Assembly: GCF_029542785.1 (NCBI RefSeq)
Contig: NC_083376.1
Location: 1 to 64,000, forward strand
DNA length: 64,000 bases
Direction of reading: 5' to 3'
Origin: Malassezia japonica
Taxonomy: Eukaryota > Basidiomycota > Malasseziomycetes > Malasseziales > Malasseziaceae
The position numbers and the translations under genes were made by a program. The notes below the pieces were generated by a model. The model saw nothing but the letters and a program-made list of their open reading frames with translations, did no database searches and was not told the origin of the DNA. This document shows, in pieces, positions 1-64,000 of the stretch. Numbering within the stretch: the first letter of the stretch is position 1; every line of letters begins with the position of its first letter.

Positions 1-446
1 TCCTAATCCTAATCCTAATCCTAATCCTAATCCTAATCCTAATCCTAATCCTAATCCTAATCCTAATCCTAATCCTAATCCTAATCCTAATCCTAATCCT
101 AATCCTAATCCTAATCCTAATCCTAATCCTAATCCTAATCCTAATCCTAATCCTAATCCTAATCCTAATCCTAATCCTAATCCTAATCCTAATCCTAATC
201 CTAATCCTAATCCTAATCCTAATCCTAATCCTAATCCTAATCCTAATCCTAATCCTAATCCTAATCCTAATCCTAATCCTAATCCTAATCCTAATCCTAA
301 TCCTAATTCCTAATCCTAATCCTAATCCTAATCCTAATCCTAATCCTAATCCTAATCCTAATCCTAATCCTAATCCTAATCCTAACATCCTAATCCTAAT
401 CCTAATCCGACATCCTAATCCTAATCCTAATCCTAATCCTAATCCT
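1..446. repeat. Telomere repeat array, G-strand unit TTAGGA
   Basis: The window opens with an uninterrupted tandem array of the hexamer TCCTAA, which on the other strand reads TTAGGA towards the chromosome end. It is perfect to about position 303, has one extra T at 307-308, and then carries variant units near the inner edge (CCTAACATCC at 381-390 and a TCCGACATCC junction at about 406-414). The last unit runs into the sequence CCTAG at 443-447. Location at the very end of the sequence, orientation of the C-rich strand and degeneration on the inner side are all as expected for a true telomere rather than an internal satellite. The common fungal unit is TTAGGG; here each unit has only two guanines. 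Confidence 0.95.
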
Positions 447-879
447 AGTGCCCAGAGTGTACCTTATCACTCGTCAAAGCAAACTTCTTCTTGTAGCGCC
501 GCTGCGAGTGTATCGTGTTCCCGTCCTTTTCCAGGACACCCAGGTCTGACATATCGTTCTTGACGTCCAAAATAGAACTGAATGTCTGTTTGTCGCTCTT
601 GTGCTTCAGGTTTTCATAGTCGCATTTCTGCTCACTAAGTGCTACCAGCTCAGCGTCGTCCGTCGACAGGTGCTCAATGCACCTAAACTTGTCCTTCACG
701 AGTTCCAGGCGACCGAACTTCGCATCATAATCATCATGTTTGCCCTCCAGGCTGCATTCCACGAACTCTACAGCAGGGAACTTCATCTTCTCCTCGTCAA
801 ACGGCAGTATCGGTTCTTCGTACGACTTGATCGGCTCTTTGTTCACTACTGGGCTCATCGATTTGCCAGGCTTGTTCAT
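445..879 (-). CDS. Subtelomeric open frame of unknown function, ending at the telomere
   Basis: An open frame reads towards the telomere and its TAG stop (445-447) is formed at the edge of the repeat array. The first ATG is at 879, giving 144 residues, but the frame is open back to a stop at 961-963 with no ATG in between, so the region may be the last exon of a spliced gene whose acceptor lies around 940-970. The product is hydrophilic, rich in Lys, Asp and Glu, with a basic stretch (RRYKKKF) near the C-terminus; I see no signal peptide, membrane segment or familiar domain. A short open frame at 975-1160 on the same strand could hold an upstream exon but overlaps the likely promoter of the next gene. 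It could be a chance frame. Confidence 0.3.
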   Translation of the reverse strand: MNKPGKSMSPVVNKEPIKSYEEPILPFDEEKMKFPAVEFVECSLEGKHDDYDAKFGRLELVKDKFRCIEHLSTDDAELVALSEQKCDYENLKHKSDKQTFSSILDVKNDMSDLGVLEKDGNTIHSQRRYKKKFALTSDKVHSGH

Positions 880-1202
880 CCAGAGCTCCAGCTCGCCCTC
901 GTATGCCACCTTGCATTTCACATCATTCGAGCGCTTTTCTAGAGGGCTCTTTAGCTTAGACTAGTAATTGAGACTCAGAGCCCAGATATAGAAAGCTTCA
1001 CTTCACCTTTCGGGCGTGATGTTCCTGGGCCCGGCACGACCGGTGCACAGTGTTTGTCAGCCTCCACCTCGTGTGAAAGTAAACTCAACTCCGCATTTAA
1101 CTCCGCAGTCTGGACCCCGCAACCTACCCCGCACTCGTATTTAAGTCGAGAATAGCCCATTTCCCTTGGCCGACGTAACCTACGTCCAGCAAAGATAAAA
1201 CA

Positions 1203-2238
1203 ATGGAAAGTGAGAGGCCTCGTCCATTTGCCGACGATTGGAAGTATAAAGATCCATCACAGTTGTCCTTTGCGCAGAAAAGGATCCTACAGCGAGGCAT
1301 TTTGAACCCCAATTCAAAGGAGCATGACTACCCCAAGAACAAGGGAAAAGTGCCTGTCTTTCTTGAGTGGGAACAGCATATCTACATGCTTCCCTATCTG
1401 TTAATTCCTATTGCTGCTCGTGGCCTGTATATGTACTTTACTGGCTTGCCAGCCAACCCCATCGTGACCTACATTCTGACGGTCTTCTTCAATGCGAATT
1501 TCATCCGCGGTTATTTCAAAAGACTCAAGAGTTATACGTTCAAGGTCGGGTTTCTGGACGGTGAGGTGGGGCGCGACGCTATCCCTGAGGCAATGACAGG
1601 TAAGCTGTTTAAAGAGATTGTCACTGCGCTGTTTGGGCGCCCATTGGTCGTTTTTTTGTTGTCGTATGACCCCTATGCTTTCCCTAAGTTGGATTGGTGG
1701 CTCCCTTTGCAACTGGGTGTTTTCACCATCATTGCCGATTTTATTTACTATTGGATGCATCGTGCCACGCATGAAGTGCCCATGCTTTGGAAGCTACACC
1801 AGCGTCATCATACTACAAAGCATCCCTCATCCTATTTGCTAGGATTTGCTGATCAACCTCAAGAGATTTTTGATGTATTTGCTACTCCGCTTCTGACCTA
1901 CGCAATCTACCCAATCAGTTTTGACGCGTTTTACCTTTGGTCTATGTATTTCATTGCTGGTGAAATTGTGGCACATACTGGCCTTAGAGCATACTATCCT
2001 GGTCCACTTGTAAGTGTAGCAGCTGTGATGGACTAACATCCAGGCATCTCATCTTCTCCGGCCATTTCACTGCGAGATCGACGTTGAAAACCATGACCTG
2101 CATCACCGCTATGGTTGGCGCAACAGTCATAACTATGGGAAGCAGACCATGCTGTGGGACGTCTTGTTTGGTACTCACCTTGAGCGTATGGAGGTGCACT
2201 CCGATAATATTGATTGGAATGCTCGCCTTACTACTTAA
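1203..2238 (+). CDS. Fatty acid hydroxylase / sterol desaturase superfamily protein, two exons
   Basis: A membrane di-iron oxygenase of the PF04116 type, which hydroxylates or desaturates sterols, sphingoid bases or alkyl lipids in the endoplasmic reticulum. The three histidine clusters are visible: HRATH (His186 and His190), HQRHH (His199, 202, 203) and HDLHH (His286, 289, 290). The first exon frame stops at 2036 before the third cluster. Removing a 34-nt intron at 2010-2043 (GTAAGT start, GACTAAC branch site, CAG end) joins the frames and gives 333 residues, so splicing is needed for a complete active site. Several hydrophobic segments precede the histidines. A TATTTAA box lies at 1139-1145. 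Which substrate it uses (sphinganine, C4-methyl sterol, other) cannot be told from sequence alone. Confidence 0.85.
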
Positions 2239-2541
2239 AAAAAGCGGTATGGTCATTATGGCCACTTCAATGTTGTACAGACTCTCCTTGATAACTCAAC
2301 TTTATATCTTCAACTCTGTTTGATAATGGATAGAATTTTTGGATTCAAATCTTACACCACATCTAGCCAATCCTGGCTGCATTACGCCGATGCACGCCTG
2401 CACCAGAACAGCCATATAACGTAAATCAGCGGTCGTCACTCTACACGTGCGCGTACCACGTGTTGGACAGTGCAAACTTGGCCTGTGCATGAGCCAATTT
2501 AAGACGCGGTTAGGCCTGGTCTTTCTAACAACACCAACAAC
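2239..2541 (+). promoter_or_regulatory. Sphingomyelinase upstream region with paired CACGTG
   Basis: This gap holds two CACGTG palindromes at 2444-2449 and 2457-2462, 13 bp apart start to start, about 80 bp before the sphingomyelinase ATG. CACGTG is the classical E-box bound by bHLH factors such as Pho4, Cbf1 and SREBP-type proteins; which one acts here is unknown. No coding sequence or RNA gene is apparent. Confidence 0.45.
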
Positions 2542-4824
2542 ATGAAGTTCAGCCTGGCGCTGGTGCCCTTCTTGGCTGGTGCGTATGCCGCCTCTTCGTC
2601 TGGTTCGACATCGTCTGGATCGGGTTCATCCTCTTCTGTGTTTTCTATCGCTTCGCCTTCTTCGTCGCATGATTCAAGCTCGTTTGACAGTGCAAAGACA
2701 TATACTTGGTCGTTGGACAGTCAAGTGAAGCCCACTTACACTGCACCCAAGGCCTTCCCTACTGGTGAATTCCAGGGCATGTACTTTACGCCGAAGTCTC
2801 AAGAGGCTCAGCCGCGCCCTATTGTCACGGCGGTGGACGGCAGCAAGTTCCCGGACTCGCTGAACGACCCTTCTCAAGTACCGACTTCCATTTCAGACTC
2901 GGAGGGAACTCTTCCCAAGGCTCAGATGACTTCTACTCCTCCGACTTTTGTGGATGACATTGTGAAGAATGTGACGAGCGTCTTTGACGGCAACCAGACA
3001 TGGTGCGACAAGTGCAAGGCAGCGCTCCCTATTGGCAAGAAGCTTGCCCTTGCCAAGCCTGGTGCCATCCCTGGTGTCTTGATTGACCTGTGTAAAAAGT
3101 ACAACTACCATCGCTACGGCAAGAACCCTGACAACAACCTTACGTGCGAACAGTCTTACACGAAGGGAGGTCAAGGTGGAACCTTTGCTCAAATTTTGGC
3201 CTATGCTGACTTTTCTGAAGAAAGCACCGACCCTAGCATGATCTGTTCGCAGATGTTTTTTGGCGCTTGCAAGGTTCCGGAGGCTACCACTCTTTCTGAA
3301 TCGTTCCTGGATGATTGGTTCAAAGGCCAGCGTGAAGCGAATGACAAAGTAAAGTCGCGCTCTAAGAAGGTTGGGAGCAAGAAAGATTCTCCCTTGAAGG
3401 TGCTTTGGACTTCGGATATCCATCTCAACGGTCGCTATGTTGTTGGTGCAGAGGCAGAATGCACATATGGCTACTGCTGCAATCAGAACTCCTACAATAC
3501 TTCTGTTTACAACATTACCGGTTACCCTAAGGGCCGTGTCCCTGCTGCTAACCTGAGTCTTCCTGCCCCTTACTGGGGTTACGAAGGTTGTGATGCGCCT
3601 TGGTCCCTTGTCGCAAGTGCTTTCCAAACCATTAGTGCACTTGGTGGTTATGACCTTGCTCTGTACACTGGAGATTTGGTGACTCATGCCCAGACTTGGG
3701 AGGAGTCGCAAGACCTTGTCAAGTACACCGAGAGCGCGCTTTATGATATGATGAAGCGACACGTGGGAAACACCACTGTGGTTGCTGCTATTGGTAACCA
3801 TGACTCATCCCCTACCGAAATGGCTGCTCCTAGTTCGCTGCCGGATGGCCGCGCAAACCAGTTCAGCTGGGACTGGGATTACATCTCGAAACTGTGGCAC
3901 AATGAAGGCTGGATCAACTCGACGACTGCCAATGAAGTGCGTACGCACTATGGTGGTTACTCTATTACGCCCCGCCAAGGCCTCCGCGTAATCACGTTCA
4001 ACACGGACTTCTGGTACAACGGCAACGCGTTTGCATTTATTAATACTTCGAACCCTGACGTGTCTGGTGTCTTGCGCTTTGTCACTGACGAGCTTCAGGC
4101 TGCGGAGGACGCTGGCCAGCGTGTTTGGGTTGTAGGGCATGTCCTGCCCGGTTGGGACGGTTACTCGTCCCTCGACCGCCCTACTAACCTGTTCTACCAG
4201 ATTGTGACCCGTTATTCGCATACTATTGCTGCGATGTTCTTCGGACATACTCATGAAGATCAATTCGCCGTGTATTACCACAACACGAATGGAAACTCGA
4301 GCAGTGCCTCGCGCAAGACGGAGGATGCTGTTGCTATTTCGTACATTTCGCCTTCAATTACTCCGCTAACCAACATGAACCCGGGTATCCGTGTCCTTGA
4401 GGTCGATCCCGAAACATATGAAGTGGTCGACTACGCCCAATACTACACCCCGCTGCAGAAAGTCCAAAAGGAGAAGGAGACGAAGAATGGGCTTGTGTGG
4501 TACCATTTGTACTCGGCCCGTGCAACCTATGGCGATTTTAAGGGAAGTGTGGCCGCTGGGAACTACAGCAACGTGGTGCAGCTTAATGGAACCAAGTGGC
4601 CCAGTGATGCTCCCCTCAACGCCACCTTCTGGTCTGCTGTGGCTGATGAGGTCGAGACGAGGCCCGAGTTGGCTGTACAGTTCAACACTTATCAGGGACG
4701 CAACAGCCCCTTGTCACCGGCGTGTAATACGCAGCAGTGTGCTTCTGCCAAATCCTGCTTTATGCGCTCAGGATCGTGGGCTCTAGGTCAGAAATGTGGC
4801 AGCCGTTTTTCTACCGTTCAATGA
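2542..4824 (+). CDS. Secreted acid sphingomyelinase-like phosphodiesterase
   Basis: A secreted calcineurin-like phosphoesterase of the acid sphingomyelinase family, expected to cleave sphingomyelin or related phosphodiesters outside the cell. The 760-residue product begins with a signal peptide (about residues 1-16), followed by a Ser-rich stretch to about residue 50, a cysteine-containing saposin-B-like region (about 150-245) and the metallophosphatase domain (about 285-580). Metal ligands visible are DxH (Asp292, His294), a GDLV motif, GNHD (Asn419-His420) and GHTH (His569, His571). Several N-glycosylation sequons and a Cys-rich C-terminus (about 725-750) fit secretion. It is uninterrupted by introns. 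With the two lipases that follow, it makes an extracellular lipid-degrading group, which fits a lipid-dependent skin yeast. Confidence 0.93.
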   Translation: MKFSLALVPFLAGAYAASSSGSTSSGSGSSSSVFSIASPSSSHDSSSFDSAKTYTWSLDSQVKPTYTAPKAFPTGEFQGMYFTPKSQEAQPRPIVTAVDGSKFPDSLNDPSQVPTSISDSEGTLPKAQMTSTPPTFVDDIVKNVTSVFDGNQTWCDKCKAALPIGKKLALAKPGAIPGVLIDLCKKYNYHRYGKNPDNNLTCEQSYTKGGQGGTFAQILAYADFSEESTDPSMICSQMFFGACKVPEATTLSESFLDDWFKGQREANDKVKSRSKKVGSKKDSPLKVLWTSDIHLNGRYVVGAEAECTYGYCCNQNSYNTSVYNITGYPKGRVPAANLSLPAPYWGYEGCDAPWSLVASAFQTISALGGYDLALYTGDLVTHAQTWEESQDLVKYTESALYDMMKRHVGNTTVVAAIGNHDSSPTEMAAPSSLPDGRANQFSWDWDYISKLWHNEGWINSTTANEVRTHYGGYSITPRQGLRVITFNTDFWYNGNAFAFINTSNPDVSGVLRFVTDELQAAEDAGQRVWVVGHVLPGWDGYSSLDRPTNLFYQIVTRYSHTIAAMFFGHTHEDQFAVYYHNTNGNSSSASRKTEDAVAISYISPSITPLTNMNPGIRVLEVDPETYEVVDYAQYYTPLQKVQKEKETKNGLVWYHLYSARATYGDFKGSVAAGNYSNVVQLNGTKWPSDAPLNATFWSAVADEVETRPELAVQFNTYQGRNSPLSPACNTQQCASAKSCFMRSGSWALGQKCGSRFSTVQ

Positions 4825-5135
4825 TTGCTATTATTGACTTTGTCGTTACATACTTCGAGACTAGTTTCTAGATTTTGTATTTCTAAACTTAATTCGTGGG
4901 AGCACAATGGCACGTTGGCCTCTATTGTATTGCAATTTACTCGGTAACGCAGACCAAAACTACTCAATAATATTCTGGGCATATCAGTGTTTATGCTTCC
5001 AGTCGTCAATGACACAAAACGAAGACAGGCATAAAAATAGTGTGGCAGAGTCACAAAAGCAAGATTCAGATGTGACTTTAGCTCAACGGGTAGAGACCAG
5101 AATTAGCCTCATTTATGAATGAATGACTTGAATAA
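4825..5135. other. Convergent intergenic region
   Basis: AT-rich spacer between the 3' ends of the sphingomyelinase and the first lipase. I see no gene in it. A tRNA A-box-like string at about 5080-5094 has no matching B box. Confidence 0.6.
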
Positions 5136-8100
5136 TCAAAGGTTGGCACGGCGGAACCAACGGCCAGAGGGAACAAAGTCACGGCGGTTGTTCTTGCCTT
5201 TGTGGTAGGCCGCGGCAGTTGAGTCACCGGAGCTAGAGTCCGACGAAGACGAGGAGTCAGAGCTGCTCGACTTCGACGAGCTAGAGTCCGACGACGACGA
5301 GGGCGAGCTGCTGGAGCTGCTCGACTTCGACGAGCTAGAGTCCGACGACGACGAGGGCGAGCTGCTAGAGCTGCTCGACTTCGATGAGCTCGAGTCCGAC
5401 GACGAGTCCGAGCTGCTCGACTTCGACGAGCTAGAGTCCGACGACGACGAGGGCGAGCTGCTGGAGCTGCTCGACTTCGACGAGCTAGAGTCCGACGACG
5501 ACGAGGGCGAGCTGCTAGAGCTGCTCGACTTCGATGAGCTCGAGTCCGACGACGAGTCCGAGCTGCTCGACTTCGACGAGCTAGAGTCCGAAGACGACGA
5601 GTCCGAGCTGCTCGACTTCGACGAGCTAGAGTCCGACGACGACGAGGGCGAGCTGCTAGAGCTGCTCGACTTCGACGAGCTCGAGTCCGACGACGACGAG
5701 GGCGAGCTGCTAGAGCTGCTCGACTTCGACGAGCTAGAGTCTGAAGACGACGAAGGCGCGCTGCTGGAGCTGCTCGACTTCGACAAGCTAGAGTCCGAAG
5801 ACGATGGGCTCGAAGAGCTAGAAGACGAGGCAGGGACAGCGGCGCTAGTCGAGTTGGCCGACGACGTAGGAGCAACCGAAGTCGAGTTAGCCGACGACGA
5901 CGGGGCAACCGAAGTCGAGTTGGCCGACGACGACGGGGCAACCGAAGTCGAGTTGGCCGACGACGTAGGAGCAACCGAAGTCGAGTTAGCCGACGACGAC
6001 GGGGCAACCGAAGTCGAGTTGGCCGACGACGTAGGAGCAACCGAAGTCGAGTTAGCCGACGACGACGGGGCAACCGAAGTCGAGTTGGCCGACGACGTAG
6101 GAGCAACCGAAGTCGGGTTGGCCGACGACGTCGGGGCAACGCTGTCCGACGACGAGCCACCAGTGGGGATCGGGACCACAACACCAGTGGAGTTCGTGGA
6201 CGAAGCCGGGGTCGCCGAGCTCGAGTCAGCCGACGACTTAGACGATTCCGAAGCAATCGACGACGACACCGAGGCCGCAGGAGTGCTCTTCGACGAGGCA
6301 ATCGAAGCGATCGACGACGACTGAGCAGCCGACGACTTAGACGATTCCGAAGCAATCGACGACGACACCGAGGCCGCAGGAGTGCTCTTCGACGAGGCAA
6401 TCGAGTCAATCGACGACGACTGAGCAGCCGACGACTTAGACGATTCCGAAGCAATCGACGACGACACCGATGCAGCAGGAATGCTCTTCGACGAGGCAAT
6501 CGAAGCGATCGACGACGACTGAGCAGCCGACGACTTAGACGATTCCGAAGCAATCGACGACGACACCGAGGCCGCAGGAGTGCTCTTCGACGAGGCAATC
6601 GAAGCGATCGACGACGACTGAGCAGCCGACGACTTAGACGATTCCGAAGCAATCGACGACGACACCGAGGCCGCAGGAGTGCTCTTCGACGAGGCAATCG
6701 AAGCGATCGACGACGACTGAGCAGCCGACGACTTAGACGATTCCGAAGCAATCGACGACGACACCGAGGCCGCAGGAGTGCTCTTCGACGAGGCAATCGA
6801 GTCAATCGACGACGACTGAGCAGCCGACGACTTAGACGATTCCGAAGCAATCGACGACGACACCGATGCAGCAGGAATGCTCTTCGACGAGGCAATCGAA
6901 GCGATCGACGACGACTGAGCAGCCGACGACTTAGACGCCTCCGAAGCAATCGACGACGACACCGAGGCCGCAGGAGTGCTCTTCGACGAGGCAATCGAAG
7001 CGATCGACGACGACTGAGCAGCCGACGACTTAGACGATTCCGAAGCAATCGACGACGACACCGAGGCCGCAGGAGTACTCTTCGACGAGGCAATCGAGTC
7101 AATCGACGACGACTGAGCAGCCGACGACTTAGACGATTCCGAAGCAATCGACGACGACACCGATGCAGCAGGAATGCTCTTCGACGAGGCAATCGAAGCG
7201 ATCGACGACGATGCAGCCGCCTTAGAGGACGACGAAGCAAACGACGAAGAGACCGAAGCAGCCGAAGCCGAGCTCTTAGAGGCGAGCGACGACGAGACCG
7301 AAGCAACAGGAATGCTCTTAGACGAAGCAATCGAAGCAATCGACGACGACTGAGCGGCAGCCGACGACTTGGACGACACCGAAGCAGCGGAGGCAGCCGA
7401 CGACGAGACCGAGGCAACTGGGACACCCATCGACGACGCAACCGAGGCAATCGACTTGGACAATGACGACTGAGCCGAAGCAATCGACGACGAGACCACA
7501 GGCACGGGAAGGCCCATCGACGAGGCAATCGAGGCGATTGAAGCCGACGAGACTTGAGCGGGCGAGGTGCCCGCAGGAGCAGGGGCAGCCGACGAAGTAG
7601 GAGCAGGCTGAGGGGCCTGGCTACCAGCAGGGGTAGACACGACCGGCACAACCGGGACGCTAGCGACCGACGAGGCAGCCGGGGCCGAGCCCGACGTGGC
7701 GATAGGGATCGGGACCGTGCGGCCAGGGGCAGCCGACGAGAACGAAATGGCAGGCTGAGCAGTCGAGCTCTTGCCAGTCGTCGAGTAAGTGCAGCCCTTG
7801 GCGGGAGCCTGACCGTTGAATTGGTTCTGCAGGAAAGCAAAAGCGGCAGCGCTGCCGTCCTGGCGGGTAACGAGGTGATTGGCGCTCGGGTCGCTGAACG
7901 TGACAAAGTCGATCTGAGCACCGTTCTGGCACCACATGCGCGAGGTGCCGAGTACGTCGTTGTACGGAGCGACCTGGTCGGCAATGGCGTGGTAAAGGTA
8001 GACCGGCGCATCAGGGACCTCCTTCGACGAGGTACCCTGGGTAACCTGGCGGGCAACATCGCGGTAAGCAGTCGACGACAGAAGCGATCCAGCACGTTTG

Positions 8101-9032
8101 CTGAACATGTTGGCGAGGACGTCGCTGCGCTTAACGTACTGGCCCGAGAGGATGTTCACGTTCGAGAACTTCTGGAGTACAGCGTCAATGTTGTTGTTGC
8201 GGGCAAACTCAAGAGCGTCGAGACCGGCCTGAGTAAGGTCGCTCTCAGCCTCCTTCTTGAGGTCAGGGTACGCGTCAACAAGACCAGTGATGGCCGCGAC
8301 GGCGTAACCACTCATAGGGGTGTTATCGGTGTGGTAGATCAGCGAAGTGACATTGGGGATTGAACCACCAAAGGCCCAGCCCGCAACGTTAAGCTCAGGA
8401 GCGTACGAGCGCTTGAGAGCAGCAGCCCAGCTAACAGCTTGGCCACCAGCCGAGTAACCATAACCAGCAACCTTGGCGTCATTCGCAAGACCAGCCTTGT
8501 TGAAAGCGAGCGTGGCACGGATCGAGTCAAGGGTTTGGTAACCCTCCGAGCGACCCGCAGCAAAGTTGTTCAGGGGACCCTCCGAATCGGGAACAGTCAC
8601 AATATAACCGGCAGACAGATAGGGTGCCAGAAGCGACTCGTCAATCGAGTAGATCATGCTCTCCTTGGCGTGCGAGGCGAGAACATAGCTCGGGGCGGTG
8701 AAGGGTGCATTCGAGTCTTGCGAAAATGGGGCAACAACGAGTTTGTCCTTGCCAGCCTTGCTGGGGATAAGGACAGTGGCAACGGAATGCTGAGCCTCGT
8801 TCGGGGTGTTCTGGCTAGTACGGTACAAAACCTGGTAGGCTTCCTTGATGTCCAGGTCACCCACGCTAACATTCACCTGGCGCGAGTTGAGGATGTCACC
8901 AGCCTTGGCGCTTTGCCAGTTGCCGGAGGGCGTGTAGAAAGAGTCCTTGTCGGGGGTGGCGATGGCAGACACCGCAGCGACGGCGGTGAGCCAAAGGGCG
9001 CCGAAGCGCGCGACAGGAATCATCCCGACCAT
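5136..9032 (-). CDS. Secreted lipase (LIP family) with giant serine-rich repeat tail
   Basis: The N-terminal part (about residues 25-415) is a secretory lipase of the PF03583 family, an alpha/beta hydrolase that releases fatty acids from host triglycerides. A signal peptide covers about residues 1-25; the nucleophile is Ser194 in GYSAG, and the YRTS, PDxEGP and GWAFGG motifs match the second lipase at 9782. What is odd is the remainder: about 880 residues of low-complexity sequence made of ten 33-residue Ser/Ala repeats, nine 11-residue repeats carrying NST sequons, and Ser/Asp/Lys tracts, ending in a basic tail with Trp. There is no hydrophobic C-terminus, so no GPI anchor is predicted. Lipases of this family are normally about 450-500 residues. 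The tail looks like an O-mannosylated stalk that could hold the enzyme in or near the wall (inference). ATG at 9032 or the third-codon-later ATG at 9023 are both possible. Confidence 0.9.
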   Translation of the reverse strand: MVGMIPVARFGALWLTAVAAVSAIATPDKDSFYTPSGNWQSAKAGDILNSRQVNVSVGDLDIKEAYQVLYRTSQNTPNEAQHSVATVLIPSKAGKDKLVVAPFSQDSNAPFTAPSYVLASHAKESMIYSIDESLLAPYLSAGYIVTVPDSEGPLNNFAAGRSEGYQTLDSIRATLAFNKAGLANDAKVAGYGYSAGGQAVSWAAALKRSYAPELNVAGWAFGGSIPNVTSLIYHTDNTPMSGYAVAAITGLVDAYPDLKKEAESDLTQAGLDALEFARNNNIDAVLQKFSNVNILSGQYVKRSDVLANMFSKRAGSLLSSTAYRDVARQVTQGTSSKEVPDAPVYLYHAIADQVAPYNDVLGTSRMWCQNGAQIDFVTFSDPSANHLVTRQDGSAAAFAFLQNQFNGQAPAKGCTYSTTGKSSTAQPAISFSSAAPGRTVPIPIATSGSAPAASSVASVPVVPVVSTPAGSQAPQPAPTSSAAPAPAGTSPAQVSSASIASIASSMGLPVPVVSSSIASAQSSLSKSIASVASSMGVPVASVSSSAASAASVSSKSSAAAQSSSIASIASSKSIPVASVSSSLASKSSASAASVSSSFASSSSKAAASSSIASIASSKSIPAASVSSSIASESSKSSAAQSSSIDSIASSKSTPAASVSSSIASESSKSSAAQSSSIASIASSKSTPAASVSSSIASEASKSSAAQSSSIASIASSKSIPAASVSSSIASESSKSSAAQSSSIDSIASSKSTPAASVSSSIASESSKSSAAQSSSIASIASSKSTPAASVSSSIASESSKSSAAQSSSIASIASSKSTPAASVSSSIASESSKSSAAQSSSIASIASSKSIPAASVSSSIASESSKSSAAQSSSIDSIASSKSTPAASVSSSIASESSKSSAAQSSSIASIASSKSTPAASVSSSIASESSKSSADSSSATPASSTNSTGVVVPIPTGGSSSDSVAPTSSANPTSVAPTSSANSTSVAPSSSANSTSVAPTSSANSTSVAPSSSANSTSVAPTSSANSTSVAPSSSANSTSVAPSSSANSTSVAPTSSANSTSAAVPASSSSSSSPSSSDSSLSKSSSSSSAPSSSSDSSSSKSSSSSSSPSSSSDSSSSKSSSSSSSPSSSSDSSSSKSSSSDSSSSDSSSSKSSSSDSSSDSSSSKSSSSSSSPSSSSDSSSSKSSSSSSSPSSSSDSSSSKSSSSDSSSDSSSSKSSSSSSSPSSSSDSSSSKSSSSSSSPSSSSDSSSSKSSSSDSSSSSDSSSGDSTAAAYHKGKNNRRDFVPSGRWFRRANL
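5221..5830 (-). repeat. Ser/Asp/Lys coding repeats in lipase tail
   Basis: In-frame tandem repeats encode runs such as SSSSDSSSSKSSSS and SSSPSSSS near the lipase C-terminus. Blocks of about 60-70 bp recur in two larger near-identical copies (for example 5261-5400 and 5440-5560), showing recent expansion. Confidence 0.85.
5850..6140 (-). repeat. 33-bp coding minisatellite (VAP(T/S)SSANSTS)
   Basis: Nine tandem 33-bp units encode the 11-residue motif VAP-T/S-SSANSTS. Most units contain an N-S-T glycosylation sequon. T and S variants alternate, which suggests two-unit expansion steps. Confidence 0.85.
6222..7211 (-). repeat. 99-bp coding minisatellite, ten copies
   Basis: Ten near-identical 99-bp units encode 33-residue Ser/Ala-rich repeats. 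The units fall into three types (an SIP type, an SID...STP type and an SIA...STP type) that recur in the same order three times, giving a higher-order repeat of roughly 300-400 bp. Such arrays usually change length between strains. Confidence 0.9.
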
Positions 9033-9781
9033 GAAAGGCTTCTGGTGGCTGAAACAGGAGCCCGGTCCCTTTTAAGAGACAAATTCGCTCGCACCTAAAA
9101 ATCGATTAATGCGTACCATGTGTGCATATCTCGTCCGATGTGCCATCTTCGGGCCGGCGAAAGTTTGCCCATCCTGCTAATCGCACCAAGAAACTCTCTT
9201 TCTAGGAACAGGGCCCGTCCGAAAGGTGGAGAATTGCATTGTAGTTTGCATTCTGATGCACAGATAAACTTTTCCATTGGGCATGCGCTGGGCTTAACCG
9301 GCGTGCAACGGTCAGGATGAGCACGTGTAACATATGCTGTGCAAGCACGTGTGTACTTCTATTGGAGAAAATCGTTATTCATACATTAATTGCGCAGAAT
9401 AAGCATCCCATGGGCCAATAGAATTTGTGGAATGAGTTGGTGATTGCGCAAGATTGAATTCGGGGTCGCTTAATCGTAATCTGCAAAGGGGGGACCAGGG
9501 CTTGGACGAAGCAGAGGATTTGTCATAGGCCGCGGAATAAGAAATACGGACTTGGATCCGACCCCGCAGGCCAGAGTAGACTACTGCTCCTTGCTTCTCG
9601 TATCTGCTAATGACGTGCAATACCTCGGGCTATTTGGCCGAAAGTTTGAAAACGCACCAGGGCAGCGAGTACTAAATAAAGCTAGTAGATAATGCATTTA
9701 ATAATTAAGTTACGATGGACCTGACCGCACATTGCAGTCTGCGAAGAAAGAACGACAGGGTTCGGGGCTTTTGTGTGCTCT
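9033..9781 (-). promoter_or_regulatory. Upstream region of the repeat-tailed lipase with paired CACGTG
   Basis: This 749-bp gap contains the promoter of the lipase starting at 9032 and the 3' end of the second lipase. Two CACGTG palindromes lie at 9322-9327 and 9346-9351, about 290-320 bp upstream of the lipase start, a pairing also seen before the sphingomyelinase. A TTAAAAG string at about 9070-9076 (minus strand) may act as a weak TATA element. No further gene is visible. Confidence 0.4.
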
Positions 9782-11386
9782 CTACGTATGCGTGTGCGTA
9801 GCAGAAGAGCTCGAATGAGTGGACTTGGATACTTTAGAATGCACAGAGATTGTAGGGGATGTGCCACTATTGTGGTAGGACTCAGTTGAGGTGGAGTGCT
9901 TCTGCTTAGAATGTTGCGTCCTGGCATGGGCCGAAGAGATAAGCTTCGAGTTCAAGTGATACCTTCCTTTGCCAGAGGCAATGGACGTAGTGTTTGCATA
10001 GCGATTTCTGACAATCGTCTTCTTAGATGCAAGAATAGACTCAGCAGGGCCAATCTTGTTTCCAAAGACATCCAGAACAGCGCTGATGACTTCATCTGCA
10101 TTTCCTCCGAGAACGTCAGGCTTAAACACCAGAGAGTATTCAGAGTTAAACTCGCATCCGCCTGAAAGGTGATGACCATTAATACGGTCACGAACAAACT
10201 CGAAAGCAGGGATACTTCCGGTGATTTCCGTGATCAAATGCTCCATCAATGGATCTTCATAGGTCATGAACTTGATCTGGGCACCATATTTGCACCAACT
10301 CCGAGCCGTCTTTTCCGCAGACGACTGAGGAATAATCTCGTCGTGCCTTCCATGGTACATGAATACAGGTGCATCTGGGTATTCCTCCGACTTTAATCCC
10401 ATGGTTAACGTCTTGAATACCTCCTTGACGCGGGAAAGCTCAAAAATTCCAGGCCCGAGAGTTGAGTACTTCTTGTCGCGGATACTTGAGAATGCAAACT
10501 TGAGCAACATATCGTTCAAGCAGTGCTTGTGAGAGTAATCAACCATACGATGTCCCTCGGCCGTAAAATAAGGTACAACTTGCTTTTTAACTTCGGGGTA
10601 CGCGTCCAGCACACCGACCACTCCTGATGCGACGAAACCAGCAAAGGCAGTCCCTGAAGCCATATCCATTGTAGAGGAAAGGTTCGCAGGAGTGCCTCCA
10701 AAGGCCCATCCTACCACATTAAGCTCAGGCGCGTACACACGCTTCAACGAAGAAGCCCATCCAAGATTCAAGGCACCACCCGAGTATCCGTAGCCGGCCA
10801 CTTTGCTGTTCTTGCTGAGGTTGAGCTTGTCAAAGTTAAGAGTAGCACGGATAGAATCAAGGGTCATGTGGCCCTCCATACGCCCAGCAGCAAATGCATC
10901 CAGCGGACCCTCATGGTCCGGCACAGTTACGATGTATCCTTCATTCAGATAGGGCAGAAACATGGCCTCGTCCAAGACGAAACCAAGACTTTCCAGAGAT
11001 CCAGATTCATATCCTTGACTAGGCCTGCATTGCGGACCATTAGCATCCTGCGCTTCGGACAAAACAACGAGGATGTCCGGTTTGGCATTATAGGGGACAA
11101 GGACAGTAGTCACAGTATAGGATGGCTCATCCGCAGTGTTGTGACTGGTGCGGTACAAAATTTGGTATGCTTCCTTCACATTGAAACCTGTTCCAAAGAA
11201 CTTGGCCTTAAACGAACGAGTGCGCAAAATGTCACCCAGCTTGCGGTTTTCCCAACCCTTGTGAGGTGTAAAGAATGGATCATTGTCGGGAGCTGAATGC
11301 CCCGCCCTAGGGCTCAGAGCTGAAACTGTCCCTACTGCAAAAGCAAATATGGCAAAAAGCCGAAAAAGTGCTGGTGTACTCAACAT
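9782..11386 (-). CDS. Secreted lipase (LIP family)
   Basis: A second secretory lipase of the PF03583 type, 534 residues when started at the ATG at 11386, which places a clean signal peptide (about residues 1-23) at the N-terminus; an ATG-less extension upstream would spoil it. The nucleophile is Ser202 in GYGYSGG, with PDHEGP and GWAFGG motifs shared with the neighbour. The hydrolase domain ends at about residue 430 and is followed by about 100 residues rich in Ser, Thr and His, a short tail compared with the huge one on the adjacent lipase. Both lipases lie in the same direction and share domain layout, so they are likely tandem duplicates that diverged. Its expected role is hydrolysis of external lipids to supply fatty acids. 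Confidence 0.92.
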   Translation of the reverse strand: MLSTPALFRLFAIFAFAVGTVSALSPRAGHSAPDNDPFFTPHKGWENRKLGDILRTRSFKAKFFGTGFNVKEAYQILYRTSHNTADEPSYTVTTVLVPYNAKPDILVVLSEAQDANGPQCRPSQGYESGSLESLGFVLDEAMFLPYLNEGYIVTVPDHEGPLDAFAAGRMEGHMTLDSIRATLNFDKLNLSKNSKVAGYGYSGGALNLGWASSLKRVYAPELNVVGWAFGGTPANLSSTMDMASGTAFAGFVASGVVGVLDAYPEVKKQVVPYFTAEGHRMVDYSHKHCLNDMLLKFAFSSIRDKKYSTLGPGIFELSRVKEVFKTLTMGLKSEEYPDAPVFMYHGRHDEIIPQSSAEKTARSWCKYGAQIKFMTYEDPLMEHLITEITGSIPAFEFVRDRINGHHLSGGCEFNSEYSLVFKPDVLGGNADEVISAVLDVFGNKIGPAESILASKKTIVRNRYANTTSIASGKGRYHLNSKLISSAHARTQHSKQKHSTSTESYHNSGTSPTISVHSKVSKSTHSSSSATHTHT

Positions 11387-11873
11387 GGGAGAATTGCGAT
11401 TGCCTTGGGCGCAGTGCAATTTAGCTAGCTTTATGTATCCCGAGTCCCCGGAATTTGTTAAATTTCATGATTTAAGAGCCCTTCGCATGAATGCTAAGTA
11501 TGCGCCACATTTACCCCACAATTTGGCTGTCGGGTGCGAGCCATCCGCTCATCCCATAGTGGGGACCTGGAGCGTCCCAACATTGGAAATGTGCTCCTTT
11601 TCGCTTACCTCCACATATCGGGGTCGTGTGACTCAAGGCAGGGTTGGTCACGTTGAGTAGAAACGAGATTGGGCGCGGTCTCATTGGTGCCGTGTATGTA
11701 ACGTTCCAGGCGAGATTAGCGTATATTTAGTCCGTATCGGGATCACTAGTGCGCACCAGAGGAAAGCAACTCATTGTGAATGGAGATCGGTATTGGCCGG
11801 CTATATGGGAGAGCCCGGTTATGAGGGCCCGATACGCCGATGACTTATTTCGCCGATCTTGGTTTGCCATTGA
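11387..11873. promoter_or_regulatory. Divergent intergenic region, lipase / MFS transporter
   Basis: This 487-bp gap separates two divergently transcribed genes and must hold both promoters. I find no clear TATA box, CACGTG element, RNA gene or coding remnant in it. Confidence 0.4.
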
Positions 11874-13142
11874 ATGACGACGACGGTGGAGCATGAGGAT
11901 GCTAAATGTAACTCGTCTGTGGAAGTCAACCAAACAGACAACGCTATTCCCGACGGTGGTCTAGTGGCTTGGCTTCAAGTACTTGCTGCATTCATCAACT
12001 TTTTCAATACATGGGGAGTGATCAACGCATTCGGCACATTCCAGACCTACTACCAAACCAAGTTCCCTAATGAGAGTGCCTCGAATATTTCGTGGATTGG
12101 CTCAATCGACGCGTTCCTCTTGATGAGTTTCGGGATCTTTTCTGGACCTCTACTTGACTTGGGCTACTTCCGCCTTCTTCAGCTCACTGGAACTCTCCTC
12201 GTACTACTGGGCATCTTCATGACTAGCATCGCGACAGAGTTTTGGCAAGTCATGCTTGCTCAAGGCTTGTGCTTTGGTTTTGGATGTGGATGCCTATATA
12301 CCCCCAGCGTAACGATCATATCTACCTACTTCGCAAAGCGAAGAAGCTTGGCTATTGGCATTGTCACAAGCGGTAGTGGCTTTGGATCAGTCATTTATTC
12401 TATTGTGTTTTATCGCCTCCAGCCTCGAATTGGCGACGCAAAAGCACTCCGTGTAATTGGATACATTGCACTGGGAACTATGCTCGTATCTGTTGCCTTG
12501 CTCAAACCCCGGATCACGCCAACGGTGCGGCGATCCTTTTTTGCAGCTGGAGCATTCAAAGAGCCTGCCTATGCTTGGTTCACGCTTGCCATGTTTTTTG
12601 GCTATATGGGCCTTTATGTTCCTATCGACTATGTTTCGTCCTATGCGGGTAACAAACTTCAAGCAAGCCAAGACATGACATTCTACATGGTACCAATTCT
12701 AAACGCCGGAAGCATTTTTGGCCGCATTATACCCAACTACGTGGCAGATGCTATCGGACCCATCAATGTCTTGATACCGTGTACTTTTGCGTGTGGCGTG
12801 TTAGCCCTAGCATGGCTTGGTATCCATAATATACCAGGACTCATTGTCTTTTCGATCCTTTATGGATTTGCGTCAGGGACATATGTTTCGCTGCCACCTG
12901 CGGCCGTGGCAAGCCTTACCAAAGATCTGCACCACCTGGGATCACGCATGGGCACATGCTTTCTTTTCGCCGCGTTTGGAATCCTGATCGGGAGCCCCGT
13001 TGCAGGACAACTCGTCAAGACTCATCCACCTGAATACTGGAGAGCTGAAGTGTTTTGTGGCGTGATTGTGTTCACGGCTCTAGCATGTACAGTCTTTTCC
13101 AGGGTCGCCAACGTTGGAACCCGCTTGGCAGTTCGGACCTGA
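11874..13142 (+). CDS. MFS transporter, monocarboxylate porter-like (copy 1 of 3)
   Basis: A major facilitator superfamily protein of the monocarboxylate porter-like group that is common in fungi, located in a cellular membrane and expected to carry small organic acids or related compounds. The 422-residue product has a short hydrophilic N-terminus, the group signature PDGGLVAWLQVL...WGVINAFGTFQTYY before and within the first membrane segment, about twelve hydrophobic segments, and a conserved GSRMGTCF...GILIGSPVAG stretch in the eleventh/twelfth helices. It is the first of three tandem paralogues on the same strand and the most divergent of them (for example SNISWIGSIDAF against SRISWIGSLQGF in the second copy). 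No introns. The substrate cannot be inferred. Confidence 0.88.
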   Translation: MTTTVEHEDAKCNSSVEVNQTDNAIPDGGLVAWLQVLAAFINFFNTWGVINAFGTFQTYYQTKFPNESASNISWIGSIDAFLLMSFGIFSGPLLDLGYFRLLQLTGTLLVLLGIFMTSIATEFWQVMLAQGLCFGFGCGCLYTPSVTIISTYFAKRRSLAIGIVTSGSGFGSVIYSIVFYRLQPRIGDAKALRVIGYIALGTMLVSVALLKPRITPTVRRSFFAAGAFKEPAYAWFTLAMFFGYMGLYVPIDYVSSYAGNKLQASQDMTFYMVPILNAGSIFGRIIPNYVADAIGPINVLIPCTFACGVLALAWLGIHNIPGLIVFSILYGFASGTYVSLPPAAVASLTKDLHHLGSRMGTCFLFAAFGILIGSPVAGQLVKTHPPEYWRAEVFCGVIVFTALACTVFSRVANVGTRLAVRT

Positions 13143-13477
13143 CGAACATACCCTACAAGTCGTTCTGAATAATTAGCATCTCATGAGCTCCAGAGCACTA
13201 TGATTAAGCTTCCGTCGCTGTCAACTCCAACACGAAATGAACGACGATGCCGTACTCTCTTGAGACTAACGGAAATAGACGGGCATAGAAGGCGACGCCG
13301 CGCGTCATCCAACACTGCATATGATTGGCTCATTGGAGAAGGCTAAAAAAAAATTACCGCTGGCCAGTGCGTTGTCCACTTCCTAGGGACTAGACTTAGT
13401 GACTCAGTGGCGCTTACACGTTACCTTCATATAGAGCGCCAGTTGTGTGGTCTTTTGCACCTGTATACGGGGCCCCT
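13143..13477 (+). promoter_or_regulatory. Spacer and promoter between MFS copies 1 and 2
   Basis: A 335-bp spacer with an A-rich tract (13345-13357) and a CATATAG string at about 13426-13432 that could serve as a TATA element. No gene is seen. Confidence 0.35.
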
Positions 13478-14764
13478 ATGGACAAGGAAATTGATCGAGA
13501 AGAGAGCTTTGGAACTGAAAAGGACGATGCATCATCCATTGTCATATCCCCTGACGATGATTCGATTCCAGACGGTGGGCTACTAGCCTGGCTCCAAGTT
13601 CTCGGTACATTCCTGATGTTCTTTAATACGTGGGGTATCGTAAACTCCTTTGGCGTTTATCAGTCCTACTATGAGACTGACCTCTTGGCATCGGAAGGTT
13701 CCTCGCGAATCTCGTGGATTGGCTCTCTCCAGGGCTTTTTGCTAATGCTCGCCGGGATTGTTGTTGGTCCACTATTCGATCTAGGATACTACCGCTACCT
13801 CCTCACAGCTGGGTGCGTACTCAGTGTTTTAGGTATCATGATGACTAGTATTGCGACCGAGTACTGGCAAATCATGCTCGCGCAAGGCGTTTGTCTTGGT
13901 ATCGGAAGTGGATGTATCTTTCTCCCATGTGTCGCGATCATTTCAACATACTTTTCCAAAAGGCGTGCGCTAGCGTTGGGGATAAGCTCTAGTGGAAGCA
14001 GTCTCGGCGCTGTCATCTACTCTATCGTTTTTAACCAGCTTCTTGGTAAGATCGGTTTCGGAAATGCCACGCGTGTAATTGGATACATGGTGCTCGGCAT
14101 GTTGATTATTTGCACCCTTGTTATGCGCACAAGAGTAACGCCGACATCTAAGCGCACGATGTTCGCAGCTAGTGCCTTCAAAGAGGCGCCATATGCGTTC
14201 TTCAACCTCGCCGTTTTCCTTGGGTTCATGGGACTCTATATTCCCTTTTACTACATTACATCTTATGGAGTCGTCAAAATTGGGATGGACAGCAATCTTG
14301 GATTCTACCTGGTGCCTATCCTAAATGCCGGCAGCGTGTTTGGTCGCCTGTTGCCAAACTTTTTTGCTGATATCGTGGGACCTCTTAACATGATGATCCC
14401 TTTTACCTTTGCTTGCATGGTACTTGCCTTTGCCTGGATTGGTATTCAAAATGTTCCAGGAATTATTGTCTTTTCTGCGCTCTATGGCCTGTGCTCAGGA
14501 ACATATGTTTCCTTACCACCTGCTACAGTTGCCACGCTTACGAGAGATTTACATCACGTCGGCACGCGACTGGGTATGTGTTTCATGTGCGGTGCTTTTG
14601 GTATTCTGATCGGCAACCCGATCGCCGGAACACTGGTAAACCCTGAAGCAAAAAGCTTCTGGAAAGCGCAGGTGTTTTGCGGTGTTCTAGTCTTCGGAGC
14701 TGTCTCAGCATTAGTTGCAGCTCGATTCACCAAGACTGGAATGGTACTAATGACTAAGGCATGA
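13478..14764 (+). CDS. MFS transporter, monocarboxylate porter-like (copy 2 of 3)
   Basis: Paralogue of the flanking transporters, 428 residues from the ATG at 13478; the frame is open a little further upstream but only from a GTG. It shares the PDGGLLAWLQVLG signature, WGIVNSFGVYQSYY, SRISWIGSLQGF and the C-terminal GTRLGMCF...GILIGNPIAGTLV segment, and has about twelve hydrophobic helices. It is closer to the third copy than to the first (both have SRISWIGS, GFGN.TRVIGY, KIGM and AKSFWKAQVFCGV/EKSFWKAQVFCGI), so the second duplication is probably younger. No introns. Substrate unknown; a carboxylate or a related metabolite is the family expectation. Confidence 0.88.
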   Translation: MDKEIDREESFGTEKDDASSIVISPDDDSIPDGGLLAWLQVLGTFLMFFNTWGIVNSFGVYQSYYETDLLASEGSSRISWIGSLQGFLLMLAGIVVGPLFDLGYYRYLLTAGCVLSVLGIMMTSIATEYWQIMLAQGVCLGIGSGCIFLPCVAIISTYFSKRRALALGISSSGSSLGAVIYSIVFNQLLGKIGFGNATRVIGYMVLGMLIICTLVMRTRVTPTSKRTMFAASAFKEAPYAFFNLAVFLGFMGLYIPFYYITSYGVVKIGMDSNLGFYLVPILNAGSVFGRLLPNFFADIVGPLNMMIPFTFACMVLAFAWIGIQNVPGIIVFSALYGLCSGTYVSLPPATVATLTRDLHHVGTRLGMCFMCGAFGILIGNPIAGTLVNPEAKSFWKAQVFCGVLVFGAVSALVAARFTKTGMVLMTKA

Positions 14765-15007
14765 ATGTATGTGAAGCAAATAAAATAAAATAAAGCGCAT
14801 CAAGGAATAGATTGTCGCCAGCATGTAGAGTATTATCTGTTTAGAACCGAAGTTGATGTGGAGGTGTAAATTGCGCATGACAGTTCGTCTCCTTATCAAT
14901 TGGTTCACAAGGAGATAATTTGCCCATTTGAAGGAACGTGATATTTTCGCGGTAGTGAATGACTCAGCGACGGTCACCACTACCAGTATTCATTTAGTTG
15001 TTGTTTC

Positions 15008-16312
15008 ATGGTCAGCGACGCTGATCAAACAAAAATTAAGGAACCATGTCTTTCGGAGAAGGATGAGGAACAAGATGATCAGTCTGTGATTGTGCGCCCC
15101 GATGATGACTCGATTCCAGATGGAGGTCTGGTTGCCTGGCTTCAGGTCCTCGGCTCTTTCATGATTTTTTTCAACACATGGGGCGTTGTAAACTCGTTCG
15201 GAGTATACCAAACTTATTACGAAAACAATATCCTCCAGTCAGAAGGTGCTTCAAGAATCTCATGGATTGGTTCTATCCAAGGTTTCCTGCTCATGAGTTC
15301 AGGGACGTTTGCGGGCCCCCTATTTGACCTTGGCTACTACCGCTACCTGCTTTTGATTGGGCTTATCCTGAGCGTGCTTGGCATCATGATGACAAGCATT
15401 GCATCCAAATACTGGGAGATCATGCTCGCACAAGCCGTATGCCTCGGTTTGGGAGGTGGATGCTTGTTCTTGCCTGGAGTGGCCATTCCATCCACTTATT
15501 TTGCAAAGAAACGCTCGCTTGCTCTTGGCATCTCAACCAGCGGTAGCAGTTTTGGTGCTGTGGTTTATTCAATTGTATTCCACCGCCTAGTTGACCGAAT
15601 CGGTTTCGGCAACACAACACGGGTCATTGGCTACATCATGCTTGGAACAACGCTCATTTCAGTTGCAGTCATGCGCACACGTGTGACTCCCACCGTAAAA
15701 CGTTCCTTATTTGCCGCAAATGCACTGAAAGAGCCGCCTTTCTTATTCTTTTCACTAGCACTCTTTGTCGGTTTCTTAACCCTCTATGTGCCCTTCTATT
15801 ACATTTCATCGTACGGCATTACGAAAATTGGAATGTCGTCCCAACTGGGCTTTTACCTGGTTCCCATCTTGAATGCAGGCAGTGTATTTGGCCGACTCGC
15901 TCCCAACTATTTTGCCGACAAGATCGGCCCTCTTAACATCCTGATCCCCTTCACTAGCTTCTGCATGATCCTAGCATTTGCTTGGATGGGCATTTTCAAC
16001 ACCCCTGGAATCATTGTATTTGCCGTACTGTACGGAATGACGTCGGGGACATATGTATCACTTCCAGCGCCTACAGTCACTTCCCTGACCCAAGATCTCC
16101 ACCATGTTGGCTCACGCTTGGGCACTTGTTTCCTATTTGGCGCAATTGGAATCCTAATTGGAAACCCTATCGCTGGCGCTCTAGTGAATTTGGAGGAGAA
16201 AAGCTTTTGGAAAGCACAAGTTTTCTGCGGCATAGGCGTGTTCACCGCGGTCGTCTGCCTCGTGCTGACTCGGCTGACTAAAACCGGATGGGTTTTGGTG
16301 GTCAAAGCGTAA
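15008..16312 (+). CDS. MFS transporter, monocarboxylate porter-like (copy 3 of 3)
   Basis: Third member of the tandem array, 434 residues, same architecture: acidic hydrophilic N-terminus (to about residue 35), PDGGLVAWLQVLGSF, WGVVNSFGVYQTYY, about twelve hydrophobic segments, and a closing GSRLGTCFLFGAIGILIGNPIAGALV motif. It ends in the short basic tail TKTGWVLVVKA, matched by TKTGMVLMTKA in copy 2. The 243-bp spacer before it is A/T rich with no visible gene. Tandem amplification of one transporter class next to secreted lipases suggests uptake of breakdown products, but this is inference from position alone. Confidence 0.88.
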   Translation: MVSDADQTKIKEPCLSEKDEEQDDQSVIVRPDDDSIPDGGLVAWLQVLGSFMIFFNTWGVVNSFGVYQTYYENNILQSEGASRISWIGSIQGFLLMSSGTFAGPLFDLGYYRYLLLIGLILSVLGIMMTSIASKYWEIMLAQAVCLGLGGGCLFLPGVAIPSTYFAKKRSLALGISTSGSSFGAVVYSIVFHRLVDRIGFGNTTRVIGYIMLGTTLISVAVMRTRVTPTVKRSLFAANALKEPPFLFFSLALFVGFLTLYVPFYYISSYGITKIGMSSQLGFYLVPILNAGSVFGRLAPNYFADKIGPLNILIPFTSFCMILAFAWMGIFNTPGIIVFAVLYGMTSGTYVSLPAPTVTSLTQDLHHVGSRLGTCFLFGAIGILIGNPIAGALVNLEEKSFWKAQVFCGIGVFTAVVCLVLTRLTKTGWVLVVKA

Positions 16313-16571
16313 TGCGCCCTCCACATCTTTGTGGACAAAGTTCCGCCCAAGGGTTCGAGGGCTGATTATTCCCCCTACTTATTGGCTAGACCACAATTCA
16401 TTAGATTGACCCTTGTCCATTTGGATAACCGTCATCCCGTCCTCTACGTAATTTGGCTGCCCCATGCATACATGAGGTACTAGCCATTGAAATGCCAGCA
16501 CACCCCAGATCTGGCCAACCGTGGCAGGGTTCTGTGACTCCGTGCGGGGTTGTGGCGATACTCTCGAGTAG

Positions 16572-16578
16572 TATAAAA
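16572..16578 (+). promoter_or_regulatory. TATA box of THI4
   Basis: A TATAAAA element stands 40 bp before the THI4 ATG, one of the clearest TATA boxes in the window, fitting a highly expressed and regulated gene. Confidence 0.6.
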
Positions 16579-16584
16579 GAATAG

Positions 16585-17664
<1,080 letters not shown>

Positions 17665-17699
17665 CTACGATAGACGATCGAGTGCGCAAACAATATGTC

Positions 17700-19488
17700 C
17701 TACAGAACGGCCCGAGCCGGCGAACCAGGAACAACGGCATCTTGTACAATCTTGGCAAGGGCTAGCACCTTTTCCTCTTGGAAGCGACGGCCCATGAGCT
17801 GAATACCAATTGGCATTCCATTGTGTTTATTGGGGTCATCTAGGTTAGCACAGATACATACAAGCATGGTAGACCTCTTCGTCCGTCGTATTGAAAAACT
17901 CGTCGCGTGTCTTTTGCGGTACAGGGCCAGATTTGGCAAGCGGCATTGACACGCTCGAATAGTGCAAGACATTACCGACTGGCGTGTATCCTGCTGTGAG
18001 ACACATGACTTACCAAAGTAGTTCACGCCGCCACGCTCCCAGGCTACTACTCCAGTATTCGGCATAAGGATTGCATCCATAGGACGCTTGCACTGCGTGC
18101 GCTTCGCCGTCTCGTTCCAGGCTTGGTCATATTCCGCTGTGTAGGCCAAACGGTCCTCGGCCTGTTCCCACACTTCCTCTGCCGTCGCCGGTTCACGATC
18201 ACCGCGCTTCTCGCCCATGAGCTCTGCCACTTCAGGAACCAGAGGCTCGCCTGCGTCTTCGCAAAGCTCGTGAATCTTGCCACCGGCAGTCTGTGCCATA
18301 ATCGAGAGCTGCGTCAGCCGGACAACGTACCCAAATCGTAAGCGCATGCGCGTGGGACGGTGGCTCGAATGGGATCACTTCGTGGCCAAGGCGATGCAAT
18401 GAATCAGCAATGTGCTCCAAAGCAGCCCGAATCGGTGGCTGGGGATGCGCCACATCGTCATGCAGCATGAGACCAAACACGAGCTTCTTCGGGGGAGTGT
18501 ATGGCCTCCAAGGCAATTCCACCACTGCTGGATCCACTTCCCACGGCTTGTAAGCCAGTGTTAGCTTCGCGAAAATTTCGAGGCACGCGAGTGAATTGCC
18601 CATTGGGCCCACAACGGACGGAATCGAGATCTGTCCGCCAAGCTGCGTAAGTCACGAAACGTACTGTCGACCGAGCTCCGAAAAGCGAGAAACGACCAGG
18701 GGTGCTCTTCAACCCCCAAACACCATTTACACTCGCAGGGATACGAATAGAACCTCCAATGTCACTGCCAACACCGAGCGCAGCTCCGCGCTGGGCCAGC
18801 AACGACCCTTCTCCGCCAGAAGAACCACCTGCTGAACACAGCCGATTGTAAGGATTGCATGTCCATCCCATGACATTATTCACAGTTTCGGCCGTCTGTA
18901 TTAAGTAGTCGACATACCATCATACTTGTAGGCACGTTTGTCTTCACGTGAAAGACGGCACCGGCATCCCGGAGCACGGGTACGACGCCGGACTCGTCCT
19001 CCTCCGTCGCAGGGTCATCGAGCCATGCCACGAATCCGACTGACGTATCATAGCCTTTCACATAGAACTGGTCTTTAAGCGAAACTGGCACGCCATGCAA
19101 TGGCCCGATCGTCTTCCCCGTCTTAGCCAAGTGGGCATCCAGTGCATCAGCTTGCTGGAGCGCAGCTTCCAGCATAAACTCGCTTAAACAGTTTGTCTGG
19201 GTAAGTGTCTATACATACGAGTTGATGGGCAATTGCCGCACGATGTGCAAAAGCTTCAGTAACGGTACGTGCCGACAGCTTGCGCTCGGCCAGCGCAGCG
19301 GCAAGCGGCTCGAGCTCCAGGGAGGTGATACGCCTCTCTTCCTCACTCAAGGCACTCTCCACGTAGCTAATAGAATTTGGCATTTCCTTTGGATCAGGAA
19401 TATTTGCCAATCGCCACTGGGATGGGATTGCTTCCCGAATAGCCGCGCGTTTCTTCTCAGCGCGGACCTGCCAATCTTCGCTCGACAT
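17700..19488 (-). CDS. Amidase signature family enzyme, seven exons with micro-introns
   Basis: Hydrolyses a carboxylic amide to acid and ammonia (PF01425; fungal acetamidase/omega-amidase group). Splicing six very small introns gives a 551-residue protein of normal family length. Introns are at 19197-19218, 18896-18917, 18643-18664, 18309-18330, 17991-18013 and 17840-17861; five are 22 nt and one 23 nt. Each restores a family motif: AHQLTNCLSE, TAETVNNVMG, LGGQISIPSVVGP, YFGYTPVGN and YDPNKHNGMP. The Ser-cisSer-Lys triad is visible as the Lys in SLKDQF, and the serines of GGSSGGEGSLL and GSDIGGSIR. It is transcribed away from an amino-acid permease only 63 bp off, which suggests uptake and breakdown of the same amide or amine. 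Exact substrate unknown. Confidence 0.92.
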
Positions 19489-19551
19489 GATGGGGTATGT
19501 GGAGGTTCATACACCTGATCCGTGCCCCATTGGAATTAAACTTCTGGCGCC
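19489..19551. promoter_or_regulatory. 63-bp bidirectional promoter, amidase / permease
   Basis: The whole space between the two divergent ATGs is 63 bp, so the two genes probably share control elements. I do not recognise a specific site in it. Confidence 0.45.
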
Positions 19552-21207
19552 ATGGTGGTCAGGGAGCCTGGCCGGGTGGCGAACACCCGTCACGCTTCTG
19601 TGTCTCCTGCCAGATCCAAGAAGGTGGAAAAGGCTATCGCTGATGACCATTTCCTGGAAGAGATGGGCCACAAGCCAGAGCTACAGCGTAACTTTTCCTT
19701 TATATCTATGCTTGGCTTGGCCTTTGCCATTCTGAATTCATGGACAGCGCTGGCCGTATCAATGTCTGTGGCACTTCCAAGTGGCGGCCCAACATCAGTG
19801 ATATGGGGACTAATCACTGCGGGAATTTGTAGCATCTGTCTCGCTTCGTCTCTCGCTGAATTCCTCTCCGCATACCCCACGGCGGGCGGGCAGTACCACT
19901 GGGTGGCCATTGTCTCTCCAAGCTCCATGCAGCGATTCCTTTCCTACTTTACTGGATGGATCAATGTAGGAGGTTGGATTGCTATGGCAGCTACGGGGCC
20001 ACTCCTGGCAAGCCAGCTGATTACCGGCATTATTGCGCTGATGCACCCGTCGTATGAGCCTCAGCGCTGGCACCAGTTTCTAATGTATCTTGCCTATTCC
20101 TTTCTAGGGTTTGTCGTCAATGCATTTGGAAATGCTATACTGCCTATTGTCAACAAAGCTTGCTTCTATTGGTCCATGACTGGGTTTGTCGTGATCTCCA
20201 TCGTGGTGCTGAGCACTGCGGCGCCTGATTTCGCCACAGCTGAATACGTCTTTGGCCGCTTCGAGAACGAAACAGGTTGGCCTGATGGAGTCGCTTGGCT
20301 TTTGGGTCTTTTGCAAGGCGCATTTGGCTTGGCAGCTTACGATTCCGTCGCCCACATGATCGAAGAGATCCCAAACGCAAGAGTACAAGGACCACGCGTG
20401 ATGGTAGGAAGTGTACTGATCGGTATTAGCACTGGGTTCATCTTCCTAGTATGCCTGTTATTTGCGTCAGGCGGTTCCAAGAACTTTGAATCGCTGATCA
20501 CCACTGCGGAAACACCACTGATCCATATCTTCTCCATTGCGACCAAGAGTAAGGCGGGAGCAGTGTGCCTGACCATGTTTCCTCTACTATGCATGATCTT
20601 CACAACCATGAGCCTCTTTACCGCTTCAAGCCGTATGTCTTATGCATTTGCTCGTGACAATGGTCTCCCTTTCTCCACGAGCTTTGCGCATCTTCATCAA
20701 AAGCTTAAAGTGCCGCTCAATGCGCTGATCCTCACCCTGGTCGGTGTGATTATCTTTGGTCTCATCTATCTCGGATCTTCTAGTGCTTTCAATGCGATCA
20801 CTTCCGCTGCCGTTGTATGGCTTAACATGTCCTACGGCATTCCCGTTACAATCAATCTACTTTCAGGGCGATCAAAACTTCCTCCTAGACACTTTCATCT
20901 GGGAAACCTTGTGGGATATATCTTTAACATCGTCGGCATCCTTTATGTCATCCTAACTACGGTTCTGTTCTTGTTTCCACCCTCTGTACCGACTACTGGG
21001 AACACAATGAACTACTGCGTGGTTGCTTACGCGATTCTACTTATTTTCATGATGGGGTGGTGGATTGCTCACGCACGCAAGCAATACAAGGGACCACCTA
21101 TCGAAGCTATGGTCCGTGCTGCTCATAAATGGGGGGGATTAGTCGAACAACACTCTCCCTCCTCTTCCTCGAAGAGCTTACATGCGGATAAGCCTCTTGT
21201 AGACTAA
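19552..21207 (+). CDS. Amino acid / choline / GABA permease (APC superfamily)
   Basis: A plasma-membrane or vacuolar permease of the amino acid/choline transporter group (UGA4/HNM1-like), 551 residues, with about twelve hydrophobic segments starting near residue 50 (NFSFISMLGLAFAILNSW). The conserved first helices contain GGPTSVIWGLI and the SLAEFLSAYPTAGGQYHW motif typical of the group, and a central AHMIEEIPNARVQGP motif follows the sixth helix. The N-terminus (residues 1-45) and C-terminus are hydrophilic. The gene has no intron. Head-to-head position with the amidase, across 63 bp, suggests that both serve one catabolic route, such as GABA, lactam or amide use. Substrate assignment within the family is not possible by eye. 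Confidence 0.88.
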   Translation: MVVREPGRVANTRHASVSPARSKKVEKAIADDHFLEEMGHKPELQRNFSFISMLGLAFAILNSWTALAVSMSVALPSGGPTSVIWGLITAGICSICLASSLAEFLSAYPTAGGQYHWVAIVSPSSMQRFLSYFTGWINVGGWIAMAATGPLLASQLITGIIALMHPSYEPQRWHQFLMYLAYSFLGFVVNAFGNAILPIVNKACFYWSMTGFVVISIVVLSTAAPDFATAEYVFGRFENETGWPDGVAWLLGLLQGAFGLAAYDSVAHMIEEIPNARVQGPRVMVGSVLIGISTGFIFLVCLLFASGGSKNFESLITTAETPLIHIFSIATKSKAGAVCLTMFPLLCMIFTTMSLFTASSRMSYAFARDNGLPFSTSFAHLHQKLKVPLNALILTLVGVIIFGLIYLGSSSAFNAITSAAVVWLNMSYGIPVTINLLSGRSKLPPRHFHLGNLVGYIFNIVGILYVILTTVLFLFPPSVPTTGNTMNYCVVAYAILLIFMMGWWIAHARKQYKGPPIEAMVRAAHKWGGLVEQHSPSSSSKSLHADKPLVD

Positions 21208-21800
21208 CTATGCTGTGTGCACTATTGTTATGAATTGTGTATATAGTCCACAAGCCACTACTATTAAAGTCTTTTAAATCTAGAGGTATGGACAATGCTC
21301 GAAAATTGACATACTACAAATGATCCAATGTCTAATAAAGGCACAGCAGGACACCGTTGCCTGTCCTCATCGGATATAATCGGACAATGCGCCAGCTAGG
21401 ATTGCTGCCGCCAATATCGTGCTTTACTGATAATTCACGTCAGACTCAGCCGATCCTATGTGGGCGTTGATTATTTAATATTTCACCATCGTCACCACGC
21501 ACGACCTTCCGCTGCTAGTCCGTAAATGCTAAAACATTTGTTATGCACGGGGAATCCTAACTGAAACCATGATAAATTGGCGTAAAACTTTGCGTGACAC
21601 ACAGGAACTTTACAGGAACCATGGCGCATAGCGAAGTGGGGTTCAAGGCGTAATACTACACCAGGGAGCAGTCAATCCTTCGGGTCTCCAGTGTCGTGTA
21701 GGCTGTACAAATATCACTTCACTTCCTTATAAATGAACCAATCTTGCAAATAGCCCCAATCCTTGGTCCATGAATACAATTGCTAGGACATTCTACAATC
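21208..21800 (+). promoter_or_regulatory. Upstream region of OPT transporter 1
   Basis: A 593-bp non-coding stretch. A TATAAAT box lies at 21728-21734, 67 bp before the ATG. Two TGATAA strings (21428-21433 and 21570-21575) match the GATA-factor consensus used in nitrogen control, but such short motifs occur often by chance. No gene or transporter remnant is seen. Confidence 0.35.
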
Positions 21801-24254
21801 ATGTCAAACGAAAAAATTGAGCAAACGACGAATGAATTTACTTCCAGTCCTCCGATCAATACTCATGACGAAGCAATACACGAATTAAAAGACAGAAGCA
21901 CTCAAAGCGATCCCATAAACGCCTCGCATGTCGAGAGGCACCTCAACGATCTCTCTCATGTTCTTATCGACGACCCCAATATTGACCCACAACTGGTACG
22001 CCAGGCAGAAAAAGCGCTCGAGTCCGGCGACGCCAAATATGAAACAGAATTGGCGGAGTTGCTTGAGAATGACTCTCCTTATGTCAGTGTTCGTTCTGCT
22101 GTGAGCAATGTTGACGATGAAAATATGCCCATCAATACCATCCGAATTTGGACAATCGGAATTTTCTGTATGATTGTTATTCCTGGAATCAACCAGCTAT
22201 TGTCTCTTCGTCAACCCACTACGTCAATTGGCGCCATCGTGGCTGTTATTGTAACGTATCCAATCGGAATTTTTCTTGCGAATGTTCTGCCAACTGCCAA
22301 ATGGCATACTCGATTTGGTTCATTGACATTGAACCCCGGGCCTTTTAACGTTAAGGAGCACACATTACTAATGGTGATGTGCAGCATGTCATTTGGGGGA
22401 TCTTACGCATCTACAATATATGGTTCCCAAAAGTATATCTATAACCAAGACTTTGGGTTTGGGTTCAAAATATTGATCGTTTGGAGTACACAACTTTTAG
22501 GCTTAGGTCTCGCGAGTTTCACTCGCCGGTTCTTGGTTTGGCCGTCCTCTATGATTTGGCCATCTAATCTGCCTTACTGTGCGATGCTCAACTCACTTCA
22601 TGGTATTTCCACATCAGAAGGCGATTCCCTAGGCAAAGGTCGATTCAAGTTTTTTTGGCTGGTGTGCGGGGTAACGTTCCTTTACCAGTTTTTCCCCACG
22701 TATATCTTCACCATGTTAAGTGTTGGAAATTGGTTTTGTCTAATCGCGCCAGACAATGTGCCGCTTAACCAGATGCTAGGCACTCAGTCTGGTGTTGGAT
22801 TATTGCCGCTCACCTTTGATTGGAACCAAATCACATACGTTATTAACCCTTTGGCAACGCCTTGGTGGGCACAAGCTCATACAATTGTTGGATTCTTTGC
22901 CTTCTTCGTCATTACAACTCCCGTCGCTTATTATTCTAATGTTTGGAACGGTTCCTACCTCCCTATGTTTGATTCAAGCTCTTATGATCGGTTCGGAAGT
23001 GTCTTCGATGTCTCGCGAGTCACTGATAACAACAGCGGGACGATAATCTTCAATGCCGAAAAATACAATGAATATTCCATCGAGTACATCCCAACAGCAT
23101 TAGCGATAAGCTACTTCTTGTCTTTTGCCTCAGTCACAGCTGTAGTTGTCCATGTGGCACTTTTTGACGGGAAAATGCTCTTGCGCCAAATGCGATCAAC
23201 TCCGTTGCAAGATACTGATATTCACATGCGCCTAATGTCCAAGTACAAAGAGTCTCCATTCTGGTGGTATGGTTTACTGTTCGTTGTGTCGTTGGCTATG
23301 GGGATTGCAGGAGTCCAGAACTGGCCAACAGGTATGCATACAGGTCATTTTGTTTTGGCTATTATATTTGGTGCCATTTTCTTGCTTCCTATCGGGGTTA
23401 TTACCGCAAAAAGTAACCAAGAAGTCGGGTTAAACATGATTTCCGAGCTTGTGGTAGGCTATATGCTGCCAGGACGGCCATTAGCAATGATGATTTTCAA
23501 AACTACCATGTATATGATGACATCTCAAGCTCTAATGTTTATCAGTGATCAGAAACTTGGCCACTATATGAAAATCCCCCCTCAAACACTCTTTCTAACA
23601 CAAGTCTTGTCCACTGTTGTCGGAGGACTTTCCAGTCTTGCTGTTCAGGATTGGGCTTTGAAATATATTCCAGATGTTTGCTCAAAGCACCAGCCAGACA
23701 AATTTACCTGCCCAGATTTCAAAGTATTCGGAACTGCAAGTGAAATTTGGGGCCTCATCGGGCCAAAACTTTTGTTTAACCCAGGCCGCACTTACAACCA
23801 TCTCCTTTATGGATTCCTAGTTGGCGCTCTGTCTCCCATTCCATTCTGGTTGATTGCAAAACAATATCCGAACAGCCAATGGCGTCTGGTAAACATGCCG
23901 GTCATGTTTACGGCCACCGGAAATATTCCACCTGCGACGGGGATCAACTTCACTGCTCCCACGCTAGTTGGATTCCTTACGCAATATGTTTGGAAAAAGT
24001 ATCGGACCGTTCAATGGGCAAAATACAATTATGTTCTTTCTGCCGCGCTCGCTGGAGCTACCGCCATATCTACAGTGTTCATTTTCTTTACCCTTCAATT
24101 TCCGAACGGGCCGAACCAGCAGTTTATGGACGAGGGATGGTGGGGTAATACGGCGCCATACAATACAGCAGACGCATTGGGAACACCTTTCAGAACACCA
24201 GACAACAAACTTGGATTTGCTGGGACCCCATCGCAAATTGGCCAGACTGCTTAA
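21801..24254 (+). CDS. Oligopeptide transporter, OPT family (copy 1 of 3)
   Basis: A proton-coupled peptide transporter of the OPT family (PF03169, fungal peptide clade), predicted in the plasma membrane. 817 residues from the ATG at 21801. A hydrophilic N-terminus of about 115 residues ends in the conserved SPYVSVRSAVSNVDDENMPINT stretch, followed by many hydrophobic segments. The family signature NPGPFNVKEH is present at about residues 175-184, as are NGWFCLIAPDNVPLNQMLG-type and SNQEVGLNMISELVVGYMLPGRP motifs. The C-terminus has the conserved GWWGNTAPYNTADALGTPF and GFAGTP...IGQTA ending. It is the most diverged of the three intact copies in the N-terminal region. No introns. Confidence 0.93.
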   Translation: MSNEKIEQTTNEFTSSPPINTHDEAIHELKDRSTQSDPINASHVERHLNDLSHVLIDDPNIDPQLVRQAEKALESGDAKYETELAELLENDSPYVSVRSAVSNVDDENMPINTIRIWTIGIFCMIVIPGINQLLSLRQPTTSIGAIVAVIVTYPIGIFLANVLPTAKWHTRFGSLTLNPGPFNVKEHTLLMVMCSMSFGGSYASTIYGSQKYIYNQDFGFGFKILIVWSTQLLGLGLASFTRRFLVWPSSMIWPSNLPYCAMLNSLHGISTSEGDSLGKGRFKFFWLVCGVTFLYQFFPTYIFTMLSVGNWFCLIAPDNVPLNQMLGTQSGVGLLPLTFDWNQITYVINPLATPWWAQAHTIVGFFAFFVITTPVAYYSNVWNGSYLPMFDSSSYDRFGSVFDVSRVTDNNSGTIIFNAEKYNEYSIEYIPTALAISYFLSFASVTAVVVHVALFDGKMLLRQMRSTPLQDTDIHMRLMSKYKESPFWWYGLLFVVSLAMGIAGVQNWPTGMHTGHFVLAIIFGAIFLLPIGVITAKSNQEVGLNMISELVVGYMLPGRPLAMMIFKTTMYMMTSQALMFISDQKLGHYMKIPPQTLFLTQVLSTVVGGLSSLAVQDWALKYIPDVCSKHQPDKFTCPDFKVFGTASEIWGLIGPKLLFNPGRTYNHLLYGFLVGALSPIPFWLIAKQYPNSQWRLVNMPVMFTATGNIPPATGINFTAPTLVGFLTQYVWKKYRTVQWAKYNYVLSAALAGATAISTVFIFFTLQFPNGPNQQFMDEGWWGNTAPYNTADALGTPFRTPDNKLGFAGTPSQIGQTA

Positions 24255-24812
24255 TCTTATGGCTCGCTCAGGAATCCCCGGTCATGCAATATTTTATGAT
24301 GCGCGCGTACTCGAACGTTTTTGTTCCTTTGGTGAAACTTGGTTTAAGGATTATCTTGGCAGTGCAATACCTATATATCTGAGATTCAAAGGGAAACGAT
24401 ACGGAAAAATTTATGTAGTAAGATAGAAAGTTAACGTCTTCTCCATGCTTGCTATGGATCGTGCTGCCGCTGAGCAGCAATAGACAATGAGATCCAGGAC
24501 TAATTGTAACCGCTAAGAATAAAGGCAGAAAACATCCCTGGATTTTCTTCGAACTTCCGCCCAGCGCCCAATGCTTATCGTTAAGTGCTAAAGTTTGCTA
24601 AGAATAGGGAATTACAACCAGGTTTACACTTTCGTCTTATCTGAGAAACTTTGGTATCTTGTCGAACTTCAATATCGAATCGGCCGAGCTGCGCTACATA
24701 GTATATATTTAATCTACCATCGGTTTATATTGTGCTTGTCATTTATTGCATGTGATCGGCTCTCATCGGGCAAAGGAAATGTGGAAAGAGATTAGCATGT
24801 GCGGCCAATAAG
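24255..24812. other. Spacer after OPT 1
   Basis: AT-rich sequence with no recognisable gene. Two CTTATC (GATAAG) strings occur at about 24574 and 24637. It may be eroded 5' sequence of the transporter relic that follows, but I could not align it by eye. Confidence 0.35.
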
Positions 24813-25045
24813 GCTTGTAGTGCATTGCACCTGTTCTCGCGGTGTCTTCATGCAATATGTCCGGAAGTGACACCATACGGTCCAATGGACGAAGGACAAC
24901 TACTTGATTTCAGCTGCTCTTGGGAGGCGCCACAGTTATTTAACAGTGTTCAGTTTCTTTACATTGCAGCTACCAAATGACTTTAATCAAGGTTTCCAGT
25001 CAGGGTGGGGAACCAATACATATACTCGTATTCAGCGTAGAACAA
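24813..25045 (+). pseudogene. Relic of an OPT transporter, C-terminal fragment
   Basis: Translated in shifting frames, this stretch reads as the last quarter of an OPT protein. Pieces such as APVLA, GVFMQYVRK, HTVQWTKDNYLISAAL, LTVFSFFTLQLPNDFNQGFQSGWG line up in order with the intact copies (TAPTLVG, FLTQYVWKK, RTVQWAKYNYVLSAAL, STVFIFFTLQFPNGPNQQF..GWWG). At least one frameshift (near 24836) and an in-frame TGA (near 24864) break it, and nothing upstream of the last two helices remains. It is a dead duplicate between intact copies 1 and 2. Confidence 0.82.
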
Positions 25046-25581
25046 TCACCCTAATGTCATAATGAATGGATACGAATCTTCACCTATCGTGGGTAGCTCA
25101 CTAGCGCAATAAATCTTGTCAACATTCAAAACCCACTAGAACCAAGTCTTCCGATCTCATTGGCAGATTATTTCCTAGGTCATGTGTCATTTTATCCATC
25201 CCCAGATCTGGATCACGCTCAGTATCACCACCCATTCCGTGCTCTAAGCAAAGTTTGACAACGGCGCAATCAGAAATGTTCATTCCAAATGCCTGCGCAT
25301 TATTATGCGGGGGGATAAAACGAAGGAGTTTTATTGGTCGCAATATTTGATACCAAAATTACCCATATCTCACATGTTTATAATCTTGCTGCGCCAAGTA
25401 GAAAATAGCCAGTATTACAGCATCGGCCATGATAACAACCGGCGCAGGGGCTGAAGCGTTATCAGCTGTTCACGTCATGGGCGCAACAAATATCTCATGC
25501 AGCTCGGATGTTATTAAGATAGCCTAGACGTACATAGTGCTTTCTCTGTTTGTCTAGTGAACTTTGCTAGGGGTTCTTACC
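25046..25581. other. Upstream region of OPT transporter 2
   Basis: Non-coding spacer after the transporter relic, presumably holding the promoter of the next OPT gene. A run of A/T-rich sequence but no clear TATA element, RNA gene or open frame of note. Confidence 0.35.
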
Positions 25582-28026
25582 ATGACGGACGAGAAACCCG
25601 AGCATGTGGCTGAGGGCTATTCCTATAACCCCTCTGTACTTCAACATGAAGAGCAAGTGCTTGATCCATCTGATTTAAACCAGCATGAGATTGATCAGGC
25701 CGAGCACCACCTTGCCGATATCATCGACGATCGTCTTGATGACCCCAATATGGATCCAAATTTGATCAATGATGCGGAGAAAGCAATGGAAACTGGCGAC
25801 TTTAAGCACGAAATTGCTCTTGGACACATGATCGAGGAAGATTCGCCGTACACAGAAGTCCGAGCAACCGTTAGCAACGTGGATGACCCCACCATGCCTA
25901 TTAACACTTTCCGGGCTTGGCTTCTGGGACTGATTACGGTGATTGTTGTTCCTGGATTGAACCAATTCTTGTATCTGCGTTTCCCCAGTACGACAATTTC
26001 CGGCTATGTGGTCACTATTTTCGTGTACCCGATGGGCAAGTTTTTGGCTTGGGCTCTGCCGACGAAGCAAATTCAAACTCGATTTGGTGCTCTAACGTTG
26101 AACCCTGGTCCATTTAATGTAAAGGAACACTCTCTGATCTCTATTATGGGCTTGATGTCGTACCAATCTGCATATGCTGCTGGTATCCCTGCCGTTCAAA
26201 AATTTACCTTAAACATGTCCGACTATGGCTTCGGATACGGTGTCCTACTCATTTTAAGCACCCAGTTGCTAGGTCTTTCCTTCGCCACATTCTGTCGACG
26301 ATTCTTGGTTTGGCCTTCTCAAATGATTTGGCCCTACAATCTTCCAAAAGCTGCACTGCTTAACTCTCTCCATGGTGTCACAACATCAGAGGGTACATTC
26401 TCTGGAATGTCCCGGTTCAAGTTTTTCTGGATTGCTTTTGCAGCCTTGTTCTTTTATCAATTTTTTCCTACCTATATCTTCACGATGCTCAGCATCGGCA
26501 ACTGGTTTTGTCTAATCGCGCCTGACAATGTCCCCTTAAATCAAATGCTCGGTACACAGTCGGGACTAAGTTTGATCCCACTTACCTTTGACTGGACGGT
26601 CATTTCATATTGCGTCTACCCTCTTGCAACACCTTGGTGGTCTTTGGCCAACCTTCTTGGAGGTTTCATTCTCTTTTTTGTTATTGTTTGTCCCGCAATG
26701 TATTATACGAACACTTGGAACGCCAAGTATCTTCCTATGTTCTCTACTGGGACATTCGATCGTCTTGGAGATTCGTTTAACGTCACCAATGTTATTGAAA
26801 AACTTCCTGGTGGTGGAATCGTGTTTTCTCCTGAAAAATACAATGACTATTCGTTACTGTATTTGCCTTCTGCTCTTACCGTTGGCTACTTTTTGTCATT
26901 TGCCTCGGTCACTGCAGTCCTTGTGCACGTCGGTCTTTTCCATGGTAAGACGATCTGGAAGCAAATGCGCTCGTCTCCACTTGAAGCGAATGATGTCCAC
27001 ATGCGTCTTATGAGCAAGTACAAAGAAGCCCCATGGTTTTGGTATGTGTCGCTGTTTTTGGTGTCATTTGGTATGGGTGTTGGTGCTATTCACGGATGGG
27101 ACACCGGTATGAATGCTGGTCATTTTATCCTCGCCATTGTTGTTGGTGCAATTTTCCTGCTTCCAATCGGTATCATTATGGCTATTTCGAACCAGGAGGT
27201 TGGCCTTAACATGATTTCTGAGTTGATTATTGGATACATGAATCCTGGCCATCCTATCGCTATGATGATTTTCAAAACAACAATGTACATGATTACCTAT
27301 CAGGGTATTCAGTTCATTCAAGACCAAAAGCTGGCGCATTACATGAAACTTCCTCCGCGAACTGTATTCACCGCTCAAGTGTTTGCAACTGCAGTTGGCG
27401 GTGTGGTTCAGTTGGCAGTACAAACATGGGCTTTCGCAAATATTGAAGGTATTTGCTCAAAGAACCAGATTGACAAGTTCAATTGCGCCAACTACCGGGT
27501 GTTTGGTACTGCAAGTATTGTGTGGGGACTCATTGGTCCAGAAAAATTGTTCAGTCCTGGACGTCGGTATAACAATTTGATGTATGGCTTCCTTGTTGGA
27601 GCTTTGGCTCCCATCGTTGTCTGGCTTTTGGCCAAGAAGTTCCCGAAGAGTGGGTGGCGATTGGTCAACATGCCCGTCATTTTCACAGGGACGGGTAACA
27701 TCCCGCCTGCTACTGGTGCCAACTATCTCCCGGCTATTGCGATCGGATTTTGCTCGCAATATATGTGGAAGCGGTATAAGCATGTTTCATGGGCAAAGTA
27801 CAATTATATTTTGTCTGCAGCTCTGGATGGTGCATCGGCTGTGGCAACGTGCTTCATTTTCTTTGTGCTGCAATACCCCAAAGGACCAAACCAGGATTTC
27901 CTTGCTGAGGGTTGGTGGGGCAACTACAACTGGCAGAATACAGCCGACGCTCTCCAATCGCCTTATCTTACTGCTCCAGATGGAGGCTTCGAAGGAACGC
28001 CCATTCAGGTTGGCCAACCTGCCTAA
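25582..28026 (+). CDS. Oligopeptide transporter, OPT family (copy 2 of 3)
   Basis: OPT-family peptide transporter, 814 residues from the ATG at 25582 (an upstream extension to 25564 starts only with TTG). The layout is as in copy 1: hydrophilic N-terminus of about 115 residues, SPYTEVRATVSNVDDPTMPINT, then multiple membrane helices with NPGPFNVKEHSLI, FFPTYIFTMLSIGNWFCLIAPDNVPLNQMLG and SNQEVGLNMISELIIGYMNPGHP. The protein is closer to copy 3 than to copy 1 over the first third (for example YPMGKFLAWALPT and QMIWP.NLPKAALLNSLHG are shared). No introns and no disruptions. A peptide substrate is the family expectation; some fungal OPTs carry glutathione or siderophore-like peptides. Confidence 0.93.
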   Translation: MTDEKPEHVAEGYSYNPSVLQHEEQVLDPSDLNQHEIDQAEHHLADIIDDRLDDPNMDPNLINDAEKAMETGDFKHEIALGHMIEEDSPYTEVRATVSNVDDPTMPINTFRAWLLGLITVIVVPGLNQFLYLRFPSTTISGYVVTIFVYPMGKFLAWALPTKQIQTRFGALTLNPGPFNVKEHSLISIMGLMSYQSAYAAGIPAVQKFTLNMSDYGFGYGVLLILSTQLLGLSFATFCRRFLVWPSQMIWPYNLPKAALLNSLHGVTTSEGTFSGMSRFKFFWIAFAALFFYQFFPTYIFTMLSIGNWFCLIAPDNVPLNQMLGTQSGLSLIPLTFDWTVISYCVYPLATPWWSLANLLGGFILFFVIVCPAMYYTNTWNAKYLPMFSTGTFDRLGDSFNVTNVIEKLPGGGIVFSPEKYNDYSLLYLPSALTVGYFLSFASVTAVLVHVGLFHGKTIWKQMRSSPLEANDVHMRLMSKYKEAPWFWYVSLFLVSFGMGVGAIHGWDTGMNAGHFILAIVVGAIFLLPIGIIMAISNQEVGLNMISELIIGYMNPGHPIAMMIFKTTMYMITYQGIQFIQDQKLAHYMKLPPRTVFTAQVFATAVGGVVQLAVQTWAFANIEGICSKNQIDKFNCANYRVFGTASIVWGLIGPEKLFSPGRRYNNLMYGFLVGALAPIVVWLLAKKFPKSGWRLVNMPVIFTGTGNIPPATGANYLPAIAIGFCSQYMWKRYKHVSWAKYNYILSAALDGASAVATCFIFFVLQYPKGPNQDFLAEGWWGNYNWQNTADALQSPYLTAPDGGFEGTPIQVGQPA

Positions 28027-29071
28027 CTATGCTAAGAATAATACTTGGAACAACATTTGACCTGCATCAGTTTCACTCTTATTTAACGTATTATTAATGC
28101 TCCATATCTCTTAGGGTTAGTGACAGTTAAATGAAAATGGGCTTTTGTTCACGTACGATGCCTTTAGGCTTGCCCTATAATTGCAACAAAAGTGTTATAT
28201 GATCCTTGGCGGTTACTCAGTCTGCGGCCATTATCCCTACCATCTGCTAGTTCTACTGCATAGCGGTACAATGTGGGAGTTTCTGATTAGGGTATTGAAT
28301 ATGGTGTCTTGTTCACCTTTTCCGCAAAACTACTAGGTGCTTTGTCAACTGTGCACAATACACTGTATTTAGACCAAAATATGTACTAATTGCAGTCCGG
28401 GCGAAACCTGTGCTGACATTGACGACGATCCCCTGCAGATTGAACACTGAATAAGAAGTATGCCAACATTTTATATATGTAATTGCTGAAAATGTTATGT
28501 TAGGAGTTCGCATTATTAGTAACTAATGACTCGCAGTATAAGCGTGCTTGACTGTTGCATGGCTTATCCGCAGTTACCAGGTCCGGCTTCGTGCGGGGAA
28601 AGACACCGTAAACGTGGCTCGAGCGTGCCCAGGTCGGGTATCAAAAAGTCTTGGCGCAAAACGCAATTATGATTGGCCCATTCTGCGGGATACCGGCAAC
28701 CTCGTGCATTTAACATTAATGAATATATTCGTGAGGCTACGTCAGAAAGCGTCGCACGTTCTTTTACACGGGCCGATGCATGTCGAACTGCTTCTTTTAT
28801 TAAAATTTCGTTGCTCTATTGGGCAGTCGTCAGTGAATATAGCTATCGAAAGTGCCAAGCAGTACAATCACTATCAGAGAGCATATTAATGGTGTCTCAT
28901 TGGCTAAAAGCAACACGTACCCGATCTACAATTAGGTTAGCGATGTCATGAAGCTCCCGAAAGAGGCCGGAGGCTATGTCATGAGTAATTCAAAGAATAC
29001 ATAAAGACCTTGAGTCGGGATCTTGGGATACAGACTAGCCACGGCTGGAAACATTAATCTCTGTTTTCGCT
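28027..29071. other. Long spacer before the capping enzyme gene
   Basis: 1,045 bp without a supported gene, the longest such stretch in the window. Short open frames (for example 28548-28951) have no recognisable content and poor codon structure. I see no tRNA, transposon end or OPT remnant. It contains the promoter of the gene starting at 29072, without an obvious TATA box. Confidence 0.45.
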
Positions 29072-30405
29072 ATGTCGCAAAAAATCCCGGTCATGCCGGG
29101 TCAAAAGCTTTCAAATGGCGACAAGCTGAACCGTCTCCAGAAACAGGTTCAAAACCTCCTTAATTTGGATCGAGCTCGGTAAGCACTGGTTAGTTGGCTT
29201 ATACCAGCTTCCCTGGCGCACTTCCTGTTTCTATGAACCGCCGTTCGTTGTCAGTTCTTGTACGAGAAGAGTGAGTGCTTTATCTTACGATCAGTTTCTG
29301 GGTGTGTGAGAAATCTGATGGTCTCCGCGTGCTCGTTCTCATTGTGAAATCACCAGTGACAGACAAACAAGAGGTTTACTTGGTGAACAGGAAAAATGAA
29401 TTTTATGAGGTTTCCGGTGTGGTATTTGCCTGTTTCCAAACTGGTCTTTTCTCAGAGGGTATATCTGAAGGTCGTACCGATACTCTTTTAGATGGAGAAC
29501 TTGTCGTCTATGTTGACTGCCATGGAAAACTATTGCATCACCTCCTTCTCTTTGATTGTATGGCAATTGACGGCGAAAGTTTAGTGCAACTTCCGCTGAT
29601 AAAGAGATATGCACGTTTGCGAAATGATATCCTTCGTCCCTATAAATGCTATTTGGACAACAATAAAACAAACGATCCACCTTTTGATGTACAAGTCAAG
29701 CAAATGAGATGTGCCTATGAGCTCGATTCCGTTCTGGAGGGTCTTGCAAATACGAAACACAATACAGATGGCCTCATCTTTACTAATACTATGGGTGGTT
29801 ACAATTGTGGTACGGACCGGAGAATACTGAAATGGAAACCACCTCATGAGACCACAATTGATCTTAAGCTCCAACTCAGGTTCCCCCCCGACTTGGACGC
29901 AGATCCACAAGGGAAGGTTCCAAATTACTATGCCAAACCCCTATTTCAACTATTTCGACAGGTTAAAGGAAACACACACGAGCCATTTGATTATCTTGAA
30001 ATGAGAGATGAAGAATGGGAGCAATGGAAACGCTCAGGCGAGCAGCTCGATGACCGAATCGTGGAATGTTCCTGGCAATATATCACCAATGGGCCTGCCC
30101 ATGACGGAACATGGCGCATTGTCCGTATCCGTGATGACAAGGTGGTTGCAAACCACAGATATGCAGTTTGCCATATCCTCAATACGATAAAAGAAGGCGT
30201 GAACCAAGAAGACTTAAAAAAGCTCATACCAGCTATTCGAACTTCATGGACATCATCAAAACGTGAACAAGCCCGAGTTCGAGCGCAAAACAAGTCTGCG
30301 TCACCGGTCAAAGCGGGTTCTAGCAAAATTAAGACCTGCAACGAAGAAATTAGCGTCGGCTCTTCTTTGCCACAAAGAGAGTTTCGAAATTTAGTTTCTG
30401 ATTGA
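29072..30405 (+). CDS. CEG1: mRNA capping guanylyltransferase, three exons
   Basis: Transfers GMP to the 5' end of nascent mRNA through a covalent lysyl-GMP intermediate; nuclear and essential in yeasts. Exons 29072-29178, 29208-29270 and 29295-30405 give 426 residues; introns are 29 nt (29179-29207) and 24 nt (29271-29294). Splicing rebuilds the family motif string RFPGALPVSMNR...REDFWVCEKSDGLR, with the catalytic Lys63 in EKSDG. Further nucleotidyltransferase motifs follow: DGELV (motif III), DGLIF (IV), LKWKPP (V) and WRIVRIRDDK in the C-terminal OB-fold part. The C-terminus is basic and Ser-rich. It is an isolated housekeeping gene inside the transporter array, about 29 kb from the telomere. 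No other exon is needed to reach normal family length. Confidence 0.93.
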
Positions 30406-30869
30406 CAATACTGAGATTTACTCTTATTTCTCATCTCTTCTGTACAAACAACACGCGTCTCATGGCCTCTCATTAAGCATCCACTACTTTTATTTCTACT
30501 GTATAGCCCTATGATTCATTTAAAGTGTACTTATGATTAGTTTTTGATCTAAATATGTAACAACTATACTAGAAAATTGAATTATGCACAACCCATATGG
30601 TTTTGAGATGCGATGTAAACCAGAGTCCAAAGTGGCCCGTGCGTTCTGTCAAAAAAAGTTTTGCAAGTGTCACCAGATACATCAGTTGCTGGTTGGTCGG
30701 CACGATGCGGCGTTTGGTGATTGCACTAAAACAAAACAAAACAAAAATTTGAATCAAAAGCACGCCCACATACGGATCATGCTAAATTATCTTATTCACC
30801 AAAGTCGTTTCATCATGATGTTAATCCAGTGGTCCGGGGTAAGTGATCGCTACTAAAATTTACATTCTT
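30406..30869. other. Spacer after the capping enzyme gene
   Basis: AT-rich, including an A-rich stretch with AAAAC repeats at about 30729-30750. I find no gene. Confidence 0.4.
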
Positions 30870-31416
30870 TGAGTACGAGACCTTCATGGCTTTGACGATG
30901 AATTCCGGATCCAGGGTCTAGTTGGTCCTAAGCACCTCATTGGTTCTGGTAGTCCATTCAAGGTGCTGTTATACGGTTTCTTGGTCGGCGCAGCAGTTCC
31001 ACTTGACATGTGGCTGCTAGATCAACGCTTTCCCAAAGGCCTCTGGTGTCTGATAAATGCTCCGGTGATGATTTCGGGTGTTTGCGGTATCCCTCCAGCA
31101 GTTGGTATGCAGCACACAGCGCCAATCCTAATTGTTTTTCTCTCTCAATTCGTCTGGACACGATCCCATTCGATGACATGGAACAAGTACTATTACATAT
31201 TGGCAGCTTCGCTGGTAAATGTCTTTTCTACTGCTTTGGTGTTTATATTCTTTGCGGTACACTTGTATAAAAGGACCGAGCCAGCACTTTCTCAGCTCAG
31301 GATGGTGGGGAAACTCAGCGTACAAGAATGCAGCAGACTATAAGAGCACGCCCTACCTCGAAGCGCCCGAAGCTGTATTCGAAGGGACGCCTATCGGATT
31401 TGGACGACCAGCCTAG
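30870..31416 (+). pseudogene. Relic of an OPT transporter related to copy 3
   Basis: The stretch encodes the C-terminal fifth of an OPT protein in two frames. From about 30909 it reads GLVGPKHLIGSG.PFKVLLYGFLVGAAVPL, FPKGLWCLINAPVMISGVCGIPPAVGM, and SQFVWTRSHSMTWNKYYYILAASL in order with intact copy 3; after a frameshift near 31270 it continues as GPSQHFLSSGWWGNSAYKNAADYKSTPYL to a normal stop at 31416. A possible further frameshift near 30905 leads back to weakly matching sequence. The first 600 or so residues are missing. It is closest to copy 3 just downstream (GWWGNSAYKN.ADYK.TPYL is shared only with it), so it is a decayed tandem duplicate. Confidence 0.87.
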
Positions 31417-31881
31417 CTACACTGGCATAGGACGAAGTTTGGTGCTAGTTCAACGCCTCTTTACCCCACATTCTCCACTTCTGAGGTTAGCGCGGTATGA
31501 TTGATAATCTTATGTTCGCACGTCTCACTTGAGAGGATTATTGAATGAAAAAATTGTACTACAGTTGGGACTTGTCAGGCTTCCTAGCTCTATGGAATAT
31601 GTCACTGCCAGGCCTGACTCATACACCCATCGCATGTGCCTACGTGAGCTAGGTGCAGGGCTAGATGTTGGATTCTGATTGGCTTATCGAAATCGGGAAC
31701 TACGATTGCGTTATTATCCTGCAATATTTCGAAATGAAACGGCGCCTGCATGAGAAGCACGCTATCGTGACCTGCTATCATGGCCCTATCCCTCGAGAAT
31801 AGGCGCATTCTGCCACGGTATTTCATTACATTCACAGACACCTAGTTTCTTCTGACCACTGCGGGCTTCCTTTAGTGGCAA
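31417..31881. other. Upstream region of OPT transporter 3
   Basis: A 465-bp spacer with the promoter of OPT copy 3. A CTTATC (GATAAG) string lies at 31683-31688. No gene is seen. Confidence 0.35.
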
Positions 31882-34317
31882 ATGACACTGGAGAAAACGC
31901 CACTTGAGCGATGGATAGGCCATGTTGCAGGGCCACACGACGAGATAGGAGAAGTTTCGCCTGAGATGCCTAGGAGCCCCACAGAACCGTCTTTGCATCA
32001 TATCAAAAATGTTGTGCAAGATCGGTTCGAAGACCCCAATATGGATCATGACCTTGTCGAGGATGCGGAGCAAGCACTTGATTCCGATGACGTCAAGCTG
32101 GAAGCAAAGCTAGAACATCTGTTTGAAGATGACTCTCCGTACCCAGAAGTCCGAGCATCTGTGAGCAATGTGGATGACCCTCATATGCCCTACAATACAT
32201 TTCGGTTATGGCTTCTAGGGTTGCTTGTGATTATTGTTGTGCCTGGTCTGAACCAGCTGCTGAATATGCGTTATCCGACCACGACTGTGACACCCTACTG
32301 TGTGATGATTGTGGTATACCCTATGGGCAAATTTCTCGCATGGGCACTTCCCACGCGAGTATGGACAACCCGGTTTGGCTCATGGTCGTTGAATCCCGGC
32401 CCATTCAATGTGAAGGAACACACGCTGCTGGCGCTTATGACGCTTATGTCTTCCCATTCAGCATACGCCACCTCGATTCCTACTGTGCAGCGCTTTACTC
32501 TTGGCGTTGGAGACTGGGGTATTGGATATGGAATTCTACTGATTGTGAGCACGCAGCTCCTGGGCGTATCATTTGCGAGTTTTTGCCGTCGGTTCCTTAT
32601 TTGGCCTTCGCAGATGATCTGGCCTCAAAACCTCCCCAAAGCAGCGTTGCTCAACTCTTTACATGGTATTCAGACTTCACAAGGCGCCTTTCCTGGTGTT
32701 TCGCGCTTCAAGTTTTTCTGGCTTGCATTCGTCGTGTTATTCTTTTACCAGTTCTTCCCCACCTATATTTTTGCGATGCTGAGTATCGGAAATTGGTTTT
32801 GTCTCATTTCGCCCACAAATGTACCCCTAAACCAGATGCTTGGGTCTCAGTCTGGACTGGGTCTCCTTCCGTTTACGTTTGACTGGACTGTGGTTAACTC
32901 GGTGATTCATCCGCTGTACTCGCCGTGGTGGTCACTGGCCAATCTTCTCGGTGGCTTCGTCATCTTTTACGTGATTCTGTGCCCCGCGTTGTACTATTCA
33001 AATACGTGGAACATGAAGTACCTTCCGATGTTTTCCTCGTCTACCTTTGACCGGTTCGGGCAAAAGTACAATTCCAGTAATGTCTCTGTAAAGCTCCCCA
33101 GCGGCGGTTTACGATTCGTTCCTGAAATGTATGATAACTATTCAGGCCTGTATATTCCCTCTGCCCTTGCCATCAGCTACTTTCTGGCGTTTGCATCCGT
33201 GTCTGGTGTGATTGTGCATGTGACACTCTTTCATGGCAAAGCACTGTGGCGCCAGTTGCGCACGCCCCCCAAGGAAGCGAACGACGTGCACATGCGACTG
33301 ATGAATAAGTACAAAGAGGCGCCATACTGGTGGTATCTCGCTGTATTTTTGGTTGCGTTCGGCATGGGCGTGGGTTCTATTCACGGATGGCCGACGGGAA
33401 TGCATGCCGGGCATTTTGTTTTAGCGATCGTGATCGGCGCCGTCTTCCTCCTTCCTGTTGGCGTCGTGACAGCGATTTCGAACCAGGAAGTGGGCTTGAA
33501 TATGCTCTCAGAGCTCATCATTGGCTACATTCTTCCTGGATTCCCCATTGCCATGATGATTTTCAAGTCGACCATGTACACCGTGTCGTGGCAAGGTGTG
33601 CAATTCGCGATGGACCAAAAGCTGGCGCACTATATGAAAGTCCCGCCCCGTGCTACATTCATTGTACAGACCGTGGCAGCGACCGTGGGCGGTATCGTGA
33701 ACATCTTGGTCCAGCAATGGGCCTTTAGCAACATTGAAGGGATCTGTCGCACTGACCAACCCGACAAGTTTACGTGCGCGCCGAGTATGACGTTTGGCCA
33801 GGCGAGTATCGTGTGGGGCCTTATCGGCCCCAAGTACATGTTCAGCCCCGGCCGTCCGTATAATGCACTTCTCTATGGTTTTTTGGTCGGAGCGGCCGTC
33901 CCCCTCGTCATGTGGCTACTTGCTCTGCGCTTCCCTAAAGGCCCCTGGCGCCTGATCAATATCCCAGTGATGTTTGCGGGTATCGGCAGCATTCCCCCTG
34001 CGACCGGAATCCAGTACACGGCCCCGATCCTGGTTGGCTTCCTCACTCAATTTGTCTGGAAACGCTTCGGCTCGGTAACATGGAGTAAGTACAACTATAT
34101 CCTGGCCGCTGCGCTCGAAGGCGCCTCGGCCATTGCGGTCGTCTTTATCTTCTTTACGCTGCAGTTTCCCAAAGGCCCGAACCAGCACTTTCTCAATGCG
34201 GGATGGTGGGGTAACTCTGCGTACAAGAACACGGCAGACTACAAAGGCACGCCCTACCTCCACGTGCCAAAAAACGGTTTCCAGGGCACGCCTGCCCAGC
34301 TCGGCCTTGCTTCGTAG
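31882..34317 (+). CDS. Oligopeptide transporter, OPT family (copy 3 of 3)
   Basis: 811-residue OPT peptide transporter. Hydrophilic N-terminus to about residue 110, SPYPEVRASVSNVDDPHMPYNT, family signature NPGPFNVKEHTLLALM, GNWFCLISPTNVPLNQMLGSQSG, SNQEVGLNMLSELIIGYILPGFP and a closing GWWGNSAYKNTADYKGTPYL. Compared with copies 1 and 2 the position after CLI is SPTN rather than APDN, a change in a normally conserved loop. Third-position GC rises clearly from the 5' to the 3' half, so the gene straddles the shift from AT-richer subtelomere to GC-rich core. No introns or disruptions. Confidence 0.93.
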   Translation: MTLEKTPLERWIGHVAGPHDEIGEVSPEMPRSPTEPSLHHIKNVVQDRFEDPNMDHDLVEDAEQALDSDDVKLEAKLEHLFEDDSPYPEVRASVSNVDDPHMPYNTFRLWLLGLLVIIVVPGLNQLLNMRYPTTTVTPYCVMIVVYPMGKFLAWALPTRVWTTRFGSWSLNPGPFNVKEHTLLALMTLMSSHSAYATSIPTVQRFTLGVGDWGIGYGILLIVSTQLLGVSFASFCRRFLIWPSQMIWPQNLPKAALLNSLHGIQTSQGAFPGVSRFKFFWLAFVVLFFYQFFPTYIFAMLSIGNWFCLISPTNVPLNQMLGSQSGLGLLPFTFDWTVVNSVIHPLYSPWWSLANLLGGFVIFYVILCPALYYSNTWNMKYLPMFSSSTFDRFGQKYNSSNVSVKLPSGGLRFVPEMYDNYSGLYIPSALAISYFLAFASVSGVIVHVTLFHGKALWRQLRTPPKEANDVHMRLMNKYKEAPYWWYLAVFLVAFGMGVGSIHGWPTGMHAGHFVLAIVIGAVFLLPVGVVTAISNQEVGLNMLSELIIGYILPGFPIAMMIFKSTMYTVSWQGVQFAMDQKLAHYMKVPPRATFIVQTVAATVGGIVNILVQQWAFSNIEGICRTDQPDKFTCAPSMTFGQASIVWGLIGPKYMFSPGRPYNALLYGFLVGAAVPLVMWLLALRFPKGPWRLINIPVMFAGIGSIPPATGIQYTAPILVGFLTQFVWKRFGSVTWSKYNYILAAALEGASAIAVVFIFFTLQFPKGPNQHFLNAGWWGNSAYKNTADYKGTPYLHVPKNGFQGTPAQLGLAS

Positions 34318-34416
34318 CCCTGCGGCGTCTGGCGCCCGTCATTACATAAGCATACCTATATAGGGCAAAGTCTGGCCCAAGCGCCGCTTGTGGCGACCAG
34401 CCAGGGAAAGGTACCG

Positions 34417-36943
34417 ATGGACGAGGCGCTCCAGCCGTTCTTTACGGTGGGCTTTCCCTGTCACCTAGAGTCGCTTCCGACACTGCACTACAGTTTGGTT
34501 CCGAGTGAACATGATGAATCGAGCGACTCGGAGGATGAACTGAACGCCGGCCAAGGCATGCGGCTCCTGCCCCAGCTGGTGCCGAGTGAGCGCCAGCCGT
34601 GGCCCGTGATCATGCGCAATGCCAAGTCGGAGACTTTTATGGAGTCTGTAGACCAGTGGACGAAGCTGCTCGTGCTGCTGGATGCCGCCGATCCGGATCC
34701 TCACTTTACTGGGCTGCGCCGGTTCTTTGACACGCGCCTCGCCAAGGTGCTCCAAGAAGCGCCCAGGAGCCCCGAGGAGACCCTTTTTGCTTCGATGACC
34801 CTGGGAGAGAGCGGCCGCAACGGCTCGCCCGCTCCTCCCGAGCCCGAGGCGACCGGCGCTCCAGTCGAGCGCCGTGGCTCGTTTACGCCCGGACGGCTGC
34901 AGAAGCACTTTCAGTGGACACGGCGTCCCTCGCTTCCCGCGGCAATGCATTCGCGGCCGCAGGATACAGACATGGCGCCAGTCTCTCAGCCCAGATCGAT
35001 CCTGGGCTCGATGCGGCGTAGTTCGCGCCGTGGCGATGGGGACGCTGGTACTGTCAATACAGACATGTACGAGCTCTGGGTGGCGTCTGTACCCGATGAG
35101 ACTAATGCGCGATGCGTGCGCTTCAATGTGCGACTGGATTTGCACGCTGTGCGCCTTGCGCCCTCCCCTTCGATGGCCGAGCCCAAAAACGATGCGCGGA
35201 CGAAACGGGCGCCCGGCCTGGAGTTTACGCCCGTGGTGCGGGACGATACAAGCACACCTCCCACTGGCGCGCCGTCCACGGTCGAGTCGCTTGCGAGCGA
35301 TGAGGTGAGTGGTTCAGTTTCGCGGCGCTCGTTTGTGCATCGCATCCTCGACCGCGGCCTGCGCAAGTCGAGTGTTTCCGGCGCGCCAGCCGCATCGTCG
35401 CAAGCATGGATGCGGAACCACGACCATCTGGACCCCTATGGCCCCGAAAATGCCGAGGCGATCGACTCGGACGACGAGGTGGACCACCGGCGGGAGGACC
35501 GACCTGCGTCCGGCCCTCGGCGCAGCTCGTCGGGCAGTGCCGCGGCGCGCTCGCTCGGCACGCACGCGATGCCCTCCGACCTCGGTCGTGTCGAGGAGGA
35601 CTCGCTGTTTGAGCCGAGCGAGTACAACTCGGGGTTGCGCAGTATTATGCAAGACAGCAAAGCGACCACGTCTATGTATGATTCCGATGTACCTGGCGTC
35701 GGCGATGGCGAGGATTTTTTGGCGCTGCTGCGGCGTGCATCTGCGACGGTGCTGCGCCCCGGCACGCAGTCCAGCTGGAACCGCGGTGCGGACGATGCGC
35801 TGCCGTCGATACTCTCGTATGCCATGGCGCAGGCCTTTGGCTGGGAAGGTGTGCAGCACCTGTGCTATGGCGCTGGGAGTCTCTGTGCGCAAGAGCAAGT
35901 CTTTGCCCCCCTTGGGCGTGCAGCGGACATCAACTCGAGCATCAAAAAGAAGCACGATGCGGTGCTGTCCTGGCGCAGCAATGTGCAGGCTGGTGGCGAA
36001 GAGTTTACGGGCTTTCCGGGTGTGCCTGACCAGGACGTGCTGACGCCGCGTCTCGGCGACGAGCCCGACTCGCCTGTTGAGCTGCGCTCGACGGTAAGCA
36101 ACAACGAGACGCAATCGGATCCCAGCACGGACCCCGCCCCCCGTCTCGCGCGCAATGTGCTGGGCCGTACGTGGTCGGACTGGCACGCGCTCTTTTCGAG
36201 TATCTTTGGCTGGGTATCTGAGTACGAAACAACGCGCATCCGCAGTGGATTGGCGCATGAAATGGACCGCGAGGTCCCCCAAAACATCGTGGCTGTTTCG
36301 CGGCGCACCGGACGTGCGCAGCCCTCGCCGTGTGTCGAAGACGATGCGCTGAACGCTGCCCATGGCTTCCAGCGGCTACCCGGCATCCCCGAGGCGCTGC
36401 GCCACGGCCCCCAAGGCGAGGAGCACAGAGACTTTCGGTGGTCGCGCTCGCGGCTGCGCTCGAGCCATGTACATACACCGATCAGTGCGTATCGCGACTT
36501 ACCCAGTTATCAGCAGCGCATCCGTGCAGTTCTTTGTGCATCAGCTCGGCACGTCTCGGTGGGTATTTGAGAGTGCGTGGGAGCTGCAGTACCTTGACAA
36601 GTGCATCTTTGGTTCGGACATGATCCGGCAGCGTTTCCCCCCGCCCGGCGAGCAAGTCGTGCCTGCGGCGCATGCGTACCAGCCGAGTGCTGGCGAGCCC
36701 GACATCAGCACGCCGTGTCCCTACCCCAGCACATCCGGGGCGTGGAATACGCTCGCGTGGAGGAGCTGGCTCGCGACGCTGCGCGAAGGCCATGTCATTG
36801 TGCCTGCCGTGGCGTGGCAGGCATGGTGGACGCTGATTGCGGTGCTCAACGGTGCGGACCGCTCTGGGCGCTGGTACGACCTGCAGGTCAAGGCGCCCAA
36901 CGACAGTTTTGAGGACCTGGACCTTTCCTCTGTATATATCTAA
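34417..36943 (+). CDS. Large protein of unknown function, two exons
   Basis: Exons 34417-36484 and 36507-36943, joined over a 22-nt intron (36485-36506, GTGCGT start, CTTAC branch-like site, CCCAG end), give 834 residues. I do not recognise the family. The N-terminal part (about 1-115) looks folded (VGFPCHLESLPTLHYSLVPS; a region on ESVDQWTKLLVLLDAADPDPH), the middle is long and disordered with many Ser, Arg and acidic residues, with islands such as YELWVASVPDETNARCVRFNV, FLALLRRASATVLRPGT and WSDWHALFSSIFGWVSEYE. The C-terminal 145 residues, encoded by exon 2, again look folded and aromatic (FFVHQLGTSRWVFESAWELQYLDKC; WRSWLATLREGHVIVPAVAWQAWW). No signal peptide. The stop is 5 bp from the stop of the convergent neighbour. 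Confidence 0.75.
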
Positions 36944-36948
36944 TTGAT

Positions 36949-37608
36949 CTACGTATCCTTTTGGTTGAGTAGCGACAGGTACAGCGTCCAGGCGACACCG
37001 CACGTAGCCGAAAAAGGTACGCGCAGGCTGGGTTAGTCTGTGCACGTACCGTAGAGGTAGCACACCGAAGTTGAACATTTGGAGCATCGGCCAGACGGAC
37101 CAGTTGGCCCTGAGGGCCGGCCAATAGACCTGGGTGAGCTTTGCGACGTACGTCCTTGTATTTTTCCTCGATCGCCGACCAGGTACGGCGACCTTCCATA
37201 TAGCCCATCGACCCGACAAACACGGCCAGCGAGAGAGGCGCGCTGCGTGAGTGGAGCAACGTACAAGAGGAGCTGGTCGGTGAGCACGCGGCGCGCGAGG
37301 CCACCCCAGAGCATGCGCCCAGTGGCCGAGCGGATGTGGAAGTTGTGCTCCAGAAACTTGTTCCACTCCGCAAGTGCAGGCGCGACACCGCTGCCGAACG
37401 CGAGGAAGCGCGCGGAGCGGTGCCAGTCCCACGACACGGGCTGCGGCTCGGACTTGATAAGCTGCTTCTCCGCCTTCTTCTTTTCCTGCTCGCGGTCGAA
37501 CGTCTGTGCCAGAGCGTCGGCAACCACTGTGAGCGTGCCGTTGGTGACGATCAACGTCGCCCACGGGCGCGTCTCGAAACAGTGCTGGTACAGCGCGCCG
37601 ATCCGCAT
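36949..37608 (-). CDS. Mpv17/PMP22 family membrane protein, four exons
   Basis: A small integral membrane protein of the Mpv17/PMP22 family (Sym1 in yeast), found in the mitochondrial inner membrane or peroxisomes. Introns at 37243-37264, 37130-37151 and 37028-37049, each exactly 22 nt, yield 197 residues, the usual family length. Visible family features in order: LYQHCFETRPWATLIVTNGTL with the ADALAQ motif, an RFLAFGSGVAPALAEWNKFLE segment, DQLLFAPLSLAVF, WPALRANWSVWPMLQMFNFGVLPL and the closing VAWTLYLSLL. Without splicing the frame breaks after DQLLL and the Trp-Pro motif is lost. It starts 36 bp from the divergent EVE gene and stops 5 bp from the convergent unknown gene. Confidence 0.9.
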
Positions 37609-37644
37609 GCCGCAAAAAAGTTGGGAGTGGAGGCAAGGACTACC

Positions 37645-38389
37645 ATGGGGACCCACTGGCTTATGAAATCCGAGCCCGAGCCGCGCGTCGTGCAGGGCGT
37701 GGACGTGTCGTTCAGTGCAGATACCTTTGAAAAAGCCAAGGTCACGTCGTGGGAGGGCGTGCGCAACTACCAGGCGCGTCAGTTTCTGCGCGATGAAATG
37801 AAGGTAGGGCACGAGGTGCTGTTCTACCACAGCAACACCAAGCTCCCCGGCATTGCGGCGCTGGCCGAGGTGTGCCGCGACGGGTACCCCGACCCCACCG
37901 CGTGGGACAGCAAGCACCCTTACTACGACGCCAAGGCGACCGACAAGGCGAACCCCCGGTGGTTCCGCGTGGACGTGCGCTTTGTGCGCCGCCTCCCCTA
38001 CTTTGTCCCCCTTGCTCTCCTGCAGCACATTGCGCAGGGGCTGAGCGCGGAGCAGCGCAAGGACGTTGCGTACCTCTCGGACGAGCACCTGGCAGGCATT
38101 GCCGGCATGGCGCTGCTCAACCGCTCGCGGCTCAGTGTACAGGTACGTTGCGCGACTCATTCAGCCCGTCCAGACGAGCGCCTACGAGGCCGTGTGCCTC
38201 CTCGGCGACCACGGCAACTTTTCTACATGGCCCGGCAAGTGGAACGAGGACGGAGCAAAGCGGCGCCGCGCCGAAGCTAATACCCCCACCAAACGCGCCA
38301 AAATGAACCAGGATACCCGCGCGCCAAACGCCGCACCGCCCCCGTCAGACGCCGCTCCGCGGACGCGCCGCGCGCGCCGCTCGCCGTAG
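37645..38389 (+). CDS. EVE-domain protein (THYN1-like), two exons
   Basis: An EVE-domain protein, related to thymocyte nuclear protein 1; these domains bind modified bases in DNA or RNA. Exons 37645-38142 and 38165-38389 with a 22-nt intron (38143-38164) give 240 residues. The domain begins at once with THWLMKSEPEPR and contains the signature GVRNYQARQFLRDEMKVGHEVLFYHSN, then DPTAWD..HPYYD and PRWFRVDVRFVRRL, and closes after the intron with QPVQTSAYEAVCLLGD. The last 60 residues are basic and Pro/Ala-rich (KRRRAEANTPTKRAK; RTRRARRSP), probably a nuclear-localising tail. The promoter is shared with the Mpv17 gene across 36 bp. Confidence 0.9.
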
Positions 38390-38493
38390 TACTCGCCCAC
38401 GTGTGTCCGCCACGTTGCTGACATAATTGTACTAGGCACTTCGCCCACGCACTGGACAGCTCCGTAGCGCGCACCCTTGGCGACGCGGACGCC

Positions 38494-41232
38494 ATGCCGC
38501 TAGAGCATTTCGGTGCGACGCGTCAGCTGAGTGACTCGCATCGGGCGCCTCGCCCCCTGAGCGAGCCGGTTCCGCCGGACTCGTGGGGCAAAGGCGTAAG
38601 CCGTGCGGCCTCTGATGCACAGGCGCTGACCCAGGCGCGCGACCGGCTCCGGTCCGGGCGCAAGGCAGAGCGGGACGACGAAGACGACGCGATCCTCTCC
38701 AAGCTTACGGGTGTGAGCCGCTCCGTGTCCTGGGGCCGCTCGACGGCGAGTGGGCGCACAGCGCCGCAGACCCCGTCGGAACTCCGCACGCCCGGCGGAC
38801 GGCGGACGGCGTCGACGCGCATCCCGTCGGGCTCGCGGCTGCGCTCGCACCATGTGAGCGCGTCGCTGTCCATGTCGCCATCCGTGGCGCCGAACGATAT
38901 ACCCGAAGACCAGGACGTATTTAGCTCGCAAAAGTCGAGCCCCGCCTCGAGCGCGGCGCTCTCGCTGCGCTCGCTCTCGAGCCTGAGTCGCAGCAACTCG
39001 GTGCGCGAGCAGGACTCGTTTCCAGACAGCGAGCTGCGCAACTGGCGCGACCGCCCGAGCGGGAGCCTGTCGGACTCGCCCAAGGGCCTCGGCCTGCAGC
39101 AGCCCATTATCCTGAGCCCGACCGAGGCACCAGTCCTGTCGCCGCTTGATAACGCACCGCCGCTGCAGGTGAGTGACGAGAAGCGCGCGTCGTCGGAGCG
39201 TGCCGCGCCGCTGCTCTCGATCGAGCGCTTGGACCAGGCGCTCCCGCCGCTGCCGACGATCGACGTCGAGCAAATGTCGCCCCGGAGCCCGGTACCGGCG
39301 CTGGACCTCGCCGTGCCGGTATCCCCGCGCTCGGCGGCGCCACCGCTGAGCGAGAGCAGCACCCAGCAGCCGCCGCTCTTCTCCACGCCGGGCACCGCCG
39401 AGTCGTCGTTTGCGGCACAGACTCGCCGGAGCTTCCAAGAGGGCAACGCGGGCGGCCTGCCGCACGACATGTCCCAGTTTAATATTGCCCGGAAGCACGC
39501 AGGCTCCTTCCAGACACGCGCTTCCGGCGTAGACCTTTCGCAATCCATGCACTCGCTACAGCCCGACGAGGCGCCGAGCGAAGGCGGGAGCACCGGCACG
39601 GATCTGCGCCCGCGCTCCAAGCTTACGCGTTTCTTTTCGCGCATCTTTAATGAACAGCGCTCGCAGAGTGCCGGGAGCGACTCGGACAGCCTGCAGTCGT
39701 TCAGCCCCCAGGCCACCGGCACGGCCACGAGCCCGATTTCCGCACTGCATCCCGTGCCCCACCGCGACGGCTGGCGGTCGCCGCTGAGCGAGAGCAGCAT
39801 CCAGCGGCAGCCGTATGCGTCGACGCCATCGCTGATGCAGCTTACCTCGACGCAGGTGCTGCCGCGTCCCCCTCGCTCGCCAATGATGGCACCTATTCCG
39901 ACGCAGGACGACGACTTGAGCGAGGAAGAAGACCTACAGGCGATCCACGGCTTGACAACACGCAGCGCGACACCCGCACGCAGCCTGTCCCCGGTGACGA
40001 CGCGCGCCAACTCGTTTGCCAACTTGGCCGTGCCGCCGATGGCCGCGCCGCAGCCGCTCCTTGCGCCTGCGCTCCAGGATCTCGTGCGGGCCACCGATCG
40101 CTCACGAACGATTGATGACTATGATATTGGGGAAGATATGGGAAGCGGTGCGTACGGTTTTGTGCGCCGCGCGCGGCCGCTGTTTGCAGCGCCGGACGAC
40201 GAGCAGGACGTGGTGATCAAGTACATCGTCAAGAGCTGCATCCTCGCCGACTCATGGCGCCGGCACCGCACCTACGGCACGATCCCCGCCGAGATCTTTG
40301 TGCTGCTCCAGCTGCAGCACACACCCTATACACCTCAGGCGAAGCCCCCACCGTGGATCAAGGACAAGGCGCACTGGATCCACGTCCGTCAGCAGTTCCT
40401 TGCCAAGCAGCAGCGCGGCGAGCCTGCGGGGCACCCCGGCATCTGCCACCTCCTCGACTTTTTCGAGGACGAAGAATACTACTACCTGGTCATGCGGCGC
40501 TTCGGCGACGGCCAGGACCTGTTCGACTTTGTCGAGTCTTGTACCTATGGGCTGAATCCCAGCGATGTGCGCAGCTTTTTGGGACAAGTATGTGATGTGG
40601 TCGCCTATATGCACGCCAACAATATCGTGCACCGCGACATTAAAGACGAGAATGTAATCCTGGACCGCTACGGCATGACGCAGCTAATTGACTTTGGGAG
40701 CGCGGCGCGCATCCGCGCGAACCGCAAGTTTGACACCTTCTCGGGCACCATGGACTATGCCGCAGCCGAGATCATCCAAGGCGAAAAGTACTCGGGGCCC
40801 CCGCAGGACGTATGGGCTTTTGGCGTCACCGCCTACGTGCTCGTCTGCGGCGAATGCCCGTTCCGCGACGCACAGGAGGCCATGGCCGGCCTCAAGCCCG
40901 ATTCACGGCCCATGCAGGTCCTGCGCCACTTTTGCTTCGAGCAGCGCTTCCTGCCGCCCAGACCGCGCGCCTCGTCGGTGGACTCGCACTCGAGTGCAGA
41001 CGAGCCGGACGAGGAACCCGACGGCGGCGGAGGCCTAAAGCAGGTCTACGACCTCATCTGCCAATGTCTACAGCTCGACCCGGACCAACGGCCGACGGCC
41101 GCCGACCTCCTCCAGCACCGCTTCCTCGCCGGCGCCCGCGGCTGGCTCGGTGTGGAGGGCTGGCGCGCCGAGACACCGTCCGATCGGCCAGGGCGCTCGA
41201 CGGCCGTCAAAATGGGCCCGATGCATAGTTAA
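38494..41232 (+). CDS. Ser/Thr protein kinase, PAS-kinase-like
   Basis: A 912-residue protein with a long disordered N-terminus (about 1-535, Ser/Pro/Arg-rich, phosphorylation-type sequence) and a C-terminal kinase domain (about 540-885). The kinase motifs are complete: GSGAYGFV glycine loop, Lys576 in VVIKYI, HRDIKDEN with Asp715, DFGSAA with Asp733, and an AAEIIQG activation segment. The wording around the lysine (KSCILADSWRRHRTYGTIPAEIFVLLQLQ) and FGDGQDLFDFVE resembles the yeast PSK1/PSK2 and animal PASK kinases, which regulate sugar partitioning; I cannot find a PAS domain in the N-terminus. A CACGTG lies at 38398-38403. No introns are needed. The family call beyond kinase is moderate. 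Confidence 0.85.
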   Translation: MPLEHFGATRQLSDSHRAPRPLSEPVPPDSWGKGVSRAASDAQALTQARDRLRSGRKAERDDEDDAILSKLTGVSRSVSWGRSTASGRTAPQTPSELRTPGGRRTASTRIPSGSRLRSHHVSASLSMSPSVAPNDIPEDQDVFSSQKSSPASSAALSLRSLSSLSRSNSVREQDSFPDSELRNWRDRPSGSLSDSPKGLGLQQPIILSPTEAPVLSPLDNAPPLQVSDEKRASSERAAPLLSIERLDQALPPLPTIDVEQMSPRSPVPALDLAVPVSPRSAAPPLSESSTQQPPLFSTPGTAESSFAAQTRRSFQEGNAGGLPHDMSQFNIARKHAGSFQTRASGVDLSQSMHSLQPDEAPSEGGSTGTDLRPRSKLTRFFSRIFNEQRSQSAGSDSDSLQSFSPQATGTATSPISALHPVPHRDGWRSPLSESSIQRQPYASTPSLMQLTSTQVLPRPPRSPMMAPIPTQDDDLSEEEDLQAIHGLTTRSATPARSLSPVTTRANSFANLAVPPMAAPQPLLAPALQDLVRATDRSRTIDDYDIGEDMGSGAYGFVRRARPLFAAPDDEQDVVIKYIVKSCILADSWRRHRTYGTIPAEIFVLLQLQHTPYTPQAKPPPWIKDKAHWIHVRQQFLAKQQRGEPAGHPGICHLLDFFEDEEYYYLVMRRFGDGQDLFDFVESCTYGLNPSDVRSFLGQVCDVVAYMHANNIVHRDIKDENVILDRYGMTQLIDFGSAARIRANRKFDTFSGTMDYAAAEIIQGEKYSGPPQDVWAFGVTAYVLVCGECPFRDAQEAMAGLKPDSRPMQVLRHFCFEQRFLPPRPRASSVDSHSSADEPDEEPDGGGGLKQVYDLICQCLQLDPDQRPTAADLLQHRFLAGARGWLGVEGWRAETPSDRPGRSTAVKMGPMHS

Positions 41233-41374
41233 AGCCCGATCCGCCGTACTGCGTAGTCCAATGGCATTGTCAACGACGTCATTGTCCAGCACGTGATAGC
41301 GCCGCCTGCTCATCGTGCGGTTGGCGTAACGTAGTCTTTGTTCCGCTCGTGCCGTCAGAGGCGGCTTTGCCGGC

Positions 41375-43708
41375 ATGGACGACAGTGTCGGAACAAGCGA
41401 GGGTGAGGCTGGGTCTCGCAAGAGCCTGCCCCAGCGCGCCTCGTACTTGTACTCTCGCGCAGCGCGCGACGACACCGAAGTAGGCGATAACCTCGCACAG
41501 CGTACGTTTCTCCGCTTACCCAGTCCAGACGGAATTGCAGGAAATCAAGGCGCGGATTTCGTCCCAGTCCAAATCGAATTTTTTGCTCGGCTGCGATGTG
41601 CGCTACCTCGACGGGCGCATCGCGCTCCTGATCGCCAACCGCATGGCCCTCCACGAACAGAATGCCATGGCCCACGCGTGCGAAGACCAGGATCTGCCAC
41701 AGCGCGCGGTTCCCCATGACCGCCGCATGCAAACCTACTCCAACATGTTTTTCTTGCTCCAGTCAGAGCCGAGGTACATTGCGAACCTCTGCAGACTCGT
41801 GTCGCTGGGCGACATGGACATGCTGCTGCAGACGGTCATGTTCACCTTATACGGAAACCAATACGAAGAACGCGAGGAACACTTGCTCCTCGCCATGTTT
41901 CAGGTACGCTTTCCGTGCTGACGCAGTCGGTCCTGGCCGCACGCTTCGAAAGGGCGACCGACTCCCACTCGCTCTTGCGCGCCAATACGCCGGAATCACG
42001 GATGATGACCATGTACACGCGGCGGCCGCCCGGGCAGAGCTACCTGAAGCAGGCCCTGTCCCAGCACCTCTATGCGATCAACAGCCAGAGCAACTTGAAC
42101 CTCGAGGTGGACGTGCACAAAGTGTACGACGAACTGGTCGCCGCACGGCGCCTGCCGGCCGATGTGCCGCCCGACCAGGTCGGGATGCTCCCGGCGGTGC
42201 AGCAGTTGGTGCAGGTGCGCAGCGCGCGCCTCTGCAGCCTCGCCACGGATCTGCTGGACACCGTGATCCAGTCCCTGCCCCTCATCCCGTACGGGCTGCG
42301 ATGGATCTGCAAGCAGATCCGCAGCCTTACCCGGCGCCGCGACCCCGGCGCAAGTGACTTTGCGCGGTGCTCATTGATCGGCGCCTTTTTTTTCCTTCGT
42401 TTTTTGAACCCCGCGATCGTCTCGCCGCAGGCGTACATGCTGGTCGACGAGGCACCCAGTGGCCACCCCCGCCGGACGCTCACGCTGATTGCCAAGATGC
42501 TGCAGGCCTTGGTCAACAACTCGTCGTACAGCAAGGACAACGTTTTGGCCTCGCTGCGCCCTTTCTTTGACACGAACCGCGACAAGGTGTGCACCTTCCT
42601 GCACGCCATGTGCAATGTGGGCGACTTTTACGACACGCTCGAGCTCGACCAGTACATGGCGCTCTCGAAAAAGGATTTATCGATCAACATCTCGCTCAAC
42701 GAGCTATACCAGATGCACTCGCTGGTGTACAAGAACCTGGACGCTCTCGCGCCGAATGCGACCGACCATCTGCGTATCCTCATCGCCGAGCTGGGCCCTG
42801 CACCGGACACTGTGCCGCGCAGCGAGAACTACAATCTGGAGCTTCCCTTGTTCAACCGCTGGGAGACCCAGATCCAGGACTGGACGTCCAAGCTGATTTT
42901 GGAGAGCGACATGACGCAGCACGACGTGCTGTACATGGAGGCCAAGTCGATCGTCGTCAAGCTCATCCGGTCCCTGCCCTACGCCCCCCGCTCCCCCCTG
43001 CAGCTCGAGGGCGTGATTCGCACCGCGCAGCACTCGGGCGACAGTGTGCTGGTGGAAAAAGGCAACCGTGTCGCTGCGATGCTACAAGAGCTGGTCGCCC
43101 TGCGCATGGTCGACGCCCAGAACGCGTACATTCCGCTCTCGGACGAGATCCAAGCCGAGCTCGAGTTCCTGGGCAACTCGCGCGACGAGATCGCCAAGGA
43201 GCTCGAGAGTCTGCGCGCGGTGCTGTCGTCGATCAGCAAGCAGAACGTCTATCTGCGCAGCCAGCTGGACACGTACAAGAGTTACCTGCAGAACGCACGT
43301 ATCACCTCTGGCTCCAACAAGGAAAGCATCTCGACGGCACCCCTCGGTGTCGTGTCGGTGGGCGGCAAGGATCTGCGGCGCTCGCGCCTCTTTTCCGGGA
43401 ACCATGCGCACAAGTATACCTACCAGCAGCTGGAGCGGGAGTTGCTGTTTGAAGAGACGCTCATTCCCCAGGACCGCCGCCCCCAAATCTACTTCCAGTT
43501 CCTCTCTCCGACCCCCGGCACGTTCCTCATCTCGCTGCACTACAAAGGGCGCGCCGAGCCGATCCTGGAAATGGATCTGAAGCTCGACGACCTTCTCGAA
43601 AAGCAGCGCGAAGGGGCGCGCGAGCTCGACTTTAAGTACGTGCAGATGAACATTCAACGGTTGCACAACCTGCTCCACCGCCTCTATGCAAAGCCGCGGC
43701 GGTGGTAG
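41375..43708 (+). CDS. IQGAP-related Ras GTPase-activating protein, three exons
   Basis: Stimulates GTP hydrolysis by Ras, so limiting Ras signalling; similar in layout and length to fission yeast Gap1. Exons 41375-41501, 41524-41903 and 41927-43708 give 762 residues; introns are 22 nt (41502-41523) and 23 nt (41904-41926). After an N-terminal helical part, the RasGAP domain (about 170-480) shows LLRANTPESRMMTMYTRR, with the candidate arginine finger, and the FFLRFLNPAIVSPQAY signature. The C-terminal RasGAP_C region (about 600-755) ends in YTYQQLERELLFEE and FLISLHYKGRAEPILEMDLKLDDLLE, as in IQGAP-type proteins, and the last residues are basic. No IQ or calponin domain is present. A CACGTG is at 41290-41295. 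Confidence 0.92.
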
Positions 43709-43922
43709 TCGATCCTATACCCCTCTTGGACATAGTAACGATACCCTCCCACTCCATGGCACGCTCATCGCTGAATTCACAGTAGACACACCCCTATTGA
43801 GCTTCTGACGGCAGACGTTATTTTCGGCAGGGCAAGCAAATTCAATTGCGGTATGATATGCCCACAATAATTTTGGTGGTGGGGAACATCCTCTGTGTAC
43901 ATCACAACTGTCAGCCAAGAAT

Positions 43923-44552
43923 TTACTTCTTGGCGTTGGCAGCCTCCTCGTCCTTCTTGGCCTGGCGGGACTTGCGGGCACCCTCGGAACGGTGGTTGGC
44001 GCGGGCCATGCGCAGGGTGCGGAAAGCATCGGTCTCCTTCTCCTCGGCGGTGATGGCGCGGGGAGCCTCCTGGGTAGTGCCAGCGGGGATGGGGAAGGCG
44101 GCGTCAGTGACGCGGATGGTCTCAAGGGCCGAGAGGTCAGTCTTCTTGTCCTTGTTGTTCTTGTTGCGGCGGGGCAGCACAACGAGGCGCTCCTTGTAGG
44201 CCTTGAGGCGGTCAGAGTTGAGCTTCAGGCTCTCCTCGCTCTTGTTCTTCCGGCGGTGGTCGACGGGGATACCGATCGAGCGGGCCTCCTTCTTGCGGAT
44301 GCCAGCAGCCTTGAGCTCCTCGGGGGTGAAACCACGGCCCTGGCGCAGCTTGGTGTTGTACTTCAGGGTCGGGGCGCGAACGGCAGGGCGCAGGGGCTGC
44401 AGGGGACGCATGCCGAGGGCAGCGGCCTTAGCAGCGCGAGCGTTGCGCCTGCTCTTCTTGGCACCGGGCTGGTCGAACCAGACCTTCACCCGACGCTGCC
44501 AGTCCTTGTGGAAGTGGTTGTTAAAGAGGATATTGTTGTGGCGGAAACCCAT
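43923..44552 (-). CDS. RPL13: 60S ribosomal protein L13 (eL13)
   Basis: A component of the large cytosolic ribosomal subunit. The 209-residue product begins MGFRHNNILFNNHFHKDWQ and carries the family blocks FDQPGAKKSRRNAR, RPLQPLRPAVRAPTLKYN, GRGFTPEELKAAGI and AFRTLRMARANHR. The ATG at 44552 is chosen because it sits immediately after a splice acceptor and starts the conserved protein; upstream codons in the same frame are intronic. The codons are strongly biased (for example GGC, CGC, AAG), as expected for high expression. It is divergent from ATP23 and shares with it an upstream region holding two CACGTG elements. Confidence 0.95.
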   Translation of the reverse strand: MGFRHNNILFNNHFHKDWQRRVKVWFDQPGAKKSRRNARAAKAAALGMRPLQPLRPAVRAPTLKYNTKLRQGRGFTPEELKAAGIRKKEARSIGIPVDHRRKNKSEESLKLNSDRLKAYKERLVVLPRRNKNNKDKKTDLSALETIRVTDAAFPIPAGTTQEAPRAITAEEKETDAFRTLRMARANHRSEGARKSRQAKKDEEAANAKK

Positions 44553-44553
44553 T

Positions 44554-44639
44554 CTGCACAATGTTAGTACTGCTCACTGTCGTGCGCACCGCAACAATGC
44601 CGTACGGAGGCGAGGCTGCGAGCGGCGAGTCAAGCTTAC
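44554..44639 (-). other. Inferred 5' leader intron of RPL13, about 86 nt
   Basis: On the minus strand a donor AG-GTAAGC at 44639, a perfect TACTAAC branch site (about 44563-44569) and a GTGCAG acceptor ending at 44554 frame an intron that finishes one base before the RPL13 ATG. No ATG occurs in the preceding leader. It is about four times as long as the coding-region introns here and has a textbook branch site. Confidence 0.65.
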
Positions 44640-44718
44640 CTTGCAAAGGACTCACGTCAGTGGAAGGTGGTACGGATCGCAGCCACGCCGCACGGCGAAA
44701 ACGTTCGCACGCGGTGGT

Positions 44719-44747
44719 CACGTGTAGTGAGTACAGTTATGCACGTG
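44719..44747. promoter_or_regulatory. Paired CACGTG between RPL13 and ATP23
   Basis: CACGTG occurs at 44719-44724 and 44742-44747, 23 bp apart, upstream of both the RPL13 leader and the ATP23 start. E-box factors of the Cbf1/Tye7 type are known to act at ribosomal and metabolic promoters in yeasts; here the factor is unknown. Confidence 0.45.
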
Positions 44748-44788
44748 ATAATACACACTTACATCGGCACGCCGCACGGACGCTCCTC

Positions 44789-45505
44789 ATGGCCGAGGGA
44801 AGCGAGGCGCGCCGCGCGCAGGCGTGGTGGTCGCGCATGACGGGCGGTCTGACGGCGCCTGTGCGCAACTATCCGGTGCATTCTGTGAATGAAGACGAGT
44901 CGAAAGAAGATCTCGTAGCCAAGCAGCGCTGTGAGCAATGGAAGGACGACCTGCTGCGCACCAGTCCGATGGTGCGCTTCATGGTCAAGCACCTCGCGCT
45001 GATTGACTGCAACCCGGTGACGCCGCGCGAGCAGACGGACGTGAGCCAGCTGCAAGCGCCGCCGAAGCTGCTCATCTCGACGTGCCCGCCCGACATTGCC
45101 GGCGGCTTTTCGCCTTCCGCGCCGGGCCGGCCGACGTCCGAAGCCGGCATCCTCCTGTGCGCGAACCGCATCTACAGCAAGTCGCACCTGGAGGACACGC
45201 TCTCTCACGAAATGATCCACTGGTGGGACCACTGCCGCTTCAAGGTCGACTGGAGCAACTTGCGCCATCATGCCTGCAGCGAGATCCGGGCCGCGTCGCT
45301 CTCGGGCGACTGCCGCTTTATGCGTGAGATGCACCGCCGCAACTACTCCTTCCTGCGGCAACACCAGAACTGCACCAAGCGTCGCGCGGTCCTCTCTGTG
45401 CGCTCGAATGCGGCGTGTCCTGACGAAGAAACGGCGATCCGCGTCGTGGACGAGGTGTGGGACAGCTGCTTCAACGATACCCGGCCATTTGATGAGATCT
45501 ATTAG
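44789..45505 (+). CDS. ATP23: Mitochondrial inner membrane protease/chaperone Atp23
   Basis: A metalloprotease of the mitochondrial intermembrane space that matures ATP synthase subunit 6 and helps assemble the F0 part. From the ATG at 44789 the product has 238 residues. The zinc motif HEMIH is in TLSHEMIHWWDHCRFKVDW, preceded by the family string GGFSPSAP....GILLCANRI and followed by RHHACSEIRAASLSGDC and the C-terminal CPDEETAIRVVDEVWDSCFNDTRPFDEIY. The conserved cysteines used in oxidative folding are present. The frame is open to an earlier ATG at 44561, but that extension covers the divergent promoter and RPL13 leader and is not family-like. The stop lies 10 bp from the stop of SEC9. Confidence 0.94.
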   Translation: MAEGSEARRAQAWWSRMTGGLTAPVRNYPVHSVNEDESKEDLVAKQRCEQWKDDLLRTSPMVRFMVKHLALIDCNPVTPREQTDVSQLQAPPKLLISTCPPDIAGGFSPSAPGRPTSEAGILLCANRIYSKSHLEDTLSHEMIHWWDHCRFKVDWSNLRHHACSEIRAASLSGDCRFMREMHRRNYSFLRQHQNCTKRRAVLSVRSNAACPDEETAIRVVDEVWDSCFNDTRPFDEIY

Positions 45506-45515
45506 ACATATAGCA

Positions 45516-46553
45516 CTACTTGAGACGCGCGAGACGCTGCGTGCCCGCATAGATGCGCGTGTCGAGGTCGGTCGTCTTGTCGCTCACGCGGCCCAGACGC
45601 TTGTTCTGTGTATCGACCTCTTGGCCCATTGCGCGGGAGAGGACGTTCATACGCGCGCTGAGCGACGAGATATCGTCGAGGTTCGCGTCAAGCTCGTCCT
45701 CGAGCTCGTCGTCACTCTCGGTCGCCTCGAACTGGTAGCGGTCACGCTGCGCCTTGGGGTCGAGCGGCACGTCGTTCTGGCCAGAGAGCTTCGACTTGAG
45801 GCGGTTAAAGGTGCCGGTGCCTTGGACGCTCTCTTCCACGCGGCGCTGGGAAGTGAGGACCTCTTCGCGCGTCATCTCGCGCTCCATGCGCTCGTCAATG
45901 TGGCGCTGCACGGCCTTGGCCTCTTGGGCCTCGCGCTTCGCACGCCGATCGCGCTTCCACTTGGGCCGGAAGATGGACTTGTTCAGCTGTGAAATCTCGC
46001 GCGCATTGTCCTCGGCACGGGACGCATGCGCTTTGGACACGTCGAGGTGACGCTCCGTGTCGCCGATCTTGTCGCTCTGCTCTCCAAGCTTGACCATGGT
46101 GTTGGATGCGGTCTCCTCCGTCTCGCGTGCAAGGCGCAGCGCGTTGCGCGTGCTGCTCAGCGACTCTTGCTTCGTGTTGCGGATCTGGAACTTGATCGCC
46201 TGGATCTCCTCCTCCTCGGGATCGAGCGGCTCCTGCCCTTGCTCAAACTGCTGCGAGTAGGGATCGCTTGGGGCGTACGACTGCGCCTGCATCCCGCCAG
46301 GCGCACCGTACGAGGGGCGCGCACCATACTGGGCACTCGGAGCACCGTACGACGGCTGGCTGCTCGCGGGCTGGCTGTAGCTCGAGCGAGTGTTGGTCTG
46401 TGGCTGTGTCGATCCCGCGCCGTACTCAGCCAAGAGCTCGGCATCGGACGGGAGCTGCGAGCCACTGCTCGCGCTGTACGGATCACTTGCAGGCGCCGTG
46501 CCGGGCTCGGCAACAGCAGGAATACGCGGGCCACGCTTGAAAATGCCTTTCAT
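45516..46553 (-). CDS. SEC9: SNAP-25-type t-SNARE Sec9
   Basis: A plasma-membrane Q-SNARE that acts with syntaxin and synaptobrevin in exocytosis. 345 residues from the ATG at 46553. Residues about 1-120 are a disordered, Tyr/Ser/Gln/Pro-rich leader. The first SNARE coil (about 125-215) contains SLSSTRNALRLARETEETASNTMVKLGEQSDKIGDTERHL; a linker with SIFRPKWKRDRR and SKLSGQNDVP follows; the second coil (about 280-343) has DDISSLSARMNVLSRAMGQEVDTQNKRLGRVSDKTTDLDTRI. There is no transmembrane segment and no clear palmitoylated cysteine cluster, as in yeast Sec9. It is divergent from the myristoylation-motif gene over 54 bp. Confidence 0.92.
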   Translation of the reverse strand: MKGIFKRGPRIPAVAEPGTAPASDPYSASSGSQLPSDAELLAEYGAGSTQPQTNTRSSYSQPASSQPSYGAPSAQYGARPSYGAPGGMQAQSYAPSDPYSQQFEQGQEPLDPEEEEIQAIKFQIRNTKQESLSSTRNALRLARETEETASNTMVKLGEQSDKIGDTERHLDVSKAHASRAEDNAREISQLNKSIFRPKWKRDRRAKREAQEAKAVQRHIDERMEREMTREEVLTSQRRVEESVQGTGTFNRLKSKLSGQNDVPLDPKAQRDRYQFEATESDDELEDELDANLDDISSLSARMNVLSRAMGQEVDTQNKRLGRVSDKTTDLDTRIYAGTQRLARLK

Positions 46554-46607
46554 CGTTGCGCCGGGAAAGTCGGGCGGAGGTGTTTTAATGTGGAGATCCC
46601 AGACACG

Positions 46608-47140
46608 ATGGGCGGCGCTAGTTCCAAGCCGGCGCGCAAGCTGGGCTCGACGGTTGCCTCGAAGCCGGTCGCGCCTGCGGCCTCTCAAGTGCCACGCAGT
46701 GCGCCTCCGCCGCCAAAAGAGGCACAGGACACGTCGCGCTTTACCAAGGACCAGTGTACGTCGCCACACTCACCCAGCCATCCGGCAAGACGCGCGCGAT
46801 CCGCAATTTATCCAGAACCTCCGGTCGCTGGGGCCGGTCGAGATCCAGGGCATGGAGGAGAAGAGAGACCAGGTACGCTACGGGCCTAATGCAGTCCGAC
46901 TCGATGCTCGGCATCATGCGTGCGCGTGCGCAGCACGAGGTCGAGACGGAAGAGCCCCAAAGCACATACGCCCCGGGCCTCACCGCGCCGGAGCTCGTGC
47001 GGCTTTTGGAGGAGTACGAGGCGTCGCCGAGCGATGCGCATCTCGACCGCCTCGCGGTCGAGTACGACGTGGACCGCGCGAGTCTCGGGCGTCTCGTGAA
47101 GTTTGTTCGCGCGCCGGACGACCAGCCGCTCACTACGTAG
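46608..47140 (+). CDS. Small protein with N-myristoylation signal, three exons, unknown function
   Basis: Introns at 46756-46777 and 46873-46894, both exactly 22 nt, give a 162-residue protein. It begins [11 protein letters not shown], a strong N-myristoylation signal (Gly2, Ser6), followed by a low-complexity stretch to about residue 45. The remaining part looks conserved and folded: [46 protein letters not shown] and [17 protein letters not shown], ending with a helical [25 protein letters not shown] do not recognise the family with certainty; a small mitochondrial assembly factor is one possibility. The stop codon ends at 47140 and the stop of convergent MSH2 begins at 47141, so the two genes touch. 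Confidence 0.78.
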
Positions 47141-50029
47141 CTAAAAGTTTTGCAAGACCTTGGCAGTCCATGGCTGGGTGAGTAAGGCGACGTACGTTGG
47201 TGCGGATCTTTTCGTCGTACTCCGCGATGCACGACTGGAGCGCGGCGAGCTGCGCCTCGGGGTCGGCCTTGGCGCGCTTTTCGCCACAGCGCTCGGACCA
47301 GGCCTGGAGGAACTGGTCGACAAGCGCAATGCCGTCCTCTGCGCCGTCCTCGGGCACGGCGCTTTGCGGCTCGTCGTGTCCTTCGAGCTCCTCGGCCTTG
47401 CGCTTCGCGAGGCGGATGACCGTGTCCGGAAAGTCGGCGAGCTCCGCGATCTGGATACCGTAGCTCTGGTCCGAGGTGCCGGGCTCGACCTTGTAGAGAA
47501 GGGTGATGTCTTTGTCGAAGCGCGAGCCGCCGTCGCGAGGCGCGACGTGCGCGACGACGTGCAGATTCTGGACGCTCGGCTGCTCCTGCGCGAGGTTTGT
47601 GAGCTCGTGGAAGTGCGTCGCAAAGACGCACTTGGCGTGGATTTGCGTCACAATGTACTCGGAAATCGCCCACGCCAGGCCGAAGCCGTCGTAGGTCGAC
47701 GTGCCGCGGCCCAGCTCGTCGATCAGCACAAGCGAGTCTTTCGACGCGGTCTTGAGGATCGTGGCGGTTTCCAGCATCTCGGCCATGAACGTGCTCACGC
47801 CCTTGAGCTGGCTGTCGCCCGCGCCGACACGCGCGAGGATGCAGTCGCACACCGGGACGTGCGCGCCTTCGGCGGCCGGCACAAAGCACCCGATCTGCGC
47901 AAGGAGCGTAATGATGCCAATCTGGCGCAGGTAGGTCGACTTGCCGCCCATGTTGGGGCCCGTCACCAGCAAAAAGTCGCACTCCTTCGCGATCATCTGC
48001 ACGTCGTTGGGAATAAAGTGCACCTCGTCCTGCACCTCGAGGCACGGATGGCGCGACTCGTGCAGCACCAAATCGGAGCCACGCTCGCCGATCCGGGGCT
48101 TGGTGTACGGAATCGGCGCGTTGCTCGAGACGTGCGCGAGACTGATCACGACGTCCAGGTGCGCGAGCACCACGTTCAGCTGCTCGAGCGGGGGACCGTA
48201 CGACGCTGCGTGAGAGGAGATACGTACAGGCAATCTCGATGACGTCCTTCACAAGCCGGCTCTGTGTCCGCGCATAGCTGTCCGACAGCGTGCGGAACTC
48301 GTCGTTGAGCTCGCGCAGGGCCTGTGTGGTAAAGTACACACCGCCCTTGACCGTGCCGAGGTCCAGGTAGCCTTTGCGGTTCTTGAGCACGCCCGCGTCC
48401 TGGGTAAGTAGAAAAACGTACGGTGCGTGTCACACGGAAGCAGTAGCCGTACGACGTATGGTTCTCGAGATGCAGCTTCTTTTCGGTATCCATGCGCAGG
48501 TCATGGCCGGCCTGCACATGCTGCTCGTCCAGCTGGTCGCGCACATGATTCAGCTGCGACTTGATCGTGCCGAGACTCTCGTCAAAGTCGGGCTTGATGA
48601 CATAGTTGTGGTGCGCAAGCTCCTCGAGATCGATCGTCATCTCGACCATCTCGACTAGCTTGGACAGGTGCTGGTCCAGCTCCTGGAGCGGCGTCACAAA
48701 CGTGCTCTGGAACAGGGCCTGCGTCGGTGCAGCGCCGATCGGAAGCTCGGCCAGCGCTTGTATGAGGTCAGGAAGGCGGACCACGGCCTGGTAGCAGCGC
48801 ACGACATCCTCCAACGTCGCGACCTTGCGCTGGAAACGCTTGCTAATGCGCAGCATATCCGGCATATACTTGAGGAACTCGTCCTGGAGCTTATGACGCG
48901 CCTCAAGGTCCTCGAAAAAGACCTCGACCAGCGCCTGGCGGTTTTCGATGGCGTGGACATGCACGAGGGGCTGCTTGAGCCACTGGTTCAGCATGCGCAC
49001 GCCCTGCGCGGTCTTGCAGCGGTTCAGCAGGCCAAACACGGTCGTATTCCGGTTGTTCGACGCGCCGCCGCCGGCCTGGTCGGGGAAGAGGCTCAGTGCC
49101 CGCAGCGCCGCGTGATCCAGGCGGAGGTACTCGCTCAGGTCATGCGTGCGCAGCGTAAACTGCCCAAAGTTGGACTCGTCCGCGAGCAGGTTCAGGTAGG
49201 AGAGCAGCGCCGCCGCCGAGGTCATGGCCACTTTGAGCTCGAGCTGCGGCACAGCACCGACGTCGCCTTTCAGCAGGCGGCGCACGTCCTGCTCGACCGA
49301 CTTGCTCGAGAAAGCACTCTTCTTGCAGTCGGACAGAATGCACCCGCAGCGGTCGACGACCGCACGGAGCTTGGCGAGGTCATAGTCCGTGTTCGACTCG
49401 TCCGACGGAAGAAGGCACTCCTTCACGCCGAGCTGGATAAGAAGTGACTCGGTATTCGAAAAGAGATCGTTTTCGGCGTATTCTGCGACACCCATCTCGC
49501 GGTTCGTCGCGTCGGAAAACGCAACACCGACCGTATTCACGCCGTCCTGTGCCTTGACACGCAGCGCAAGCACGATCGGGTTCGAGACGACATCCGCGTT
49601 GAGGAACAGCAGATCCTCGACATCCTGCAGGTTTCCGGGCGACGCCTGCTTCGCAATCTGCCACGAGCCCGTGCGGCGGCCCGCGCCGTCGGTCGACGCC
49701 CAAATCTCCACGCGGAGCTGCTTGGCGGTGAGCGCGTCGCGGAGGAAGCTCTTCGCCGCCGGGATGCTGAGCGTGCACGACGGCAGCCCGCCATCGTTGC
49801 TCTTCTTTCCAAGGTATTTGAGCACGGACTGCGTCTTGAACACCGTGTCTGCGACGTACAGCGCGTCTTGGCCGTGCACGGTATAAAAGTCCTGCCTGTC
49901 AAAGAGGCGGACGGTGCCCGGGACCGCCGCGGGCATCCCGTGAAAGAACGCCACAAAGCTCGCGTCGCCGCGGTCTCCGTCGGTCTTGTCGCGCCGCGCC
50001 TCTTCGGTGGGGTACATGAAACCCGACAT
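47141..50029 (-). CDS. MSH2: DNA mismatch repair protein Msh2, four exons
   Basis: MutS homologue that pairs with Msh6 or Msh3 to recognise mismatches in the nucleus. Exons 50029-48422, 48399-48228, 48205-47196 and 47173-47141 give 940 residues; the three introns (48400-48421, 48206-48227, 47174-47195) are all 22 nt. The order is mismatch-recognition and connector domains, the lever/clamp helices, then the ATPase: [16 protein letters not shown]alker [17 protein letters not shown]alker B/signature and FATHFHELT. Splicing restores [17 protein letters not shown] and [15 protein letters not shown]. The final exon is only 33 nt, coding ten residues ([10 protein letters not shown]); if intron 3 were retained the protein would end with a different 21-residue tail. 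Two CACGTG elements precede the start. Confidence 0.95.
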
Positions 50030-50078
50030 GCTGGACGAGGACAAGGCCAACGCGACGCGACGCGCTCCTCCACTATTT

Positions 50079-50103
50079 CACGTGTCGCGTCGCGGACCAC
50101 GTG
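50079..50103. promoter_or_regulatory. Paired CACGTG upstream of MSH2
   Basis: CACGTG at 50079-50084 and 50098-50103, 19 bp apart, in the 76-bp gap between the MSH2 ATG and the stop of the ING gene. Confidence 0.4.
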
Positions 50104-50105
50104 GA

Positions 50106-51200
50106 CTATGACCGTTTGGCTTGGTGGGTGGGGCGGATGGGAGCGTCGTCCGGGATGCGCATGCCCGGCCCCTTCCAGTTCGGCGGGGCGCATAGCTGAC
50201 AGAACCAGCGGCCCTTGGGCTGCTGCTCGAGACCGACACATGCGTAGTGGAACTAGATGAGAAAGAAAAAATACAACGTACCCATTCGCGCGGACAGTCG
50301 TCATTGTCGCATGCGACCATCTCGCCGTAGGACACGCGGTTGCAGTAGCAGTACCGCGGCTCGCTGGGATCGATATCCGCCTCGGCAATCCGTGCGATGC
50401 CGGCTGCGTCCGGCGTCGCCTGCTGCGACGCGGTGCGCTTGTGTCCACGTTTCGGCTGCGCTTCGATCGCCGCGAGCTCTGTCGCGAGGTGTTCTTTGAG
50501 ATATGCGAGGCACGTCAGGGGATCCAGCGACACGAGGCCGCTCCAGAACGTGAGGTGCTGGCCTTCCGGCGAGAAGCGGTCGGACGCAAGCGGGAGCGGT
50601 GCGGCGCCTTCGGACGGCGTATCGTCTGTGAGCTCCTTGCGCAGCCCTGCGTGCAGGCTGCGCTCGTTCTTGAGCAGGTCAATGTCGAGTCGGCGAATGT
50701 GCCGGTCGATGGTATCATAAGCGGCCACGGCGAGTGCGAGTTTTTCCTCCCCCATCGACACGGCACTCTGTGATGCGGCGTAGATCTGCGCGAGCTGTGC
50801 ATGGCGCTCCGATGCGGCACTCGGCGCGCCCTCCTCCTCCTTCTTGATCGGGTCGGGCTGGGCACTGCTCGACGCGAGTGGCCCGCAATTTCGCGACGCG
50901 CAGTACTGTTTCCACAGCACGCCCATTTTGGCCTTTTCGTCTGTATATAAGACGCGTTACGCACCCTCTGTATTCTTATCGAGCTCCTTCATCAGGTCAA
51001 ACGAGCGCTGGAGCTCGAGCGGGAGCTGGTCGACAACTGGGTAAGTCGTGCAACATACTGTCTGCGTACGCATCCGACCAGCGTGACGCACGCTCCTCAA
51101 GCTCCTTGTTAAACGCTTCCTGCTCCGACTGCGAAATGGTAATCGGCGCCTCCTCCTCGTCCTCGCGCCGCACGCGCCCCCGCCGTACGCGTCGCGGCAT
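50106..51200 (-). CDS. ING-family PHD finger protein, four exons
   Basis: A chromatin protein of the ING/Yng2 type, which ties a histone acetyltransferase or deacetylase complex to H3 lysine 4 methylation. Introns at 51037-51058 (22 nt), 50941-50964 (24 nt) and 50253-50281 (29 nt) yield 339 residues. The ING N-terminal motif IVDQLPLELQRSFDLMKELDKNTED is rebuilt by the first two introns, and a helical stretch with EEKLALAVAAYDTIDRHIRRLDIDL follows. The third intron rejoins the PHD finger: CYCNRVSYGEMVACDNDDC, WFHYACVGLE and GRWFCQLC give the full C4-H-C3 set. The N-terminus is Arg-rich (PRRVRRGRVRREDEEE). Which complex it belongs to cannot be told by eye. Confidence 0.92.
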
Positions 51201-51240
51201 GGTGGAAATAGGGCGAATTCGTAATGTGGAGGCATTATTC

Positions 51241-53034
51241 CTACAGCATGTATTTGACGAGGCGCGTCAGGAAGCGCGTGATACTATCCACTCGGCGGTC
51301 CTTGGCGTCAAAGGCCTTCATGTCCATGAGATCACGGGCATCGTCGCGCAAATCTTCCACTTCGTTGGCCAAGAGCTTGCGCAGCGCCAGCGAGTCCGTC
51401 GTCATCAGCAGGGAGCACTCCAGGTCAAACTTTTCGGAGCGGGCGCCGTAGTTTGACGAGCCGATCAGCGTCGTGGTCGGCAGCGGAGTGCCCGGCGGCG
51501 TGATCCACACGCCCTTTTGGTGGTAGGTCCATCCGTACTTGCGCCACTCGCGTAGCTCGACGGTCGGCGTGTCCTGGCCCGGGAGCGGCTTGTCCAGGCC
51601 GCGGTCCACGACCTGCTCCCAGAACTGCTTTTCGAGATAGGTGTACGCGCCCGGAATGCGGCCGCTCACGCCCTTGCTGCCAAAGAAGCCGTTCGCCTCT
51701 GGCGATGCGGCGACCAGGCGAAAGGCCACCGGCACGCGCCCCGGCTGCGCCGCGGCGCTGTGCAGCTCCTGGGAGAGGACCAGCGACTTGTACACGCCCG
51801 CCAGGCTGAAGTAGCCGGACGTGATGTCGACCGTGGCGTACGGCCGCCCGTCCGGTGTGGGCGGCTCTGCGCGCAGCGCACCGAGGTACTGGCCCAGGTA
51901 GGGTATCATTTGCGCCTCTTGCGTCACCTTGAGCTGCCCCATCTGCAAAAGCGGCACAAAGTAGGTATCGACCTTCTCCGGAGGTGCGTGCTGCGGCGGC
52001 GCGGAATGCGTGTTCTGCGTGCGCTCGTACCAGCGCTCGGTGAACTCGTCGAGGGCTTTGGCCGCCGGCTCGGCCCAGTTGCGCTCGGGAAAGGTGTGCC
52101 ACTCGGGCCAGAGGCCGGTGGCGGAGACGGTCCCGTCGGTGTCCTCGGCCGCGAGCAAATTTCCGCCGCCGTCCCACTCGAGGTCAAACGGGCTCTGGCA
52201 CAGCGCCGTGACCTCGTCCGCGTCGTCGTCGAGCGTCGGCAGCACGTTCTTCATCGCCGCGAGCTCCTGTGCGTCGCCGCGGTAGCGCAGCGCGTAGCTG
52301 AAGCGGCTGATTAGTAGGATGAGCGAGTGCAGGTAGTCGGCGAGGAACGCGTGGCTGCGCACCATCATGTAGCGGTCCTTGCGGCGCGTAAAGTAGTCGC
52401 GAGAGAGGTTGGCGCCGCTGATAATCACGTCGTCATCGAAGCCATAGATCTTCATGTGCTGCAGCCCAAAGCCCTCATTGAAGCGCTTGCCGATCATGCG
52501 CGCTTTCAGCGAGTTGGGGCGCAGGATGGGCGTGGCGTACAGGCGGATGTCGACCTGGTCGGGAAACATCGCCGCAAGGTGCACCAAGAGCGACGCGCTC
52601 GACACGTGGCGCGGGCTCTCGCGCGTCGCACGCATCGCGTCCATGAGGATCGTTACTTGGAGCTCGGGGCGCTTGGAGAGCGCCTCGAAGAGGTAGCGCG
52701 CGAGCTCGCGCTCCTCCTTGCCCACATACAGGGTCGACAGAAAGATGCGGTGCTTGGCCTGCAAAATCTTGGTCTTGAGCAAACCGTAAAACTGCCTAGG
52801 CGTCTCGATACGCAGCACCGACGCCGAGCTCGCGGCAAAGCGCGGCAGGCGCAGCTTCTCGGCTACCAGAGCACTCAGCCGGTGGGGCTCACCGGCAGGC
52901 ATTGGGGCGAGGCTAGGCCACGACGACGCATCAGTAGACGTCGCACGGAAAGGGGCTTGCCGGAGAGACACCAGCGGCCTGCACCGCACCCCGGCAAGCA
53001 GGGCAGGCGCACGCCAACGCACGATGCGCGACAT
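51241..53034 (-). CDS. PGS1: Phosphatidylglycerophosphate synthase
   Basis: Makes phosphatidylglycerophosphate from CDP-diacylglycerol and glycerol-3-phosphate, the first committed step to cardiolipin in mitochondria. From the ATG at 53034 the product has 597 residues with an Arg-rich, Ala-rich presequence of about 40 residues, typical of matrix targeting. The phospholipase D-superfamily HKD motifs are HMKIYGFDDD (about residue 200) and HQKGVWI (about 500), flanked by SGANLSRDYFTRRKDRYM and LIGSSNYGARSEKFDLECSL. A CACGTG at 53068-53073 lies 34 bp upstream of the ATG. The frame is open 12 codons further upstream, but from a GTG. Only 28 bp separate the start from the stop of the gene before it. 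Confidence 0.93.
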   Translation of the reverse strand: MSRIVRWRAPALLAGVRCRPLVSLRQAPFRATSTDASSWPSLAPMPAGEPHRLSALVAEKLRLPRFAASSASVLRIETPRQFYGLLKTKILQAKHRIFLSTLYVGKEERELARYLFEALSKRPELQVTILMDAMRATRESPRHVSSASLLVHLAAMFPDQVDIRLYATPILRPNSLKARMIGKRFNEGFGLQHMKIYGFDDDVIISGANLSRDYFTRRKDRYMMVRSHAFLADYLHSLILLISRFSYALRYRGDAQELAAMKNVLPTLDDDADEVTALCQSPFDLEWDGGGNLLAAEDTDGTVSATGLWPEWHTFPERNWAEPAAKALDEFTERWYERTQNTHSAPPQHAPPEKVDTYFVPLLQMGQLKVTQEAQMIPYLGQYLGALRAEPPTPDGRPYATVDITSGYFSLAGVYKSLVLSQELHSAAAQPGRVPVAFRLVAASPEANGFFGSKGVSGRIPGAYTYLEKQFWEQVVDRGLDKPLPGQDTPTVELREWRKYGWTYHQKGVWITPPGTPLPTTTLIGSSNYGARSEKFDLECSLLMTTDSLALRKLLANEVEDLRDDARDLMDMKAFDAKDRRVDSITRFLTRLVKYML

Positions 53035-53062
53035 GGTACAATCTACGAGAGGCGCCCAGGGG

Positions 53063-54109
53063 CTATTCACGTGACGGTGTGCTGAGCCCCACCGAAGGCT
53101 CCTCCCAAAGGAGCGAATCGCCTGCGCTGGTCGTCGACCGCCGCGAGGGCGAGACCGAGTGGTCGCAGTCGCTGCCCCGCACAGACGTCGAGGGCGAGGT
53201 GGCGACCGTTGCGGCGGTGCTCATTGAGCGATACGACTGCGAGTTGCGCAGCTGGCCGAGGTTGTCCTGGAGGCGGGCGAACGGGATCGGCACCGGGCCG
53301 CCGATGCCCGTCTCACCGCCCATGAGCTCGCGCTCGCGCATGCGCTGGCGCTCAATCGCAAGCTCCTGCTCGCGGACGTCGCCCGAGTAGGCGCTGCTGC
53401 TCAGGTCGCTCACGACGCTCCCGGCCTCGCTGTCGGCGATGCTCGCGGTGCGCCCGGTGCTGTGCTGCGCGGCCGCGCTGCCCGAGCGCCCGGCAGAGTG
53501 CACCGGCGTCGTAGCCCGCGACGAGTAGGCCAGGTCGCTCGGCGGCGAGCCCGTATGCGTAGAATAGGTATAGGGAGGCGAATCGGGCTTGTGCGCCTCG
53601 TGCTTATCGGCGAGATCGGCGGCGACACTGCGGGGCGAGCCCGGCTGCACAGCAACGGAAAAGACGGAGCCGGCGCTGGGGCGGCAGGGGCGAAAGACGG
53701 GGGTGCGGGGGTCGAGCTCGGGAGGCATGCCGGGGTGCGCGCTGTGCGGATGGTGATCGCTCAGCGGCGGCGGCGCCTCGGCCTGCGTAGAAAGCCGCTG
53801 CGACTCGTTCATCACATGCTCAGGCAGCCGGATGCCTGGCGCAAGCTGCTCCGCCTCGGGAATCTGCCCGAGGTTATCTGCCGTGAGCGCGATACGCGAT
53901 GCGTCGTCGGGCGTCACCGCTTGCGCCACACGATCGGGCACAGCGCTCGCTTTTTCGCCGGGCTTGGCGTGCACGGAATGGGACTCGAGGTATCCATCCG
54001 CAGCAAGCTTGATCAGGTTCGAACGCTGCTCGCTATCGAGGTCCACGTCCGCGGCGTCGGACATCCTTCGCCGTCGTGGACTCCGTCGAGGTTTCGGCCG
54101 AATGCGCAT
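53063..54109 (-). CDS. Disordered Ser/Pro/Arg-rich protein, unknown
   Basis: 348 residues from the ATG at 54109, or 333 from a second ATG at 54064 after an Arg-rich leader (RPKPRRSPRRRR). The sequence is almost entirely low in hydrophobic content: acidic start (SDAADVDLDSEQRSN), a Pro/His/Ser-rich middle, a helical stretch with many Arg and Glu (QELAIERQRMRERELMGGE at about 265-283), and a Ser/Thr-rich C-terminus with many SP sites. No domain is recognised. It follows another disordered reading frame by only 14 bp on the same strand, so the two may belong to one gene or one may be mis-started. Confidence 0.6.
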   Translation of the reverse strand: MRIRPKPRRSPRRRRMSDAADVDLDSEQRSNLIKLAADGYLESHSVHAKPGEKASAVPDRVAQAVTPDDASRIALTADNLGQIPEAEQLAPGIRLPEHVMNESQRLSTQAEAPPPLSDHHPHSAHPGMPPELDPRTPVFRPCRPSAGSVFSVAVQPGSPRSVAADLADKHEAHKPDSPPYTYSTHTGSPPSDLAYSSRATTPVHSAGRSGSAAAQHSTGRTASIADSEAGSVVSDLSSSAYSGDVREQELAIERQRMRERELMGGETGIGGPVPIPFARLQDNLGQLRNSQSYRSMSTAATVATSPSTSVRGSDCDHSVSPSRRSTTSAGDSLLWEEPSVGLSTPSRE

Positions 54110-54123
54110 GGGCCATGTGAGTT

Positions 54124-55332
54124 CTACGTTGGTACAAGTGGGCGGGGGGGGAGGGCGTGGTTGAGCGACTTGGGCTTCGCGGGCGCGGGGGGAGGCAGCG
54201 CAGGCCGCATCACAAGCATTCCGATACTCGCTAGATCGTCTTCGCTTCTCGCCGACTCGGTGTCGGAATAGTCCGAGTCCAGCGCGGGAAGGTCCGCGTC
54301 ATGCGCTTCGGAGCTCGCGACCGAGCGTGGCGCCGCGGCACTACATGCCGCACTGCTGTGCAGCATCGCAGACGGACAAGGGGTGAGGTAGTCCAGGGGC
54401 GGCGCCGCACGTGCCTCGACGCCACGGGGGAACGGCAGGCCCATCGCGCTCCGTAGCACGCTCTTGGGCGGCCGGGGCGGCGGCGTGGCACTCCCTTGTG
54501 CGTCGCCGCGCAGCGACGACTTGGCGGGCAGCGCCGGCGCAGGTGCGTCATCGGCGCTCTTGGCCCGTGCGTGCGTCTGGACGCGGGGCACCGGCTTGCG
54601 GCGGGGCGGCGCTGACCGCACCGACGCAGACCGCGCGATCTTGGTACACAGCGGCGTGTCGGGACGCGCAAGCGGCATGCCTTGCGCTGCGCTCTGCTCC
54701 GTAGCAAGAGACACACCCTGCACCGGCTCCGGCAGCTTCTCGTCCTGTCCACGGAAGTCCGCGTCCGGCGACCCGATCGGCGAGATCGGGTCCGGCACCG
54801 CGTGCCACACGCCAAAGACGCGGCTGCCAAAGTGCCGGAGCTTGACCTGCTGCCGCGCCGGCCGCGTTTTGCGGCCCAGGCGGCGCAGCAGCGAGGTGGG
54901 CTCGCCTTTGTCGCTGGGGTTAGAGTCTGTGGAAGAGAGCACAGGCATGGCCGGTACGCGCTTGCGCGCACTCTTGCGCCGCGCGACCGGCGCGAGGCTC
55001 GGCTGGCTCTGGTGGACGGTCGGGGGCATCGTGCTCGCAAGCGCGTACGGTCCTTTGACAGATTCGAGACTGCGGTGAAAAGCGGCAAAATCGAACGGGC
55101 GCTGAATGACGTACGGCTCGGGATTCTTTGCGGAGCGCACCTCGGCGAACCACTCGTCCTCCTCGGACGTCGGCTCGGACACGGACTCGAGCGAGATCTG
55201 GTCCGAGTCCATGCTCGTACGTGCGGCGCCAGCGCCGCTCAGCAAGGGACTCGTACCAAACGCCTGGAGCATCCGGTCCAACACCGCGTCCGACGTCCCT
55301 TGCGCTGAAGGTAGGGTGGGAGGGGCGTGCAT
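54124..55332 (-). CDS. Disordered Pro/Ser-rich protein, unknown
   Basis: 402 residues beginning MHAPPTLPSAQGTSDAVLDRMLQAFG. A short region SEEDEWFAEVRSAKNPEPYVIQRPFDFAAFHRSLESVKG (about 55-95) looks like a conserved island; the rest is rich in Pro, Ser, Ala and Arg with several SH3-ligand-like proline runs (PPPRPPKS; PALPPPAPAKP). A VFGVWHAVPDPI string near 170 may be a second small motif. No family is recognised; proline-rich runs would suit a scaffold at the cell cortex, but that is a guess. The frame stops 14 bp before the ATG of the next disordered frame on the same strand. Confidence 0.6.
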   Translation of the reverse strand: MHAPPTLPSAQGTSDAVLDRMLQAFGTSPLLSGAGAARTSMDSDQISLESVSEPTSEEDEWFAEVRSAKNPEPYVIQRPFDFAAFHRSLESVKGPYALASTMPPTVHQSQPSLAPVARRKSARKRVPAMPVLSSTDSNPSDKGEPTSLLRRLGRKTRPARQQVKLRHFGSRVFGVWHAVPDPISPIGSPDADFRGQDEKLPEPVQGVSLATEQSAAQGMPLARPDTPLCTKIARSASVRSAPPRRKPVPRVQTHARAKSADDAPAPALPAKSSLRGDAQGSATPPPRPPKSVLRSAMGLPFPRGVEARAAPPLDYLTPCPSAMLHSSAACSAAAPRSVASSEAHDADLPALDSDYSDTESARSEDDLASIGMLVMRPALPPPAPAKPKSLNHALPPRPLVPT

Positions 55333-55509
55333 GGGACCAGTCCAGCTGGTGTATCTAGGCCAGCTAGTGGGGTTCGTGCAGGGACAGGAGGACGTGCACT
55401 AGGTGCACACAAGGAGGGATAACGCAAGATGAATTTCCCATTCACGCCCCGTAGAACCTGTCACTCTATGCAACATCTATGCGTCCGTGCGAGATCGGAA
55501 AAGTGGAGG

Positions 55510-56989
55510 TTAGGCGGCGGCGGCGGCGGCGTCGCTCGGTGCGTCGTCCGTGTTGAGGATGCGCACCGCGTGCAAAATATAGCCGCCACTAGCAGACGTC
55601 GACATATCCGGATGTGTACGTGCGGGAAGGACTTGGTAGCGGCGCAGCCACGGCTCGGTAATCGAGACATTGACAAACTGGGGATTCGCACGAATGCGGG
55701 CTTGTGCTTCCACGAGGGGCTGCGTGTGAGGGAGGCGACGTACCTGCAGGTGCGGGCTATGCACCACGACGTTTGCCGATCCGGCCAAATAGGGTAGGAG
55801 GCGGTGGATCACCGAGTACGGCTCGTAAGGGCATGCGACCAGCACACTGCGTCAGCCAAAGTACGTACGCGTCGAATTCGCCGTCAAAAAACTGCTGGCG
55901 TGTAGCGACAAAGTCTTCGATCGCTGCGCGCTTCTTGCGTGCGCGGTTGCGCTCGCGGTCGGTTTTGTACACACGTGCGAGCTCGTCCGACATGTGGGAA
56001 GCTGCGTAAGTCGGGCAACGTACGCAGCAGCCAGCGCGACTCGGTCGCGGCCCAGTGCATTGTGCGCAGCACGCCGTGGGTATGATACGGCGTCAGGCAC
56101 AGCATCGGCATCAGCTCCAGTGCAGGGGGAGAGTCGGCGTCGTGGATGAGGTGCACCGAGCCACACCCACCCATGCGCTCGAGCACGGCACCGGTCAGCA
56201 GGCCGCCGACGCCGTCGACAATTACATACTTCCCTCCGGCATGCACATCCGCAAATGAAAGGAGCTGCGACAAAGCATCCGGGCGCAGGCCGCGGATCTT
56301 TTCGGGATTCCGCTCAAAGTTGTACCACCCGACATTGTAGAGATCCGGCGCGAGCGGCGTAAAAAACTTGAGGTGCTTCGACTCTTTTCTCTTCATAATC
56401 TTTTCCTGGCTGTATGCAGTGCGCATCTCGTAGCTCTTGTTGCTCTCGAGCTGCTTCTGGATAATTTCCTGCGTGAGTGGGGCAACGTACGCGACCCGTC
56501 GCTCCGGCGGCCTTGAGCGCCTTGATGTCCTCATACGAAAGCGTCTGCGACTCGCCATCATCAAAGATGTTTTCATTTGTCGCCTCGCTCTCGACTGCGT
56601 CAGCAGCACAACGTACCAAGCGCCTCGGCGACGTCCTGGTGCATCACCTCCAAACTTCCGTCGGCCTTGATTTCGTACGTCGGCCCGAACGCACGGCCGA
56701 TGATCTGGTCCGCGGGAAACGTGCCAAACTTGCCGATCGACACCGACTTGCCCGGCGTGAGGACCACCTGCTTCGTCATACCCGACGGAAGGCGCAGCAG
56801 CACCGGCTCATTCGCCGGCACATAGGCAATGCGGCGGCGCAACTGCTCATTGTCCGGCACCTGCGGCGCCTCGAAACGCTGGCGCTTCACCTGGGGCTCC
56901 TCGGCAGCGTCTGCAGCGTGCATTTCCTGGGCATCCACGCGCTCTGCGCCCGATTCGGGCACACTGGGCGCCAGTTCGCCCTCCGCCAT
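55510..56989 (-). CDS. TRM6: tRNA m1A58 methyltransferase non-catalytic subunit, six exons
   Basis: Trm6 (Gcd10) pairs with Trm61 to methylate adenine 58 of tRNAs, including initiator tRNA, in the nucleus. Exons 56989-56617, 56594-56491, 56468-56024, 56001-55869, 55846-55744 and 55719-55510 give 455 residues. Introns are 56595-56616, 56469-56490, 56002-56023 and 55847-55868 (all 22 nt) and 55720-55743 (24 nt). Family blocks are LRLPSGMTKQVVLTPGKSVSIGKFGTFPADQIIGR.FGPTYE, LSYEDIKALKAAGATGREIIQKQLESN, EKIMKRKESKHLKFFTPLAP, GKYVIVDGVGGLLTGAVLERMGG and the C-terminal GGYILHAVRI. The protein ends in a poly-Ala run. The 24-nt intron is divisible by three and free of stops, so its retention would only insert eight residues. 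Confidence 0.93.
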
Positions 56990-57047
56990 GACCGAGGGGA
57001 AGGAATCACGTGGCACCTCCACTGCTCACGACGCGCCTCTGTGCACG

Positions 57048-57484
57048 ATGAGCGGCGCAGCCCAGGACGTGGCGGCGGACGATGCCGAGTTCCAGGTGCG
57101 TATCTATTCTCATGTAGCAAGGTATCCAGGCCATCATTGCGCCGATGATTGAGCAGGGCGCGTCCGAGGACGAAATCAAGGCGGTGATTGCACGTGCGCG
57201 CCAGTTCTACGCCGAGCACAAGTACGTCGCCCCGCTGACGCAGATCTTCGGCGACACAGGACAGCAGCACGGCGAGTGCGTCTGCCTCGAGCGCGCCGGC
57301 CGCGGGCGAGGGAGCGCCCGCGCAGGCGGAAAAATATCCTACCTCGTTCAACCAAATTGTCGAGTTGATTGCTACGGGTCAAGAGGACAAGATCCCGGGC
57401 GTGCGCGACATTCCCCTCAAGATCAACGAGAGCGCGCCGAGCACCTCGACGCTCGCGCGCCCCAAGAAGCCGTGGGAGCCATAG
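57048..57484 (+). CDS. Small KPWE-motif protein, Pex39-like, three exons
   Basis: Introns at 57096-57117 and 57222-57243 (both 22 nt) give a 130-residue acidic protein. An N-terminal helical part reads QGIQAIIAPMIEQGASEDEIKAVIARARQFYAEHK; a low-complexity Ala/Ser linker follows; the C-terminal part is SFNQIVELIATGQEDKIPGVRDIPLKINE...STLARPKKPWEP. The sequence FNQIVELIATG..IPG(V)RDIP followed by a terminal KPWE matches the KPWE domain found in Pex14-related proteins and in the small protein Pex39, which assists Pex7 in importing PTS2 cargo into peroxisomes. The match rests on my recollection of that motif. It is divergent from TRM6 over 58 bp, with CACGTG at 57007-57012. Confidence 0.75.
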
Positions 57485-57557
57485 CCCGATCCCCGATCCA
57501 TATCTTGCACGTGATCTTCCAATAATTTGTTGCCTCCGTCTCTGTCGCTTGGTTGAG

Positions 57558-60139
57558 ATGGCGAAGCAGGACACGTTGGTCATGCAAGAGGCGCCTCGTC
57601 AGGCGCAATCTCTTGCGGACAACGTGAGGTCGGAGCCGCATCGTCTGGCAACGGGCGATGCTGGCGTGCACTCGCTCGCCCAGGATGCCACCAAGGCCCT
57701 CTTTGACCATGGTACGTGACTTTGCTTACCCCAGGCGTGCAGCAGGAAAAGTCGTCGCTTCCATTTATTTCGTCGCTGCTCGACTCGGTGGTTCCGCGTG
57801 CAAAGAGCGCGTCCCAGAAGCGCAAGCGCGACGAGGGCGACGACACGCACCCGCTCTTTCCCCCGACGCAGCTCGACGAGCTTGTTCTGAACGGCATGCA
57901 GAACGAGCAGATCTGGCAGCAGCTTGAGCTGCGCACCTCGAAGCTGTCGCGTGTGCTCGATACCGTCATGACGAGCACTGTTGGCGAAGACGAGGACGAA
58001 GAGGAGTCGGACGACGACTCCTTGTCGCAGTCCCTCGACCATATTCCCGAAGAAGACAGCGACGAGGAGTGGGAAGACGAGGCGGAGAACAGCGCAGATG
58101 AAGGATTCGCAGGCGCGTCCGATCTCAGCGATGTCGACCCCGATGAGGTCTTTTACGAGCCGCTCCATTCCGAGGACGAGCAGCAAAAACGCAAGGCGGA
58201 AAAGGAGCGCGAGGAAATGATGAACATGTACGGCGTCACCGACCCTGCGCTCTTCCAGGCGCTTATGCAGGAGGCGCAGGGGGATGGCGACGAGGATGAG
58301 GACGAAGACGAGGACGCGCCGGCCAAGAGCGTGCTCGACCAGCTCGACGATCCGAACGAGTCGGCCGCTTCGTCCAAGCGGCGGCATCCTACGCTCGACG
58401 ACGACTTTTTCTCGATCGACGAGTTCAACCGCATGACCGAGGCCGAGGAGCGGCGAAGCAACACGTCGCGTGCAAACCTCTCGGGCGACGACGAGGATGA
58501 AGACGACGACGAAATCGACCTCTTTGCGTCGGTCGACGATGCCGACGACAGCGAGGACGAGGACGAGGACGAGGATGAGGACGAGATGTCGGCTGCCGAC
58601 ATTACGTATGCCAACTTCTTTGACCCGCCCAAGACCGCACCCAAGTCCCAAAAGAAGGGACGTGCACAGAAAGAGAACAAGGTTGAAGAGCCCCAGGAGC
58701 CGGAGCGCAAGACTCTGGTGCGGTTCCACGACCAAGTTCGTGTGCGTCCGATCAAGAAGTGCCGTCCGCGTGGCCAGATTGCTGGTCTCCTTGGCGATGG
58801 TGAGGACGAAGAGGAAGATGAGGAGGAAGAGGAGGAAGAGGAGGAAGAGGACGACGACGACGACGATGAAGAGGACGACGATGAAGAAGAGGAGGAAGAG
58901 GTCGAGGATGAGATTGGCCTCGACCACAACCACGACGCAATGGATGAGAACGAGGAAGATGAGGATGAGGACGAAGACGAGGACGAGGAAGACGAAGAGG
59001 AAGACGAAGAGGAAGACGACGAAGAAGATGTCGACCTTGACGAGGCGGACGAAGACGACCTCGACGCCGACCTCGACGACGATGCCCTCTCTGAATCCGA
59101 GCTTGGCGAAGACGCGCAAGCTGATGCGACGGCTGTGCGTGTCGCTGGCGACCTCTTTGCCGACGAGGAGCCCGAGCAGGATACCGACTACCTCTCTGCC
59201 CACGAGCGCCGAATGGCTGAGCTCAATGAGGAGATTGCGCGATACGAAGACGAAAACGTGCAAAAGAAGGACTGGACCCTCATGGGTGAAGCCACGTCGC
59301 GTGAGCGTCCCTCCAACAGTCTTTTGGAAGAGGACCTGGAGTTTGAGCGTACGGCGAAGAACACGCCGACGATCACTCAAGAGCATACCGAAGGCATTGA
59401 AGGTATGATCAAGCGGCGTATCCTCGACCGGCAATTTGACGATGTCATCCGCCAGCGCGATATCGATGCGCTTCCCTTTGCGCCATCCAAGATGCTGGAT
59501 CTCTCCGATGCAAAGAGCTCCAAGAGCCTTGCGGAGCTGTACGAGGACGAGTACCAGGCCGCGCGTGGCGACGAGGATGCTGCGCCCGTGAGCGAGTCCG
59601 ACGCGAAGCTTGCAAACGAGCACCAGGCGATTGCGCGCGACCTTGATTCGCTTTTCAACAAGCTGGATGCCCTGAGCAATGCGCACTATACGCCGAAAGC
59701 GCCGAAAGCCGCAATCGAGACGATCTCCAACACGTCGTCGATTGCGATGGAGTCTGCGCTGCCCACGACGCAGTCCACCGGCACGATGCTTGCGCCTGAA
59801 GAGGTGTATGCTGCATCGTCGCACGCGCCTGCGATGGCCGGTGCCAAGAGCGAAATGACCCCCGCGGAAAAGCGCCGGCAGCACAACCAGCTGCGGCAGG
59901 CGAAGCGCAAGCGCAACGAGCGCATGCGGCGGGCAGAAGACGCGATTGCGGTGAGCCGCGGCGCGCCACGCAAGGAGGGCGACAAGGCCGAGAAGGACAA
60001 GGCGCTCAAGAGTTTGCTGGGCAACAAAGGCGTCTCGGTTGTCGGCAAGGACAGCAAGCGCCAAGGCGTGAAAGAGGCGGTGACGGGCAAGAAAGACAAG
60101 GGCAAGTCGTCGTCGTCGGGTGCGCAGTACAAACTGTAG
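57558..60139 (+). CDS. MPP10: U3 snoRNP component Mpp10, two exons
   Basis: Nucleolar protein of the small-subunit processome, needed for early 18S rRNA cleavages. Exons 57558-57711 and 57735-60139, joined over a 23-nt intron (57712-57734), give 852 residues. Long Asp/Glu tracts occupy about residues 135-175 and 410-500, typical of Mpp10. Conserved blocks include QLDELVLNGMQNEQIWQQLELR, ITYANFFDPPK, LVRFHDQVRVRPI-like sequence, NSLLEEDLEFERTAKNTPTITQEHTEGIEGMIKRRILDRQFDDVIRQ and SKSLAELYEDEYQ. The C-terminus is basic (TPAEKRRQHNQLRQAKRKRNERMRR). A CACGTG is at 57508-57513. The stop is 4 bp from the stop of the convergent biotin gene. Confidence 0.94.
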
Positions 60140-60143
60140 TATA

Positions 60144-62614
60144 TTAGCTACGTAGCTGCGCTTCAAGCGCCGCTTGCGTTTGGGACAAGATTGCCTGGGG
60201 GGTATTCAGGCTGCACATCACGTAGACCACGTTGCCCAGCGGGCGCAGATGGATGTGCTCGCTGCGCAGCGCGGCCAGGAGGCCTTCGGCAGCCGTCGAC
60301 GCGTAGCCGCCGGCCGCGTCTGCCAGCTCGATTTTCAGGACGGTGCCGAGGGCCATGGCGCTTGCGACGCCGTCCAGGCGCGAGAGGCGCTCGACAAAAG
60401 CGCGGTCCCAAAAGCTCCATGCGGCGCCCCACTGCGCCTGGAAGGGCGCCCAGTCCTTGCGGCGCACCATCTCGTCGAGGAGCGACAGTGTCTCGTTCGC
60501 CACCGCACACCCGACGGGGTGCGCCGTGTAGCTGTGCCCATGCAGGAGCGCATGCACCTTTTCCGGCGTCTGGCGGAAAGTGTCAAAGATGCTCGACGAT
60601 GCCAGCGTCACCGAGAGTGGCACCAGGCCACCCGAGAGGATCTTGGCGTAGCACGCAATGTCCGGCGTCGTGCCGAGGACTTCGGTCGCGCTCGCATAGC
60701 CCAGGCGAAAGAGGCCGGTAAAGACCTCGTCAAAGACGACCGGCAGGCCGCGCCACTCGGACGGCGAGCGCCCATCCGCTGCTGGGCTCACCGCATCACG
60801 CAGCGGCGCATCCTGCATCGCAAAGAGGTCCTCGCGCGCACGCACCACGTCGATCAGGATACGCTGAAAGAGGGGATCGACAAACACCATGCCGCCTGCG
60901 CCCATCACCAGCGGCTCGAGCACGAGCGCGCCAAAGCGGCGGCAGTCGACAATGACCAGCCGCTCGAGCGTCGCGTTGATCGCCGCGCGGTACTCGTCTG
61001 CCAGCGGTGTACCGAGTCGCTTTTCGACGTCGTACGCCTCCTCCATCGATGCAAACGAGCCCAGCGGCTTTGTGCCGAAATCCCAGTCCTCGGACGGGGG
61101 CGCGACAATGTCGACTTGGCCGTTGCGCGTCGCAAGGGCCGGAGGAGCGAGCCAGTAGCCCCGCCCGCGGTACCACGCGACGTGGTCGCTGTACGTGCTC
61201 GGCTCGCACGCGTCCATCGCGCCGATCGTGTCGCCATGGTAGCTTCCCTGCAGCCCCAGCACCTCCCACTCGCGCTCTGGGCGCCCGCCGAGCGAGCCGG
61301 CGGCGCGTCCAGGACGGATGCGCTGCTGCGTCGCCTTGGAGCCGGCCTGGGGCGCGTACCGCCGCGCCGACGACTGGATCGCCATCTTCAGCGCGACCTC
61401 CATCGCGGTACTGCCGTCGTCGCTAAAGAACACGCGGCTCGCCCACGACCCCGGCGCAGGGAACGCCAGGGGCTGCGTGCCCAGCAGGCGCTCTGCGAGG
61501 TCGAGCGCCGGCTGGTTCGCCGCACCCGGAAAGAGGACATGGCCGTAGCGTCCCGCGGCGTAGGCGGCTGCCTGCGTAAGGCGGGGATGCGCGTGCCCAA
61601 AGCACTGTGTCCACCACGACGCGGATCCGTCGAGAGTCGCGTCGAGCGACTGCGACGTGGCGTTGTACGTCGCAAACGTATCGCCATGCGCACTATCGAT
61701 CGCCATCACATCCTGCGGCGTGTACCGCGCATGTTGTGTGAACGGCCACCAGCACTGCTCGTACGTGCGCGTGCCGAGCGTGCGGAGCTCGGCGAGGCGG
61801 TCTGTATGCCGCTTTTGGAGGTGGCGGACGACGCTGCCGAGGCCGCCGCCGTCGCGCCCCGCGACGAGCCCAGCATAGTACGTACGCATCGCCGCGACGT
61901 CCTCAGCCGTGGTCGGCGCGCGGATGGGGGGCGCGCCCCACCCCCCGTCGCTCGGGCCACCGAGCGCAAAGACCGGAATGCCATGCTCCTCCTCTAGCAG
62001 GCGCCCAAGGTACACGTCGTTCCCGTACCGCTCCGATGGAAAGAGGAGCACCGCGTCGATATCGTAGCCACGCATGCGCAGACTCTCGAGCGCCGCGCGC
62101 GTCGTGCCGATGCCGCCGAGCTTTGACGAGCCGACGAGCACGGTCGGCAGGCGCAGCGGGCGCAGCAGGTCCGCCTGCGACAGGCCGCTCGGTGCCGGCG
62201 AGTGCACGCCTCCGGCCGTCTCTACGATCGCGGTGCCGTGCTGCTGCATGAGCCATTGGCGAACGCCGTGGATGATCTGTGCATCCTGTGCCTCGTCGGG
62301 GAGCGCGCCGGTCGCCTGCGTCGCCGCGAGGTGCGGCGACACCGGATCGCTGAACTGCACGAGCGTCGTGCTTGCAACCTGCGGCGCAAAGGTCGCGAGG
62401 TGGCTGCATAAGCCTCGGCACCTACCTGGCATCCGCCTCGTGCGCCGGTCCGGTCGACACCGGCTTCAGGTACGCCACGCGCTCGCCCGCGGCCGCGCTC
62501 GCAAGCGCAAGGCCTGTGGCAAAGATCGTCTTGCCCACATCCGTATCCGCGCCAAAGACCTATGTGAGCCGTGCGGCCTACCTGATGCGCCCGCACCCTT
62601 GCAAAGAGCGCCAT
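60144..62614 (-). CDS. Fused dethiobiotin synthetase / DAPA aminotransferase, three exons
   Basis: A bifunctional biotin-synthesis enzyme with a BioD-like half (about residues 1-290) that closes the ureido ring and a BioA-like half (about 300-808) that aminates 7-keto-8-aminopelargonate, as in plant BIO3-BIO1 and many fungi. Introns at 62560-62581 and 62404-62425 are 22 nt each; they use the variant donor GTAGG(C/T). The first exon is only 33 nt (MALFARVRAHQ) and joins to VFGADTDVGKT, the P-loop. BioA features are WWPFTQH, SWWTQCFGHAHPRL, the GSTAMEVALKMA block, FDEVFTGLFRLG, and the PLP lysine in CYAKILSGGLVPLS; HGHSYTAHPVGCA follows. 808 residues. Product localisation is probably mitochondrial or cytosolic; no strong presequence is seen. 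Confidence 0.92.
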
Positions 62615-62626
62615 GGCGGAGAAGGC

Positions 62627-62632
62627 CACGTG
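62627..62632. promoter_or_regulatory. CACGTG in a 12-bp palindrome between divergent genes
   Basis: GGCCACGTGGCC at 62624-62635 is a perfect 12-bp palindrome centred in the 66-bp gap between the biotin gene start (62614) and the next gene start (62681). Confidence 0.4.
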
Positions 62633-62680
62633 GCCCGATACCAACATCTATCGCCGGGTGTTTTTCCTCCTGCGACGAGC

Positions 62681-64000
62681 ATGTCGCACGACGATGCTGC
62701 GCCCAGCGCAGATGCGAAGCGTGCAAGCTTCGTAGGAGAGCGACAAAGCATATTCTCACCTGCGCCTCCGGTGCCCGGCGCGTGGGGCCTCTCTCCGGCG
62801 CCGGACGGCCGGAGCGCCTCGGCGCTCGGGGCACCGATCGCCTCGGCCCACGAGACCGCCCGGCCTGCCTCGGCCGCGGGCGTGTACACGGACAAGGAGG
62901 CGTCGCGCGCTGCGAGTATCGAGGCGTGGAACGCACTGACGCAGCGCGCCGCGCAGAACGCGCCGCTCGACTCGCTTTCGCCGCACACAGACCGCGGCAG
63001 CGTCGGCTCGCCCTTCTCCCCGGCGAGCACGTACTGGACGACGCGCTCGGCACTCGAGTCGGACCGCGGCTCGGACGGATTCAACACGCCGCAGACCGTG
63101 CAGAGCGCGCTCTGGCGCTTTGTGCCTACGGCCGACATTATCCCGGAGGAATCGGTGCGCAGCGGCTCGTCCGACCGCGAGACGCACCGCGTCGTGCACC
63201 ACGAGGGCTTTGTCCTTCCGCCGATGAAGCTGCGTGACTTTGCGCAGCACCTCGAGCGCAGCGAGTCGCAGCGCTCGCGCTCGTCCGCCGGCGGCTCCGC
63301 CTCGTCGTGGCTCCAGCGCCGCCGCGAGCGCCAAGAGAGCGTCTCGTCGGCGCGCGACAAGGGCGAGGCGGTGCGCTCGCCGCTCGCGCAGTCGTCGGAA
63401 GTCGCCGACGAGCCCAAGAAGACGACGCGCGTCGAGCCGACCGTCCACTCCCCGCTTCCCCCGGTCCTGTCCGCGCTCGGCGCGCCGGTCAAGGAGGGCG
63501 AGGCGCTGGAGCGCCCCGTGTTTGCGCCGCCCGAGGACCTCGCAGAGACCACGCCGTACGAGCCGGTGCGCGAGGCGCCGAAGACAGAGACGATCGGCAC
63601 GCGCACCGAGCGCTCCGATGCGCCGGCGCCGGCGCTGCCGAGCTGGTCGGTCGCCGCGCCTGCGCCGGTGACGAGCCCCAGCCTGTCGGACCGCATGACG
63701 GAGCTCGGGGGGCTCGGATTCGAGGTGCAGCGCAAGGACGCCGAGGCTCCGACGAATGCGTCCATTCCCCCGGAGCTGCGGGAAGTCCGGGCGCTCAACA
63801 TCCAGAAGCCGCAGACCGCCGAGGTCGGCAGCAGCTGGAGCGATGCGTGCAAGACGCCCGCGAACCCGTCAGAGACGCCGGTGCCGACGCAGCGCGCGGA
63901 CCTGCGTAACTTTAGCGGAGGCTCGTTCCTGATGAGCCCCGCGACGGCGCAGTCGCGTGGCTGGGCATCGCCGCCGCCGCCGCTGCTGTACCCCAACGAG
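62681..64000 (+). CDS. Disordered Ser/Pro/Ala-rich protein, unknown, cut by window end
   Basis: The frame opens with the ATG at 62681 and stays open for 440 codons to the end of the window. The visible part is intrinsically disordered: MSHDDAAPSADAKRASFVGERQ, a SIFSPAPPVPGAWGLSP string, and segments such as ALWRFVPTADIIPEES and HHEGFVLPPMKLRDFAQHLERSESQ that may be short conserved motifs. Near the edge the text reads LRNFSGGSFLMSPATAQSRGWASPPPP, a Ser/Pro-rich leader of the kind often found before RNA-binding or kinase domains. I do not recognise the family and the functional domain, if any, lies outside. It is chosen over a 472-codon antisense frame because codon third positions are GC-rich in this frame and it starts just after a divergent promoter. 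Confidence 0.6.
   Translation, partial: MSHDDAAPSADAKRASFVGERQSIFSPAPPVPGAWGLSPAPDGRSASALGAPIASAHETARPASAAGVYTDKEASRAASIEAWNALTQRAAQNAPLDSLSPHTDRGSVGSPFSPASTYWTTRSALESDRGSDGFNTPQTVQSALWRFVPTADIIPEESVRSGSSDRETHRVVHHEGFVLPPMKLRDFAQHLERSESQRSRSSAGGSASSWLQRRRERQESVSSARDKGEAVRSPLAQSSEVADEPKKTTRVEPTVHSPLPPVLSALGAPVKEGEALERPVFAPPEDLAETTPYEPVREAPKTETIGTRTERSDAPAPALPSWSVAAPAPVTSPSLSDRMTELGGLGFEVQRKDAEAPTNASIPPELREVRALNIQKPQTAEVGSSWSDACKTPANPSETPVPTQRADLRNFSGGSFLMSPATAQSRGWASPPPPLLYPNE

Follow-up and report, generated by a model that had tools for sequence, protein, structure and literature searches.

The window analyzed here is a 64-kb stretch of DNA at a telomeric end of a Malassezia genome, the assembly of which comprises 8.43 Mb in nine contigs. 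Between positions 17700 and 62614 of the window we count 33 introns, that is, 24 of 22 nt, three of 23 nt, three of 24 nt, two of 29 nt and one of 34 nt. The amidase gene (minus strand) has five 22-nt introns (17840..17861, 18309..18330, 18643..18664, 18896..18917 and 19197..19218) and one of 23 nt (17991..18013), and the mRNA capping enzyme gene (plus strand) has one of 29 nt (29179..29207) and one of 24 nt (29271..29294); these eight were identified from the pattern scan, the open frames obtained by splicing and Pfam matches, and the remaining 25 were placed by a gene finder. Both the gene finder and the pattern scan identify five further plus-strand introns of 22 nt (36485..36506, 38143..38164, 41502..41523, 46756..46777 and 46873..46894) and two of 23 nt (41904..41926 and, in a gene for an acidic protein, 57712..57734), as well as three 22-nt introns in a minus-strand gene of the Mpv17/PMP22 family (37028..37049, 37130..37151 and 37243..37264), for which the encoded domain is additional evidence.

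The MSH2 gene (minus strand) contains three 22-nt introns placed by the gene finder; the junctions of two of these, at residues 589 (48206..48227) and 532 (48400..48421), fall within a single match to human MSH2, and the junction of the third, at residue 926 (47174..47195; also found by the pattern scan), falls outside this match. The gene finder and the encoded domain identify introns of 29 nt (50253..50281), 24 nt (50941..50964) and 22 nt (51037..51058) in the ING/PHD gene (minus strand); the gene finder and homologues identify one of 24 nt (55720..55743) and four of 22 nt (55847..55868, 56002..56023, 56469..56490 and 56595..56616) in the TRM6/Gcd10 gene (minus strand). In the KPWE-domain gene (plus strand; gene finder and domain), the gene finder chose 34 nt (57096..57129) for an intron with a 22-nt alternative (57096-57117), and a second intron of 22 nt (57222..57243) is also found by the pattern scan. 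Finally, a gene encoding an AAA_26/aminotransferase-III fusion (minus strand) has two 22-nt introns placed by the gene finder (62404..62425 and, with a pattern match, 62560..62581).

A relaxed pattern scan of the same region returns 42 matches (25 of 22 nt, three of 23 nt, three of 24 nt, two of 29 nt and nine others of 27-38 nt). The last nine, none of which was placed by the gene finder, were left out of the intron count; two of them are longer readings that share an end with a 22-nt intron. An earlier note on this DNA had counted 34 introns, 25 of them of 22 nt; its counts at 23, 24, 29 and 34 nt agree with ours, and one of its 22-nt introns could not be traced. The five introns that it gave as examples are all present at the coordinates given, with the described layout (relaxed scan, gene finder).

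This layout places the donor at positions 1-6, a branch motif at 14-18 with its A at 17, and AG at 21-22; it holds, with a core (GTACGT...CTNAC.CAG) that is narrower than first proposed. The donor has C at +4 in 96 of 116 cases. Across 50 introns of 22 nt that were placed blindly, the information content of the word is 23.3 bits, with spacer positions 7-13 contributing 0.01-0.68 bits each; in 40 blind 22-nt introns of C1, the branch motif is C14 in 39, T15 in 40, A17 in 39 and C18 in 36. The 22-nt introns are 57% GC, and, because 22 is not divisible by 3, retention of one always shifts the reading frame. Forms of 21 nt occur four times among the introns placed in the sample described below (three with the same spacer and a tail one base shorter, one with a spacer of 6), and two 17-nt calls by the gene finder lack the branch motif.

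Lengths were assessed in a 264-kb sample and with pattern counts over the whole genome, using a strict motif (GTACGT-N7-CTNACNCAG, 22 nt), variants with other spacer lengths and the reversed pattern as control. The 22-nt class extends genome-wide: the strict motif with spacer 7 occurs 1,784 times and the reversed control does not occur. With spacers 1-30 taken together, the genome contains 2,233 matches (control 15), 80% of which (1,784/2,233) are 22 nt; five have spacers of 1-6 (control 2) and, by subtraction, approximately 444 have spacers of 8-30. When the 264 kb are scanned with the relaxed pattern and the tail is set to one base, there are 0, 1, 134, 16 and 4 matches at spacers of 5, 6, 7, 8 and 9, respectively. 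The donor-to-branch distance in this one genome is almost never less than 16 nt, that is, the distribution has a wall.

The same length was obtained with a flat-prior gene finder (a uniform intron-length prior, with GT..AG as the only signal) that was compared with 19 decoy dinucleotide pairs. With GT..AG, 50 of 137 introns are exactly 22 nt (51 of 137 in a rerun, 41 of these on the C1 block); with the decoys, 0-8 segments are 22 nt. The decoys place 122-140 segments in total vs 137 for GT..AG, so only the 22-23-nt peak of the finder is informative; both ends were recovered for just 36 of 99 strict motifs. In a motif-aware run, 116 of 195 introns are 22 nt.

When the 22 nt are cut out, the flanking reading frames become continuous at 73 of the 86 strict sites in the 264 kb (control 1/300); the other 13 are not joined in this simple test. 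The decoy dinucleotides, the reversed-pattern controls and this frame test together rule out a chance origin of the 22-nt class. Of 99 strict motifs, nine are outside predicted genes, and those that overlap a predicted gene are in the sense orientation in 90 of 90 cases. In ten chosen proteins, 26 of 33 junctions fall within one Pfam match. Removal of its six introns gives the amidase gene an open frame of 557 residues (224 if none is removed) with a full Amidase match, which appears only with the splicing described, and the alignment of TRM6 to the Malassezia pachydermatis and Malassezia nana proteins runs across all five junctions. Removal thus restores frames, domains and homologue matches, which, with the uniform sense orientation, supports the spliceosomal reading of these segments that the earlier note had put forward.

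As judged from sequence, the segments are very probably normal spliceosomal introns of the U2 type, reduced in length to the minimum that the Malassezia spliceosome accepts, with most of them piled at the wall. Their GT..AG ends and U2-type branch motif are those of U2-type introns. The U12-type (minor) consensus is a ATATCCTT or GTATCCTT donor with a TTCCTTAAC branch; the donor here is GTACGT and the branch CTNAC, which do not fit the U12 type. Each 22-nt intron can be viewed as a rigid word, that is, the donor GTACGT (1-6), a 7-nt spacer, CTNAC (14-18, with A17), one free base and CAG (20-22). In the presumed splicing of the RNA, U6 would base-pair with the donor, and GUAGUA of U2 with the branch motif; branching at the putative branch point A17 would give a lariat with a loop of 17 nt and a tail of 5 nt. 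The wall would then reflect how closely donor and branch can physically approach each other, and short deletions may have pushed the introns down to it. The U2, U5 and U6 snRNAs were found in the assembly; the branch-pairing GUAGUA of U2 and the ACAGAGA of U6 match the Rfam consensus, and the U5 loop is canonical. The matching changes in U2 and U6 for which inspection had been proposed are absent, and an alteration of either RNA to suit short introns is rejected because both are canonical at their pairing regions.

The nucleomorph of Bigelowiella natans is a compacted endosymbiont nucleus. Its 18-nt introns (cited in PMC12316389) are ultra-short like those described here, yet shorter; with those of Stentor (15 nt) and Trichomonas (23 nt) they form the shortest classes described in these sources (PMC9505925, PMC12316389), and a donor-to-branch distance of 16 nt is indeed, as had been suggested, near these classes. 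Stentor coeruleus, in which 92.81% of 8,806 introns are 15 nt, is the nearest known case, with the branch A likewise 5 nt from the end (PMC9505925). Its 15-16-nt introns share with those described here the near single length, the fixed branch A and the 5-nt tail, and its U6 ACAGAGA and U2 branch-recognition sequence are also conserved (PMC9505925); the features of a Stentor-like class (a single dominant length below 30 nt, a branch-motif A at a fixed position and a lower length wall) are all found in this genome. However, Stentor is a ciliate, its introns are 15 instead of 22 nt with the branch A at 10 instead of 17, and they are AU-rich and poorly conserved at the branch (PMC9505925); in the introns described here CTNAC hardly varies, and the 22-nt class is 57% GC. 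The shorter introns of Stentor show that a limit of 16 nt does not apply universally. The type B introns of Trichomonas vaginalis (~25 nt, shortest 23) are also uniformly short with a branch motif near the 3' end, but they number 24 vs about two thousand strict motifs here and have a CTAA-type branch, a T-rich remainder and a more variable donor (PMC12316389). Among basidiomycetes, Cryptococcus neoformans has many introns of <60 nt, but their length is variable, with an average of 56 nt and a small population of <40 nt (PMC11913375). Malassezia restricta, in the same genus, has short introns (median 30 nt), but this published median is longer, and mode, wall and motif are not given in the accessible text (PMC9241646, PMC6473144).

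It is quite possible, although we lean against it, that the trait occurs throughout the genus and is well known to those who annotate Malassezia genes, with the genome studied here adding just a precise number. The earlier note had asked whether such introns were described for the lineage, and the general trait is already known (PMC7426719, PMC9241646): 'very short introns' are stated for Malassezia genes (PMC7426719), the M. restricta introns have a mean/median of 37.2/30.0 nt (PMC9241646, Table 1), and the M. restricta annotation used a min_intron_len of 15 (PMC6473144). However, other printed values are larger (an average of 76-79 nt for Malassezia globosa; PMC4634964), a 2025 paper ranks Cryptococcus as richest in <100-nt introns among the fungi it studied (PMC11913375), and a printed report of the exact 22-nt mode, the wall or the GTACGT...CTNACNCAG word in Malassezia was not found in the literature searched, which excluded most subscription papers. 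The handling of very short introns by the spliceosome has been called unknown (PMC11913375) and posed as a question (PMC9505925). If these are shrunken U2-type introns at a wall, they provide a sharply measured lower limit for a fungal spliceosome, 16 nt from the donor G to the branch A, and almost two thousand naturally occurring introns lie right at this limit; M. furfur and M. sympodialis are transformable (PMC5654937), so the limit is testable with a series of spacer lengths. Gene predictors with a longer minimum intron would break Malassezia proteins.

The wall could also be something other than a passive floor: the length of 22 nt may be actively kept, with the spliceosome acting as a ruler and selection removing both longer and shorter variants. 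The occurrence of 80% of the strict motifs at one exact spacing, exon flanks that are only weakly biased, and a 23.3-bit word, which is approximately enough for one or two chance matches in the genome, are in its favor. We nevertheless consider this unlikely: there are ~444 strict introns with spacers 8-30, the frames of which also join in 12 of the 13 in the sample, and the distribution is one-sided, with a wall on the left and a decaying tail on the right, as predicted by deletion bias against a floor.

By the usual pairings, the C at +4 of the GTACGT donor would match neither a U1 of the canonical type nor the U6 box of this genome, which is canonical. For U1, an Rfam model search of the assembly, up to E 10, returned nothing, and the usual 5' end, ATACTTACCT, has zero occurrences in the assembly. 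Sites with ATACNTACCT number 57 (25 with G, 16 with A, 16 with C and none with T), and all were examined, including one (L040) with fewer than 100 bases downstream. At 44 sites an open frame covers 90% or more of the stretch, a weak Sm-like T run is present at seven, and 28 (17 of 25 with G, 8 of 16 with A and 3 of 16 with C) resemble introns on the opposite strand because GTACGT almost equals its own reverse complement. With cmscan, no U1 was identified at 55 of the sites (all except L040 and the C1-block site); the most U1-like of the seven sites with a T run (L037) has no U1-like fold on visual inspection, and the strand opposite to it looks like coding sequence; a search for the 5' end plus loop matched a single site that is not U1. 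No convincing U1 is present among the 57 sites, and a U1 that co-changed to pair with GUACGU is not supported by the Rfam search, the ATACNTACCT sites or cmscan; such a U1, if real, would have G opposite donor +4, and a 5' end of AUACUUACCU would speak against it. The U1 of this genome may differ at its 5' end, or the assembly may lack it. Loss of METTL16 as the cause of the +4 C is rejected, given a METTL16-like gene on C8 (PF05971, E 6e-41), in which an in-frame TGA falls inside a 22-nt intron.

The absence of ATACTTACCT from the assembly and the lack of a convincing U1 at the 57 ATACNTACCT sites support a more speculative proposal, which we regard as improbable: the spliceosome might read these introns as a fixed 22-nt word whose donor and branch leave too little room for the U1 and U2 snRNPs to bind next to each other as usual. 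The donor +4 C would match neither canonical U1 nor the U6 box, and the introns would either do without U1 or depend on one with a much altered 5' end. That the segments are sites of translational bypass or frameshifting, or small mobile inserts located in genes, is scarcely credible: their length is uniform, as it can be in insertion elements, but donor, branch and acceptor are U2-type signals, the copies differ inside (0.01-0.68 bits at spacer positions 7-13), longer members share the same ends, and the U2, U5 and U6 RNAs are present.

As a separate observation on deposited sequences, two M. furfur proteins appear broken at such introns; in the deposited M. furfur MSH2, the ATPase domain is missing from approximately the position of such an intron onward.

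To place introns in the 264-kb sample (the window plus 200 kb of contig C1, DNA not in the stretch covered by the earlier note), our two-strand gene finder used codon statistics, GT..AG boundaries, and a flat intron-length prior from 12 to 200 nt. Of the 137 introns it called, 50 are exactly 22 nt long and 10 are 23 nt, with none at 18–21 nt; in a rerun that included 19 decoy dinucleotide pairs, GT..AG gave 51 segments of 22 nt vs 0 to 8 for the decoys. Because the decoy pairs also yielded totals of 122–140 segments, blind calls outside the 22–23-nt peak are mostly noise, and that peak alone is informative. A motif-aware run, trained on the position table from the 40 blind 22-nt introns in C1, assigned 22 nt to 97/166 C1 introns and 19/29 window introns (together 116/195), with 24 calls of 23 nt and four of 21 nt. 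A good branch motif was absent in 18 of 192 calls, mostly those longer than 40 nt and those of 17 nt; noise probably accounts for both 17-nt calls and for part of the 23 calls above 40 nt.

The genome (8,433,779 bases in 9 contigs; contig C7 starts with the 64-kb window) was searched for the word itself, that is, donor, spacer, and branch motif. The strict word, GTACGT N{1,30} CTNACNCAG, has 2,233 matches (reversed control, 15): 1,784 have a spacer of 7, corresponding to a total length of 22 nt (control, 0), five have spacers of 1 to 6 (control, 2), and about 444, by subtraction, have spacers of 8 to 30. With 99 strict words for 195 calls in the sample, a rough extrapolation suggests about 4,000 introns in the genome. 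In the 264-kb sample, a relaxed word with a one-base tail is found 0, 1, 134, 16, 4, and 1 times with spacers of 5, 6, 7, 8, 9, and 10, respectively (controls, 0–1), a distribution that is one-sided like that of the strict word.

The 22-nt segments are predicted spliceosomal introns. At strict 22-nt sites in the sample, removal joins the flanking coding frames in 73 of 86 cases (58/62 where the frames are clear), as compared with 1 of 300 random 22-mers from intronless genes. Wherever a strict word overlaps a predicted gene, it is in the sense orientation (90 of 90; the other 9 of the 99 are outside predicted genes), and the flat-prior finder recovered 36 of the 99 at both boundaries and a further 20 at one. 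Ten spliced C1 proteins were chosen for Pfam comparison from a listed 20 of the 34 multi-intron genes; by our count, 26 of their 33 junctions are inside one Pfam match, of which five lie in a single long ThiF match that contains large insertions and are weaker evidence. The spliced MSH2 of the window aligns with human MSH2 in one alignment (residues 17–865) that spans the junctions at 532 and 589, not that at 926; the alignment of TRM6 with its counterparts in M. pachydermatis and M. nana runs across all five junctions, and those with human and yeast TRM6 are interrupted or gapped near residue 307. In the gene at 17.7–19.5 kb, removal of six introns opens a frame of 557 residues (224 unspliced; 334–544 if any one of the six is kept), and the Pfam Amidase profile is covered by the spliced product from position 2 to 445 of 445. 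The earlier note's observation of 22-nt introns is borne out and holds genome-wide; in the window we count 33 introns (25 from the motif-aware run, 8 from pattern and spliced frame) vs the 34 claimed.

The motif-trained 22-nt set has G at +5 in 116/116 and C at +4 in 96/116; C14, T15, and A17 are present in 115–116 of 116 and C18 in 98/116. The information content is 23.3 bits per word for the 50 blindly placed 22-nt introns. The exon flanks are weakly biased (G at −1 in 47/116), and phases 0, 1, and 2 are represented by 37, 45, and 34 of the 116 introns. Introns of 21–30 nt are skewed to the 5′ ends of genes (54, 29, 21, 26, and 33 per gene fifth). Two adjacent short-chain dehydrogenase genes (C1, 550303–552536) share the codon positions (residues 6 and 24) and phases of their 23-nt introns, which is what a tandem duplication would produce.

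Spacers shorter than 7 nt are nearly absent, and three of the four 21-nt calls have a one-base-shorter tail after the branch, with a spacer of 6 in only one; the "wall" thus bears on the donor–branch distance more than on total length. The simplest account is a hard limit combined with deletion pressure, that is, a U2-type spliceosome would impose a hard minimum donor–branch distance, and deletion would have driven most introns in the genome down to it. The main rival is that the 22-nt length is selected as a fixed-length word; the long right-hand tail of the length distribution speaks against this as the whole story. With the wall, the question of the minimum intron becomes testable in a yeast.

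U2, U6, and U5 snRNAs are each present in one copy, and the U2 GUAGUA, the U6 ACAGAGA, and the U5 loop are canonical; the matching changes in U2 and U6 that the earlier note proposed to look for are not seen. A gene for a METTL16-like protein is also present (C8, 266816–267695), with an in-frame TGA located within a 22-nt intron. METTL16 methylation of U6 is linked to A at donor +4; despite this gene and the canonical ACAGAGA, the donor +4 is mostly C rather than the expected A. U1 snRNA has no Rfam match in the genome, and ATACTTACCT, its usual 5′ end, is absent from both strands genome-wide; forms with A, C, and G at position 5 occur 16, 16, and 25 times. The 57 ATACNTACCT sites include no convincing U1 (28 look like opposite-strand introns and 44 are within open frames), and cmscan of 55 of these identified no U1. 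Such searches can miss U1, so its apparent absence is a lead, not a result. The ATACNTACCT sites have an odd strand imbalance on the contigs of the whole genome (18 on +, 39 on −).

In two individual cases rather than a survey, deposited M. furfur models look mis-spliced at micro-intron positions, judged from their protein sequences. The M. furfur MSH2 (P0194) tracks the window MSH2 up to KDVIDIA, approximately the second intron position, continues with unrelated sequence, and is without the MutS_V domain; from the protein letters only, the residues after KDVIDIA could be read-through of GTACGT...CTCACCCAG, with a length of ~25 nt. The M. furfur TRM6 (P0009) is missing 4 and 6 residues directly past the first two window-TRM6 junctions, as expected if the predictor forced longer introns. 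The models for M. psittaci MSH2 and for M. pachydermatis and M. nana TRM6 are intact.

The predicted introns fall within a recognized class, that of spliceosomal introns that are ultra-short and of fixed length. In the portions of the literature surveyed, Stentor has 15-nt introns (8,173/8,806) with the branch A at position 10 and a 5-nt tail (PMC9505925), the same tail length as here; a 23-nt Trichomonas intron is described as among the shortest known, comparable only to those of Stentor (15 nt) and Bigelowiella (18 nt) (PMC12316389, 2025). For Malassezia (Basidiomycota, Ustilaginomycotina), the sections consulted mention "very short introns" (PMC7426719), a mean of 37.2 and a median of 30.0 for M. 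restricta (PMC9241646), and an average of 76–79 for M. globosa (PMC4634964). We found no report of the 22-nt mode, wall, or motif in this partly surveyed Malassezia and short-intron literature, within which the present case is the most sharply defined in fungi.

Positions 1–447 of the window are telomeric repeat (~74 copies of TCCTAA, read as TTAGGA on the complementary strand), that is, a chromosome end; four telomere repeat types are mentioned for Malassezia in the part of the source seen (PMC12506658). The closest relatives of TRM6 are Malassezia proteins (M. brasiliensis, 84% identity across 82% of its length; M. pachydermatis, M. nana, and M. furfur, 73–75%). The nearest named protein to MSH2 is that of M. 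psittaci (76%). These matches identify the source of the window as a Malassezia species. The database protein P0159 is 99% identical across 57% of MSH2, which indicates that another sampling has already covered this species or one very close to it. The open frame at 5136–9032 (−), 1,298 residues long, has a secretory-lipase domain at residues 126–412; much of its remainder overlaps long tandem repeats (5230–7535; 33-, 54-, 99-, and 150-bp units). Three OPT oligopeptide-transporter genes are on the + strand (21780–24254, 25564–28026, and 31882–34317), the first two inside a stretch of ~45% GC (20–32 kb) vs 64.5% for the C1 sample, with a capping-enzyme gene between the second and third. The gene at 60144–62614 (−) contains both an AAA_26 domain and a class III aminotransferase, the make-up of fused biotin-synthesis enzymes.
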